Positions 1 to 64,000 of a DNA stretch of 64,000 nt are shown piece after piece (the first letter of the stretch is position 1; every line of letters starts with the position of its first letter). The translations under genes and the position numbers were made by a program. The stretch is from contig OZ004587.1 in the NCBI GenBank assembly GCA_963924555.1, forward strand, positions 4,836,001 through 4,900,000, in the 5' to 3' direction. The DNA is from Crambe crambe. Its lineage: Eukaryota > Porifera > Demospongiae > Poecilosclerida > Crambeidae. The notes below the pieces were generated by a model. It was given only the letters and a program-made list of their open reading frames with translations. It made no database searches and was not told the origin of the DNA.

Positions 1-469
1 CCCTCAGCACACATGCATGAGAGGGTACTCTCAATAAAAAAACTGCCCAACCACTCCTTATTGCACATGCCCCCACATATTAATTGAAAAAACAAAACAA
101 AAAACAAAAAACAAAAAAAAACAAAAAAAAACACCAATAGCTAATTAGCTAAGTGTCCAGCCATTCATTTCTTCCAGGTTCTTCTTCACTACTGCACCTT
201 CTCGTTCTGAAACCTCATCAGTCAATCATCCCTGAGGAATATAACATTCAAAATTAATCATTCAGCTTTTCTTAGCAAGGGAATGCATATAATTAGCTAT
301 TTGCAAACCATAGGTGCAGGGTATGAAGGAATAACTACTTATGAATATGAATAATACACAAATATTCAGTGCTATGTACTTACCAAATTAAGAACATTTC
401 AGAAAATATATTTTTAAATTTTTAAATATCAATTTATAATAGCTAATTACAAAGAAAAAGAATGGAAAC
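1..469. other. Non-coding AT-rich sequence with an A/C-rich tract
   Basis: No gene is seen here. Positions about 80-135 are an A-rich tract interrupted by single C residues, a simple sequence. The rest is AT-rich with stops in all frames. Confidence 0.6.
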
Positions 470-973
470 AAGTAAGTGCAAAAAATTCTTCTAAATAAAA
501 AGTGAAGTAGGGATAGCCATAAAATTCAGCTGCATTCCTATCACTCCTACCCCTCCTAATTTCAATATCCATGCCCATATATATACCCAACTTACGTAAA
601 TCCCTACTCTTCACTCCTTCAGCAATAAGTGAGTCAAGTAATCCCATACCCATCACCAAACTCAAGAATCACAGCAATCATATTATTACAAAACTACTAC
701 TCCTACTTCACTCCTAAGGAGGCCTAGGAGTGAAGTAGGAGTAGTAGTTTTGTAATAATATGATTGCTGTGATTCTTGAGTTTGGTGATGGGTATGGGAT
801 TACTTGACTCACTTATTGCTGAAGGAGTGAAGAGTAGGGATTTACGTAAGTTGGGTATATATATGGGCATGGATATTGAAATTAGGAGGGGTAGGAGTGA
901 TAGGAATGCAGCTGAATTTTATGGCTATCCCTACTTCACTTTTTATTTAGAAGAAATTTTTTGCACTTACTTG
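470..973. repeat. Near-perfect palindrome, arms of about 247 bp
   Basis: Positions 470-716 are repeated in reverse complement at 725-973, with an 8-base centre (717-724). The only difference I noticed is one extra T in the right arm near 960. The right arm ends where the duplicated 3' flank of the NLR genes begins (about 974). The same short open frame is present on both strands simply because the arms are identical. It may be a foldback element, a recent inverted duplication, or an assembly join; the sequence alone cannot decide. Confidence 0.85.
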
Positions 974-975
974 TC

Positions 976-1330
976 AGATTAGAAGCAATGCTTGACATGA
1001 TACAACACCAACATCATTACATGCAGTGATATGGAAGGACAAAGGAAAGTATGATGAGCTAATTATTCCACACCATGTTAGTCATTATCACCACAAATCT
1101 ATAGTGGACATTAAACAAAAGGTTGCTTGGTCTGTACTTCAGTACTCCTACAGAAAGATGAGGACTATGCAACCATACAACATAAACATCACAAGTTTCT
1201 ACCAGCAATAGTCAACACTCAACATCTAAAACTAATCAATTTGATGATCACATAAAAGTTCTAAAACCAAGCAGTATGATCACATCACTGTCTCCACATG
1301 TCTCATCAAGTATCAATTGTAGCATGGACC
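976..1330 (-). repeat. Duplicated 3' flank of NLR genes (copy 1)
   Basis: This stretch, just downstream of the NLR coding end, recurs with few changes at about 21830-22140, 46838-47180 and 50345-50700. Each time it sits beside the 3' end of LRR sequence on the minus strand. That marks the units as segmental duplications rather than separate insertions of a short repeat. It may include 3' UTR; no coding sequence is claimed. Confidence 0.75.
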
Positions 1331-1382
1331 ACCACTACATGCACACATGCATACACATAATCACACAGTTCTCACCTTATTA

Positions 1383-4300
1383 TCACCACTTCACTCTAGG
1401 GTCGGCTGGTCGCGTGTATCTGTTAGATAACAAAAGTATTGTTAAACTTGTATTCTGCTGTAGACTTGATAGGATTACATCAACTCCTTCTTCATATGAA
1501 TAATCACTATATAGATGTAGTTCTTTTAGTGAAATGTTTTTCTCTAGCATCTCACTCATCGCCTTAGCTCCTTCCACTCCAATAGCATTGCCTTCCATCT
1601 TAAATCTTAACAAGGTGGAGTTTTCAGATAGTGCTGCAGCGATGTGAATGCATCCTTGTGATGTTATTTCACAGTAAGCTATATCAAGGTGTTCTAACAC
1701 TGCATTAGTTTTAATCACATCACCAATGGAAGCTGCTCCAATATCTCCTATTGGGTTCCACCTTAGTTTCAATCTGGTGAGTGATTTATTGACGGCAAGA
1801 CCTGCTGATAACTGCACAGCTCCCTCACTGGAAATATCACAGTCACTTATACGCAGGTAATTTAAAACAGCATTAGTTTTAATCACATCACCAATGGAAG
1901 CTGCTCCAATATCTCCTATTGGGTTCGACCATAGTTCTAATTTGGTGAGTGACTTATTGATGGCAAGACCTGCTGACAACTGCACAGCTCCCTCACTGGT
2001 AATTTCACAGACATTAATATCAAGGTAATCTAACACAGCATTAGTTTTAATTGCATCACCAATGGAAGCTGCTCCAATATCTCCTATTGGGTTCGAATGT
2101 AGTTTTAATCTGGTGAGTGACTTATTGACGGCAAGACCTGCTGACAACTACACAGCTCCCTCACTGGCAATTTCACACCAAGCTATATCAAGGTGTTCTA
2201 ACACTGCATTAGTTTTAATCGCATCACCAATGGAAGCTGCTCCAATATCTCCTATTGGGTTCTCACATAGTTCTAATTCGGTGAGTGACTTATTGATGGC
2301 AAGACCTGCTGACAACTGCACAGCTCCCTCACTGGCAATTTCACAGTGATTCATATGAAGGTGTTCTAACACTGCATTAGTTTTAATCGCATCACCAATG
2401 GAAGCTGCTCCAATATCTCCTATTGGGTTCAAATGTAGACATAATTTGGTGATTGACTTATTGACGGCAAGACCTGCTGACAACTACACAGCTCCCTCAC
2501 TGGTGATACCACTATAATTCAATAATAAAGTCCTTAAGCTCGTCAGTGCACATGTGAGGAGTTCAGACAAAAGATTTGAGGAAATTACATCAAGTTTATT
2601 GTAGCTAAAATACAATTCGATAAACTGCTGGAGTATAGGATGAGGGATGTTTACAAAATGTTCAATACTATGAATGTCACAGTAACTGAAGTCAGCACTT
2701 GTTATTTCTCCGTTCCAAGTTACTGCTCTCATCTTCATCAACCCTTTCGAAAACATTTCTATTCCCTCATTTCCCATATATGAATAACTAAAGTTCAATT
2801 TCCACTTGCTTTGAGAATATGCAATGGAATGGCCCAACACGAAGTAATCAAGAGGACTCCATTCATGATATGATTCCACTTCTATTAACTCACGAGATGC
2901 CAGCAGATTAGAAACTGCCTCAGTATCACCAGCTTCATACATCCAGTGATAGGCAGCTGCACTTTCATCATCTGAGATATGCTCTTGAATCATTTCTGAA
3001 GTGAAGGTATTAAACTTGGAGAGACCGAAATAGAATTTCATCACCACGCTCAGGTGACCTACTTTGACATGTTCTCTTATTAGCTGCTGTTGTGTGTGGA
3101 GAGGCAACTGTGTGATGTGGTAGGCAGCTAGAAACTCTTGAAGCGTCAGATGGATGAAGTGGTACGATAGCTTGGCATCCTGTCCACGATAAAGCTCTTT
3201 CCCTGATTCAATCAATCCTAGAGTCACTCCACCGATATCAGCACTGCTGAATGTCAGCTGTTGCTTCATGATTCCTTCCCAAGCAAGTTTGCTTAGGGCC
3301 AGCAGCTGTTGATGCACATCTGGAGGGAGGTCCTCAAGAGATCCAATCTTCCAGGACTGTTTGCCGTGTGCCTTATGACCTGAAAAGTGCTGCATCAGCA
3401 GTTTGCATGTATACGCTGTGTAGAGTCGGGTAACGGTGGTTGGGGGGGTTGACTCCATGTCTCGGCTCCACTGGAACACATCTGTCACTATGTTGGCAGT
3501 CACAGGAGTGTGCATGGCTGCCTTCATAGCTGGATAATAGTTCACATAGTCCAAATATTTGCTACGGATGTCGGGATGAACCCTCTCTTCCCTCAATACT
3601 CGACCTAACTCTAAAGTAGGAGTTGTGACAAGTTCGATATGTTGGTCCACTCGGATTGAAGTGCTCTTGACAATTGGCTTTGTGGCCCATGGTCGGCTGG
3701 TTATGATTATGGTAGCTTTGGGTAGCTTGCGACCATGTACTAAATCAAGAAATATTGAAGATTCTTCCCTCATTCTTTGTTCCAGTTCGTCCCAGGCTTC
3801 CAGCCACAGGACCACACCCTCTCCTTGGCTGCTCTCCACTTCCTGTGCTATGGCCCCCTGGAGCTGAGGGTGGTGAAAGAGGTCAGAGATACTTTTGGCT
3901 GACCTTACTCTGTTGTCTCGTAGGGGAAGGAGGACCAGTAGGTTGTGGTCATTTAGACGTTGGCCCTGAGACCACTTGAAACAGAATTGTTCACTGAATG
4001 TGGTCTTGCCCACACCTGGAGCTCCTTCGATCAGAACTAGTCGTGGTTTCGTTCCATCATAATATTTGGACTCAGCTACTTCATCTTCTGTCATAGGGTA
4101 TTTCTTTTAGATGACATCATCTTTGTCTCCCCTGATCGTACTCTTGGTGAAGCTGTCCATTTTACTCCTATTAATCTTTTCCTTTTCTATCCCTGCCAGT
4201 TTGAAAGCAGCGAGGTTCTTGCCCTCCATGGTGAAATAGGTGTCCTTCAGGAAGGCTGCATACTTTGGAATACTCGAATATTTGTATTCTTTACCATCGA

Positions 4301-4969
4301 TGGTCATGCATTCTATTTTGTGTTCCTTGAAGAATCCTTTATTGTCAGTGTTCTCCAGGTCCTGCACTAAAGTGGAGGCGATCTGAGCAGGCAGCAACCA
4401 TGTGACTATCAAACTGCCATGTGATACTTTCTTCAAGTTGAGGGCAAAGGAGGGGAGGAGGAACTTGCGGATGATGTGACCTTTCAACTCTTCTAGTTGC
4501 TCCAAAGTGCATGTCTCCCAGTCTAATTTCAGGTGGAGTACAAATTCCTTCAGATCCACTTCGCTAGGTCTGCTTTCAACTACTGGACAATGCTTGGCAA
4601 AGTCACACAATCGAGTGTTACGTCGAAAAAATTCCAGTGAACTCAGATAACTCTTCATATTCTGCTTCAGAGTTTGGTCTCTGATGTTACGAATTAAATT
4701 TTCCAATAGTGTATAATTCATAAAGTTCCAGTACTCACTAAGTTTTCGCCAAATGCAGTTAATGGTGGACTCACCATCCAATTCTTTTGCCATTTGCTCA
4801 AAGAATTCCTTATGTTCTTCTTTGTACTTGATCGGCAATGTCATGAGGCGAGCTTTGAATCGATTGACAGTATAATCTTTTTCAATTTTATCATACGTCC
4901 GAATTGATATGTCATTAAATTCATCTTCAAGGTCTTGTGTTTGCTGTGAAATTGTTTTTTGAAGGAGAC
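1383..4969 (-). pseudogene. Gene A exon 7: helical domain, NACHT NTPase and LRRs with three stops
   Basis: The exon opens after a splice acceptor (AG then GTCTCC, reading leftward from 4969) and has no start Met of its own. It encodes an N-terminal helical domain, a P-loop GAPGVGKT (about 4001-4025), a Walker-B-like WLEAWDEL, a NACHT helical region, and 56-residue (168-bp) double LRRs ending in RPADPRVKW and TGA. All parts stay in one frame but are cut by TAA at 4107-4109, where the paralogue has TAC (Tyr), and by TAG at 2484-2486 and 2148-2150, where other units have CAG (Gln). Losing only stop mutations, with no frameshift, suggests recent decay. Confidence 0.9.
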
Positions 4970-5793
4970 CTGCAATATACGAAATAACAGGTATTCAACT
5001 CAGAGATATATGTAGTGATTATTGTTATGATACTGTTCTGCAGATAAGGAAATTCTATTACTCTATTATTATGACATGGTTTCAGATTTTTCTCAAGTCT
5101 TCTGGTAATGTTGTAATTTTCTAGTCTGGTCAATTGTATATACCTTAAGGTGGGTATTATTGGCGACTTTAGCGAGTAGGCCTTTATTTGCTAATAATTA
5201 TAAGCACACACTAATAATAAAATTACGTATAATTAGAAGTAATATTGAACAAAACAGTGTCAAACTAGGCTAGCTGTGTGAACGTGAGTGTCCTGGCGGA
5301 GTTAGCTAGCTAGCTAGATTGCTGTTGTCTTCATCAGAGTCTGTTTGAGATACTTCATCATCATCTAATTTCATGGACTCAAGAATGGCAGTAGTAGGAG
5401 TGGAAAAAGGCAGGAGTGACAGGTGTGATAGATGGAAGTATCACTATTCCCAATCAAGATCCTTTTTGTTCAATCTACAAAATATAACTCTCCAATGATA
5501 GTTACTGACACAATAATGCATTGTATTGTTTGTGCCTGATATTCTTGAAGCAACTTCATATGAACTTACATTAAAAATAGCTATTACACAAAGCTCAAAA
5601 TAGCTAAAATTAATACCCGCCAAATACAGTATCCAGACGTGCAAGAAATCAACCACATGCGTCCGTCCCATCTGGTGCCATCCCCAGCTATATATGTTTC
5701 TGGAAGATCGAAAAAAGAAGCTTTATTCCGATACTTTGAATGCAAAAGACTTGTCTTCTGGATCCCCAAGGCCCCCCCTTTCAAGGATTGTAC
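4970..5793. other. Intron 6 of gene A
   Basis: This lies between the microexon and the NACHT exon. The sequence from about 5445 to 5890 is repeated at 39680-40110 in gene B, so the intron was duplicated with the module. No coding exon is seen. Confidence 0.6.
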
Positions 5794-5817
5794 CTTCTTC
5801 ACTGGTGTAGAAAGTTG
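5794..5817 (-). CDS. Gene A exon 6: 24-nt microexon
   Basis: The 24-nt exon is bounded by an AG acceptor (CCATAG) and a GTACAA donor, entering and leaving in phase 1. It encodes roughly ATFYTSEE and joins the Pro/Ser exon to the helical-NACHT exon. The same microexon is 24 nt in gene C (55629-55652) but 23 nt in gene B (40011-40033). It is inferred from conservation and phase; no transcript is available. Confidence 0.55.
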
Positions 5818-6090
5818 CTATGGAAGATTGTCCAGGCAGAAGGCATAATAAGTACGCTAAATATGATCCACATACTGGCTTCTACCATGAATGAGCACTA
5901 CTTCTAGCACAGGCACCTGCAACTCTTGCAGATGATTCATTTATGCATAGTGCATGGCTGGCTACAGCTAGCTGTATGCACCGACCATCCACGAAATTTA
6001 ACCACGAACAATTTCATTCCCCCCATAACACAAAATTTTTACCCCTTGAAAATAACCCGATTTTATACAATCAAGAAAGTTTGAGCACAC

Positions 6091-6189
6091 CTTTTGGAAC
6101 TTCTCCTTCCATAGGAAGTTTTGGACCTTCCATGGTAGATGGAGGTGAGGTGGAGTCCATTGGATGTGATGGAGGAGTCATAGGACAAC
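6091..6189 (-). CDS. Gene A exon 5: Pro/Ser/Thr-rich linker
   Basis: A 99-nt symmetric phase 1-1 exon (acceptor TTGCAG, donor AAAAG/GTGTGC) encoding a linker with motifs TPPSHPMDSTSPPS and GPKLPMEG. It follows the Ig exon in all three paralogues. In gene C it is 90 nt. It is probably a flexible spacer; no domain is recognised. Confidence 0.65.
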
Positions 6190-6241
6190 CTGCAACAACA
6201 GAATAACTGATTAGAAATTTACTCTCCTCTTCAATAATTAC

Positions 6242-6523
6242 CTTTGAGAGAGATGTTGTGAGTGTTGCTAGTGGCAGTGATGGTGTCCTTGAGGAAAGGG
6301 GAGGTGAGGTTGATTTGGCAAGTGTATTGACCAGCATGGGACAGAAAGAGAGAAGGGAAAGAGAGAGTATTGTCTAAAGACTCAACCAGCACTACTCCAT
6401 TGTGACTCCAGCAGTATGTGATGGTAGGACTGAAATCTTCAGCACCTGATACAGTGCAGGAAAGGCAGTATTTCTCCTCCACTGAGGGGTTGCCCCCAGT
6501 AATCACCACTTTGATTGGAGGGG
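6242..6523 (-). CDS. Gene A exon 4: immunoglobulin-like domain
   Basis: A 282-nt phase 1-1 exon encoding about 94 residues with the Ig signature: CTVSG for the first Cys, YCWSHNG for the core Trp, and SHAGQYTC for the second Cys with the tyrosine corner. It is nearly identical to the exons at 40603-40884 and 56375-56656. An Ig domain between a Death domain and a NACHT or Roco core is unusual, because Ig domains are normally extracellular. That fits the possible membrane or secretory routing suggested by the upstream 2A leader. Confidence 0.8.
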
Positions 6524-6580
6524 CTATATAATATAATATTATGACACATCATTGAACTGTTTATTTATTACTAACAGTAC

Positions 6581-6751
6581 CTGTTAGATGTATCTGGTGT
6601 TCTCTGGCTAGCTTCATGGCCAGATTCTTGTGTCCCACACAGGGCTTCTTCAGAGCTTCCAATAAACCCTCCCATGAAGGTAAAGGGTCAATCATTTTCA
6701 GCCACTCGGAGAGCATCTCTCTGAAGCAAGCTTTCACATCAGTGGGGTTCT
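6581..6751 (-). pseudogene. Gene A exon 3, second half of the Death domain
   Basis: This encodes the C-terminal half of the Death domain (from ENPTDVKACF through SWEGLLEAL to HKNLAMKLA), ending at the GTACTG donor. Its first half lies 7.1 kb away at 13855-13971 because a transposon is inserted between them. The uninterrupted exon is visible in gene B at 40938-41231, where the junction reads TIKKDNPTD. Confidence 0.88.
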
Positions 6752-6757
6752 CTTTTT

Positions 6758-6957
6758 TATGGAAGCCGAGAAGTGCAATTACATCATCCGCAAGCAAATT
6801 AGCATGCGGCGCAAGTCTCCGCAAATCTCCGCAAGGCTCCGCAAGTCTCCGCAAGGCTCCGCAAGTCTCCGCAAGTCTCCGCAAGTCTCCGCATTCCTCC
6901 GCAAGCCTCCGCAATCCTCCGCAAGCCTCCGCAAGTCTCCGCAAGTCTCCGCAAGTG
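6758..6957 (+). repeat. Left end of copy A: TIR plus about 14 tandem 10-bp units
   Basis: The outer about 45 bp (TATGGAAGCCGAGAAG onward) match the right end in reverse complement. From 6811 to about 6956 comes the unit GCAAGTCTCC, repeated about 14 times with variants such as GCAAGGCTCC and GCAATCCTCC. The right end carries the same unit inverted. Copy B has about 12 units here, so the array changes length. Such arrays could be transposase-binding sites (inference). Confidence 0.9.
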
Positions 6958-7079
6958 CAAAAGCAAGTTGGTAAAGGATCCCCGTGTGCGCACGGCCCGG
7001 CCGGCCAGCTGTGGCGCGGGCGGGTACGCATGAGCGTGCTCTCTCAATTTTTTCTAGCCATAGGAAGAAGAACAGCGAC

Positions 7080-10000
7080 ATGAGTTCCACTGACTCGAAA
7101 AGAGCACTTGAATTTAGTACATTAACAGAAGCTGATCTTCTTTCTAGGCTGCCTTCTTTTATTGATCACCTAAAGAAGATAGCTGATGGAAAGGTTAGTG
7201 CAAGGAGCAAAGATTCAGGTAGCAGTAGGAGATACCTCATCAATACTCCTCCCAGGTTGTATCAGTACACCTGCACATAATGTAACATAATGTAACCCAT
7301 AATATATATGCAGGTTCCTTTGGAAAGCCACAGGAAGTGGTGGCAGGGTTCCTGCAAGACAAAAAGTATGTAGCTAGCTGATTAATCAAGGTGTGTAAGG
7401 TTATTGCTTATTGAATGTACAATAGATGAGCTGACAAACAAATCGTATTTTATAACTTGTGTCTCATCAAAAGCTACATATGCTCTATATGACAGGCTAA
7501 CCCATCACTTTTGTGTCGAAAGCATGAAGGTATAATTATGCACAGGCTGTATTAACAAGTTTTACTAGCATGCTTGTGGTTAGCTTTTTGGCTATACAAT
7601 TGCCATCCTCTACCCAGAAGCAATAAAGTGTCTTGTGATGGAGCAATTCAGTATCAATGCAGAGGAAGTAAGTTGTAGCCTCATTCTTGAGCACTGATTC
7701 AGAGGTCTACATATACAGGCAGAGAGAGTGATGTTTGCAAACATACACCCAGAAAAGCATGATCCTGAAAGTGATGTGGGTAAGTAGTAGATAAAAGTAT
7801 GTCTCCTTCTGGAACATGGTCGGGGTAGGTAGGTAAAGGGTTCATCATGTAGGATTGTGTGCACGTGATAAGCTTACAGTTAGTTCACCTTTGCATGCAG
7901 CTATTGAATAGTTAGCCTATTGAATAGTTATAGTTAGTCTCGAGCTCGCTGAATAGTATAAATGAGGTCAAGAAAAGAACGCTTATTGACGCTATCAAGT
8001 GAGATGCACGGACTTATCGCAGATATGTTAAAAGAGCCACATCCTCAAAAGGATATAGGTAAGTGGGTGATGTGCTTTATTTGAGATATTGGAGTCTCAG
8101 GCACTAGAATGAACTGTATTTCAAGAAATAGTACAGTAAATTTTATGTAAGAGAAATCTTGCACAGACTCTCACCTGAGAAGAGAGTCTGGTGGTGCTAT
8201 CAGTGTCCCAATTATGCAATATAGGAGTTGTACCAGACTATCTGTGCTTGTGTGACTAAGAGAGAATTTTTGTTCTCAACACACACACACACACAGAAGC
8301 CTCGTCTGATCTACTTAAAAGGGCTAATGAGATCCAGAAAAAATTGAAAAGGACTCCTAAGATTATAGGTGAAAGTTCTTCATGTCCTGTAAGTAAAGGT
8401 TTATATAGTGCATACAGATTGATGTGTAACTGCCCGAGATGTTTGACTTGTATTGCATTTATCTAGGTAACTTTTTTTTCCATGAGGAAGAGGGAAAAAA
8501 ATTATGTTAAAGATGGTTTTTCAATTGAAATTATAGTGGATAGAGATATTAATTATAAAGATCTGTTGTCATCGGGTTGTGATGCACTCGACTGTTCTCC
8601 TCTCCCATTTGGGCATACCACTGCCTTATTTACTCCTGGGGGGGCCATGATAAAGGAGAGTAAGGACTGGTCATTGAGTTTGTATATGCATCAGCACCAT
8701 AGGGGACCAGGCAAACTTCAATTTGGGATTGGTTTTGTATCTACGGTTAGTCTTATCAGATTCTGTATTGGCCCACCTTCACATTTTGATTTGTGCACAT
8801 AGGCACCAATTTCACCTATCCATTCATCCTCTGGTTATCGCAGTTGTTCCAGCCCTGCTTCAAAATCTGATACTGATTCTATCATCAGTAAACAGTACTT
8901 GGCACTTAAGTATTTAGCATTGCTTATGTTACTAACAGTTGATGAGCAAAGTTCGGATAAGGCTCTTTCAAAGAAAGGAAAGGGAAAAGGGAAGCGTCCA
9001 TTATCTCAAACTACCATTAGGGAGGCTGGTTGTCCTAGGGCATCAAGGCATCCTGCAAAAAGGCCTAAAGCTGGTTTGCTAGTTTTATCTTGTGCATATA
9101 CATATAGCATATGCTTTTTCGTATGTACTATAGATCAGTGTATGGAATTTTTTGCACAAGAACTTAGTGAATCAACACGGAATTTCTGTCGTTCAACAGT
9201 GATTGGTAGAGGTGGCTATGGTACGGTGTATAAAGGTGTGTTGCGTTATGGCAGTGTGGCAATCAAGGTCTTATCACAGGTTATTCTAATGAATGTGTAT
9301 ATCTGTAGTGTTACAACTTATAGGACGGTAAACTTCTATTATAGGATGGTAAGAATGCTCTTGGTTGTAGCTCCTCTATGTTACTTCAAACAGAAGTAGG
9401 AGCTTTGAATCGGTAGGAGATGTTTTTAAAAGGTTCAGCTTATAATCCTGTGTTCATATTTCAGTTTCCGCCATCCTAATGTGCTACAGATGCTTGGGTT
9501 TTGCTCCAAGCCACCTGCACTAATATTTGAGTTTATGATGAATGGAAGCCTATTTGAGAAGCTTCATAATGTAATGCCAACCTAGTACTTGTAAGCTGAA
9601 TTGATTTTGACTTCCTTTTGTGTAATAGGAAAGAGATCAGTTGCTTTCGTGGGACAGGAGGAAATCTATCCTGGTAGATGCTTGTAAAGGCCTTGTGTAC
9701 CTGCATACAGCCACCCCTCCACTAATTCACCAGGATATTAAATCGTACATTTTATAGACTGTAATTTCATGTTATGTGATATTGATATATTGCTGCAGTG
9801 CAAATATTCTTCTTGATGAGGCTTATAAAGCGAAATTGGGTGACTTCGGCTTTTCTGTAGAATTACCATCTGTATCTAGTGGCCAGACACTATTTACTGC
9901 CAACTTCATATCTAGATCCGAGGGCTATTACCCTTCTGAAGTGTGTTCTGGAAAAATCTCTGATAGGAGTGATGTATACTGTTTTGGTGTTGTAAGTTGG

Positions 10001-10539
10001 GTGGTCATGCCCAAAATATTTATATCCATGTATTTTCAGGTTATTTTAGAAACCTATTCTGGACTTAAAGCTTATGATGAAGAGAGAGATGATCCCAAGC
10101 TGGTATGTACATCGATTTAAAGTGTATTAAGATAATAGCCCCTATGCATTCTAAATTACAATCCAACGTTTTTCACTGATGATCTGATTCTTGATCTGGC
10201 ATTGTAGGTTGATTCCCTACAAGAAGAGATCTCCGATCGGACTAAGTTCAGTGATGTATACAATTCTTTTTTAGGTGTGCCCCCTCCTTCTTGTGACTAC
10301 TATTTCAACATTATCTCAGCTTGCTTGAAGAGACACAGTGTCAGGGCACAATCATCAGATGTAAGGGGGTAATGTTTACACACTTGTGGCTGGCTGGGAA
10401 TGTGTATGTGTATTGTGGGTAACTGGGCACTGAATAGTGAGGGTGTGCAGATCACTAGCTTTGATGTGTGCTCTCTACTGCTCCTGGTTGACTTTTTTTG
10501 TTGTTATTATAGGTACTTGAAATGTTGACACATGAATGA
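7080..10539 (+). CDS. IRAK/Pelle-like protein kinase gene carried by transposon copy A
   Basis: An intron-rich plus-strand gene. The kinase part resolves into exons with matching phases: 8467-8745, 8803-8887, 8939-9073, 9134-9279, 9345-9412, 9465-9570, 9629-9744, 9799-9991, 10040-10102, 10208-10360 and 10513-10539 (TGA). Visible motifs are GRGGYGTVYKG (glycine loop), VAIKVL (lysine), LLQTEVGAL (helix C Glu), IHQDIKSANILLD (catalytic loop, HQD instead of HRD) and GDFGFS (DFG). The IKSANILLD style is that of TKL/IRAK-Pelle kinases, which relay Toll/IL-1 receptor signals. The first exon begins MSSTDSKRAL (7080); the 5' exons between about 7190 and 8350 are less certain, and no Death domain is recognised in them. 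All kinase exons are open in both copies. Confidence 0.85.
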
Positions 10540-10915
10540 GTAGTCCAGGTTTTTTTCTTGTTTGCTATCAAATGACATGCTCACCCAGAAACTCACTCAA
10601 TTGTATTCACTTTCAATTCACATTCAGTCAAAAAAATTTCATTCTGTCAAAAAATTTAATAGTAGTTAACTGTTGATAATGAAATCCCGTGCTGGATGAG
10701 TAACCAAATGATGGTACAATGATGAACAAAAAGATTGACTAATACTCTGTTGGTCCATGGCAAAGTCAACTCGAAGCACAGTGTCAGCCCATGCTTCAAA
10801 AATTGGTGAATAAAAAGGTGCTGGTGGTTCACTTTCTGTCATCATAGCATCAAGCCAGATATCTGTACTGATTGGTTTAGAGAAATCTTCTGTTCCTGAA
10901 GTTTAGGAAAGAAGG
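10540..10915. other. Transposon DNA between kinase gene and nested element
   Basis: No coding sequence is seen. It is almost identical to 30906-31280 in copy B and presumably holds the 3' UTR of the kinase gene. It ends at the target site of the nested element. Confidence 0.5.
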
Positions 10916-10919
10916 AAGT

Positions 10920-11978
10920 CAGTCTACACTAAGACCACGGTATGGTAGTGATTGTGGAATGTACTATTAACAGCAATCAACAAGCATGAATATCATTACT
11001 AATAATTCACACGTTAGATTATTGTATCACATATGCGAACAAGCCAAAGTACAGCAGAGATGTCTGAAGCCTCTGAGGGTTCCAGCTATCTTCATATTCT
11101 GAATCATCCTGCTCCTGAAGTTCTGTGGTATCATCTCACTTGATTAGGTCATTGCAATCGAACCTTTATTCATGTTTGCGGTCGCCAAAATATTTCCCAA
11201 CACCCACGCAACTTGACCAAAGTTCACCTAATGTTTCATTATATATTGGTTTTCTCATGTCTATATTTTCATCGGGTAATGGTCTACTGGTTGAAAAAGG
11301 TCATTTAGACTTAGGTCAGGCCTCCAATTAGCCTGTGGAGCCAGTTTCTTCGTGCAACGACCCTTGGCTCCTACTTGTGCAGTCTACTGAAATCGAGGTG
11401 GTCGATAGAGTCTCTTCAATAGAACAGGCTATATTTTACCTAGCGTTTGATTAGTAAAGGTGAAAACTGTGTGCTTAGTAGAGTTAATGTGAAAGTAACT
11501 ATTGATAAGTCCTAGTTAGCTAGAGTAGTCTGTGTGGTCCACAATATCTAGTTCAAAGACGACCGATTTAGCCATTTTTTGATGCCATCTATCCTGGACT
11601 CTCAAGGAACCAGTGGTTTGAATATCTGATATTGTGTTCAAGAACCTTCCTACTATCACCTGTCAAGAGATGGAGCCCTGGCTACAGTTGGCTCCTTGCT
11701 GTGCAGTCAACTGAAGTCATCGAGTACAGGAATTGTGACCTGTATATCCGAGATCTCTCCTGCCCTCAAGTTGGCACTAGACTAGATTGATTTATTGTAA
11801 AAGAAACTTTGTTTATTACTCTCTATGGTTGATAAATTATATGAACTCTAACGATCTATAACTGTCAAAAATATCAAAATACAAATTGCCTCAGTTTTGC
11901 CTCCATTTTCCCGCCTTGTAGCCTGCTGCATCTCAACCGGAAGTGGTCAGCCCAATACCGTGGTCTTAGCGTAGACTG
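10920..11978. mobile_element. Nested non-autonomous TIR element in copy A (1059 bp)
   Basis: The ends are inverted repeats CAGTCTACACTAAGACCACG (left) and its near-perfect complement ending GCGTAGACTG (right), one mismatch in about 24. The flanks duplicate AAGT (10916-10919 and 11979-11982). Copy B (about 31286) shows the empty site with a single AAGT. The interior has no transposase, so it needs a helper. The superfamily is not assigned; a 4-bp duplication argues against hAT and mariner. Confidence 0.88.
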
Positions 11979-12003
11979 AAGTTAAAGGATATTTGAATTA
12001 TAG

Positions 12004-13474
12004 CTAACCATATAGGGATGGGAACTCGTATAGCTCATTCGGCACTCCATTGGGACACTCTGAAAGGCGATTTTTACGAATCAAGTGTGAATTCCAGGTT
12101 TCAATAAATTCAGCTAGATCCTTTTTCAATGGTACAAGTACAACATATGCCAGGCAACTCCTATTACAACAGCAATATAATAATTTCTGACATAATATAT
12201 ATATATTATATACCTGTGAAAGTCATTAGTTGAAACAAAGTCTCCACAGTGGGCTAGGGTCTGAAAATTTTATTATTGGTAGCAATTATCTTAGCAACAA
12301 TTTATACCTTAAAAAAATCAATCCACCAGTGTGTTTTGTGCCTTCTAAGCTGAGACCACCATGCCTTGATTCTCTGTAAATGGGTTATAGTAGTAGTTCA
12401 AATGAAATAGTTTCATGTACTTTTTGAACACCTACAATATTTGATTTGGATGGTCCATAGATAAAGCTTTTTTCATTAGCCATCCCATCGGTATGATAAA
12501 AACGAAAGGCAATTTGTATAGCTGCAATTGTTGGATTTTCTGTGCCATAATCGCCTCTTATAACTGATGGACATCCTATTATGATGCACACCGTAAACTG
12601 GCTAGCTAGCATGCTGCAACAGTTACCTCCCACTTGCTCCACATTTTCCAAGTAATATCTAGCTATTACTCTTGGATTACTATTAGATGGGGCTAGCTTC
12701 AGCCAAATGATTTTCCTAGAAAAACTGAAGGAACATTATGATAATTTGCCTTGCACACAAATTTGCATACCCATCAATACAGCCATGAAGAGTGAAGCCA
12801 AATGGGGTCATTTTGTCATATCCATCGATATGCCAGATAAAATTTGGTCCCTATAATAATATTATGATAATAGCTATAGCTATTCCTAGTTTTAACACCG
12901 TTTGTACCTTATTTCTGTAAATTCTTCTCTTTAGTGTCTTTTTTCGCCTTCGTTCGGAACCACAGGGATCTTCCTCTTTCATGATTTTCATCACAGTATC
13001 TCTGTTATTGTTGAAATAGCATTCCATCTTTAAGTGAAATTTAATTACCTTCTGACCAGGAGATGATACTTGAGTCTGAGAATCTGCCACATGGCTCGAT
13101 AGCCTCTAAACTGGTTAGATGAGGCCAATTCAACCTACAGTTTTAAGTCATAGCTACATGTAAAGACGCCAGTTTATGATCATGTAATTGTTCCTTACCC
13201 TGATGATGGACCTGACTTGGTGTTCAGGTGGATCAGGCCAACGCCTGGATAACCCAAGACGATTAAACTGGTTTTTCAGCCATCTCAAACTAGACACCAA
13301 ACAGTCATTGTCAATACACAATCTGTTAGCTAGCAGTTTAATAACTTGATACCTTCTCTTCATGTGATACTTCAAGTACAAAATGGCTAATAACCTCTTG
13401 TACGGTCTCCACGAATAGAATAACTCTATAAGTATGTCTAGAAAGATATCCAAATCACGGCTATCTTCAACCAT
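12004..13474 (-). CDS. Integrase-type DDE transposase of copy A, catalytic Glu changed to Lys
   Basis: Nine exons join in frame: 13199-13474, 13049-13110, 12908-13001, 12771-12850, 12627-12715, 12436-12575, 12308-12373, 12214-12260 and 12004-12160 (TAG), about 336 codons. Motifs in order are [29 protein letters not shown] (first Asp), [14 protein letters not shown] (second Asp), then RIKAWW where copy B has RIEAWW (third acidic residue), WWIDFFK, and [12 protein letters not shown]. This is a retroviral-integrase-like (rve) fold transposase. The Glu codon GAG is AAG at 12365-12367, so this copy's enzyme is expected to be inactive. The start at 13474 is the first ATG of the open frame; an upstream exon is possible. 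Confidence 0.85.
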
Positions 13475-13582
13475 AAATAAGACTTACCATCCATAGTTAG
13501 TTGTCTTACACACATACGCGCGCGCGTACATTATCGGTCGCACGCGCGGTAGATCCTTTACCAACTTTCAAAAAAATCATTT

Positions 13583-13848
13583 TGCAAGGCGGAAAAACTT
13601 GCGGAGACTTGCGGGCTCTTCCGGAGACTTGCGGATACTTGCGGATACTTGCGGAGCCTTGCGGAGACTTCGCGGAGCTTTGCGGAGACTTGCGGAGACT
13701 TTGCGGAGCCTTGCGGAGCTTTGCGGAGACTTCGCGGAGCCTTGCGGAGCTTTGCGGAGCCTTGCGGAGACTTGCGGAGACTTGCGGAGACTTGCGCCAA
13801 AATTAATTTGTTTGCGGATGATGTAAATTGCACTTCTCGGCTTCCATA
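13583..13848 (-). repeat. Right end of copy A: inverted 10-bp array plus TIR
   Basis: About 20 units of GGAGACTTGC and 11-bp variants (GGAGACTTCGC, GGAGCTTTGC) run from about 13587 to 13795, followed by the 45-bp TIR ending CTTCCATA. They are the reverse complement of the left end, so the two ends could pair over roughly 200 bases. Confidence 0.9.
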
Positions 13849-13854
13849 CTTTTT

Positions 13855-13971
13855 TGATAGTCTGCAGTGTTGATTCACTGAGGTTCAATTCCAGTCCTAA
13901 GTCATACCACTCAGTCTTAGCATCCCAAATAACATTGCACACTTTTGACAGGTTTGCTGGAACCATCTCAA
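13855..13971 (-). pseudogene. Gene A exon 3, first half of the Death domain
   Basis: The exon starts after acceptor TTATAG at 13971 and encodes MVPANLSKVCNVIWDA through STLQTIKK, the first helices of the Death domain. It is then cut by the transposon. The continuation is at 6581-6751. The exon entry is phase 1, matching the 2A exon's exit. Confidence 0.88.
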
Positions 13972-14938
13972 CTATAAGCAGTAAACATTATTATTATCAT
14001 TTTTCTGCTTGATATGTAGACTTCACTTAGCATTATGATTTGATGAATCACCGTGTACCCTATGGTCAGGCTTCACAGAGGGGCTAAGGGTGTTCATTTT
14101 TATTTTTTTCAACAGGCAGCAATGAATCTTAATATCTGAAGAAATTGCTAAATATGGAGCGACCACTAAACGTACATCAAGGATTTCTTGAGTCTATGGA
14201 GCATCTCAATGAATAGTTGATAACTGAAATCCATTATCTGCACAGCTCAGTTCATATTACAATACTTTCCACCAAAATTCTCATGTGATAATTTCTAGGT
14301 ACTATGAAGCACCAACTAGCTAAAGCCCAGAGAAGAGCAACAAGGTACTGAAGGTAGCTTAATTAGCTCATATTTCCAAGGATATAAACTGGAAAGTCTA
14401 CCATGACTTGGCACAAAGCTTTCATGGCTCAATAGCCTTTCTACTTCTAAGGTCTGGTTTAGTCCAAGGACCCCCTTCAGTGTCGCTTACTGCCTGGTTT
14501 TCCCAGAGCGAGTCACATACAATTTGTGTGTAGATTCAACCACTTCTCTCACCCTATCATTCTATGCAATTTGAACTAGCTAATAATCATGACGGTCAAC
14601 TAGCCTCAGTCCCAGGCACTCCTTTGGGACCCGTCTAAAAGAGAGCCTGGTAACAGTTGGCCAGAGAATTCTGAGGCTTCCATACGTATATTCCTCTTAC
14701 ACTCAATAAATGGATGTTTATTCACCAAACAATAAAAGACAGTCTTTTGGAGCATAAGTAAGCAAAATTAATGGTATGGAAAAACTGGACAAAAACAATA
14801 AAGAAAAGGAGAAGGAATCTCAACTTTCAGGTTATTGCCTGTATAGCTATACTACACGTATGAACAAACAATTGATACCAGGTTCTATTTTTTCAATAGA
14901 GCCTGGGGACGAGATTAGGACTTATATACAGTACTTAC
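13972..14938. other. Intron 2 of gene A
   Basis: This lies between the 2A exon and the Death exon. No coding sequence or clear repeat is recognised in it. In gene B the same intron is only about 70 bp, so this one has expanded. Confidence 0.55.
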
Positions 14939-15079
14939 ACTCCGGACCAGGGTTGACTTCTATGTCTCCTGAACAATGGAGTATACAGGCCACAATACTG
15001 ACAGAGAAGGCCACGAACACAAACAATCCCAATCCTTTCATTATCCTCTGTTTACTACAGCCTTTACTAGCTGAACTAC
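14939..15079 (-). CDS. Gene A exon 2: hydrophobic leader with 2A-like motif
   Basis: A 141-nt phase 1-1 exon (acceptor CCCCAG, donor GAGT/GTAAGT). It encodes a basic stretch (CSKQRIMK), a hydrophobic run of about 20 residues (GLGLFVFVAFSVSIVAC) and then HCSGDIEVNPGP, which fits the 2A consensus D(V/I)ExNPG/P. 2A peptides make the ribosome skip the Gly-Pro bond; in some sea-urchin and sponge proteins such leaders are reported to double as signal sequences. Here it would separate a short N-terminal leader from the Death-Ig-NACHT part. Confidence 0.85.
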
Positions 15080-15224
15080 CTGGGGGAGAAGAAATCGATA
15101 AGAAAGGAAGCAAACAAACAAAATTACAGTACATAATAAAATAAAGATCATCTCCACCAAAGAGTTGCTCAGAAGTATTATCTTATTTATTGAGGCAAAA
15201 CACTAAATTAATAATAATAACATA

Positions 15225-15330
15225 CTAAGATCCCGTTGCTATGTGGTTGCTATGTGCATTAAATCAGCAAGTGTGCACTAATTCTGTAGGAATGCACTAA
15301 TTTTGTAGGAGTGCACTAATTTTTTGCATC
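15225..15330. repeat. Short tandem repeat, GTAGGAATGCACTAATTTT type
   Basis: About three copies of an 18-bp unit containing GCACTAATT and TGTAGGA, lying in intron 1 of gene A. No function is apparent. Confidence 0.6.
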
Positions 15331-15389
15331 CCCAGGCTATGCTGAATGCTGTAAGACAGCGAAGAAGTTGTTGAAGTTCTGCCTTTTAT

Positions 15390-15545
15390 GCTGGCTACTA
15401 TACTCTCTGAAAAGCTTGTTTGGTTTGAAACGTTATGAATATCATGTCATTATAAACGTGCAACGTGGTCAATGAATAATATTAAAATTCCACGTTACCC
15501 AACAAGCTTTTCTGAGAGTAGCTAGTATAAAAGAAGGAACATTCT
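15390..15545. repeat. Foldback sequence around AAGCTTGTT
   Basis: Inverted arms: ACTATACTCTCTGAAAAGCT (about 15398) and AGCTTTTCTGAGAGTAGCTA (about 15507), separated by about 90 bp. It resembles a small foldback or MITE within intron 1 of gene A. Confidence 0.6.
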
Positions 15546-15640
15546 AGCTGGTCTACAGCAAGCTGGTGTTTCATACGCCGCCTTCTTTGATCTTCGGACT
15601 GGGCAGGGACAAAATACTTGTACCCTTCGTGCTCGGGGAG

Positions 15641-15785
15641 CAGGGGCGGCTCCATAGGGGGGGCACCCAACTGGAGGGTCCCAACACATCCTAAATGTCT
15701 CTATTGTATGTGATGTAGCTTATCTTCGAAATCTCGCCCCCCCCCCCCCCCCCCCCCCAACGGCAAACTCATAGAGCCTCTCCTG
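15641..15785. mobile_element. Small hAT-like MITE with 5-bp target duplication
   Basis: The ends are CAGGGGCGGCTCCATA and the imperfect complement TATAGAGCCTCTCCTG? style inverted end (right end reads CATAGAGCCTCTCCTG). GGGAG flanks it on both sides (15636-15640 and 15786-15790). It contains a run of about 22 C residues (15737-15758). CAGGGGCG-type ends are typical of hAT non-autonomous elements; the 5-bp duplication fits hAT5-like elements rather than classic 8-bp hAT. Confidence 0.65.
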
Positions 15786-15973
15786 GGGAGTATCCCCGAT
15801 TTATAGATAGCTATAGCAGGAGCATCAGCAGGTACGTGGACTATTCTTGCCGCCATTTCACAACTCAAGAAAGAAGTGGAGACACGACAATTAGCTAGCT
15901 ATAGCAAACCAAACAGTACTGATGTTTGTAACTATGGACTACAGTAGCTACGCGCATGCGCAATGGGATCTAA

Positions 15974-16096
15974 AATAGATAAAGCATGCGCACTCGGTTT
16001 CTGGTTGATTTAGTGCACCATCCCTCGGGCCTGCGGCCCTCGGGCTACGGTGCACTAAATCAACCAGAAACCTCGCGCACATGCTTTATCTATTAC
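15974..16096. repeat. GC-centred palindromic MITE
   Basis: Two arms of about 46 bp (ATAGATAAAGCATG... GGTTGATTTAGTGCACC and its complement) flank a GC-rich core with CCCTCGGGCCTGCGGCCC. It is a compact foldback element in intron 1 of gene A. The arms differ at a few positions. Confidence 0.75.
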
Positions 16097-16246
16097 ATAA
16101 CACCTTTATAAATACACACTTATTTCCATGGTAACAGGTCTAATGGGTGGAATCAGTTAGTAAACAAGTTAATGAATAACATTGAAAACTATAAATTTTG
16201 TAATCAGCAACTCACTATAGCTTCATGCATTGTAAATACCTAACTA

Positions 16247-16417
16247 CAGTGGAACCTCTGAGTAAAGAACTTTATCAGCCACTTTGTCCTTTGTAAAGAG
16301 GTGATCCTTTTCTCAGAGGTTAATAATGTACTACTTAGCTAATGCTATAGGAAAGGGGACCAGTCCTTTGTTGGGAGGTTGTCCTTTCTTGCAGGGTCCT
16401 TTATCAGAGGTTCCACT
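16247..16417. mobile_element. MITE with Tigger/mariner-like ends
   Basis: The ends are CAGTGGAACCTCTGA and TCAGAGGTTCCACT, preceded by TA on the left. The interior has repeated TCCTTTGT and AGAGG words. Related copies are at 21288-21442 and 49831-49985, and a weaker one near 58715-58862. Such ends are typical of pogo/Tigger-type non-autonomous elements; the window holds a pogo/Tigger transposase but with different ends. Confidence 0.6.
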
Positions 16418-16559
16418 ACAGATAGTTATTCTTGCTATAAATTTTCTGAGGTTTGATAAAATCTTTCTAATGATGAAAAGTCATACTTCTTTATATTAAA
16501 AGGTATAGACTGTACAGATAAACTAACTGCTCATATCACATAAAAGAGATTGCACCAAC

Positions 16560-16680
16560 CTATTTGTGACATTTCTAGAGTGTGGTTTGGGGAGATGCTG
16601 CAACATTTGATTGAAGCACGAGAACGGGCAGCATTGTTCAGGCCCACGCTGGCCCTCCACTGCTCCATACTGACAGGCAT
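16560..16680 (-). CDS. Gene A exon 1 (start exon)
   Basis: The ATG at 16678-16680 begins MPVSMEQWRASVG, and the exon ends at donor ATAG/GTTGGT after 40 codons plus one base (phase 1), which fits the 2A exon's entry. It matches gene B exon 1 (41776-41905) residue by residue in the first half (MEQWRASVG, NNAARSRA). The stretch would precede the hydrophobic leader and 2A motif. Confidence 0.75.
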
Positions 16681-17020
16681 GGCTAAAGAGTCAAGAGGTT
16701 AAACTTGACAGCCTGTGTAAGAAAATAAGGCCAGAGCTCATGAATTCACCATTCACAAGTGAAAATAGCTGGTTTATGACTGGTTCAACATGCATCTATT
16801 CTTCCCACATCACTAACACCACACAAAGTCTCATAGGAAAGCTGAAGCCGTTGTTTTAATATATATCGAGGCAATATCTCATCATACTTCTTTTAGCTAT
16901 CTAGTTGTAGGAAACTCACGCTGTCTCGCTCGGGGAAAGATTCCGCTGAAATACGTACCGTACTAGTCACTCGCTAGATAAATAATAATCTAGCTCCTGC
17001 TAAAAATCAGTATAGGTTGC

Positions 17021-17060
17021 TACATGTGTGGGAGGAGCTCGTATTATGGGCGTGGTGATA
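17021..17060 (-). promoter_or_regulatory. Conserved upstream block of gene A
   Basis: The block TACATGTGTGGGAGGAGCTC plus a following GGGCGTGGTG is also present upstream of gene B (42173-42210), about 270-340 bp before each start codon, while surrounding sequence is less similar. The GGGCGTGG core resembles a GC/CACC-box, a plausible promoter element. No TATA box or start site can be assigned. Confidence 0.35.
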
Positions 17061-17390
17061 CACTATTCACGCATGCGCTTATGTGTGGTGAAAGGGCATC
17101 GGAATGGGTAGTCAGTACACTCACCTAGACGACTGTTAGGACACGTTTATTCTGCACACATCCAAGCTGTATCTTATTTCGGATATCTATGCACTGTGTT
17201 TGTTATTTTTAATTCATTGTGTCCTCCATTGTTGTTGTTGTTATTGTTATTGTTTGTTTCCTCCTCCCCTTGTTGGGCATCAGAAAGATTCATTCACCAC
17301 CATGCACGCACTTCATTCCAGCGAAGCGATAAACTCAACTCTAGGCAGCAATTAAAAGGATTTTCAAAAATTGCCATAAAGGCTTTTATA
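17061..17390. other. Upstream region of gene A, no gene recognised
   Basis: A plus-strand frame at 17196-17411 has an ATG and a Leu-rich stretch made of repeated GTT units, giving a signal-peptide-like look. Part of the sequence (GATAAACTCAACTCTAGGCA) recurs upstream of gene B at about 42362. No homologue is recognised, so it is left uncalled. Confidence 0.4.
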
Positions 17391-18521
17391 CTCTCAAATA
17401 GTTACTATTGATTGACTATTTAACACCTACTATCATCTACTTGTGATTTAGACATGTGGCCATCTTCAGTAAGTTAATACATAGTTATGTAATAGCTACA
17501 CTCTCTTTCTCTTCATGAGGGCTGATCCCCCAGTGGTGAACTGGTGATCGATGTCTGAGGCTTGAGGCTTGGGACTGGATGGGAAGAGTCATGAGCCAGT
17601 AATGGGACTGATATAGTGATGGTATAGCTATAAGTGGTGGCGATGGAGGGATCACTGACACTTCAGTACTCACAGCTTACCCTAAACATCAGAGAAGATA
17701 TTCAAATGATAGACTCTAACTGGTAATTATTCTACTAGCTACATAGCTAACAAACCATGTTACATAAAGATGTATGACAATTAAACATGAACACCAAAGG
17801 CAAGGTATGCTCGTGGATTGGCAAATAAAACATTTTGTACCCTATGCCAAATAGTTACGTACTATTGATTGACTATTTAACACCTACTAGCTATCACCTA
17901 CTTGTGATTTAGACACGTGGCCATTTCCTTCAGTAAGTTAATACATAGCTAATGGCTACACTCTCTTTCTCTTGTCTCTAGAGCTGGTTTTAGCAGTTAC
18001 AGCAGTCAACCCTTTAGTTCCATTTAGCTAGGAGTATTTGATGTGTTGTTGGATTGGAGAAGAGAAACCAAGTTGATAATAATGCTGAGTCAGTATTTTA
18101 AATTTTGGTATGAGCCTTTCCACGTATCATCCATACTTCACTTCTTTGATGGAAGACACTTTAAGCTGTTCCAGACTGATGATCGTGAGGGCTGATCCCC
18201 CAGTGGTGAACTGGTGATCTATGTCTGAGGCAGTGAGGCTTGAGGCTTGGGACTGGATAGGAGGAGTCATGAGCCAGTAATGGGACTGATATAATGGTAT
18301 ATAAGTGGTGGTGATGGAGGGATCACTGACACTCCAGTACTCACAGCTTACCCTAAACATCAGAAAAGATATTCAAATGATAGACTCTAACTGGTAATTA
18401 TTCTACTAGCTACATAGCTAACAAACCATGTTACATAAAGATGTATGACAATTAAACATGAACACCAAAGGCAAGGTATGCTCGCGGATTGGCAAATAAA
18501 ACATTTTGTACCCTATGCCAG
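17390..18521. repeat. Imperfect tandem duplication of about 0.5-0.67 kb
   Basis: Blocks at 17395-17480 and 17513-17850 recur at 17870-17970 and 18185-18521. The shared part includes a possible minus-strand exon (acceptor TTTAGG then SVSDPSI, YQSHYWLMTPPIQSQASS) in both copies, rich in Ser and Pro. The function is unknown. The duplication may have copied one exon of a gene otherwise not visible here. Confidence 0.65.
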
Positions 18522-19560
18522 GTCTGGGGAAGCTACCCAGAGGGGAAAAAAAGTAGGGTGCCACTACTAGTATTGTTCATGGCCACATGATGGGAGGGAG
18601 TGGAAAGATGTGACCCTTTCCAAGCTATTTGTCTGCCTTTATATGGACATTATTTTTATCCATGCACTTCTATTTATAAGTTACTATTGGTAATTACACC
18701 ACATGAATAGACACCAGGATGTAGCCAGGCATTCGCAACAAAATGCATGCTAGCAGTAATACAATCATTAATCAGCTAGAATAGAGTGTGGCAGTCCTAC
18801 TCTAAAACAAACCACAAAGTAGAACCCTGCCATCTATTGATTGCTCACTTGGAACACCCAATGTAGCAAGATTATGAAGGTGTCTTGATTACAATTGTCC
18901 TCTTAATTAACATTGACATTTGCAGTGGGACTAGCTACAGCTAAATGTAGCAAGTTAGGGGAAGGTCTCAGTGCAAGGGATGTAAGTTTGGGGGAGGGGC
19001 TGAATGTACATAGCATGCCTACTGGGGGGAGGGGCTACAATGCATACAAGTTAGGAGGAGGGAGTGGTACTACATAATGACCAACTTGGTTATCTGGATC
19101 TGAGTTTTGTTAACTCTCTTGCCTGTGGATTTTGAAATTTTAATGTACGTGTAGCCACCTGTTTATGTCCACTGTAGGTTGTTGTACTAGGCAAACTACT
19201 ACTTCCAGTGTGCCCACAAGGTTCCTCTACAGCAGGACTTCTACGACATCTACTGGGCGAGGGGAAGGTGGTCCTTTCTGTAGGACACCAATCCTGATTG
19301 AAATTTTAACCGCGGCAGATGCTGCATATTTTGTGCTAGCTAGCTATTTCCCATCATTTTGCACTGTGCTATACCAATTAGCCAGTCAGATAATTAATGA
19401 GAAAGTTTCACTCACCAAATTAATTCCTCTGCTGATGGCAGTGTGGACACAATGAAGGATCCCAGCATAAATTATTCTTCATTGTCTCCAAACAGTTAAT
19501 TGACAGTATCCACTCCACAAGGCAGCAATCGTGCTGCCTCCTGCTCTGGAAAAAAGTTTG
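18522..19560. other. No gene seen
   Basis: Mostly AT-rich DNA with a few GGGGGAGGGGCT words (about 18960-19035). An open plus-strand frame at 19165-19455 shows no recognisable domain or codon structure and is not called. Confidence 0.45.
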
Positions 19561-19569
19561 AAAGTGACT

Positions 19570-20100
19570 CTATACACGTACGTATGTCATATAGCTATTA
19601 CGTAATGCCTGGGAGTGGGTAAATCTTCTGAGGCTGAGTCTTTTAAGTCTCTTCTTGAACTTGACAACAAAAGGATACAAACTCTTACGTAGCTCTGTGC
19701 TCCACTGGATGAAGGAGTCTGATGGTACGGTAGACTTGTAGCTATATAATTCAACCCTAGGGCCAAACAGAGCTGGGAATTGAACATCTCCACAAAAATG
19801 AGTCATTCTTAGAATAAATGAATTTATCTGTTAATTCTCTCTCTGTTCTCCCTCGTTGTCCTAGCTATAAGGACAAGAATACATGCATGCTCAGTTCACC
19901 TAAGGTCATCACAAAAAGACATGTACATAGCTATCATGTTTGTATATAATGATGAGGGTGAAAGGTCATTGTTTACTAGTGTGGGACTTGCTTGGCTCAC
20001 CTCATTCAGGAAAAAGTGACTGATCATATAAATGTGGCCAGAATGTTTATTAGATGAGATGTCCTGTCAAAGGGAACACTCCAGATTTCTTATCAGAACT
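19570..20100 (-). repeat. Duplicated fragment related to 44634-45065
   Basis: The stretch around 19760-19805 (CCAAACAGAGCT, ATCTCCACAAAA) and that at 19980-20100 (CTTGGCTCACCTCA, GTGGCCAGAAT) recur in the same order at 44634-44690 and 44940-45065. The latter lies beside a PHD-finger-like exon. It looks like a decayed duplicate of that gene piece. Confidence 0.55.
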
Positions 20101-20734
20101 AGTAGCTAACTATAGTACATAAAGTTTAGTAAGGAATCAGCTTTTTGGCCCTGCAGAGCTAGCCCTTGCTAGCAACATTCTGTATATACTTATTCTATAG
20201 TGGTCCTGGAAATGCACAAAACTCTCTATAGTGCTCACTTGCTATATAACCTTTCCCAAGAAGGGGGTCTGTACTATAGCTACAGAGTCTAAAAGCTCAC
20301 AGCAGTTTCAAAGATCATGCATAGCCATGAATGCAAACATTCAGTGGAGGTTTGTATGTGCCCATGCATGTGTTATAAGCATACACTATCCATTTATGAC
20401 TATGCAACATAAGCCACATATATTATTATTACATGCCGCAAAAATAAATACCATCATGCAAAGTGTATAGTTTCCAATGTTGTGGCTATATGTACGTGGT
20501 TAGCTAATAGGAATTAGCTAGATACACCATAGCTAATACTAAAGCTGAAGATCACTGCAGTTACGTATATAGCTACCCTCTCAACAAATAATAGGTCAGT
20601 AGCTATAGCTGCTCTCTCAAGATAGTTCAGTAGCTTGCTAACAAGATCATTCGACCTACACCACAGGTAGTTGTATGTTATCACACTTGGCTTGGATTAG
20701 TTACTACAGCTACAATCTACCATCCTTCAACCAA

Positions 20735-20783
20735 TATCATTGAAGCTTCTCAAAAATTGTTGAGGTTCCATACTGACCGACAT
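20735..20783 (-). pseudogene. Relic resembling the start exon of the 2A-type genes
   Basis: Read on the minus strand from 20783 it begins MSVSMEPQQF, close to the MPVSMEQWR start of genes A and B, but then diverges. Similar relics lie at about 49190-49245 and 46050-46085. They may be dead start exons, or starts of a related gene family. Confidence 0.4.
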
Positions 20784-20784
20784 G

Positions 20785-20788
<4 letters not shown>

Positions 20789-20841
<53 letters not shown>
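20789..20841. repeat. (AG)n microsatellite
   Basis: About 26 uninterrupted AG dinucleotides just upstream of the start-exon relic. Confidence 0.95.
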
Positions 20842-20844
<3 letters not shown>

Positions 20845-21825
20845 CAGTGTACGTATAGCTCCTTCATGTTTGACAAAGCGTAGGAGAATTTCATCTCCAA
20901 ATTTTTTTGTGTAAAAGATACAAAGTGAGTGATGTGTTTAAATGCACAAAGAAGTGAGCAAAGTGTTCAATTATACAGAAAGCAGGTAAAATAAGGTGTA
21001 TAGTGGTAAGCAAACTAGTAGTTACTTTCTTTTTGTTTTCTTTCTCTCTTTTTTCTCCTTTTTTCTCTTCTTGAAACTCAGAAGGTAAGCTTTAGGCTTT
21101 CAGATCTGTGAAAATCGAAGTAAATATAGACTGTACAGCTAATTGAATGCAATTATGGCATGCCCCCAAACACACACAGTAAATTTAAACACATTAATAC
21201 AATAGAGGAAGTCTCACTCATCCAAAAGCATTATTCAGAGTTACAGACGAAATGAGAGTTAAGGGCATCCCTAGCATGTGGTCAATCCAGTGGAACTTCT
21301 GAATAATTTGGGACCCAGTCTTTTGTCGTTTATAGAGAGGTTATCCTCTTTTAAACATTATTTAGTATAGAGTATATACAAAGGTTGTCCTTTGTTGAGA
21401 GTTTTGCCCTCTTTCAGAGTGTCCTTATCAGAGGTTCCATTGCTTGGTCTTACAATTACAGCTTTCAATATAGTTACTGGTTGGTGATTAACAGTCTATG
21501 TCTGTGACTTCAGAAATAGCTACGTATAGCTAATACATCAAAGAATGAACCCTGTACCCACCGACCCACAATAAATTGAGCAATGCTCACATAGAGGGAG
21601 GCATTATAGTCCATGCAAACATGATATTGTGCTTGGTAAACTGTGTTCTAGGTACCATGTACAGCAATGATTATTAATTACTTCAATAGCAAGAGACATA
21701 ACAGTAGAGTTAGAGATGGCTGTCCATAAGAACCAGTGGGTCACAAGGACCATATTGAATTCCACTTGTATAGGTATAAAGTATACATGTAGTAGTGTAA
21801 GTCATGATATGTTATCTTGACAGTA
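20842..21825. repeat. Duplicated intergenic segment
   Basis: The order of words such as TGTGTAAAAGATACAAAGTG, GTGTTCAATTATA, AGGCTTTCAGATCTGTGAAA and CACAATAAATTGAGCAATG recurs at 46270-46840 and 49430-50340, each time leading into an NLR 3' flank. It includes a Tigger-like MITE at 21288-21442. No gene is seen. Confidence 0.65.
21288..21442. mobile_element. MITE with Tigger/mariner-like ends, second copy
   Basis: CAGTGGAACTTCTGAAT at the left and TATCAGAGGTTCCATTG at the right. The interior is related to the element at 16247-16417. A near-identical copy lies at 49831-49985 within the duplicated segment. Confidence 0.55.
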
Positions 21826-21829
21826 TCAG

Positions 21830-22140
21830 ATTAGAAGCAATGCTTTAATGACCCCATAATTATGACTTTACATGATACAACACCAACATCATTACATGCA
21901 GTGATATGGAAGGATAAAGGAAAGTATGATGAGCTAATTATTGCACACATTGTTAGTCATTATCACCACAAATCTATAGTGGACATTAAACACAAGGTTG
22001 CTTGGTCTGTACTTCAGTACTCCTACAGAAAGATGAGGACTATGCAACCATACAACATAAACATCACAAGTTTCTACCAGCAATAGTCAACACTCAACAT
22101 CTAATTTGATGATCACATAAAAGTCCTAAAACCAATATCT
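21830..22140 (-). repeat. Duplicated 3' flank of NLR genes (copy 2)
   Basis: Nearly identical to 976-1330, again directly downstream of LRR sequence on the minus strand. Confidence 0.75.
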
Positions 22141-22224
22141 CATCAAGTATCACTCAATGGTAGAAATCAAAAGTTTCCCTCATGCACTCATGGACGCACA
22201 CATGCATACACACAGTCCTCACCT

Positions 22225-23000
22225 TATTAAACCCACCCCACTCTAGGTTCTGCTGGTCGCTTGTATCTCTTTGATAGACAGAGATAAGATTATATACATC
22301 AACTCCTTCTTCATATGAATGATCATAATATAGATATAGTTTCTTTAGTGAAATATTTTTCTCTGACATCTCACTCATCGCTTTAGCTCCTTCCACTCCA
22401 ATAGCATTGCCTTCCATAGCTAATCTTAACAAGGTGGAGTTTTCAGATAGTGCTGCAGCGATGTGAATGCACCCTTGTGATGTTATTTCACAGTAACCTA
22501 TATCAAGGTCTTCTAACACTGCATTAGTTTTAATTGCATCACCAATGGAAGCTATATCAAGGTGCATTAATCTCAATCACACCACCAATGGATTCCGAAG
22601 CTGCTCCAATAATCTCTTATTGGGTTCCAACATAATTTTAATTTGGTGAGAGACTTATTGACGGCAAGACCTGCTGTCAACTGCACAGTTCCCTCACTGG
22701 TAATTTCACAGACACTTATCACAAGGTGTTCTAACACTGCATTAGTTTTAATCACATCACCAATGGAAGCTGCTCCAATATCTCCTATTGGGTTCAACCG
22801 TAGTTTTAATTTGGTGAGTGACTTATTGATGGCAAGGCCTGCTGACAACTGCACAGCTCCCTCACTGGTAATTTCACAGTGATCTATACGAAGCCTTTCT
22901 AACACTGCATTAGTTTTAATCGCATCACCAATGGAAGCTGCTCCAATATCTCCTATTGGATTCTCATATAGTTCTAATCTGGTGAGTAACTTATTGACGG
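22225..23000 (-). pseudogene. LRR-only NLR relic
   Basis: The minus strand encodes LRR units of the family (NPIGDIGAASIGD, CEITSEGAVQLSAGLA), but the NACHT and everything before it are missing. The reading frame breaks near 22570, where a partly duplicated GATGCAATTA... stretch is rearranged. The right boundary at 23000 is abrupt, next to a foldback sequence. It is a truncated duplicate of a gene such as C. Confidence 0.85.
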
Positions 23001-23100
23001 TGTCAGAGTGTAGAATTCCCCCCCCCCCCCCATGCAGAATGTCCCCCGGGGGACACTCTACACTAGTGTAGAATGTCCTTTCTAGTGTGAAGTGCTCCAC
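23001..23100. repeat. Foldback sequence with C-run at the truncation point
   Basis: Short inverted words GTGTAGAATGTCC and GGGGGACACTCTACAC with a run of about 14 C (about 23019-23032) sit exactly where the LRR relic ends. This may be the breakpoint of the rearrangement or a small inserted foldback. Confidence 0.5.
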
Positions 23101-23590
23101 CTCGCCAAGACAAAGGGAAGATCAGAATGGTGTAGAAAAACTTCAGAAGAGATTGCATAGCTACTCATTATTAAGCACACTCAGTGAATGTATACAATAT
23201 TAATAATAATGCACAGCCCAGCATCAGTGCTATGGGTCTCAACTGGCATCAGAAACATTTTTCCTGCTCATAGTGTATGGCAGTTCCTCGCACCATAACT
23301 CCCTCACCGATGGTCGTCAAAGTCTCAAACAACAACCATAGGAAAGATAATTTCATCCTCTATAACGTCATATGAATTATTTTTCTCACAATTGGATAGA
23401 AATTTTGCTAGGGTAGGCGTGGCAGTTATGAGACACTTAACCATAATCCTCCCATTTGAAGTCAGATTTAAGTCATAACCTGTGAAACTTTGCACACTTG
23501 TACTTTCAGTATTAATTCACTTTTTCAAATAAACATTATCAAAAATGTCCTTAATAAAAACACACAAAAAAACATTAACACACACAGCAC
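23101..23590. other. No gene seen
   Basis: AT-rich non-coding DNA between the LRR relic and the Tigger-type element. A GGCAGTTATGAGACACTTAA stretch near 23420 resembles the subterminal words of that element and could be part of its end region. Confidence 0.4.
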
Positions 23591-23594
23591 AAAT

Positions 23595-25890
23595 AATGGG
23601 ATATGGGACACAGGTATGGGATGTGAGACAGTTAAAAAAAACTATTTGCATTGAAAGCAATAAAATTTTTCAGGTATATTTTCAACATCAACTTTTGCAC
23701 ATTGAGCATCCAACCAGGTTTCACAGGTATCACAGCAAATCCAAACCTCATCACTATCACAAAATTGAAGACCACAAATTGGACATTCTGCTTCGTCATC
23801 GGAATTGATAGTTAACTTTGAATAATCGTCCTCAAGAAGTTCCATTGTTTTATTGATGACTTCCTTCTCTTTCTTTTTCTTTGCTTTCTTTTCTTCTCTT
23901 TCTTTCTTCTTTCTCTCTCTTTCTTTCTTCTTCTCCTCTCTCTCTTTCTTCTTCATTTCCTTATATTCTTCCCTCTCTTTTCGTTTTCTCTCTCGTTCAA
24001 CTTTTCTTTGCTCCTTTTCTTCAAGTTCCGTCTGCTTCTCTCTCTCCTTTTCCTTCAGATCATCAAGTTTGTCATTCAAGTATACAGTTTTACTATTAAT
24101 ACCATTTCGTCGCTTTTTCATCGATTCTTCTGGTGGCTTTGAAGGAATAACCAAAAGATCATTAATAGATGATGAAACAGAAGATTCTGAAGATATTGAT
24201 GAAACCAAGTGAACTCCACAGGATGAGGATTCTGAAGGTGGGGCACTGCTAACTGCATCAGGATGATTAATACGCAGCCAGGCCATGTAATCAGGATCTT
24301 TGATGTTGTAGCCCTCTTCAAACCGTTTTTCGAATAATTCTTGTTGTTGCGGATTAAAGGCCAATTGATCAGATGAGTCCTGTTTAGAAGTTGTAGCAAT
24401 AACTTTTGAAGGTGCCAGCTGTCGGTCTTTTATCTCACCAGGGTTAAATGGGTATATGCCGCATTTCTTAAATCCACTCATGATGTTCAGGGGAGTCATT
24501 GATCGTGGCCACACTTCACCAATCAACATTGCTAATTTGTCAGCAGTAACACACCGTCCTGGATGTTTCATCATGTACTGGTGACAAGCTTTAGAAAAAT
24601 TAGTCTTGAAAGACTTGAACACACCTACATCAAGAGGCTGTAACAAATGGGTTGTGTGTGCTGGGAGACAAAGAAGATGTACGTTATTTGCTTTGGCTAA
24701 TTCAATCAATTCGATAGATACATGAGAAGAATGACCATCTTGTATTAACAAGACTGGCCTTGCTGGTGGTAAATACTTGAGAAAATGATCAAACCATTTA
24801 AGATATATATTTTTATTGATCCAGCCATTGTCTGAAACCATGAATAAAGTATCAGGTACAGAACCCACTTTCATATCATCTGGGATGCATCTTTTTCTAG
24901 GATATATCATGAGGGGTGGCAAAACAAATCCTGATGCCGAAACACATGATAATACAGTGTGGGTTTTCCCCTTTTCTGCTGCTGTAATGCTATAAACATT
25001 GCGCCTTCCCAACTCGGCCACGACTTTTCCAGGTTTATGAACTATTCCTAGACCAGTTTCGTCCACATTGTATACTTGCATGGGCTTAGACATTAAATTT
25101 AGGCGACCATACAATCCACCCAGCTTTGCAAAAAAATCATCAATGACATCTTTATTTGAACACAAAGCTCTGCAATACGAAAGGGGTTGGGGACTACGGA
25201 GAGTTAAATTTGGATGACGAGATTTGAAACATTCATACCATCCACGACCAGCACAGCCATTTTTAAAAGGATGGTCTTTATTTAATTTTAATGCAACAGA
25301 ATATGCTAAAGACATTACATCCTCACGTGTAAGACCAAAACCCATATCTGACATTTCAATCAAATATTTACAGAGTTTGTCCTCTTCATCTGGAGAAAAA
25401 ACAGGAGATGGTCCAGGTCGACAATCAATTTCAACAGTACCAATAATTCGCCGCCTCAAACTTTCCACGGGTATATCATACATTCTTGAGACCTGCCTGT
25501 ATGACAGGTTTTCATCATCCTTGTATGCTTTCACAGCAAGCTCCATATTTTTCTGTGTCCATTTCTTTCTTTCCACAGGCTCAGCAGTCATCATGTAGTT
25601 CCAAATTGTCAGGCACACCTACCACCTACCAAACCCAAAAAGAATGCCACAGGTGCTTTCCAAGAAAATAAAAGGGTGTCAGCAAGTGTAAACTGATGAT
25701 GATCAACAGATTTCCACATGGACCTTCACACAACACGAGGTGAGAATTAATTTGAATTCAGAGCACGTGCAACATATGCGCATGCGCGTGTTGCATGTAT
25801 GGCATAATGTATAATGTGAAGGTGAGTTTATTCCCCAAGTATGGTTTGATATTTGAAAACTGTCTCATAACTCATACTGTCTCATAATAG
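23595..25890 (-). mobile_element. Pogo/Tigger-type DNA transposon
   Basis: The intact transposase gene is bracketed by inverted subterminal sequences: GGTATGGGATGTGAGACAGT (23613-23632) on the left and its near complement AACTGTCTCATAACTCATAC (25858-25877) on the right, about 17 of 20 matching. A further GAGACAG-type word lies outside each. The exact tips and the TA duplication could not be fixed. Confidence 0.7.
23642..25594 (-). CDS. Pogo/Tigger-like DDD transposase with C-terminal PHD-like finger
   Basis: An intronless 650-codon frame from ATG at 25592-25594. N-terminal psq/CENP-B-type DNA-binding region (SYRQVSRMYDIPVESLRRR), then the DDE_1 core with all three acidic residues: YNVDETGLG (about 178), IQDGHSSH (about 286) and LLQPLDVGVF (about 322). 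A Lys/Glu-rich coiled coil (about 510-590) follows, then a PHD-like finger: CPIC, CCDTC, then C, and FYCFQC. In the finger the usual His in WxHxxC is Asp (WLDAQC). Cut-and-paste transposases of the Tc1/mariner superfamily use this core. The open frame suggests a recently active copy. Confidence 0.93.
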   Translation of the reverse strand: MMTAEPVERKKWTQKNMELAVKAYKDDENLSYRQVSRMYDIPVESLRRRIIGTVEIDCRPGPSPVFSPDEEDKLCKYLIEMSDMGFGLTREDVMSLAYSVALKLNKDHPFKNGCAGRGWYECFKSRHPNLTLRSPQPLSYCRALCSNKDVIDDFFAKLGGLYGRLNLMSKPMQVYNVDETGLGIVHKPGKVVAELGRRNVYSITAAEKGKTHTVLSCVSASGFVLPPLMIYPRKRCIPDDMKVGSVPDTLFMVSDNGWINKNIYLKWFDHFLKYLPPARPVLLIQDGHSSHVSIELIELAKANNVHLLCLPAHTTHLLQPLDVGVFKSFKTNFSKACHQYMMKHPGRCVTADKLAMLIGEVWPRSMTPLNIMSGFKKCGIYPFNPGEIKDRQLAPSKVIATTSKQDSSDQLAFNPQQQELFEKRFEEGYNIKDPDYMAWLRINHPDAVSSAPPSESSSCGVHLVSSISSESSVSSSINDLLVIPSKPPEESMKKRRNGINSKTVYLNDKLDDLKEKEREKQTELEEKEQRKVERERKRKEREEYKEMKKKEREEKKKERERKKKEREEKKAKKKKEKEVINKTMELLEDDYSKLTINSDDEAECPICGLQFCDSDEVWICCDTCETWLDAQCAKVDVENIPEKFYCFQCK

Positions 25891-25936
25891 TAGCATATAC
25901 CCTATGCTGAATCTGCTACGTCAAGTGTGAAATCAT

Positions 25937-26554
25937 TTATCGACCACCATTACCTATTTTCGACCACCCGTTGAAAATCATAATATCAATCATCGTCTGT
26001 TCCATTCTTTCTTTCAGTTTTGCTCCACTATATGTTAGGGCCCTTAAAAAGATACTGTTATGCTATAAAATACATCATCATAACAAATTATATAAAAAAT
26101 GAACGAAGCTTTTCAATCATAAACCGCTTCACAATTTAATGGTGGAATGGAACTGCTGCAGAAGCTCTCCTTTTCGCTGGATTCAGGTGATACTTTTCAG
26201 ACACAGTCTTCATTGGTCTTTGTTACATATTCTACAGAATCAAGTCATAATCTATCCATACAGTCCTCACTAAACAAGCACCAAATTCGATTCTAAGTCG
26301 ATAGCTTTCGTAGCTTTTAGCGATCTTCCGGAGCCAATGGCGATGGGTAACGTGAGCTAGTAACTTACTTTCATACTGCAGTCGATAAAAAAAGAAATCC
26401 TGTTTCTCTCTAGAGCTTTAAGTTTTCCCCATATATTTTTCAATGCAGCCATTTCTTAGACTCCGTTTACGTTTGTTTACTACCGTAGACTTTCCGTATA
26501 CTAAGTAGCCGATAATAGGTGCTAAAACGGCCGACAATAGGCGCCGGTCGATAA
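25937..26554. mobile_element. Non-autonomous element with TTATCGACC ends
   Basis: The left end TTATCGACCACC...CCTATTTTCGACC and the right end CCGACAATAGGCGCCGGTCGATAA are inverted with a few differences. A second internal pair (CGACCACCCGTT and AAAACGGCCGAC) repeats the theme. The 618-bp interior has no coding frame. A target duplication was not clear. Confidence 0.55.
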
Positions 26555-27121
26555 TCGGTAGCTTACGCTAGCTACATAGGAGAATTCAACTGATTTTTGA
26601 CCTCAGGGTTCAACTTGGAGAAGAACATGTTTTGTGGAGATTGTTATTGGCTGCAGCCAGTGAATTGGAGATCAGTTATGGGTGGAGGCCCTAGACCACC
26701 TGCATGTTTCGTTTGTGACATGAGTAACTTACCTAGGAACTTAGTCTAAAGACATTAACAGTACTGATTTGGGGCTGCTACAAATGCTATAATCTTGTTA
26801 CTATCTAACATTGCAGCTTCTTTGCATGGGTATCTGAATATGCATGCTCCCCCCACAATACTTGCAATGCTTGCATTTCCCTATAGTATTCAAAAAATTG
26901 AGGACAGCATTATTTTATTCTTTTCTTTCAGAGCTGTTGTCATCCTCTTGAAGGCATTACTTTTTTCGCTTGTCTTGGCAGACCCTGTGTGTAGACGCAC
27001 AAAGTCATTATAGCATACTAATGAAGTGTACAACTCTATAGTGGAGCAGATGAGTATAATTATAGCCATTATAAACTTCTTTTTTTTTGTATATGAGTAT
27101 AGCTATTTTTGTTGCAGGCTT
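26555..27121. other. No gene seen
   Basis: Non-coding DNA up to the insertion site of transposon copy B. The 6 bases ACAATG at 27122-27127 are its left target duplication. Confidence 0.45.
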
Positions 27122-27127
27122 ACAATG

Positions 27128-27307
27128 TATGGAAGCCGAGAAGTGCAATTACATCATCCGCAAGCAAATTAGCATGCGGCGCAAGTCTCCGCAAATCTCC
27201 GCAAGGCTCCGCAAGTCTCCGCAAGTCTCCGCAAGTCTCCGCATTCCTCCGCAAGCCTCCGCAATCCTCCGCAAGCCTCCGCAAGTCTCCGCAAGTCTCC
27301 GCAAGTG
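27128..27307 (+). repeat. Left end of copy B: TIR plus about 12 tandem 10-bp units
   Basis: As in copy A, but the GCAAGTCTCC array (27181-27306) has about two units fewer. The TIR outer 45 bp are identical to copy A as far as I can see. Confidence 0.9.
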
Positions 27308-27427
27308 CAAAAGCAAGTTGGTAAAGGATCCCCGTGTGCGCACGGCGGCCGGCCAGCTGTGGCGCGGGCGGGTACGCATGAGCGTGCTCTCTCAATTTTT
27401 TCTAGCCATAGGAAGAAGAACAGCGAC

Positions 27428-30400
27428 ATGAGTTCCACTGACTCGAAAAGAGCACTTGAATTTAGTACATTAACAGAAGCTGATCTTCTTTCTAGGCTGC
27501 CTTCTTTTATTGATCACCTAAAGAAGATAGCTGATGGAAAGGTTAGTGCAAGGAGCAAAGATTCAGGTAGCAGTAGGAGATACCTCATCAATACTCCTCC
27601 CAGGTTGTATCAGTACACCTGCACATAATGTAACATAATGTAACCCATAATATATATGCAGGTTCCTTTGGAAAGCCACAGGAAGTGGTGGCAGGGTTCC
27701 TGCAAGACAAAAAGTATGTAGCTAGCTGATTAATCAAGGTGTGTAAGGTTATTGCTTATTGAATGTACAATAGATGAGCTGACAAACAAATCGTATTTTA
27801 TAACTTGTGTCTCATCAAAAGCTACATATGCTCTATATGACAGGCTAACCCATCACTTTTGTGTCGAAAGCATGAAGGTATAATTATGCACAGGCTGTAT
27901 TAACAAGTTTTACTAGCATGCTTGTGGTTAGCTTTTTGGCTATACAATTGCCATCCTCTACCCAGAAGCAATAAAGTGTCTTGTGATGGAGCAATTCAGT
28001 ATCAATGCAGAGGAAGTAAGTTGTAGCCTCATTCTTGAGCACTGATTCAGAGGTCTACATATACAGGCAGAGAGAGTGATGTTTGCAAACATACACCCAG
28101 AAAAGCATGATCCTGAAAGTGATGTGGGTAAGTAGTAGATAAAAGTATGTCTCCTTCTGGAACATGGTCGGGGTAGGTAGGTAAAGGGTTCATCATGTAG
28201 GATTGTGTGCACGTGATAAGCTTACAGTTAGTTCACCTTTGCATGCAGCTATTGAATAGTTAGCCTATTGAATAGTTATAGTTAGTCTCGAGCTCGCTGA
28301 ATAGTATAAATGAGGTCAAGAAAAGAACGCTTATTGACGCTATCAAGTGAGATGCACGGACTTATCGCAGATATGTTAAAAGAGCCACATCCTCAAAAGG
28401 ATATAGGTAAGTGGGTGATGTGCTTTATTTGAGATATTGGAGTCTCAGGCACTAGAATGAACTGTATTTCAAGAAATAGTACAGTAAATTTTATGTAAGA
28501 GAAATCTTGCACAGACTCTCACCTGAGAAGAGAGTCTGGTGGTGCTATCAGTGTCCCAATTATGCAATATAGGAGTTGTACCAGACTATCTGTGCTTGTG
28601 TGACTAAGAGAGAATTTTTGTTCTCAACACACACACACACACAGAAGCCTCGTCTGATCTACTTAAATCGTCTGATCTACTTAAAAGGGCTAATGAGATC
28701 CAGAAAAAATTGAAAAGGACTCCTAAGATTATAGGTGAAAGTTCTTCATGTCCTGTAAGTAAAGGTTTATATAGTGCATACAGATTGATGTGTAACTGCC
28801 CGAGATGTTTGACTTGTATTGCATTTATCTAGGTAACTTTTTTTTCCATGAGGAAGAGGGAAAAAAATTATGTTAAAGATGGTTTTTCAATTGAAATTAT
28901 AGTGGATAGAGATATTAATTATAAAGATCTGTTGTCATCGGGTTGTGATGCACTCGACTGTTCTCCTCTCCCATTTGGGCATACCACTGCCTTATTTACT
29001 CCTGGGGGGGCCATGATAAAGGAGAGTAAGGACTGGTCATTGAGTTTGTATATGCATCAGCACCATAGGGGACCAGGCAAACTTCAATTTGGGATTGGTT
29101 TTGTATCTACGGTTAGTCTTATCAGATTCTGTATTGGCCCACCTTCACATTTTGATTTGTGCACATAGGCACCAATTTCACCTATCCATTCATCCTCTGG
29201 TTATCGCAGTTGTTCCAGCCCTGCTTCAAAATCTGATACTGATTCTATCATCAGTAAACAGTACTTGGCACTTAAGTATTTAGCATTGCTTATGTTACTA
29301 ACAGTTGATGAGCGAAGTTCGGATAAGGCTCTTTCAAAGAAAGGAAAGGGAAAAGGGAAGCGTCCATTATCTCAAACTACCATTAGGGAGGCTGGTTGTC
29401 CTAGGGCATCAAGGCATCCTGCAAAAAGGCCTAAAGCTGGTTTGCTAGTTTTATCTTGTGCATATACATATAGCATATGCTTTTTCGTATGTACTATAGA
29501 TCAGTGTATGGAATTTTTTGCACAAGAACTTAGTGAATCGACACGGAATTTCTGTCGTTCAACAGTGATTGGTAGAGGTGGCTATGGTACGGTGTATAAA
29601 GGTGTGTTGCGTTATGGCAGTGTGGCAATCAAGGTCTTATCACAGGTTATTCTAATGAATGTGTATATCTGTAGTGTTACAACTTATAGGACGGTAAACT
29701 TCTATTATAGGATGGTAAGAATGCTCTTGGTTGTAGCTCCTCTATGTTACTTCAAACAGAAGTAGGAGCTTTGAATCGGTAGGAGATGTTTTTAAAAGGT
29801 TCAGCTTATAATCCTGTGTTCATATTTCAGTTTCCGCCATCCTAATGTGCTACAGATGCTTGGGTTTTGCTCCAAGCCACCTGCACTAATATTTGAGTTT
29901 ATGATGAATGGAAGCCTATTTGAGAAGCTTCATAATGTAATGCCAACCTAGTACTTGTAAGCTGAATTGATTTTGACTTCCTTTTGTGTAATAGGAAAGA
30001 GATCAGTTGCTTTCGTGGGACAGGAGGAAATCTATCCTGGTAGATGCTTGTAAAGGCCTTGTGTACCTGCATACAGCCACCCCTCCACTAATTCACCAGG
30101 ATATTAAATCGTACGTTTTATAGACTGTAATTTCATGTTATATGATATTGATATATTGCTGCAGTGCAAATATTCTTCTTGATGAGGCTTATAAAGCGAA
30201 ATTGGGTGACTTCGGCTTTTCTGTAGAATTACCATCTGTATCTAGTGGCCAGACACTATTTACTGCCAACTTCATATCTAGATCCGAGGGCTATTACCCT
30301 TCTGAAGTGTGTTCTGGAAAAATCTCTGATAGGAGTGATGTATACTGTTTTGGTGTTGTAAGTTGGGTGGTCATGCCCAAAATATTTAGATCCATGTACT

Positions 30401-30905
30401 TTCAGGTTATTTTAGAAACCTATTCTGGACTTAAAGCTTATGATGAAGAGAGAGATGATCCCAAGCTGGTATGTACATCGATTTAAAGTGTATTAAAATA
30501 ATAGCCCCTATGCATTCTAAATTACAATCCAACGTTTTTCACTGATGATCTGATTCTTGATCTGGCATTGTAGGTTGATTCCCTACAAGAAGAGATCTCC
30601 GATCGGACTAAGTTCAGTGATGTATACGATTCTTTTTTAGGTGTGCCCCCTCCTTCTTGTGACTACTATTTCAACATTATCTCAGCTTGCTTGAAGAGAC
30701 ACAGTGTCAGGGCACAATCATCAGATGTAAGGGGGTCATGTTTACACACTTGTGGCTGGCTGGGAATGTGTATGTGTATTGTGGGTAACTGGGCACTGAA
30801 TAGTGAGGGTGTGCAGATCACTAGCTTTGATGTGTGCTCTCTACTGCTCCTGGTTGACTTTTTTTGTTGTTATTATAGGTACTTGAAATGTTGACACATG
30901 AATGA
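27428..30905 (+). CDS. IRAK/Pelle-like protein kinase gene carried by transposon copy B
   Basis: Same exon-intron plan as in copy A: start MSSTDSKRAL at 27428, stop TGA at 30903-30905, kinase motifs GRGGYGTVYKG, VAIKVL, IHQDIKSANILLD and GDFGFS. All splice sites and frames of the kinase exons are kept. The HQD in place of HRD is shared with copy A, so it predates their separation. An 18-bp tandem duplication (CGTCTGATCTACTTAAAT) adds six residues to a Ser/Leu/Lys-rich stretch ahead of the kinase domain. Few coding differences from copy A, such as Asn to Asp in VYNSFLG. Not recognised as any named gene. Confidence 0.85.
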
Positions 30906-31306
30906 GTAGTCCAGGTTTTTTTCTTGTTTGCTATCAAATGACATGCTCACCCAGAAACTCACTCAATTGTATTCACTTTCAATTCACATTCAGTCAAAAA
31001 AATTTCATTCTGTCAAAAAATTTAATAGTAGTTAACTGTTGATAATGAAATCCCGTGCTGGATGAGTAACCAAATGATGGTACGATGATGAACAAAAAGA
31101 TTGACTAATACTCTGTTGGTCCATGGCAAAGTCAACTCGAAGCACAGTGTCAGCCCATGCTTCAAAAATTGGTGAATAAAAAGGTGCTGGTGGTTCACTT
31201 TCTGTCATCATAGCATCAAGCCAGATATCTGTACTGATTGGTTTAGAGAAATCTTCTGTTCCTGAAGTTTAGGAAAGAAGGAAGTTAAAGGATATTTGAA
31301 TTATAG

Positions 31307-31494
31307 CTAACCATATAGGGATGGGAACTCGTATAGCTCATTCGGCACTCCATTGGGACACTCTGAAAGGCGATTTTTACGAATCAAGTGTGAATTCCAG
31401 GTTTCAATAAATTCAGCTAGATCCTTTTTCAATGGTACAAGTACAACATATGCCAGGCAACTCCTATTACAACAGCAATATAATAATTTCTGAC

Positions 31495-31551
<57 letters not shown>

Positions 31552-32812
31552 CCTGTGAAAGTCATTAGTTGAAACAAAGTCTCCACAGTGGGCTAGGGTC
31601 TGAAAATTTTATTATTGGTAGCAATTATCTTAGCAACAATTTATACCTTAAAAAAATCAATCCACCAGTGTGTTTTGTGCCTTCTAAGCTGAGACCACCA
31701 TGCCTCGATTCTCTGTAAATGGGTTATAGTAGTAGTTCAAATGAAATAGTTTCATGTACTTTTTGAACACCTACAATATTTGATTTGGATGGTCCATAGA
31801 TAAAGCTTTTTTCATTAGCCATCCCATCGGTATGATAAAAATGAAAGGCAATTTGTATAGCTGCAATTGTTGGATTTTCTGTGCCATAATCGCCTCTTAT
31901 AACTGATGGACATCCTATATGATGCACACCGTAAACTGGCTAGCTAGCATGCTGCAACAGTTACCTCCCACTTGCTCCACATTTTCCAAGTAATATCTAG
32001 CTATTACTCTTGGATTACTATTAGATGGGGCTAGCTTCAGCCAAATGATTTTCCTAGAAAAACTGAAGGAACATTATGATAATTTGCCTTGCACACAAAT
32101 TTGCATACCCATCAATACAGCCATGAAGAGTGAAGCCAAATGGGGTCATTTTGTCATATCCATCGATATGCCAGATAAAATTTGGTCCCTATAATAATAT
32201 TATGATAATAGCTATAGCTATTCCTAGTTTTAACACCGTTTGTACCTTATTTCTGTAAATTCTTCTCTTTAGTGTCTTTTTTCGCCTTCGTTCGGAACCA
32301 CAGGGATCTTCCTCTTTCATGATTTTCATCACAGTATCTCTGTTATTGTTGAAATAGCATTCCATCTTTAAGTGAAATTTAATTACCTTCTGACCAGGAG
32401 ATGATACTTGAGTCTGAGAATCTGCCACATGGCTCGATAGCCTCTAAGCTGGTTAGATGAGGCCAATTCAACCTACAGTTTTAAGTCATAGCTACATGTA
32501 AAGACGCCAGTTTATGATCATGTAATTGTTCCTTACCCTGATGATGGACCTGACTTGGTGTTCAGGTGGATCAGGCCGACGCCTGGATAACCCAAGACGA
32601 TCAAACTGGTTTTTCAGCCATCTCAAACTAGACACCAAACAGTCATTGTCAATACACAATCTGTTAGCTAGCAGTTTAATAACTTGATACCTTCTCTTCA
32701 TGTGATACTTCAAGTACAAAATGGCTAATAACCTCTTGTACGGTCTCCACGAATAGAATAACTCTATAAGTATGTCTAGAAAGATATCCAAATCACGGCT
32801 ATCTTCAACCAT
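31307..32812 (-). CDS. Integrase-type DDE transposase of copy B, catalytic triad intact
   Basis: The same nine exons as copy A, with splice sites kept; stop at 31307-31309. Catalytic residues: Asp in WHIDGYDK, Asp in RGDYGTEN, and Glu in RIEAWW (codon GAG at 31704-31706), 40 residues after the second Asp, as expected for an integrase-like core. This copy could supply transposase for both. Single-exon reading is impossible because the introns are 45-60 bp and each shifts frame. Confidence 0.87.
31499..31550. repeat. (TA)n microsatellite inside transposase intron
   Basis: About 25 TA units in the intron before the last transposase exon; copy A has only a short TA run at the matching place (about 12194-12208). 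Confidence 0.95.
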
Positions 32813-32929
32813 AAATAAGACTTACCATCCATAGTTAGTTATCTTACACACATACGCGCGCGCGTACATTATCGGTCGCACGCGCGGGAGATCCTTTACC
32901 AACTTTCAAAAAAATCATTTTGCAAGGCG

Positions 32930-33166
32930 GAAAAACTTGCGGAGACTTGCGGGCTCTTCCGGAGACTTGCGGATACTTGCGGAGCCTTGCGGAGACTTCG
33001 CGGAGCTTTGCGGAGACTTGCGGAGACTTTGCGGAGCCTTGCGGAGCTTTGCGGAGACTTCGCGGAGCCTTGCGGAGCTTTGCGGAGCCTTGCGGAGACT
33101 TGCGGAGACTTGCGCCAAAATTAATTTGCTTGCGGATGATGTAAATTGCACTTCTCGGCTTCCATA
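32930..33166 (-). repeat. Right end of copy B: inverted 10-bp array plus TIR
   Basis: GGAGACTTGC units and 11-bp variants from about 32937 to 33115, then the 45-bp TIR ending CTTCCATA. About three units fewer than copy A. Confidence 0.9.
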
Positions 33167-33369
33167 ACAATGTATTCAATAGTGTATGTGTTCATCACCT
33201 TCTGTTCAGAAATAATAATTATATATATAAGAAGCAAAAGAACATGCACAAGATGAACTACACAAATTTTATAATAATAAGATGCATGATAAAGAAGCTT
33301 CAAGACTTGGAGCATGCATGAAGGGTTAAATATTGAATAGTGTAGGAGGTACTACATCATAAGTCCATT

Positions 33370-33870
33370 CTAGCTACATATATTTTCTGCATTTTTCTGT
33401 ATAAGCTCACATATTTTTTCAACAGTGTTAGAATCTTCTCCCTTTAAACAAGCCTTTAAAAGGTTTTCATATGTTGCATCTGCTTTAGCCTTTCCCTTCC
33501 AAACAAGTAAAACCTGTTTCCTGTAGATTCATACATAACAACTGTCATAATAGCAGCTTAAAAAATGCTTCTGAGCTGTATGACTGCCCACCATTACCTA
33601 TTATTCATTAGTTACCACTAACCTCTCTATGATAGGTTGGGTAGGATCACTTCTGCCTACTTTCTTGATATCTGAAATATCAGTTTGTGTAAGATGCAAT
33701 TGAACTGCCAACTTTGTCTCCCATTCAGTTATATGTTTGGCTATCTCAGGAAGATCACGATCAGAGTCCACTATAGCCTTCAATCTCCACTGCTTGGAAG
33801 GATCAATGAGCTGGTCGACATATTCTTTCAATTCCTCAGACATTTTCTGCTTCTCAGCCATTTTCTGAGA
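33370..33870 (-). CDS. Gene B exons 9-10: C-terminal Death domain
   Basis: Exon 9 (33616-33870) and exon 10 (33370-33513), both phase 0. Together they encode a Death fold: EELKEYVDQLIDPSKQW, ITEWETKLAVQLHLTQTDI, then VWKGKAKADATYENLL and ending NAENICS before TAG. The intron inside the Death domain differs from the single-exon N-terminal Death domain, so the two Death domains have separate origins. Confidence 0.75.
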
Positions 33871-36800
33871 CTATCGAAAAATATTGCTTTCATAGGATAG
33901 TTATACATACTAGCTAGGAACATTTTTATTTTCAAGGTATTTCTTAAGAGTGCATATGTAAGATGTGTCCTTACCTCTTCAAACCAAACTCTATGCATTG
34001 ATTCCAAACAAATTGGTTTCTTTCTTTTGGGATTTTGTAGACACTCCATGAACTTTGCACCTTCTTTGGCTAGCACACAGAGGTGGTCTCTCCCTGGATG
34101 CTTTGGGCACTCAAAGCAATACTTGTATTTCATGTCAAGCTGGTGATATGTGTGAGATGTCACTCTCTTCAGAGTGGACCAGATAACACTGCGAACATGG
34201 GCACACAAATCTGCAGTTGAGGTATGATGTTCAGATTCTTGACGTGTAACAACAACTTCGATATACAAAGGTCGTGAGATTAGGGTCACCACATTATAGT
34301 CGTCGCCAACATAAAATTCTACTTTGTTTTTGCGTATAGCATCTTCGATCATCTCCCACCCATCTAGTCTCTGGGATACAATGCTGGTGATCATGTAGGT
34401 GAATATACCCATAGGCACATAACCACACTCGGATTGTAACATTAAAGGAGCTGGATCATGACTAGAAGTCTGAACTGTTAACTCGTCATTTCTTGCACTC
34501 TTCAGGATACTTGGCATAAAGTATACAGTTCCTTGAGCTCTTTTTGAGGTTACAGGAGTCAAAATATTTAGATGTTCCAGAAGTTTAATGAGCTTGTCAA
34601 GTGGGATGAGGGAAGTAGAGCCCAACATGGCTTTTTCTATATCTCCTTGTGAAAATTGCCCACTTTCCTTAATTTCTGTTGCTCTCCTTCTAACTTTACT
34701 GAATGTAAATGTCTCCTTAGCAAGCTTTGTAACACTATCGAATATGACTTGCACATCACAGATGACTGTGTCTCCCAACACTTTGGGATAGTAAAAAATC
34801 AGACCATGATAGTGCAGGAACCACAATGCCTTCTGCAGCTCACTGGAGCTGATTTGAAGATTGCCTGCTAGTTCATCATAATCCTCTAACTTCATCACAC
34901 GTAATTTTTTTCTGCGTATGCATATACTGAACATCAACCAAGAAGCGGGAATTGTGACCTTTCCAAAGCTTTTTTCAATTATATTTTCCAGAACTCCTCG
35001 TATTTTGTTCAACTCATCTTCATCACCATCAAAGTTATTGACTGCCAGAATCATCTGATCCTCGTAGGCATTCTCAATTGTTTCGTTTTTGTAGAAGCTT
35101 GTGTTTTCGATTCTTTCCTTCAGGAGTTTGTCCTTTTCCCTCAAGTCTTGGTCAGTTACCATGTCTCGATGTGTTCCCACAAAAAGAGCTTTAGATTTGA
35201 AGTGATTTGAATATTTTTTTGTAGCGTCGTTTTCAAGAAAGAACTCACTAAAGCATTCAATGCCAGAAAGAGCCTGAAATAAGACTTCTTCCACAGTCAA
35301 GGTAGAATCTTCCTTATCAGTCGACACACCGTCTTCATTGGTATAACATACTTTATAAAGACTATCCAGTTGGTCTGTCAATCGGCTGAAGAGTAGATAC
35401 AGGGATGGACCCATGACAAGGGCAGCATGCATTTCCAAAAACTCAGCATGACCACCAGTGTCAGTATTTATCAAGAGCACGGTATCATTCAGTAGGTACT
35501 TCACCTTGTTCCAATCTTCAGATTCCATTGATTCTTGGAAAGCAGAAAGCACTTCATGCTCCATAGATTTGGTGGGGTCAGATATTGGTGATGAGGCTCT
35601 GTATTCTAAAGCTCTATCAGATTCAATGTGGAGTTGTAAAGCTGCACTTCCTTCGATGAATGTGCCTGAATCTTTCTCTGCTCTCGTGGGTTCACTGTTT
35701 GCTACTTGGTACAACAACTGATTGTATAACCCAGCTTCTTCTTGAAGGTTTTCTACTTTTGACCATATTCCTGATGAAATGGTAGCAATTTCAGTAGAGA
35801 GATTCCTGATAATAACCAGCCCTCTCTCCTCCACTACACCTGTGCTTGGTTGCTCCTTCTTGTTGGCTGTCAATATATTCAAGATCTCGCCCATTAAACG
35901 AAGCAGGGTGGACGTCTTTCCTGAGCGAGGAAGACCAAAACAAACGAGCCGAACAATGTTGATATCTACTGTGAGTTTATCTTTAATGATCTTCAAACAG
36001 GCATTCATGTGTTGCTGTATCTCATCATGGGATGTAGTAACTAAAGAATTGGAAGTAATGAAAGTCTATAATTATCATGGCACTACAACTTACATGTCAA
36101 ACTGCCATGTGAGAAGATCTTGTGGTTTGTGTGACCAATCAACTCTTTTAGTTGCTCCAAAGTGCATGTTTCCCAGTCTAATTCTGGATGGAGTACAAAC
36201 TCCTTCAGATCTGGACAATGCTTGGCAAAGTCACACAGTCGAGTGTTACGTCGAAAAGATTCCAGTGAACTAAGATAACTCTTCATATTCTGTTTGAGAG
36301 AACGGTCTCCAATGTTACGAATAAGGTTTTCTAAGAGTGTGTAATTCATAAAGTCCCAGTATTTACTCAGCTTCATCCAAATAATATCGATGGTCGACTC
36401 ATTTTCTAGTTCATTTTCAATTTGTTGGAAGAAGTCTTTGTGTTCTTCTTTGCACTTGATCGGCAATGTCATGAGGCGAACTTTGAATTGATGGACAGTA
36501 TAATCTTTTTTAATTTTATCATATGTCCGAATGGAGATGTCGTTAAAATCATCTTCAAGGTCTTGTATTTGCTGTAGAATGAGGAGACCTGCAATGTACA
36601 AATAACAGGTATTAGAAGTCTATCCTAAACTCTGAGGTATATGTAATGATTATTGTTATGATATTGTTCAGATAAGGAAACTCTTCACCACATTAAGATG
36701 AAAAGGATGTGTATAAAATAAGATTATGGCTGGGCAGATTAACGTACAGTGCACATAAAAAATTATATTTATATGCATATGGCCATGCATTGTCTGGTGA

Positions 36801-39800
36801 TAGCATATGTAAATATCTAATCTTCCTTGAAACTTCTGCTCCACTAAATGTCTAGGTCATTGCATAACTTTTTGGCTCACTCTATTACTCTATTGTTATG
36901 ACATGGATTCTAGTCTGGTCGATTGTAGGCTATATTTAATAGCTTATAATACTGTATAGCTGGTTATTTTTGAGGGATAATATTTGTGTGGTTTTCGTGG
37001 TTGAAAAAAAACTACAAATTTTTTCCCCACAAATAAATTAACAACGCGCACCCGTTCCATCTGGCACCACCCCCTTAGCAAGCTAGCAATGTTTCTAGAA
37101 GATTGTTAAAATAGGCTCCGATACTTTAAACGCAAAAAGACTTGTCTTCCAGATTCCCAAGGCCCCCTTTCAAGGATGGTATGCCTAATAATGAGCCACT
37201 CTCTTGGGGGAGGGAGGAAGTAGTCTTGGTACTGGATTGAAATTTCTGGTTCGTGTGGGCACATTTGCCGAACCTATTACAGAAGGTGAAGGCAATTGGA
37301 AGGTGAGGTTGAATCCATTAATTGTTATGGACCAGGTTTATTTGTAACGCCATGTAGCCTTCAATAAAAAACTGAAGACTTTCTACTTAAAGATCTAGCT
37401 GCCATGAAGCCAGGGAACAAGACTCAAATGAATGGATCGAGGTCCTAGCCCCAAGCCCGCCAGGTTCCCTTAATTATAGAGACACTCCAAATCCATAATA
37501 AGTATACACTGACTGGCTTGTAACAAGCTTGATTCATATAAAAATGTCCAAAACTCCCTTCAAGAGGTCCCTTTTCCCAAGTAAATTCAGATCACAAAAA
37601 TTTAGAGCTCTATTGTATATAACATACTTCTGTCTCTTTCCTTGGCCACTCTTTTGGGGAAGGGAGGAAGTAGTCTTGGTTCTGGATTGAAATTTCTGGT
37701 TTGTGTGGGCACATCTGCTGAACCTATTACAGAAGGTGAAGGCAATTGGAAGGTGAGGTTGAATCCATTAATTGTTATGGACCAGGTTTATTTGTAACGC
37801 CATGTAGCCTTCACTAAAAAAAAAACTGACAATAAACTGAAGACTTTCTGCTTAAAGATCTAGCTGCCACGAAGCCATGCAGGGAATGAGACTCAAATGA
37901 ATGGATCAAGGTCCTAGCTGAAGACTGAAGACTTTCTACTTAAAGATCTAGCTGCCATGAACCCAGGGAATGAGACTCAAATGAATGGATCGAGGTCCTA
38001 GCCCCAAGCCCGCCAGGTTCCCTTAATTATAGAGACACTCCAAATCCATAATAAGTATACACTGACTGGCTTGTAACAAGCTTGATTCATATAAAAATGT
38101 CCAAAACTCCCTTCAAGAGGTCCCTTTTCCCAAGTAAATTTCAGATCACAAAAATTTAGAGCTCTATTGTATATAACATACTTCTGTCTCTTTCCTTGGC
38201 CACTCTTTTGGGGGAGGGAGGAAGTAGTCTTGGTTCTGGATTGAAATTTCTGGTTTGTGTGGGCACAACTGCTGAACCTATTACAGAAGGTGAAGGCAAT
38301 TGGAAGGTGAGGTTGAATCCATTAATTGTTATGGACCAGGTTTATTTGTAACGCCATGTAGCCTTCACTAAAAAACTGAAGACTTTCTACTTAAAGATCT
38401 AGCTGCCATGAAGCCAGGGAATGAGACTCAAATGAATGGATCGAGGTCCTAGCCCCAAGCCCGCCAGGTTCCCTTAATTATAGAGACACTCCAAATCCAT
38501 AATAAGTATACACTGACTGGCTTGTAACAAGCTTGATTCATATAAATATGTCCAAAACTCCCGTCAAGAGGTCCCTTTTCCCAAGTAAATTTCAGATCAC
38601 AAAAATTTAGAGTTCTATTGTATATAACATACTTCTGTCTCTTTCCTTGGCCACTCTTTTGGGGGAGGGAGGAAGTAGTCTTGGTTCTGGATTGAAATTT
38701 CTGGTTTGTGTGGGCACATCTGCTGAACCTATTACAGAAGGTGAAGGCAGTTGAAAGGTGAGGTTGAATCCATTAATGGACCAGGTTTATTTGTAACGCC
38801 ATGTAGCCTTCACTAAAAAAAACAAACTGACAATAAACTGAAGACTTTCTGCTTAAAGATCTAGCTGCCACGAAGCCATGCAGGGAATGAGACTCAAATG
38901 AATGGATCAAGGTCCTAGCCCCAAGCCCGCCAGGTTCCCTTATCAGAGAGCGCGGTAGCGCTCTCTATGTAGGGATGACCTATGACCCTTCATAGGACTA
39001 ATACAAAATGAAGTTGGATTTTCTCAGAAAACAGTAAGTTGTAGCTGCTATGACTGCTTACCCTGTATTTCATGCACATTCTTATCATGCAGAAAAATTT
39101 TGGAGGCTGAAAGACTTAACACGGAAGAGCAGTAAAAATGCACTTTTTCATGATTTCTTATTTTCTTGTTCTTAATCATAATAATCATATTCATCATGCA
39201 CGATCTGGAGAAAAACTGGGCCGCGCTTGGGCCATGTTCTATATATGAATCTGTTCCATTTTACTCGGACCAGGTCCACGTACCATCGGTTTAGCTTCTA
39301 GTGTACTCAGAAAAAAGTCGCTTTCTTAATAGCCTGTCGACTATTGAGCGGCCATTAAGCATGAACGCTCATGCGTGCGTAGTTACCATGACACGACACA
39401 ATTACAATGTCATCTCTCAGCTGAGCGAGTGTGGTGTATTTCTTGACTTCACAATTTTGAGATAGCTATCTAGCTATAGCTAACCTTTGAGATAAGCTAG
39501 CTAGCTATCTAAGTGTCCATGATTTCCAGTCTCAACCTTGCATACATGCACCTGAGACTTGAGGAACTATTTGGTGGACACAGTTGGTTCGGTGGGGAAA
39601 ATGTTATATTTGTAGGTGATTTGCTTCAGTTGCAGCCTGTTAACGGTAGTCCTGTGTTTGAAATGATATCCAAAAAATCACTATTCCCAATGAAGATCCT
39701 TTTTGTTCAATCTACAAAATATAACTCTCCAATGATAGTTACTGACACAATAATGCATTGTATTGTTTGTGCCTGATATTCTTGAAGCAACTTCATATGA

Positions 39801-41905
39801 ACTTACATTAAAAATAGCTATTACACAAAGCTCAAAATAGCTAAAATTAATACCCGTCAAATACGACGTGCAAGAAATCAACCACGCGCGTCCGTCCCAT
39901 CTGGTGATATATGTTTCTGGAAGATCGAAAAAAGAAGCTTTATTCCGATACTTTGAATGCAAAAGACTTGTCTTCTGGATCCCCAAGGCCCCCCCTTTCA
40001 AGGATTGTACCTTCTTCACTGGTGTAGAAGTTGCTATGGAAGATTGTCTATAGGCAGAAGGCATAATAAGTACGCTAAATATGATCCACATACTGGCTTC
40101 TACCATGAATGAGCACAATTAACTTCTACTTCTAGGACAGGCACCACTGGACTTGATTTTTGCACTCTTCGTTCTTTGAACTAGCTAGCTAGCTAATAAT
40201 TTAGTAAGCTACTTCTTCCTTTATTCATAATCATAGGCACTAGAATTACACAACAGTTATGTATTACGTAGCTACAACCATAATTTACTTTCTTTTGCTT
40301 TTGTCTTCGCTTTCGACCATCCAATTTACTTTTGTCTTCGCTATCGCTTTCGACCATCCACGAAATTTAACCACGAACAATTTCATTCCCCCCATAACAC
40401 AACCCCTTGGAAATAACCCGATTTTATGCAATCAAGAAAGTTTGAGTACACCTTTTGGAATTTCTCCTTCCATAGGAAGTTTTGGACCTTCCATGGTAGA
40501 TGGAGGTGAGGTGGAGTCCATTGGATGTGATGGAGGAGTCACAGGACAACCTGCAACAACAGAATAACTGATTAGAAATTTACTCTCCTCTTCAATAATT
40601 ACCTTTGAGAGAGATGTTGTGAGTGTTGCTAGTGGCAGTGATGGTGTCCTTGAGGAAAGGGGAGGTGAGGTTGATTTGGCAAGTGTATTGACCAGCATGG
40701 GACAGAGAGAGAGAAGGGAAAGAGAGAGTGTTGTCTAAAGACTCAACCAGCACTACTCCATTGTGACTCCAGCAGTATGTGATGGTAGGACTGAAATCTT
40801 CAGCACCTGATACAGTGCAGGAAAGGCAGTATTTCTCCTCCACTGAGGGGTTGCCCCCAGTAATCACCACTTCGATTGGAGGGGCTATATAATATAATAT
40901 TATGACACATCATTGAACTGTTTATTAATAACAGTACCTGCTAGATATATTTGGTGTTCTCTGGCTATCTTCATGGCCAGATTCTTGTGTCCCACACAGG
41001 GCTTCTTCAGAGCTTCCAATAAACCCTCCCATGAAGGTAAAGGGTCAACCATTTTCAGCCACTCGGAGAGCATCTCTCTGAAGCAAGCCTTCACGTCAGT
41101 GGGATTATCTTTTTTGATGGTCTGCAGTGTTGATTCACTGAGGTCCAACTCCAGTCCTAGGTCATACCACTCAGTCTTGGCATCCCAAATAACATTGCGC
41201 ACTTTTGACAGGTTTGCTGGAACCATCGAGACTGTAAGTAGTAAATATTATTTTTATTAATTTTCTACTTGGTACGTAAACTTCAACGTTAAAGAACTAC
41301 TTGACTGACATCCTGGACCAGGGTTGGTCTCGACGTCCCCAGCACAGTGTAGTAGACAGCATATAATGGTGATAGAGAAGGCCACAAATAAGTACACACC
41401 AAGTCCTTTCAATATCCTCTGTTTGCTGCAACCTCCAGGGGCTTGGGTCAAACAGGAAGTGTCTGTTAAGGTAAAAGGAAAACCCAAAATTAATGAATGT
41501 GTTAATAATAATTATTTGTAGATACATTTGCAACAATAAGAAACATTTTGCTGTGACCTGACCACAGTATTCACTTTCATGTTTACTATTGTTATTAGCT
41601 ATGTGGGCACGGGTGACAAAGTAACACTGTTATATATCCAATGTCCGGCCACTATCGTAAGATCTGGTAAAGGGTCTTCAACATGGTAAAGGGTAGTCAT
41701 GCTACTAGTTTGAATATGGGGTAAAGGGTGATCATAAGTACTACTATATCACATTCACATGCTAGCTGAACTGACCTATTAGCGAGAGTAGGAACTCTTC
41801 CAGGATTTTGTTGGGAGAAATAGAGTGGCATTTCATTAAAGCACGAGAACGGGCAGCATTGTTCATGCCCACACTGGCCCTCCACTGCTCCATACTGACC
41901 GGCAT
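33370..41905 (-). CDS. Gene B: 2A-Death-Ig-helical-Roco-Death receptor gene
   Basis: Exons: 41776-41905, 41301-41462, 40938-41231, 40603-40884, 40452-40550, (40011-40033 microexon), 36094-36588, 33975-36040, 33616-33870 and 33370-33513 (TAG). Leaving out the microexon, every junction keeps frame and the sum is 1309 codons. Order of domains: start exon, hydrophobic leader with GDVETNPGP, Death, Ig, Pro/Ser linker, shortened helical domain, Roc GTPase with COR region, and C-terminal Death domain. Roco proteins are GTPase scaffolds; here the N-terminal part is the same module as in the NACHT-LRR genes A and C. The 23-nt microexon would shift frame if included. No transcript evidence is available. 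Confidence 0.8.
33975..36040 (-). CDS. Gene B exon 8: Roc-COR (Roco) GTPase core
   Basis: Acceptor TTTAG at 36040, donor GAAGAG/GTAAGG at 33975. The exon encodes a P-loop GLPRSGKTST, a DTGGHAEFLEM switch-II-type motif (DxGG with an extra Thr), a GTHRDM motif in the place of NKxD, then a COR-like part with ALWFLHYHGLIFYYP. A His/Cys-rich stretch (CFECPKHPGRDHLC) lies near the C-terminus. Roco proteins couple Roc GTPase to COR dimerisation. A long insert between P-loop and switch II distinguishes this protein, a feature seen in many invertebrate Death-type Roco proteins (from memory). Confidence 0.82.
36094..36588 (-). CDS. Gene B exon 7: helical domain shared with NLR genes, shortened
   Basis: A 495-nt phase 1-1 exon (acceptor TTGCAG, donor ACAT/GTAAGT). 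Its first 120 residues closely match the N-terminal helical domain of genes A and C (MTLPIKCKEEH, NYTLLENLIRNIGD, SFRRNTRLCDFA). It then has internal deletions relative to them (CPDLKEF, HTNHKIFSHGSLT) and ends where the NLR genes continue into the NACHT. This shows that the helical part was copied and joined to the Roco exon. Confidence 0.8.
37197..38940. repeat. Tandem array of a roughly 450-bp unit, about 3.7 copies
   Basis: Units start at 37197, 37647, 38201 and 38652, each with CACTCTTTTGGGG... near the start and ...CTTTCCTTGG at the end. Spacings are 450, 554 and 451 bp; the second is longer because an internal segment (CTGAAGACTTTC... to CTAGC) is itself repeated. The last unit is cut at 38940 by a hairpin element. 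No coding sequence. Confidence 0.9.
38943..39140 (-). mobile_element. Helitron-like 3' tail fragment with terminal hairpin
   Basis: A hairpin (AGAGAGCGCGGTAGCGCTCTCT, given in two parts: stem AGAGAGCG with complement CGCTCTCT) follows directly where the tandem unit is broken. The next about 170 bp match 59848-60000, the region downstream of the Helitron helicase gene. Read on the minus strand this gives a tail that ends with a hairpin next to the target, as in Helitron 3' ends. Confidence 0.6.
39511..39682 (+). pseudogene. Fragment of Helitron PIF1-like helicase
   Basis: The plus strand encodes SSLNLAYMHLRLEELF, then VIFVGDLLQLQPVNGSP, closely matching the helicase at 62830-63000, including the motif III region (GDLLQLQPV). 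The fragment is about 57 codons and in opposite orientation to the adjacent tail fragment, so it is a rearranged internal piece. It ends exactly where the duplicated intron sequence of the gene A/B family begins. Confidence 0.85.
40011..40033 (-). CDS. Gene B exon 6: microexon, 23 nt (one base short)
   Basis: The same acceptor (CCATAG) and donor (GTACAA) as in genes A and C, but CAACTTC where A and C have CAACTTTC. With 23 nt it would shift the frame into exon 7; skipping it leaves the frame intact. Confidence 0.5.
40452..40550 (-). CDS. Gene B exon 5: Pro/Ser-rich linker
   Basis: A 99-nt symmetric phase 1-1 exon encoding CPVTPPSHPMDSTSPPS and GPKLPMEGEIPK, nearly identical to gene A exon 5. 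Confidence 0.65.
40603..40884 (-). CDS. Gene B exon 4: Ig-like domain
   Basis: A 282-nt phase 1-1 exon; CTVSG, TYCWSHNG and SHAGQYTC carry the Ig cysteines and Trp. Nearly identical to the copies in A and C. Confidence 0.82.
40938..41231 (-). CDS. Gene B exon 3: Death domain, uninterrupted
   Basis: A 294-nt phase 1-1 exon (acceptor TTACAG at 41231, donor GCAG/GTACTG). Encodes about 98 residues with the Death-domain plan: MVPANLSKVRNVIWDA, WYDLGLELDL, STLQTIKK, FREMLSEWLK and SWEGLLEAL, then LAMKIA. It is the empty-site reference for the transposon in gene A: CTTTTTTGAT is uninterrupted at about 41109-41118. Confidence 0.85.
41301..41462 (-). CDS. Gene B exon 2: hydrophobic leader with 2A-like GDVETNPGP
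   Basis: A 162-nt phase 1-1 exon. CSKQRILK is followed by a hydrophobic run (GLGVYLFVAFSITIICC) and LLHCAGDVETNPGP. The C-terminal motif fits the 2A consensus exactly, and the exon ends four residues after it. The exon is almost identical to gene C's (57272-57433). Confidence 0.88.
41776..41905 (-). CDS. Gene B exon 1 (start exon)
   Basis: ATG at 41903-41905 begins MPVSMEQWRASVGMNNAAR; 43 codons plus one base to donor ATAG/GTCAGT (phase 1). Together with exon 2 it gives a leader of about 90 residues before the 2A break. Confidence 0.78.
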
Positions 41906-42172
41906 GGTTACAGTATCAGGGAGTACTACCTGTGGAAGAACAAGGCAAGGGTGAATTCCACTCGATTGACTTCAGTGGATATCACCAATAACTGGTTCAA
42001 CATACATCTCTTATTCCCACAAAATCTCATTACCTATTATTATCGAGGAAAATCCTTAGCTAGATAGGACACTTTCGCTGTCTCACTCTGGGAAGACTAC
42101 CCGATATCGATTTGGTTAACTAAAAGTCGGATTCCTCAATCATAGATAAATAGCTAGGTCACGTTGTTCCTT

Positions 42173-42210
42173 CTACATGTGTGGGAGGAGCTTGTAATAT
42201 GGGCGTGGTT
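42173..42210 (-). promoter_or_regulatory. Conserved upstream block of gene B
   Basis: TCTACATGTGTGGGAGGAGC and a following GGGCGTGG, shared with 17021-17060 upstream of gene A. Possible promoter element; no start site can be assigned. Confidence 0.35.
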
Positions 42211-42940
42211 ATAATAAACGCATGTGCACATGCCATGCATGAGCGAGCAAAATTAATATCATTCGCGCACCATGCTGGAACAATAATAACAAGAACCAAA
42301 GTTCGGTATATATTAGCTACTGTAATTAGTACTGTTTCAAGAACATACTTTTTCCAGCAAGGTGATAAACTCAACTCTAGGCAGGAGCATAATGAATCGA
42401 ATATCTACAAGAAAGTAGCAAAAAGCATTAGCTATAAATTGCCATAGCTCTACCCCTTACCAGTGGCACATCCCTGTGACAGGTAAAGAATGAAAGAGAG
42501 ACCTATTGCTAAATTCATACCATTGTTCATTTGATAACCCTGACTTTGAAAAGTCCCCCAAGTTCAGAATCTCAATGTGTACTGAAGCCAGGAGATGTTC
42601 TTTAGGCCACTATTGGTTGGTTACAAGTTTCTCATCCCCCGCCCGCATTAGTTTACTCTATCTACAGGATTTGGCCATTATAATTGAATTTCTATACCGC
42701 ATCACTTCTGACTGTATCAACTCCTGTGGTTTTTCCAAGAAAATGCTGACGTAATGGCTTAAACTATGCCGCCCGCCCGCATCAGTCTGAGCAAAACCAT
42801 CTGATGAGAAACTTATGATCAACAAATAGTGGCCTTATGTACCCATGTACTGGTAGGGTAGGGATAAAGATTTTCAAAGTGTTCAGGTGAAAATAACACA
42901 CCATTCATCACCTGAGCTGACCCAAGTTAATTGTATATAC
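42211..42940. other. No gene seen
   Basis: Partly related to the upstream region of gene A (to about 42390), then single-copy AT-rich DNA without a recognisable coding frame. Confidence 0.45.
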
Positions 42941-43146
42941 CATTTTTTCCTCTCGTTCAGCCACTTCCAGTTGAAATGTACAAAATCATGTTTTATACTT
43001 GTCCCAACAGCATCTGTTGAAGTGTCCTGATAGTAAATGAATTCATCTGTTCTCCCTATTATGTGGGTCTTCAGTTCATCCACAAACTTGGAGAAGGTCC
43101 ACTCTCTCTTCTTCATCAGTTCACGGAAGTCAGGGTAGTTCCTCAT
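42941..43146 (-). CDS. Possible exon of unknown gene (NYPDFRELM family)
   Basis: A 206-nt stretch with acceptor CATGCAG at 43146 and donor AAAATG/GTATAT at 42941, encoding RNYPDFRELMKKREWTF, FVDELKTHI and FNWKWLNERKKW. A decayed copy of its start (MSNYPDF) lies at about 44880-44895. I do not recognise the domain. It may belong with the PHD-like exon at 44528-44584 on the same strand. Confidence 0.4.
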
Positions 43147-44527
43147 CTGCATGTTATGGCATTAAATATGTGTCATGGTTTTAACAAGGAACAGGACACT
43201 GATCATCAAAGTAGAGGAAGTGTCTGGTCTTGGAGATAAATACTGTGTGTTTGTTGCTGCAATGTTGTCCTCCAAGTAGTTAAGTGACCATCTCAATGAG
43301 GGGGGAACAAGATCTGTCCCTGTCAGGATCACCGGTTGCTAGGATAGTACCAACCAATGAAAAGAGAAATTGAGGGAATAGCACATAATACAATTTCGAG
43401 TCTGGTGATCCTTACTTCATGTGTCATTAGATGGTCAGCAGTGGGATCCTCCCAATGCAGACGTGGGATGGGCTCCAGGGGGAAGGGATAGTGTTGTCAT
43501 AGCCACTTTTGTATAACACAGGGGAAGGGAGGAGGGGATAAAGAAGAAAGGTATGGGGAGGGACCAAAAAAGAGAAGACGGGAAAAGGAGAGAGAGAGAG
43601 AGAGAGAGATGAATGCAAATATGGAGAGAAAGAGAGACAAAGGGACAAAGATAATTGCCATTCAAATATCCCACTATTAATATGATGGGATAATTCAATG
43701 CAATGAACTCCACCGTTGTATCTGTGGCTCTGGCTCCATGGAGGGGGTAGCTAGGACAAGGACGAGGGAGGTGGGGGCATGGTAATTTTGTTGCTAAACC
43801 AGAATGGGATAATCTCTGGAAAGACTGATGTGGAGACAGAAGTTTGTGATGTCTGAGGCATTATGGGAAACAATTGCTGGAGACACTGCTGGGAAGAAGG
43901 TTCAGAGGTCAATGTGTGATGGTCAGAGGGCAAAGGGACAGAGGTATAGGAGATGATGGGGATCAATCAAGTGTTGGTGATGGGTGCATTGGGAGAGGGC
44001 AAGCATGAAAGTGGGTGTTCTCATCATCTTGATGGATGGGTAGGTGGAGTTTTTATCAAGTTCACTAATTCTAATAAATCTGCTCCACTGCACTCTGCCA
44101 CTCCTTTCTCTCCTCCTGTGTCCTACGTGCCACAGAACTAGCAGAGAAGGAAGGAGAAGAAGAAGAAGAAAGTTAGATGGATATCTTTCCATGATGACCT
44201 ACAACCCTCTATGGCAACACATTACCCTAATATGGGAACACATCCTGATACATGAAACCACATAGCAACCCATCAACATAGAGTCAAACTAGTGATACAA
44301 TGTATGTGGAGATGTGAAAACACACGACCATACCCTAATACATATGAGACAATAATTTTTTTACGCTATGAGATTCTTCACCCCCTAATGTGTGAACATT
44401 ATGTAGTGGTGGACAATGGGACTATGGGCTCCAGTTGGCCAACCATCCTTCACTATAAGAACACTTCCACAAACTACCATCAAAAAAGCTATCCTGCTAT
44501 TAAGGGGCATGAAGCTAAAGTAGGTAC
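43147..44527. other. No firm gene; Ser/Pro-rich minus-strand frames
   Basis: Contains an (AG)n run at about 43592-43608 and open frames rich in Ser and Pro on the minus strand (for example 43751-43966). These could be low-complexity exons of the neighbouring PHD-type gene, but there is not enough to call them. Confidence 0.35.
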
Positions 44528-44584
44528 CTGACATCCTTCATAGTAGACATGGATCCAATGATCACACTTCCCACACTGCACCAT
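44528..44584 (-). pseudogene. Exon with partial PHD-type zinc finger
   Basis: A 57-nt exon between TTCTTCAG and GTACCT encoding VQCGKCDHWIHVYYEGCQ. CxxCxxWxH is the PHD core, but the Cys expected three residues after His is Tyr. Around it are duplicated fragments (44634-45065) with a broken frame, so the gene is probably decayed. Confidence 0.5.
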
Positions 44585-44633
44585 CTGAAGAAACACAATA
44601 CGTAACAAGTAGCTATCACTACGTCGATACATT

Positions 44634-46085
44634 GACCAAACAGAGCTAGGAATATATAGATCTCCACAAAATTGGGTCAGACATCCTGTATCCCACAATA
44701 CTTAAACACTACTGAGATATGTTCTTGGAATGGGGATGATCAGTCATCATGTAGCTATATAGCTAGTAGTAAATGAATTCATCTGTTCTTCCTATGTAGC
44801 TAAGTGGGTCCTCAGTTAATCCACAAACTTAGAGAAGGTCCACTCTCTCTTCTTGATTGGTTTTGGAAATCAGGATAGTTGCTCATCCGCATGTTACAAA
44901 AAGAATAAGTGGCTGAAGATTCTGAAGGGTCATTATTCACTAGTGTGGAACTCGCTTGGCTCACCTCAATCACTGAAGAATGTGTGTGGCCAGAATACAT
45001 TAGATGTCCTGTCAATGTCCAGTCGAAGAGAAATTGTCAGGGACACTCCAGAATTCTTATCAGAGGCTCTGGATTAGGACTCAGCTACCGTGGCATTATT
45101 TAAGCACTGCAGTTAAGTAAGACATTGCTCACTTTTTCACTGGTCTTGAGATAAATACTGTGTGCTTGCTGCTGCCAATGTTGTCCTCCTGGTAGTTAAG
45201 TGACCATCTTAATGAGGGGGGAAACCAGATCTGTCCCTGTCAGGATCATTGGTTGCTAGGATAGTACCCACCAATGAGAGTAGCATTAACTGTAGGGGCG
45301 GAAAACATTAATGCAATATCAGATACTATCATATATAATCATAATTAACCATAGCTAATAATGTAGCTATTAGGAATAAGCTTTTGTCCCAGCAGAACTA
45401 GCCTTGTTAGCAAGATTTGTAATGTCTCATTTCATTTAGTGATCAGACTTACCTACGCTATGTAGTGCACAAAGCTCTAAGCCAGGTCCATAATACACAA
45501 TAATTTAACACATGCAACTTATAGTAGCTAACCAAGTATTATATACTGCAGTATTTGAATTTGAGTTGGACTACAGCGCATGTACAATGCCAGTATTAGC
45601 TACTGCCCAAGTTGCATGAAACTGACAGACCCCCTTCTTCCATCAGGTTGGCAAAGGAATGTGCATGAACGTACAGCTTATTTCAGAGTCTGATGATCTT
45701 TACCTCATGGATGTACATGTGTCACAAGATGTGGAATGGGATCAGTTATAGTCACACCCACTAGCAACATCAGCCACAATTATTATTCCACAAAATTAAA
45801 TCCATCAGGGTTTAGACCTATTTATTGGTTAATGAGTTTGATGCAGCTTCAGTAGCTATTGGTTGAAGGATGGTAGATTGTAGTTGTAGTAACTAATCAA
45901 GTCAGTATATAAAGTGTGAGAACTTACCTGTAATGTAAGTACAATAGTGATCTAGCTATCTACTTGGTACTCAACTATTAATTTTTTGAGAGAGTCTATA
46001 GCAGTGAAAATACTGAACTCTGTGGTTGAAAGGGGTACTGCAGCACTTCATTGAAGCTGCATGAGAATTGCTCAGTGATGGTTTA
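44634..46085. repeat. Duplicated intergenic segment with gene fragments
   Basis: Shares ordered blocks with 19760-20790 and with 48360-49250: GTGGCCAGAAT words, the GAAGGATGGTAGATTGTAG stretch, and a start-exon relic near 46050-46085. No intact gene. Confidence 0.55.
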
Positions 46086-46837
46086 CGTACAAAAAGAGTG
46101 ATTATGAGGAAGTGGAATTTTATACTTCCTCAAACTCAGTTTCCTGCTGTGCTTGCAGTGCAGTACTTCCTGTTTGACAAAGTGCAGAACGCGTGGGAGA
46201 GCTACAACCACACCTCCCAAGATTAACATCACTTCATCTTCTGGATTACTCTGGCAATGATAAACTTTTATGTGTAAAAGATACAAAGTGAAAGATAAAA
46301 GTTAAGCTAGTGATGCACAAAGAAAGTGAGCTAAGTGTTCAATTATGCATTACATATAAAAAGCAGGTAAAAATTATTTATAAGGTGTAGCTATAGTGGT
46401 AAGTAAAGTAGTAGTAGTAGTTAGTTGTTTTTTTCTTTCTTCTTCTTCTTCTTTGAAACTCAATAAATAAACTTTAGGCTTTCAGATCTGTGAAATCAAA
46501 GTCACTATGTAAATGTTAACTGTACAGCTAATGGAGAAAATGGAGAAAACTGCATTTGTGGCATGCCCCCCCCCCACCCCCCCCCCCAACACGCACACAC
46601 ACACTGTAAATTTAAATTTAAACACATTTGGAAATCTTACTCATCCACAAGTATTATTCTGAGTTACGGGCATCCCTAGTATCAGTGCCCATTCTTTTGT
46701 CGTTTATAGAGAGGTTGTCCTCTTTTAACCAGTGGGTCACAAGGACCATATTGAATTCCACTTGTATAGGGAAATATAGTATAAAGTATGCATGTAGTTG
46801 TGTACGTAAGTCATGATATGCTATCTTGACAGTATCA
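46086..46837. other. Duplicated intergenic DNA with C-rich simple repeat
   Basis: Related to 20842-21825 and 49250-50340. Includes a C-run with A interruptions followed by (CA)n at about 46566-46605. No coding sequence. Confidence 0.5.
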
Positions 46838-47180
46838 GATTAGAAGCAATGCTTTAATGACCCCATAATTATGACTTGACATGATACAACACCAACATCA
46901 TTACATGCAGTGATATGGAAGGACAAGGGAAAGTATGATGAGCTGATTATTGCACACCATGTTACCACAAATCTATACCGTCATTAAACACAAGGTTGCT
47001 TGGTCTATTCCTACAGAAAGATGAGGACTATGCAACCATACAACATAAACATCACAAGTTTCTACCAGCAATAGTCAACACTCAACGTCTAAAACTGAGA
47101 TCACATCAAAGTCCTAAAACCAAGCAGTATGATCACATCACTGTCTCTACATGTCTCATCAAGTATCAATTGTAGAAATC
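46838..47180 (-). repeat. Duplicated 3' flank of NLR genes (copy 3)
   Basis: Matches 976-1330 with small deletions; lies next to the LRR relic 47255-48310. Confidence 0.7.
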
Positions 47181-47254
47181 AAAAGTTTCCCTCATGCACT
47201 CATGGACCACCACTACATGCACACATGCATACACATAATCACACAGTCCTCACC

Positions 47255-48310
47255 TTAATACAGCCACACCACTCTAGGGTCTGCTGGTCGCTCATATCTC
47301 AATGGTAACCAAAGTTCTGTTAAACTTGTGCTCTGCTGTAGACTTGATAGGATTACATCAACTCCTTCTTCAAATGAATCATCTAAACATAGACTTAGTA
47401 TCTTTAGTGAAATGCTTTTCTCTAGCATCTCACTCATCGCCTTAGCTCCTTCAACTCCAATATTATTGCCTTGTATCCCTAAATGTAACAAGGTGGAGTT
47501 TTCAGATAGTGCTGCAGCGATGTGAATGCATCCTTGTGATGTTATTTCACAGTGATGTATACTTAGGTATTCTAACACTGCATTGGTTTTAATCGCATCA
47601 CCAATGGAAGCTGCTCCAATATCGCCTATAGGGTTACTCCCTAGCAAAAGCACTGTGAGTGATTTGCTGACGGCAAGACCTGCTGACAACTGCACAGCTC
47701 CCTCACTCGTAATTTCACAACTTTTTATACGAAGTCTTTCTAACACTGCATTAGTTTTAATCACATCACCAATGGAAGCTGCTCCAATATCTCCTATTGG
47801 GTTCTCCTTTAGTCAATATGGTGAGTGACTTATTGACGGCAAGACCTGCTGACAACTGCACAGCTCCCTCACTGGAAATATCACAGTTACATATATCAAG
47901 GACTTCTAACACTGCATTAGATTTAATCGCATCACCAATGGAAGCTGCTCCAATATCTCCTATTGGGTTCTCCTTTAGTTGTAATTCGGTGAGTGATTTA
48001 TTGATGGCAAGAACTGCTGACAACTGCACAGCTCCCTCACTGGTGATACCACAAGAATTTAATATTAAAGTCCTTAAGCTCGTCAGTGCACATGTGAGGA
48101 GTTCAGACAAAAGAGTTGAGGAAATTACATTAAGTTTATTATTTGAAAAATCCAATTCAATAAACTGCTGGAGTATAGGATGAGGGATGTTTACAAAATG
48201 TTTAATGCTATGAATGTCACAGCACCTAAAGTCAGCACTTGTTACTTCTCCTTTCCAAGTTACTGCTCTCATCTTCATCAACCCTTAAGAAAATATTTCT
48301 ATTCCCTCAT
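47255..48310 (-). pseudogene. Truncated NLR relic: end of NACHT module and LRRs
   Basis: Encodes the segment from KMRAVTWKGE through LRR units to RPADPRVVW. A small deletion near 47810-47820 shifts the frame, and TAA at 48285-48287 replaces the AAA (Lys) of gene C just before GLMKM. Homology stops abruptly at about 48310, so the NACHT core is absent. Confidence 0.87.
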
Positions 48311-50344
48311 TTCCCATATACCGTAGTAGCTGTGTGAGGGAATGGGAGGGGGGAAAATTAATCACAAAAATAATATCTGATACCATAGCTAAAAACTAGA
48401 GTATGCAGCTTTTTGAACTAGAAGAAATTGATGGCATACTTAATTTCATTTGGTGATCAGACTTACCTACATATGCATAGTTATTCCAGTTGTCCTGGAA
48501 ATGCTCAAAGCTCTAAGCCAGACCCACGATTAAAAAAATTTTGTACTTAGTAATTAAAAAAAAAAAGGCCTGCTGCCATGTGTAGTAGTCCAACTCAAAT
48601 CATACAGCACATGTACAGTACAAGTATTAGCTACGCCCAAGTTGCATGATCCCTGAAACTGCTACATACGTACAGACCCCCTTCCTCCCTTGGGTTGGCA
48701 ACGGGTAGAATGTACACATACAGTGGAGGTCAGAGTCTGATGATCTTTACCTCATGCAGATGTGGGGTCCTCCCACTGGGATGGGATCAGTTATAGTCAC
48801 ACACACCATCCACTGATAAATAGCTATACAACAATTATTATTTACATGCCACAAATATAATGCAAAGTGCATTGAGAGAAATGTAGTTTGCAATGTTGTG
48901 GCCATCAGGGTTTAGACCTATAGCTTTCTAGAATAAATACATACTTGGTTAATGAGTTTGATGCAGCATAATACTGCATCTGAAGATCACTTGGTTGAAG
49001 GATGGTAGATTGTAGTTGTAGTAACTAATCAAGTCAGTAAAGTGTGAGAACTTAGTTATAACTACCTGTAGCTAGTGTAAGTACAATAGTGATCTATATC
49101 TACTTGGTATACTCAACTATTTTGAGAGAGTCTATAGCAGTGAGAATACTGACCTACTTGAACTCTGTGGTTGAGAAGGGAACACTGCTACACTTCATTG
49201 AAGCTGCACGAGAACTGTTCAGGTTCCATGCATACTGACAGACATGTTACGTATGAGCGTAAAAAATTTCATCGAAATAAAAATATGAAGTAGGGATGCT
49301 ATTATAGAGAGTGATGATGCGGAAGTGGGATTTAAATATAGACTGCAATGTTTGACAACGCGTGGGAGAGCTATAGCCACACCTCCTAAGATTAACATCC
49401 TGCTGGGTTGATATATAAAATTTAATGTGTAAAAGACACAAAGTGAAAGATACAAAGTGAGCGGTTTTTAAATGTACAAAGAAAGTGAACAAAGTGTTCA
49501 ATTATATAAAAAGCAGATACAATATTATTTATAAGGTGTATAGTGGTAAGCAAACTAGTAGTTACTTTCTTTCTCTGTTTTTTTCTTGCTTGTTTTTTGT
49601 TTGTTTCTTTCTTTTCTTCTTCTTTGACAAAATTAATGGTTGAAGCTCAGAAGGTAAAATTTAGGCTTTCAGATCTGTGAAAATCAAAGTCACAATGTAA
49701 ATGTTGACTGTTGACTGTAAATTTAAACACATTAGTATAATACAGGAAATCTCACTCATCCAAAAATACTATTCTGAGTTACAGGGAAAAATTAATGAGA
49801 GTTATGGGCATCCCTAGCATGTGGTCAATCCAGTGGAACTTCTGAATAATTTGAGACCTCAGTCTTTTGTCGTTCATAGAGAAGTTGTCCTCTATTAAAC
49901 ATTATTTAGTATAGAGTATATACAAAGGTTGTCTTTTGTTGAGAGTTTTGCCCTCTTTCAGAGTGTCCTTATCAGAGGTTCCATTGCTTGGTCTTACAAT
50001 TATAACTTTCAATATAGTTACTGGTTGGTGAGTAACAGTCTATGTCTGTGACTTCAGAAATAGCTATAGCTAATACATCAAAGAATGAACCCTGTACCCA
50101 CCGACCCACAATAAATTGAGCAATGGTCACATAGAGGGAGGCATTATAGTCCATGCAAACATGATATTGTGTTTGGTAAACTGTGTTCTAGGTACCATGT
50201 ACAACAATGATTATTAATTACTTCAATAGCAAGAGACATAACAGTAGAGTTAGAGATGGCTGTCCATAAGAACCAGTGGGTCACAAGGACCATATTGAAT
50301 TTCCACTTGTATAGGGAAATATAGTATGATATGCTATCTTGACA
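48311..50344. repeat. Duplicated intergenic segment between two NLR units
   Basis: Ordered similarity to 19800-21825 and 44634-46837, including a start-exon relic (about 49190-49245, MSVSMHG then stop) and a Tigger-like MITE at 49831-49985. No gene is seen. Confidence 0.6.
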
Positions 50345-50700
50345 GTATCAGATTAGAAGCAATGCTTTAATGACCCCATAATTATGACTTGACATGATAC
50401 AACACCAACATCATTACATGCAGTGATATGGAAGGACAAAGGAAAGTATGATGAGCTAATTATTACACACCATGTTAGTCATTATCACCACAAATCTATA
50501 GTGGACATTAAACACAAGGTTGCTTGGTCTTCACTTCAGTACTCCTACAGAAAGATGAGGACTATGCAACCATACAACATAAATATCACAAGTTTCTACC
50601 AGCAATAATAGTCAACACTCAACATCCAATTTGATGATCACATCAAAGTCCTAAAACCAAGCAGTATGATCACATCACTGTCTCTACATGTCTCATCAAG
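50345..50700 (-). repeat. Duplicated 3' flank of NLR genes (copy 4)
   Basis: Nearly identical to 976-1330, downstream of the intact gene C. Confidence 0.75.
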
Positions 50701-50772
50701 TATCAATTGTAGCATGGACCACCACTACATGCACACATGCATACACATAATCACACAGTCCTCACCTTATTA

Positions 50773-53700
50773 TCACCACTTCACTCTAGGGTCTGCTGGT
50801 CGCTTGTATCTCTTTGATAACAAAAGTACTGTTAAACTTGTGTTCTGCTGTAGACTTGATAGGATTACATCAACTCCTTCTTCATATGAATAATCTCTAT
50901 GTAGATGTAGTTCTTTTAGTGAAATGTTTTTCTCTAGCATCTCACTCATCGCCTTAGCTCCTTCCACTCCAATAGCATTGCCTTGCATCATTAATACTAA
51001 CAAGGTGGAGTTTTCAGATAGTGCTGCAGCGATGTGAATGCATCCTTGTGATGTTATTTCACAGTAAGCTATATCAAGGTGTTCTAACACTGAATTAGTT
51101 TTAATCACATCACCAATGGAAGCTGCTCCAATATCTCCTATTGGGTTGTGCCATAGTTTTAATTTGGTGAGTGACTTATTGACGGCAAGACCTGCTGACA
51201 ACTGCACAGCTCCCTCACTGGTAATTTCACAGCAACCTATTTCAAGGTGTTCTAACACTGCATTACTTTTAATTGCATCACCAATGGAAGCTGCTCCAAT
51301 ATCTCCAATTGGGTTCCCAAATAGTTCTAATCTGGTGAGTGATTTATTGATGGCAAGACCTGCAGACAACTGCACTGCTCCCTCACTGGTGATTTCACAG
51401 CCACTTATTTCAAGGTGTTCTAATACTGCATTAGTTTTAATCGCATCACCAATGGAAGCTACTCCAATATCTCCTATTGGGTTCTCATATAGTTCTAATT
51501 CGATGAGTGACTTATTGACGGCAAGACCTGCTGACAACTGCACAGCTCCCTCACTGGTAATTTCACAGCCACCTATTTCAAGGTGTTCTAACACTGCATT
51601 AGTTTTAATCGTATTACCAATGCAAGCTGCTCCAATATCTCCTATTGGGTTCGAATTTAGTTCTAATCTGGTCAGTGATTTATTGACGGCAAGACCTGCT
51701 GACAACTGCACAGCTCCTTCACTGGTGATACCACAAGAATACAATATTAAAGTCCTTAAGCTCGTCAGTGCACGAGATAAAAGAGTTGAGGAAATTACAT
51801 CAAGTTTGTTGTTGCCTAAATCCATTTCAATAAACTTCTGAAGTATAGGATGAGGGATGTTTAGAAAATGTTCAATGCTATGAATGTCACAGCCCTCAAA
51901 GTCAGCTCTTGTTATTTCTCCTTTCCAAGTTACTGCTCTCATCTTCATCAACCCTTTGGAAAACATTTCTATTCCCTCATTTCCCATATATGAATTACAA
52001 AAGTATAATTTCCACTTGCTTTGAGAATATGCCATAGAATGGCCCACCACGAAGTAATCAAGAGGACTCCATTCATGAGATGATAAAACTTTTATTAACT
52101 CACGAGATGCCAGCAGATTAGAAACTGCCTCAGTATCACCAGATTCATACATCCAGTGATAGGCAGCAGCACTGTTATCATCTGAAATATGCTCTCGAAT
52201 CATTTCTGAAGTGAAGGTATTAAACTTGGAGAGACCGAAATAGAATTTCATCACCACGCTCAGGTGACCTACTTTGACATGTTCTCTTATTAGCTGCTGT
52301 TGTGTGTGGAGAGGCAACTGTGTGATGTGGTAGGCAGCTAGAAACTCTTGAAGCGTCAGATGGATGAAGTGGTAGGAGAGCTCGGCATCCTGTCCACGAT
52401 AGAGCTCTTTCACTGATTCCATCAATCCTAGAGTCACTCCACCGATATCAGCACTGCTGAATGTCAGCTGTTGCTTCATGATTCCTTCCCAAGCAAGTTT
52501 GCTTAGGGCCAGCAGCTGTTGATGCACATCTGGAGGGAGGTCCTCAAGAGATCCAATCTTCCAGGACTGTTTGCCGTGTGCCTTATGACCTGAAAAGTGC
52601 TGCATCAGCAGTTTACATGTATACGCTGTGTAGAGTCGGGTAACGGTGGTTGGGGGGGTTGACTCCATGTCTCGGCTCCTCTTGAATACATCTGTCACTA
52701 TGTTGGCAGTCACAGGAGTGTGCATGGCTGCCTTCATTGCTGGATAATAGTTCACATAGTCCAAAAATTTGCTACGGTTGTCAAGATGAACCCTCTCTTC
52801 CCTCAATACTCGACTTAACTCTAAAGTAGGAGTCGTGACAAGCTCAATATGCTGGTCCACTTGGATTGATGTGCTCTCGATGATTAACTTTGTGGCCCAT
52901 GGTCGGCTGGTTATGATTATGGTAGCTTTGGGTAGCTTGCGACCATGTACTAAATCAAGGAATATTGAAGATTCTTCCCTCATTCTTTGTTCCAGTTCGT
53001 CCCAGGCTTCCAGCCACAGGACCACACCCTCTCCTTGGCTGCTCTCCACTTCCTGTGCTATGGCCCCCTGGAGCTGAGGGTGGTGGAAGAGGTCAGAGAT
53101 ACTTTTGGCTGACCTCACTCTGTTGTCTCGTAGGGGAAGGAGGACCAGTAGGGCGTAGTCATTTAGACATTGGCCCTGAGACCACTTGGAACAAAATTGT
53201 TCACTGAATGTGGTCTTGCCCACACCTGGAGCTCCTTCAATCAGAACTAGTCGTGGTTTCTTCCTATATGCGGCCTTAGCAACTTTTCCTTCTGTCATAG
53301 AATATTTCTTGTAGATGACATCATCTTTGTCTCCCCTGATCGTACTCTTAGTGAAACTGTCCATTTTACTCCGAACAATCTCCTCCTTCTCTATTCCTGC
53401 CAGTTTGAAAGCAGTGAGGTTCTTGCCCTCCATGGTGGAATAGATGTCCTTCAGGAAGGCTGCATACTTTGGAATACTCGAATATTTATATTCTTTACCA
53501 TCGATGGTCATGCATTTGATTTTGTGTTCCTTGAAGAATCCTTTATTGTCAGTGTTCTCCAGGTCCTGCACTAAAGTGGAGGCGATCTGAGCAGGCAGCA
53601 ACCATGTGACTATCAAACTGCCATGTGATACTTTCTTCAAGATGAGGGCAAAGGAGGGGAGGAGGAACTTGCGGATGATGTGACCTTTCAACTCTTCTAG

Positions 53701-54173
53701 TTGCTCCAAAGTGCATGTCTCCCACTCCAAGTTTAGGTGGAGTACAAATTCCTTCAGATCCGCTTCGCTAGGTCTGCTTTCAACTACTGGACAATGTTCA
53801 GCAAAGTCACACAGTCGAGTGTTACGTCGAAAAGTTTCCAGTGAACTAAGATAACTCTTCATATTCTGTTTGAGAGAACGGTCTCCAATGTTGCGAATAA
53901 GGTTTTCTAAGAGTGTGTAATTCATAAAGTTCCAGTATTTACTCAACTTCATCCAAATACTATTGATGGTCGACTCTTTCTCTAGTTCATTCTCAATTTG
54001 TTTGAAGAATTCCTCATGTTCTTCTTTGTACTTGATTGGCAATGTCATGAGGCGAGCTTTGAATTGATTGACAGTATAATCTTTTTCAATTTTATCATAC
54101 GTCCGAATTGATATGTCATTGAATTCATCTTCAAGGTCTTGTGTTTGCTGTGGAATGGTTTTTTGAAGGAGAC
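50773..54173 (-). CDS. Gene C exon 7: intact helical-NACHT-LRR
   Basis: Acceptor TTGCAG at 54173, stop TGA at 50773-50775, about 1133 codons in one exon. Residues about 1-150: helical domain (NYTLLENLIRNIGD, RRNTRLCDFA). About 160-290: mixed region with HGSLIVTWLLPAQ. About 314-325: P-loop IEGAPGVGKTTF. About 390: WLEAWDEL in Walker-B position. About 640-810: NACHT-associated helices (FIHLTLQEFLAAYHI). About 810-1130: five or more LRR pairs repeating every 56 residues (168 bp) with NPIGDIGAASIGD and CEITSEGAVQLSAGLA. Near-identity of the units at the DNA level points to recent expansion or conversion. Confidence 0.93.
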
Positions 54174-57100
54174 CTGCAATATACAAAATAAGAAGTCTAT
54201 CCTAAACTCTGAGATATAATAATTATTATGTAGTTATGATATTATTGTTCTGATAAGGAAACTCTTTATCACATTAAAAATGAAAAGGATATGTATATAA
54301 AAAATTATGGCTTGGCAGATTAATGTACAAAGTACATAAAAATTAAATGTATATGCATCCATATGGCCATGCACTGTCTGGTGATAGCAATATCTTCCTT
54401 GAAATTCTGCTCCACTCAAAATCTATGTCATTACATAATTTTTTGGCTCACTCTATTACTCTATCAGGGGCGTAAGAAGATGTTTTCTGGTGGGGGGGCT
54501 GATGTATGTGTGCTGATTTGTGCGCGGGAAAATTTTTAGCTGATCACGCCCACTTTCCTTAACCACACCATTTTTGGATACCAATGTACCATCAACTGGC
54601 TCAACAGTGCAGAGGTGTTGGAAGCAAGATTCGATTGGTCAAGCCCAAAATTGAAACAAATTCCCCAGAACACCGAAGTTCTACAGTTTGCTATACTTGA
54701 GCATCATAATTATGTATTTAAGTTATTGATTGATAGCCACATAATAATTAATCCCAAAATATTTTATTATTGATTGATAGCCACATAATAATTAATCCCA
54801 AAATATTTTATTATTGATTGATAGGCACTTAATAATTAATCTTGTTTTTCCCAAAATATTGGTCAGGCCTGGGCCTGACTGGCCTTATCTGTTCCACCGC
54901 CTATGCAGTGGCATCAGTGCTTGTGATTGAGGTCTCTGAAGATGGACCAGCATCATCACTTGCAAATACAATAATTTTTATTATAATGTACATATGCAAT
55001 CTTACATCGATAGTTACCTGAGAACTGAATTGGAGCGATGAATTCTCCTCTGTGTCATAGTAGAGCCAAGCTAACTGCTGAGTTAGGTGTTACTAATACT
55101 TAATTAACCATTCTGTGATGTTAATACTTAGCTAGTAGGTGTTATTAATACTTAGTTGACATGCAGCATCTGTTTTGCATATACTAATGCCTATGTGCAT
55201 TTTGAGTGGGGGGGCTGAAGCCCCCCCAGCCCCCCTGCTTCTTACGCCCATGTCTATTATTATGACATTGTTTCAGATTTTTCTCTAATTGTAATTAGAA
55301 GCAAGGGAAACATGCAACAACAAGCACGTCTACTGGTAATGTTGTAATTTTCTAATCTTGCTATATATTGTATACCAGGTTTTTTTCAAGGGGTATTATT
55401 TTAGAGGGTGAAAGAACCACATATTTTTACCAATGATACCTGATATACCACACGTGTATACCACATGTGCAAGAAATCAACTACATGCATCCCATCTGGT
55501 GCCATCCCCATGGCTAGCTAGCTATAAAATCATTATAATAGACAAAAAAAGGCTTTATTCCAATATTTTAAACGCAAAAAGACTTATATTCTGGATCCCT
55601 ATATAAGGCCCCATTTCAAGGTTTGTACCTTCTTCGCTGGTAAAGAAAGTTGCTGTGGAAAATTGTTTGTCAGGCAGAAGACATAAATCATACACTAAGT
55701 ATGATACATGTACTGGCTTCTTGGACAAATTGGGACCAGGGGTTTTATTCTTTATAGAGAGGTTGTCCTCTTTAAAGAGGTTATGATCAGAATGCAATAT
55801 TTTATACACAAAATCATATTGCAGGGTATTGTGATTATCAGAAGTCAATAACAAGACTTTATAACTTAAGAACTACTGTCATGATCAACAGAGGGGCTGG
55901 CTAGGGACTAGAAATACCTTGTAAATTTAGACTCTACGGACCCAAGGCATACTGTGACAAACTTAAGCAACTTTTAACAAATGCAGGTTTCATTTAATTG
56001 GAATGCATTGCAGTTTTGTCCGCTATTCGGAGATAAGAGGTGTCTGCTTTAGGAGGTAAGTTTACACTAGCAGTTTCATAGAGAGCATTCGGTGCCACTT
56101 AGTTTGTCCGCTCTAGGGAGATTGTCCGCTCTTGGGGGAGTCCGTTAAGAGTATATTCCATACAAGCAAGAAAGATTGAACACACCTTTTGGAACTTCTC
56201 CTTCCAAAGGACCTTCCATGGTAGATGGAGGTGAGGTGGAGTCCATTGGATGTGATGGAGGAGTCACAGGACAACCTGTAACAACAGAATAACTGATTAA
56301 AAATACTATTACGTATTGCTCTCCTCTCTCGTATTAATGATTAGAAATTTTTTACTCTCCTCTTCAATAATTACCTTTGAGAGAGATGTTGTGACTGTTG
56401 CTAGTGGCAGCGATGGTGTCCTTGAGGAAAGGGGAGGTGAGGTTGATTTGGCAAGTGTATTGACCAGCATGGGACAGAGAGAGAGAAGGGAAAGAGAGAG
56501 TGTTGTCTAAAGACTCAACCAGCACTACTCCATTGTGACTCCAGCAGTATGTGATGGTAGGACTGAAATCTTCAGCACCTGATACAGTGCAGGAAATGCA
56601 GTATTTCTCCTCTACTGAGGGGTTGCCCCCGGTAATCACCACTTCAATTGGAGGGGCTATAAATGAAGGAGAGAGAGTCTGGTCAATATTTTATAGCCTC
56701 AAATTGACATTGTCTAATGTGCCTTGATGTTAAGGGGCTACATGGCATTAATGTGGCCAGAACTACATACAAGACAAAAGTTATGTAGCATTCTAATAGC
56801 AGCTGGTTAGGCAACTGGGTCATAGACATTCTTGGGTCAAATAGAAAAACCATTATGTTAGCTACATCAGATATCAGTACAGTAGATTATACTAACTTAC
56901 CATCAAGGAAGACTTTTTCCTCCATTACTATTTTCTCAGCTAAGCTCTTAAATCCAACAGTAGGCTTGATCAGAGCGGACACAACAGCTTTCCATGAGAT
57001 CTCACCCCCACATCCATTCAACCACTCCACCAACATATCAGTGAAGCACGTATCAGGGTCGCTAATATATTTAGATCTTAATACTTGCAGGATGCCAACT

Positions 57101-57433
57101 GGGAGACGTAGCTGGAGTCCAAAGGAGAACCACTTGGTCCTCACTTCCCATAGACAATTTTGAATGTCGGCAAAATTGGACGAAATCAATTCAACTATGA
57201 ATCATAATTAAAATACTACTGAAATTGCATTGTTTCTACTGATATTGCATGCAAAGCATAGCCATAACTACTTGACTGACTTCCTGGACCAGGGTTGGTC
57301 TCGACGTCCCCAGCACAGTGTAGTAGACAGCATATAATGGTGATAGAGAAGGCCACAAACAAGTACACACCAAGTCCTTTCAATATCCTCTGTTTACTGC
57401 AACCTCCAGGGGTTTGGGTCATACAGGAAGTGT
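50773..57433 (-). CDS. Gene C: 2A-Death-Ig-helical-NACHT-LRR receptor gene
   Basis: Exons 57272-57433 (2A), 56901-57194 (Death), 56375-56656 (Ig), 56186-56275 (linker), 55629-55652 (microexon) and 50773-54173 (helical-NACHT-LRR, TGA). All placed junctions are phase 1 and in frame. No stop or frameshift interrupts it. The start exon found in genes A and B is not seen up to 60.5 kb, so it lies outside, has diverged, or is lost. The expected product is a NACHT-LRR sensor whose N-terminal leader is separated by 2A skipping. A hAT-like MITE sits in the intron before the last exon. Confidence 0.82.
54465..55252. mobile_element. hAT-like MITE in intron of gene C, 5-bp duplication
   Basis: Left end CAGGGGCGTAAGAAG, right end CTTCTTACGCCCATG, flanked by TCTAT on both sides. 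The paralogous introns at about 5060 and 36890 read ACTCTATT.TTATGAC without it, giving the empty site. The interior has a 53-bp tandem repeat (about 54717-54830, ATTGATTGATAGCCACATAA) and no transposase. Confidence 0.85.
55629..55652 (-). CDS. Gene C exon 6: 24-nt microexon
   Basis: Acceptor TTCCACAG, donor GTACAAAC; encodes ATFFTSEE. Same length and phase as in gene A. Confidence 0.55.
55653..56185. other. Intron 5 of gene C
   Basis: No exon is seen. The part at about 55990-56150 has TCCGCT/TCTAGGG words of another dispersed repeat. Confidence 0.45.
56186..56275 (-). CDS. Gene C exon 5: Pro/Ser-rich linker
   Basis: A 90-nt phase 1-1 exon with TPPSHPMDSTSPPS. It lacks three codons present in A and B (PKLPMEG shortened). 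Confidence 0.65.
56375..56656 (-). CDS. Gene C exon 4: Ig-like domain
   Basis: A 282-nt phase 1-1 exon with CTVSG, CWSHNG and SHAGQYTC. Only a few residues differ from A and B. Confidence 0.82.
56901..57194 (-). CDS. Gene C exon 3: divergent Death domain
   Basis: Same length (294 nt), phase and exon boundaries as genes A and B, but the protein is strongly diverged: WFSFGLQLRLPVGIL, TCFTDMLVEWLNG, SWKAVVSALI, FKSLAEKIV. The neighbouring 2A and Ig exons are nearly identical to B, so this exon has a different history or is under diversifying selection. Confidence 0.82.
57272..57433 (-). CDS. Gene C exon 2: hydrophobic leader with 2A-like GDVETNPGP
   Basis: A 162-nt phase 1-1 exon, almost identical to gene B exon 2: CSKQRILK, hydrophobic run, LLHCAGDVETNPGP, then GSQS to the GTAGTT donor. 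Confidence 0.87.
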
Positions 57434-58519
57434 CTATTAAGGGAAAAGGAAGACTTAGAGGTGTGTCAATTTGGTAAAGGGTTTCAATATGGTAAAGGGT
57501 GGTCATAAGTATTACTATATCATGTTAAATGGAATTCCATAATTTAATTCCAAATGTTGGTGTAATTCGATCTGAATTGTTTGAAACTACATGTATATAC
57601 CAAAACCTCCAACCTCATAATGAGTAGAGCTTGTAAGCCTGAGAAGTTGAAAATGTTTGGAATTACCCCGCTTTTTGGAATAACTCAATAAGTCTTAATG
57701 TTCCATAGAAAAGATAGATATAATGCAATGTGGCCAGCAGGATGTTGACGACTCATATCAAATTGTGCATGCATAAAATTAATAAATGAATAACTATATA
57801 ACTATGCATTAATTATCTAGAACTTTTCTTGACCATTTCCATTCTGCTTGCAATAAAATGCACAAGTTATGCAACATATTCCTTTGGGAAATAGTGGCTA
57901 GACAAAGCAGGCATGATCATATAATCTCTCTGCTCTAGCTACATATTTTCTATGAATCAAAAGTTCATGTTGTGTATAAATAATGTATGTACATATCGTA
58001 TATTTTACAAGCCTTTAAGGGTGCCAATACATAGTAACTGAGGCATGTGCTACTATAAGCACTAATTAACCACAAACACTACCGCGCTAAAATAACAGAT
58101 AGTAAACCACAATAGTAGCAGCTGCTCTGGCACATCTAAAATCCATGCTAGCATGATTAAAAGACAAATCACGGCAACTCAGGAACCAAGCATGGGAATG
58201 AGCCAATATTTTGCGTACAATAACTACAAGGTAAGGTCTAAAAAGTTACGATTTGTTTTAGTTCATATCTATTCTAGAATTTCCAGAATGCATGGTCTTG
58301 TGTGGATATATAGAAAAGTAAAATACAAATCAACAAAAACTCATCGTAATTTTGATAGAAATATGTATAGGAAGCTTCATAACAAAAATTAGCCATAGAA
58401 TCCAAGCGGTCTTTGAGATGCAACGCAGTTTACCTTGAGAATGAAATTGGTTGTAACATCTGTGAAAATCATCAGGCACTCTTCATTTTTGGTGTGTGTA
58501 GTACTATTTTAGTATGTAA
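57434..58519. other. Upstream of gene C exon 2, no gene recognised
   Basis: Similarity to the gene B intron continues to about 57525 and then stops, before the place where exon 1 lies in B. The remainder shows no recognisable coding sequence; a short plus-strand frame at 58153-58392 has no known domain. Confidence 0.5.
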
Positions 58520-59305
58520 TAAGGGAAAAAACATTAAAAAAAATGAAAGGTGATGTAGGGATGACAAAAAACAGTGTACAAAAAAATAAAGAAACAAGGG
58601 AAGAAATTGTGGAAAGAAAAAGGTTTGACTTATTATCATCCCTACATCAAGCCTATGAATGGAATTATTGTAGCTAATTGACATCTACCAAAATAGCTAC
58701 TGGCATCTGACTATAATATTGAAACCTCCCTAATAGTAGAATATTAGAGGCTCTCCCCTCTTTCAGAGGTGAAATCTATTAGCAGTCACTCTTAGCATGG
58801 AGGATGTTAGCATGCTTTAGGTTGTTGAGACTGTCCTTTCAGTACCCTTTATCAGAGGTTGAATTGTGAGCACCAAGTACATGCAGTGAAATGAGTAGCT
58901 ACATTCAATTGTACCAGTGAATTAAATGAATCATGAATTATGCAATTGTCCATAGTTATGCAGCCTTTTTGGTAATGAAAACAATTTAGTGTGAAAATTG
59001 AATGAATCAATGGGAAGGTGGGATGACTGTATGTATACACTCCATGTAATCAGAGCATAGATAAGACATTATTGTACAGGAAGAGAAGGTGGAGGAAGAG
59101 TAGAAGGTAGGGGAAGAGTATAATAGTCTAAGTAACTATAGCTAGCTACGTACAATAATTCCATTCATAGGCTTGATGTAGGGATGATAATAAGTCAAAC
59201 CTTTTTCTTTCCACAATTTCTTCCCTTGTTTCTTTATTTTTTTGTACACTGTTTTTTGTCATCCCTACATCACCTTTCATTTTTTTAAAATGTTTTTTCC
59301 CTTAC
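58520..59305. repeat. Foldback element, arms of about 155 bp
   Basis: Positions 58520-58678 recur inverted at 59153-59305 (GATGTAGGGATGA, AAGGTTTGACTTATTATCAT and others), separated by about 475 bp that contain a degenerate AGAGG/CCTCT repeat. No coding sequence. Confidence 0.85.
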
Positions 59306-59455
59306 TTGTTTTCTCTCTTTTTTTAAATTAAATTTTTAGCACTAGCTCCCCTGCTTAAGTCCTTGGTAGCTACATGTCAAAGGGTGGACTAGCTACATAT
59401 ATAAGATCATGAAACTTTGAGGAGACATAGCTATTATTATGACAAATTGCTCCTT

Positions 59456-59478
59456 CCCCACATGCAGCGCATGTGGGG
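59456..59478. repeat. Perfect 10-bp-stem hairpin
   Basis: CCCCACATGC, a 3-base loop AGC, and GCATGTGGGG. It lies on the downstream side of the Helitron helicase gene and could be the element's 3' hairpin, but no terminus was defined. Confidence 0.6.
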
Positions 59479-59847
59479 TATGAAATATAAATTTTGTACT
59501 TGGTAACCATGGACAATCGACCACACAGCATGCATTATAAGCATGGTGTGATTGATTGCCCCTCTGTTAAAGAGGAAAGTGGCAATTCGACTGTTTCGCT
59601 CTATTTGGAGCTCTTCAGCATGGTGCAACCAAGTACATAGAACACATTCAGGTTTATAAAATTGTCTCAGTACTCTTCTAATCACTGTCATAGCAGTCAA
59701 GCTCTCTGCCCTCCGCTTTAATTCATATGTACAAGTTAAAATCAAAATGTTCGCACAATTAAATTTCATTTTTGATAGAATAACTGAATCTGACATAATA
59801 ATGCCTTGCATTTTTGCATGAATAGCCAGCTGCAAACCTTGACATGC

Positions 59848-60000
59848 ATGACCCTCCATAGGACTAATAGCTATAAAATGAAGTTGGATTTTCTCAGGAA
59901 ACAGTAAGATGTAGCTGCTATGACTGCTTACCCCATATTCTTATAAAATATAATTTTGGAGCCTGAAAGATTAAACACTGAAGAACAGTAAAAATGCATT
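59848..60000 (-). mobile_element. Helitron tail region related to 38965-39140
   Basis: Blocks such as CATAGGACTAATA, AATGAAGTTGGATTTTCTCA and GTAGCTGCTATGACTGCTTA match the fragment at 38965-39140. This places it as downstream non-coding sequence of the same element family. Confidence 0.65.
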
Positions 60001-60568
60001 AGCTATAGCTGTAAACCCGAGTTACTTGATGTGCATGAGCACAAACGTTAAATGCGAAATAAATTTTGCACGAATGGTTTGATTTTAACTTGTACTGTAT
60101 GTTACTATACAGTGGCACCAAGTTTTTTAGCCTGTGAGTCTGTGTTAAGTACTGTTGCCTATACAGAGAAAGGATCAGTGCTCGTTGGGACTTTTACATA
60201 TATCCATATCCATACATATACAGTTAAACTGGAAGTGAATGACATCTGGCCTATGTGTTAATGTGCGCCAGTACACTATAATGATGCCATTCTTTATGCA
60301 ACACCACCTTTTTACTTCCAGCTGTGTCCCAACGTTTCAAGTGGCACCCCCCTGCACTGTTGTAATCATTATCCTTCTCTACAGTACTTCTTCCTTCAAT
60401 CATATAAATAAGCTGGGAAGTGCCATTGTGGTGTTGCTCCTGGTGCTTATACACAGCAGGCTATACATGATGATGCTGTATAACAACTGGCATAATTGCC
60501 AAGTATACTTTGTGATGTGCAATAAGTAGCACTGACACACAATCATCATAGTGAAGGTATTCAAGTAA
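60001..60568. other. Non-coding DNA downstream of the Helitron helicase gene
   Basis: No gene is seen; presumed 3' region of the element. Confidence 0.45.
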
Positions 60569-63500
60569 TTATAAGACTGAGCATACGACTTCAAAGTGTT
60601 CAGAATGAAATCTTATGTACATTGCCTTTTGTGTGACATCATCACATGTGACATCATCATACATGGTTAGATTTATCCGGGAGGGGGGATATTTATGCCA
60701 ATCATTTAAATTTTTAACAAATGAATATATTGGAGTATTTAGCAAATGTGCAAAAGCAAACTTTTCGATATCAGTACCCCAAGTGTTTATTTTGTCCATA
60801 TTGGTTCTATTCAAGTAGTCATTAACACTTTTATAGCCATAGGTGCCCAAGAACCCAGGAATTCTTTGCAAGTGTTCTATTATGGCCAAACGTACAGCTA
60901 CATGATGTCTTTGAGTTCCCGTTACTATGTGGGAAAGACACCGAAACAGACAATTGCCATCTGCTATAATTTTTTGCATCTTATCTGGACGTGTCAGAAT
61001 TACATTGGCACCACCCCGACTTAATTCATTTTTGCAATGATATGGAATATTTAGTACACCACATGCAACTTTTTGCCACTCTTCGTCCACTGAATGGAAT
61101 CTACACTCTGGCCACTCTTCCTGTAATATTATGTTTCCATCTATGTGATTGCTTGTGGGAATGCTGTTACCACTGCTATGGTCTGCTTTCTTTTCATCTG
61201 GTTCATTGGATTGAGGTGGGTTTGAATTTATCAAAGGTTCAACAGCAAGAACAACCTCATAATGAGCTTGTGGGTGTCTTAGATACAGGGAACTTGATGC
61301 TAAGTCTGTTTTCATTGTCTTGTCTATGCTGCTAGGTTTGAACCTATCCCAGGTGTCCCTTTGTGTGTCATAAGAGAATATGCATGTTTTTAGTAAGTGG
61401 GCAAGGGTTAGTAATTCTATATCAGTGCCCCACACACCAGTTTTGTCCATTCCACTGCCCTGTATGTATTCCCCAACAGTGGTGTATCTATCTTGAGAAC
61501 GGCCCCTGATATGTCCTATAATAAGGGGAGCGATATCATGCATGTGCTGAATAATTTTTGTACGTAGCCTCCCATGTTGGGCTTGTGAACCCGTGATAAT
61601 ATAAGACAGAGATCGAAACATGCAATTTCCGTCTCCAACTATTGTCTTAATTTTATTCTTGTCTGGACAAGTGAGAGGCAAACTGCCACTACCTGGACTC
61701 GCTCCATTGCTTCTCTCAAACTGGAGACCAAGGGAGGCACAAGCATTGCGCTGCCATTGCTCATCGACTGAATGAAATTTGAAAGGCCATACCCTTTGTT
61801 CCAGCTGAGAGTTGATAGGATTGGCTTTGATAGGGTTGTCAACCCTTCTCTTCTTAGCATTGGGCTCAATTTGTTCAGAAGTACCAGTAAGCTTGCGCTT
61901 GGAGCGAGTTCTTGGTGCTGGCACATCATACAGAGGAAGGTCTTTTCTATACATTTCCCTCAGTCTATTGATTTCCATGATGCTTTTCCTATTGACCCTG
62001 ATTGAGTCTTTGTCCAGAGAAATTAGGTGCAACCCAAGAAGCGATTTCACCCTTGAGAGTGCTACGTAAGCCATGCCATCAGCAAATACCTTGCTTGATA
62101 AGTCTATGATAGCACAATCCAAGGATAAACCTTGGCATTTGTGAATTGTAACTGCATAGGCAAGGATAAGGGGAAATTGCTCACGGTAGACAAAGTAATT
62201 TTTCATCACCATGAACTTTGTTTTTACCTTTTCAATATCACATGGATCATTGATGTGGTCAAATTGAACAGAGATACATCTTGCTGAGATTGCTATAACT
62301 GTGCCAATGGCTCCATTGACCAAACCTGTTTCTATATCAATGTTACGTCTCAGCATGACACGTGCACCAACAGCTAGTTTCAGCACTGCTTCTAATCCTG
62401 CAGTGTTATTGCAGTCTTTGTTTAGTTTCTCTAGCTTCTCAGCTGCTTTCTTGTTCCACTTGCTTTTGCTCTTTGTTTCATCAACTTCGTCAGTGCACGA
62501 TATTTTATATATTTCTGAGTCCAGGCTTCCAAGCATTTCATTGTTGACTTGGTCGCACTGCTCTCTGGTGGGGAAAAGACAGACAGGATTCATGTCTGAG
62601 TTCTTAAGATCACGAAAGAGTTCAGGTACAGAACGGTCAGTAACACGTTCTTGGAGTGTGCATAGTGTTTCCTCAGTTGGAGAACCTCGCCTCACACTGT
62701 CCAGCATTTGTGAGAACTCCCTGTCTTTCTTTTGTCTCTCATTGATGGTGAGCTCATCGTATTTGATGGAACTTTTCCATATGTTCACTGATGTTGTACA
62801 GCCAAGTTTGTGACATAGTGATTTTTTGGATATCATTTCAAACACAGGACTACCGTTAACAGGCTGCAACTGAAGCAAATCACCTACAAATATAACATTT
62901 TTCCCACCGAACCAACTGTGTCCACCAAATAGTTCCTCAAGTCTCAGGTGCATGTATGCAAGGTTGAGACTGGAAACCATGGACACTTCATCTACAATAA
63001 TCATTTTGAGACCACGAAGCACGGTCTTCATTATTTTCTGTGAGGCTTTTGAAAGAGACCAGTAACCAGCCTCTTTGCCTTCATGTTCTATAGGCAATTG
63101 AAAGAGCCTATGGATGGTTACTCCACCAACATTGAAGGCAGCCAAACCAGTAGGTGCAGCAACTGCACACGTCAAATCATCAGACGTCCAAATGCCATCT
63201 ATGAGCTGTTTCAGAGCTTCAATGAGAAACGATTTGCCAGTTCCTCCGACACCACTTATGAACATGCAAAGTGGTTCAAATTCACAATTACATTCGTCAG
63301 CTTCATGCTGTACTTGATGAAGGAGGTGGTCCTTTACACGTTCAAAGATCCTCCTCTGATCAGAATTCAACATCATGACTCTTTCTTGTAAGGTGAGTTT
63401 ATCAGGCTTTTTGGCGTTCATGTGCAATGCATCCAGCATTGCTGACTTTGCCTGACCTAGCAACTCTGGTTCGTCATGATCTTCCTTGTTGGTTCCCTCA

Positions 63501-64000
63501 TTATCATTATTTGCCTCTCTTGCATCATTGATTTTCTTCAGAGCCTCCCGTGCTTTCAATATCTTCTGCAATCTAGAGTGATACTCTGAGCAGCTCTCAT
63601 TGGAAGGTAAGAGGCGGTTGAATGCTTCCTCTGGTTTTTCATTCTCCTGGAGCAAGGAAGCCTCATTTCTAAAGGGAACGAAAAGAAGTACGAGGGAATA
63701 ATAGAAGTCTTCCCTCTCCTCTTCTTTGTTTGGATCATAGAGCTTGTGATTCACAAGTCTAGGTTTTGTCAGCCTCCTGTAAATCCTATCGCCATTACGA
63801 TCCTTGCTGTACCAATCATAATTGGCTACAAAGTCATGCAGGCAGACGTCCTCCAGATCAGCTGGTCTTTTGGGATAGTGGGTATTGAAGAGGTCATCCT
63901 CAAAGATGTCCTCACTCTCTGGATTCTCGTCTGCAATTTCCTGCAACACACTATGGTTTTTCAACCTGCGACTTCTCTTGTGAGGCATCTTGACACAGAT
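60569..64000 (-). CDS. Helitron-type PIF1 helicase with two OTU protease domains (partial)
   Basis: Open from the right edge to TAA at 60569-60571; the first ATG is at 63986-63988, but the frame stays open to the edge, so the Rep part is probably beyond the window. Residues counted from that ATG: a Helitron linker (LHDFVANYDWY, about 50-60), PIF1 helicase with GVGGTGKS (about 248), IIVDEVSM (about 332), GDLLQLQPV and VTIHKCQGLSL (about 613), VALSRV (about 645). Two tandem modules follow, each FHSVDExWQ then an OTU fold: DGNCMFRSLS...HYEVV (from about 787) and DGNCLFRCLS...HFEVV (from about 1012). Both keep the Asp, Cys and His of OTU cysteine proteases. Helitrons move by rolling-circle replication; OTU domains occur in animal Helitrons. 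Confidence 0.9.
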   Translation of the reverse strand: MCVKMPHKRSRRLKNHSVLQEIADENPESEDIFEDDLFNTHYPKRPADLEDVCLHDFVANYDWYSKDRNGDRIYRRLTKPRLVNHKLYDPNKEEEREDFYYSLVLLFVPFRNEASLLQENEKPEEAFNRLLPSNESCSEYHSRLQKILKAREALKKINDAREANNDNEGTNKEDHDEPELLGQAKSAMLDALHMNAKKPDKLTLQERVMMLNSDQRRIFERVKDHLLHQVQHEADECNCEFEPLCMFISGVGGTGKSFLIEALKQLIDGIWTSDDLTCAVAAPTGLAAFNVGGVTIHRLFQLPIEHEGKEAGYWSLSKASQKIMKTVLRGLKMIIVDEVSMVSSLNLAYMHLRLEELFGGHSWFGGKNVIFVGDLLQLQPVNGSPVFEMISKKSLCHKLGCTTSVNIWKSSIKYDELTINERQKKDREFSQMLDSVRRGSPTEETLCTLQERVTDRSVPELFRDLKNSDMNPVCLFPTREQCDQVNNEMLGSLDSEIYKISCTDEVDETKSKSKWNKKAAEKLEKLNKDCNNTAGLEAVLKLAVGARVMLRRNIDIETGLVNGAIGTVIAISARCISVQFDHINDPCDIEKVKTKFMVMKNYFVYREQFPLILAYAVTIHKCQGLSLDCAIIDLSSKVFADGMAYVALSRVKSLLGLHLISLDKDSIRVNRKSIMEINRLREMYRKDLPLYDVPAPRTRSKRKLTGTSEQIEPNAKKRRVDNPIKANPINSQLEQRVWPFKFHSVDEQWQRNACASLGLQFERSNGASPGSGSLPLTCPDKNKIKTIVGDGNCMFRSLSYIITGSQAQHGRLRTKIIQHMHDIAPLIIGHIRGRSQDRYTTVGEYIQGSGMDKTGVWGTDIELLTLAHLLKTCIFSYDTQRDTWDRFKPSSIDKTMKTDLASSSLYLRHPQAHYEVVLAVEPLINSNPPQSNEPDEKKADHSSGNSIPTSNHIDGNIILQEEWPECRFHSVDEEWQKVACGVLNIPYHCKNELSRGGANVILTRPDKMQKIIADGNCLFRCLSHIVTGTQRHHVAVRLAIIEHLQRIPGFLGTYGYKSVNDYLNRTNMDKINTWGTDIEKFAFAHLLNTPIYSFVKNLNDWHKYPPSRINLTMYDDVTCDDVTQKAMYIRFHSEHFEVVCSVL

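Follow-up and report, generated by a model that had tools for sequence, protein, structure and literature searches.

NLRs led by a 2A sequence are already published for the sea urchin, as are, for a sponge, Death/TRADD-N heads followed by tails that vary. According to the available part of Roulston et al. 2016 (PMC4981915), 2A-like sequences occur in approximately 35% (85/241) of the NLR proteins of S. purpuratus, and in tests the sea urchin 2A leaders were active in recoding as well as in the role of signal sequences. For Amphimedon, the available part of Kaur et al. 2021 (PMC8195603) reports 357 NCOA6-clade TRADD-N proteins, up to half of them with unique architectures. Dysidea avara possesses 126 NACHT+LRR genes, of which 25 have an N-terminal Death domain and some are chromosomally clustered (PMC12909245, in its available passages); the terms 'Roco' and 'Ig domain' occur 0 times in the main text of that paper, and the passages contain no Ig-NLR. 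In zebrafish NLR-B30.2 genes, gene conversion acts on certain domains and spares others (PMC4852459), and exon shuffling occurs in the ROCO genes of brown algae, which are candidate immune receptors (PMC11378527); no NLR front end on a Roco core appears in the available parts of these two papers.

The window analysed here, a stretch of 64,000 nucleotides of Crambe crambe (contig OZ004587.1, positions 4,836,001 to 4,900,000), includes three genes, A, B and C, of an array on C10 (Table 1). The genome is that of an invertebrate and is rich in immune-receptor genes. The array comprises 18 loci, namely gene B and 17 NLR genes with the order 2A-Death-Ig-linker-helical-NACHT-LRR. The D(V/I)ExNPGP motif following a hydrophobic leader is kept in 18/18 loci, gene B included, the best 15-residue mean hydropathy of the 18 leaders being 2.56-2.83, and in all 18 the Ig exon is bounded by AG/GT and its length is a multiple of 3. 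This conservation of the 2A-Death-Ig module is far above chance. Two Death types, approximately 36% identical, fill one slot in neighbours that are otherwise alike (13 loci with type A, 5 with type B), and a core frame of at least 1,000 aa is present in 15 of the 17 NLRs. The Pfam comparison of the array NLRs covered gene A and database homologs; in gene A, NACHT (50.5 bits) and LRR_6 (126 bits) are both above cut-off. The array genes resemble the sea urchin NLRs in their N-terminal leader ending in D(V/I)ExNPGP. Unlike those described in the available part of PMC4981915, they exhibit an Ig domain and a putative DED-like helical domain after the Death domain, and similar leaders are also found ahead of ankyrin and Roc-COR exons.

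Table 1. Positions of the exons and other features of genes A, B and C in the window.
Feature	Position	Strand	Remarks
Gene B start exon, MPVSMEQWRASVG...	41776..41905	-	Ends in phase 1; same exon in 11/18 array loci
Gene B 2A exon	41301..41462	-	GDVETNPGP after a hydrophobic stretch; phase 1-1
Gene B Death exon, type B	40938..41231	-	Pfam Death PF00531, E 2.8e-5; phase 1-1
Gene B Ig exon	40603..40884	-	Pfam Ig_2, E 7e-7; phase 1-1
Gene B linker exon, Pro/Ser-rich	40452..40550	-	Phase 1-1
Gene B microexon copy, 23 nt	40011..40033	-	From sequence; coordinates by hand; frame-breaking if included
Gene B helical exon, truncated, putatively DED-like by fold	36094..36588	-	Donor T|GTAAGT
Gene B helical-Roc intron, 53 bp	36041..36093	-	Roco-derived sequence from 36078
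Gene B Roc-COR exon	33975..36040	-	P-loop GLPRSGKTS, DTGGH, THRD by eye; COR-A
Gene B C-terminal Death, part 1	33623..33864	-	Resembles Death exon beside C9 NACHT genes
Gene B last exon, C-terminal Death, part 2, with stop TAG	33370..33520	-	DNA comparison with C9 Death locus
Gene A 2A exon	57272..57433	-	Exon model
Gene A Death exon, type A	56901..57194	-	Paralog comparison
Gene A Ig exon	56375..56656	-	Pfam and exon model
Gene A linker exon	56186..56275	-	Exon model
Gene A candidate microexon, 24 nt	55629..55652	-	AG/GT flanked; coordinates by hand
Gene A helical, putative TRADD-N-like, NACHT and LRR, one exon	50773..54173	-	Pfam, model
Gene C helical-NACHT-LRR exon	1385..4970	-	Three in-frame stops
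Gene C Ig (6243-6524) and linker (6089-6190)	6089..6524	-	Paralog comparison
Gene C Death exon, first half	13849..13966	-	Second half 6585-6758
Gene C 2A exon, second type, GDIEVNPGP	14934..15077	-	Motif
Gene C start exon	16573..16680	-	Paralog comparison

With regard to the helical exon of the array, the modelled fold suggests a putative DED-like domain together with a putative TRADD-N-like domain. A PDB profile search with the helical domain returned four weak matches only (best E 0.071), and Foldseek gave no match below E 0.25 for the gene A model. PF13820 was rejected as proof of TRADD-N, because 4 of 5 homologs have the match in their LRRs.

Gene B (41905-33370, minus strand) was modelled as a single open frame of 1,306 aa in nine exons, with the domain order leader-2A-Death-Ig-linker-helical-Roc-COR-Death. 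The initial annotation had ascribed the series running from the start exon to the helical exon to all three genes; it is modelled in gene B, but gene C is a pseudogene, with in-frame stops at 4109, 2486 and 2150 and a Death exon split by an insertion of approximately 7 kb, and for gene A the stretch from its 2A exon up to the window end, 6.5 kb upstream, yielded no start exon. The microexon of that series has a plausible, phase-neutral form of 24 nt in 13 of the 17 array loci with complete gap sequence, genes A and C among them. The gene B copy is short of one base, at 23 nt, and its inclusion would disrupt the reading frame, so it must be skipped. AG/GT is present at every modelled joint of gene B, and the exons are in frame. 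Introns 1-6, the helical-Roc intron included, are in phase 1, as are the joints of the 2A-Death-Ig-linker-core exons of gene A, whereas the Roc-COR-Death intron is in phase 0. The phase-1 joints and the two Death types in one slot agree with the proposal that these exons can be swapped without frame loss, and they support the view that the front exons would be exchangeable between NACHT-LRR and Roc-COR cores.

The origin of each piece of gene B was deduced by comparison. From 42955 to 40351, gene B is 97.3% identical to one array NLR over 2,639 columns, introns and approximately 1 kb of upstream sequence included, which bears out that one front end stands on both NACHT-LRR and Roc-COR cores. 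The NLR homology ends in the helical exon at approximately 36097 (by hand), and the Roco-derived sequence starts inside the following intron and extends to 33963, slightly beyond the COR donor; the helical-Roc joint is thus mapped to within approximately 20 bp. This intron is similar in length to introns 3 and 4 (53 and 52 bp). The helical exon is indeed shorter, as annotated, but it was cut internally, with a donor close to the joint, and is not a separate short exon: the putative TRADD-N-like half is mostly lost and the cut end joins the Roco intron. As the truncation lies inside it, a TRADD-N domain was not recovered in gene B, where model residues 153-156 and 159-164 have a pLDDT <50. NACHT is absent from gene B; the Roc-COR exon matches COR-A only and the helical exon matches no Pfam family. 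The COR-A match (E 9e-7, 29.3 bits) is under the cut-off of 35.3, and COR-A is found at E <=0.01 in 28/28 members of the relatives' alignment, gene B included. The Roc-COR profile matches PDB 4wnr (E 0.00087), which we take to be a Roco Roc-COR structure; the GTPase motifs were read by eye and the Pfam Roc model was unmatched. A MALT1 origin of the Death-Ig part was rejected: a PDB search with the gene B Death and Ig domains gave 17 matches at E <=0.1, none of them MALT1, and 12 of the 17 are Fc-gamma-receptor Ig domains (best E 0.00073).

At the DNA level, the two exons of the terminal Death domain reach 93.6% and 83.8% identity with a Death locus on C9. Among the best 14 Death relatives of this tail, 10 have a NACHT match at most 7 kb away and none has a Roco locus within 20 kb. 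The final Death domain resembles a third family.

The Roc-COR exon of gene B is under constraint, with dN/dS values of 0.30 and 0.29 relative to two relatives (dS 0.26 and 0.28) that cover the entire divergence of each pair, and this divergence may in part be older than the fusion. The median dS of the Ig exon is 0.014 in the 17 pairs with gene B and 0.044 in the 136 NLR pairs, and that of the helical exon is 0.255 and 0.233, respectively. To judge from an Ig dS far under the helical dS, the front exons of the array, gene B among them, are homogenised.

Based on the computed exon structure, joints, piece homology and Roc-COR constraint, gene B is probably a chimeric receptor gene born within the NLR array. 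It would have kept the upstream DNA of the array, the leader-2A-Death-Ig-linker exons and the helical domain, putatively DED-like. The TRADD-N-like, NACHT and LRR parts would have given way to the Roc-COR exon of a Roco gene together with Death exons similar to the ones that accompany NACHT genes on C9. Transcription and splicing, as well as recoding, localisation and partners, are parts of this chimera that we infer. Ribosome skipping at 2A would yield a protein that starts at proline and stays cytosolic, while without skipping the hydrophobic leader would route the protein to the secretory path, which would suit the Ig domain. The Roc-COR part could serve as a GTP-controlled dimer switch standing in for NACHT. 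Since its Death and Ig domains are almost the same as in the neighbouring NLRs, gene B could take part in the Death-domain assemblies of these NLRs or regulate them. Certain observations count against the chimera. The linker-helical intron is 3,863 bp long and contains repeats, so a hidden transcript end is possible there. In the terminal Death exons, the donor used in the C9 relative seems lost and the preceding exon has an ATG, so the tail may be a leftover. The helical pN/pS is higher in pairs with gene B (0.32) than among NLRs (0.21).

DAPK-type Roco proteins exhibit Roc-COR followed by a Death domain. Gene B shares this order, but it possesses an NLR front end, no kinase was seen, and its last Death domain resembles that of an NLR family. 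The Amphimedon proteins of Kaur et al. 2021 have a head of Death-like domains and TRADD-N before a variable tail, which the array genes would resemble through their putative DED-like and TRADD-N-like helical exon. In contrast, gene B is without most of the TRADD-N-like part, and it has Roc-COR, which does not occur among the Amphimedon tails in section 10 of that paper (PMC8195603); 'NPGP', 'signal peptide' and 'skipping' are absent from its available text. The chimera was not described in the literature covered, which comprised titles and abstract openings, with most subscription journals outside this coverage. If gene B is transcribed as modelled, an NLR input head has been caught moved onto a different nucleotide switch; the interchangeability of STAND and Roco switches behind one Death/DED head would then become testable, and gene B would show animals remixing innate immune receptor parts.

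Alternatively, the locus could consist of two in-line units, a broken NLR with front exons that still look sound and a Roco gene, or a piece of one, that starts independently, the phase-1 joint being accidental or seldom spliced. The pseudogene in the same array, the LRR fragments nearby (47264-48320 and 22259-22998) and the frame-breaking microexon point in this direction, as does an in-frame ATG approximately 12 codons from the start of the Roc exon, which makes a shorter Roco protein possible and speaks against the chimera. However, the intron that holds the joint has a strong donor and an acceptor that can be used, and its phases agree, the front exons and the constrained Roc-COR exon are undamaged in frame, and the helical exon, if unspliced, meets a stop three codons past the donor and has no other long continuation. 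We consider two separate units unlikely.

The initial annotation had also proposed a modular family with two cores sharing the full module. Among the best 60 of 460 Roco candidates, gene B is the only locus with a helical match within 20 kb (134 helical matches); with this one occurrence of the complete series before a Roco core, gene B represents a single chimera and not a family. A looser sharing of leaders, judged by position, goes further than the annotation had proposed. Three Roco loci (C8:7073413, C9:7557406 and C9:7567336) have a leader match at a distance of 4.7-5.5 kb upstream, the two on C9 being among the three closest Roco relatives of gene B. Ankyrin exons lie between leader and Roco at these loci, with Death-like exons as well on C9 (by eye), and another C9 leader precedes Death-like, helical and ankyrin exons. 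On C3, leader-2A-Death exons are found approximately 7.6 kb ahead of a Roc-like GTPase ORF without Pfam match; around a second C3 copy, the nearest 9 kb contain no such ORF. P0042 combines a helical domain homologous to that of the array with Roc-COR in one separate ORF (59.8 bits), the sole such case among 83 Roc-COR-type proteins (203 proteins scanned in all). Against these points, the leader-Roco neighbourhoods examined exhibit neither Ig nor helical exons, the C16 Roco relative of gene B has no leader match within 19 kb upstream, and a leader near a Roco gene may serve another gene, as on C16, where it heads a 2A-Death-NACHT gene just downstream of Roco. A recurrent family with the whole 2A-Death-Ig-helical module set before either core is therefore very improbable. 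A Roco-2A-NLR polyprotein on C16, where the 2A leader lies approximately 1.3 kb past Roco, was rejected because the downstream gene has its own candidate start exon.

In addition to the single chimera, a wider reading can be put forward tentatively, with the balance somewhat against it. The 2A leader, often with a Death exon, might serve throughout the genome as an exchangeable head, both address and adaptor, for NACHT-LRR, ankyrin and Roc-COR cores, kept uniform in arrays by gene conversion even across cores, and gene B might be a functional GTPase partner that co-assembles with the NLRs with which it has Death and Ig domains in common. The genome contains at least 150 2A sites, with leaders found, in the handful of contexts read, ahead of exons of all three core types. 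This number of sites suggests that 2A-coupled dual targeting, known from the NLRs of the sea urchin, may span several receptor classes here.

The homology ends along gene B, the Roco (Roc-COR) gene of the window, indicate that it has three sources. Its exon model joins nine exons into 1,306 aa without a stop, and introns 1-6 are phase 1. The 5' part (42955-40351, counting introns and some 1 kb of upstream DNA) shares 97.3% identity across 2,639 columns with an NLR near 4.816 Mb on C10, the contig of the window. Over 17 pairs with gene B, the median dS is 0.014 for the Ig exon versus 0.255 for the helical exon, which may be DED-like by fold and shows 76-92% DNA identity to its copies among the matches listed. 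As the 5' part is nearly identical and Ig dS is low, while the helical exon has diverged, the front exons have been kept uniform with those of the NLR neighbours, on a different core. NLR homology of the helical exon stops at about 36097, as placed by hand. Homology with the Roco relatives L070 (C16) and L072 (C9) begins at 36078, within the intron, and that with L069 (C9) at 36026; all three stop at 33965-33963, just beyond the COR donor. The helical/Roc joint comprises a donor T|GTAAGT, an intron of 53 bp and an acceptor CTTTAG. The last two Death exons have no DNA match to these three Roco loci and match L071, a C9 Death locus, with 93.6% and 83.8% DNA identity. Among the 14 best Death relatives, ten have a NACHT match within 7 kb and none has a Roco within 20 kb. 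The Roc-COR exon is under constraint, with dN/dS of 0.30 and 0.29 at dS of 0.26 and 0.28 in two comparisons. The sequence-based case for one chimeric gene is moderately strong.

A six-frame search of the genome (143 Mb in 119 contigs, the window being 64 kb of C10) returned at least 134 matches to the gene B helical exon, from the 150 candidates scored out of 222. Of these matches, 18 fall on the C10 minus strand at 4.678-4.979 Mb and represent gene B and 17 NLR genes, A and C among them. The receptor architectures resemble those published for sponges, which makes a sponge the likely source. The core frame reaches at least 1,000 aa in 15 of these NLRs, 815 aa in one and 295 aa in the pseudogene C; NACHT and LRR were confirmed with Pfam in gene A. 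Exon mapping gave a single order at all 18 loci (2A, Death, Ig, linker, helical), and each retains the 2A motif as well as an Ig exon whose ends are AG/GT and whose length is a multiple of 3. The start exon was mapped in 11 loci; no match was found for gene A in a search up to the window end, and at six other loci the search covered about 1.5 kb upstream. Two Death types, about 36% identical, occupy the same slot (type A in 13 loci, type B in five), and an intron variant ahead of the Ig exon is common to all five type B loci. These patterns point to swapping of exons or short tracts inside the array.

A candidate microexon of 24 nt, phase-neutral, is present in 13 of the 17 array loci with complete gap sequence; of the others, two have the donor deleted, one yielded no microexon, and the gene B copy has 23 nt. 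Since this copy would shift the frame, gene B must skip it, or else there is no fusion. The gene B linker-helical intron spans 3.9 kb and contains repeats, and the last exon seems to lack the donor of its C9 relative. The exon series described in the initial annotation is recovered in part, as one open frame in gene B with phase-1 introns 1-6 and a common exon order, the exceptions being the gene B microexon and, up to the window end, the gene A start exon.

That annotation also read the series as an input module common to NACHT-LRR and Roco receptors. Gene B as modelled carries an NLR front on a Roc-COR core; as a family, the reading falls short, since only one of 60 Roco loci, gene B itself, has any of the 134 helical matches within 20 kb, so that a Roco core with the full series was seen once. 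These loci derive from 91 rows, with same-locus fragments merged by hand and the best 60 of 460 candidates scored. With a more distant helical probe, 136 matches were obtained, none seen adjoining a Roco when coordinates were partly tallied by reading. The database protein P0042 (902 aa) has a homologous helical domain before Roc-COR in one ORF (59.8 bits). Among 203 returned proteins, the domain occurs in all 120 of NLR type and in one of the 83 others, P0042; as these are single ORFs on contigs, spliced fusions elsewhere would escape the scan. Two Roc-COR ORFs on other contigs, P0064 and P0066, also have trypsin-like and PDZ domains.

By analogy with Roulston et al. (PMC4981915), 2A skipping would yield a cytosolic form of the gene B product, and failure to skip would direct it to the secretory route. 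The cytosolic form would have Roc-COR as its switch in place of NACHT, and the Death/DED domains may serve as adaptors common to gene B and the neighbouring NLRs. The best PDB sequence matches of the Ig domain are Fc-gamma-receptor Ig domains, and are weak (best E 0.00073).

A DNA pattern for the 2A motif D(V/I)ExNPGP gave at least 150 matches genome-wide versus 0 for the reversed control, a lower bound because the pattern omits the valine codon GTG; the C16 leader escapes it. Among 100 matches listed, 42 have a same-strand helical match within 5 kb downstream and a single one lies within 5 kb of a Roco, counted against part of both helical match lists and the 60 Roco loci plus one C3 Roc-like locus. 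A C8 leader used as protein query matched 136 sequences with an E of 10 or less. When 35 of the 60 Roco loci were compared with leaders (the other 25 including all but two on C6, where no leader occurs among the leader matches listed), three had a same-strand leader 4.7-5.5 kb upstream: C8:7073413, C9:7557406 and C9:7567336. The latter two are among gene B's three closest Roco relatives within the best 60 of 460 candidates. Both have ankyrin and Death-like ORFs directly upstream of the Roc exon, resembling by eye the C-terminal region of NF-kB p105-type proteins, and L069 and L072 are possible 2A-ankyrin-Death-Roc-COR genes. The case for an exchangeable 2A head across the genome is weaker, and bolder, than that for one chimera.

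Coordinates of features in the window and of 2A-associated loci elsewhere (C-numbers are contigs)
Feature	Position	Description
Intronic repeats	window 37195-38942	gene B linker-helical intron; tandem copies, roughly 500-700 bp each
Repeated unit	window 6760-13849, 27128-33168	two copies, ~6-7 kb
LRR fragments	window 47264-48320, 22259-22998	broken; from further NLR copies
Long ORF	window 23642-25618	like pogo/tigger-type DDE transposase (by eye only)
L069	C9:7556600-7564600	tandem Roco with L072; 2A-leader match 5.1-5.5 kb upstream of Roc exon
L072	C9:7567000-7571500	as L069
L067, L068	C3:8.14-8.15 Mb	tandem pair of leader-2A-Death genes, then Gly/Gln-rich repeats
Predicted exons	C8:7.07 Mb	2A, two ankyrin exons (first ORF confirmed), Roc-COR
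Predicted exons	C9:0.51 Mb	2A, Death-like ORF, helical domain (54.5 bits), ankyrin repeats; neither Death-like nor helical ORF with Pfam match
Predicted exons	C8:0.918 Mb	2A, weak Death match (E 0.024)
Predicted exons	C16:2.09 Mb	2A, Death-like ORF, NACHT

The first C3 leader-2A-Death gene is followed, 7.6 kb downstream, by a Roc-like GTPase ORF without a Pfam match. In the window, the copies of the repeated unit are 98-99.6% identical in aligned pieces and exhibit inverted terminal repeats, 7-bp flanking duplications (CTTTTTT, ACAATGT) and a kinase-like ORF (PF07714, E 5.5e-7); the unit looks like a mobile element with kinase cargo. One copy interrupts the gene C Death exon, and the end of the second lies some 200 bp beyond gene B.
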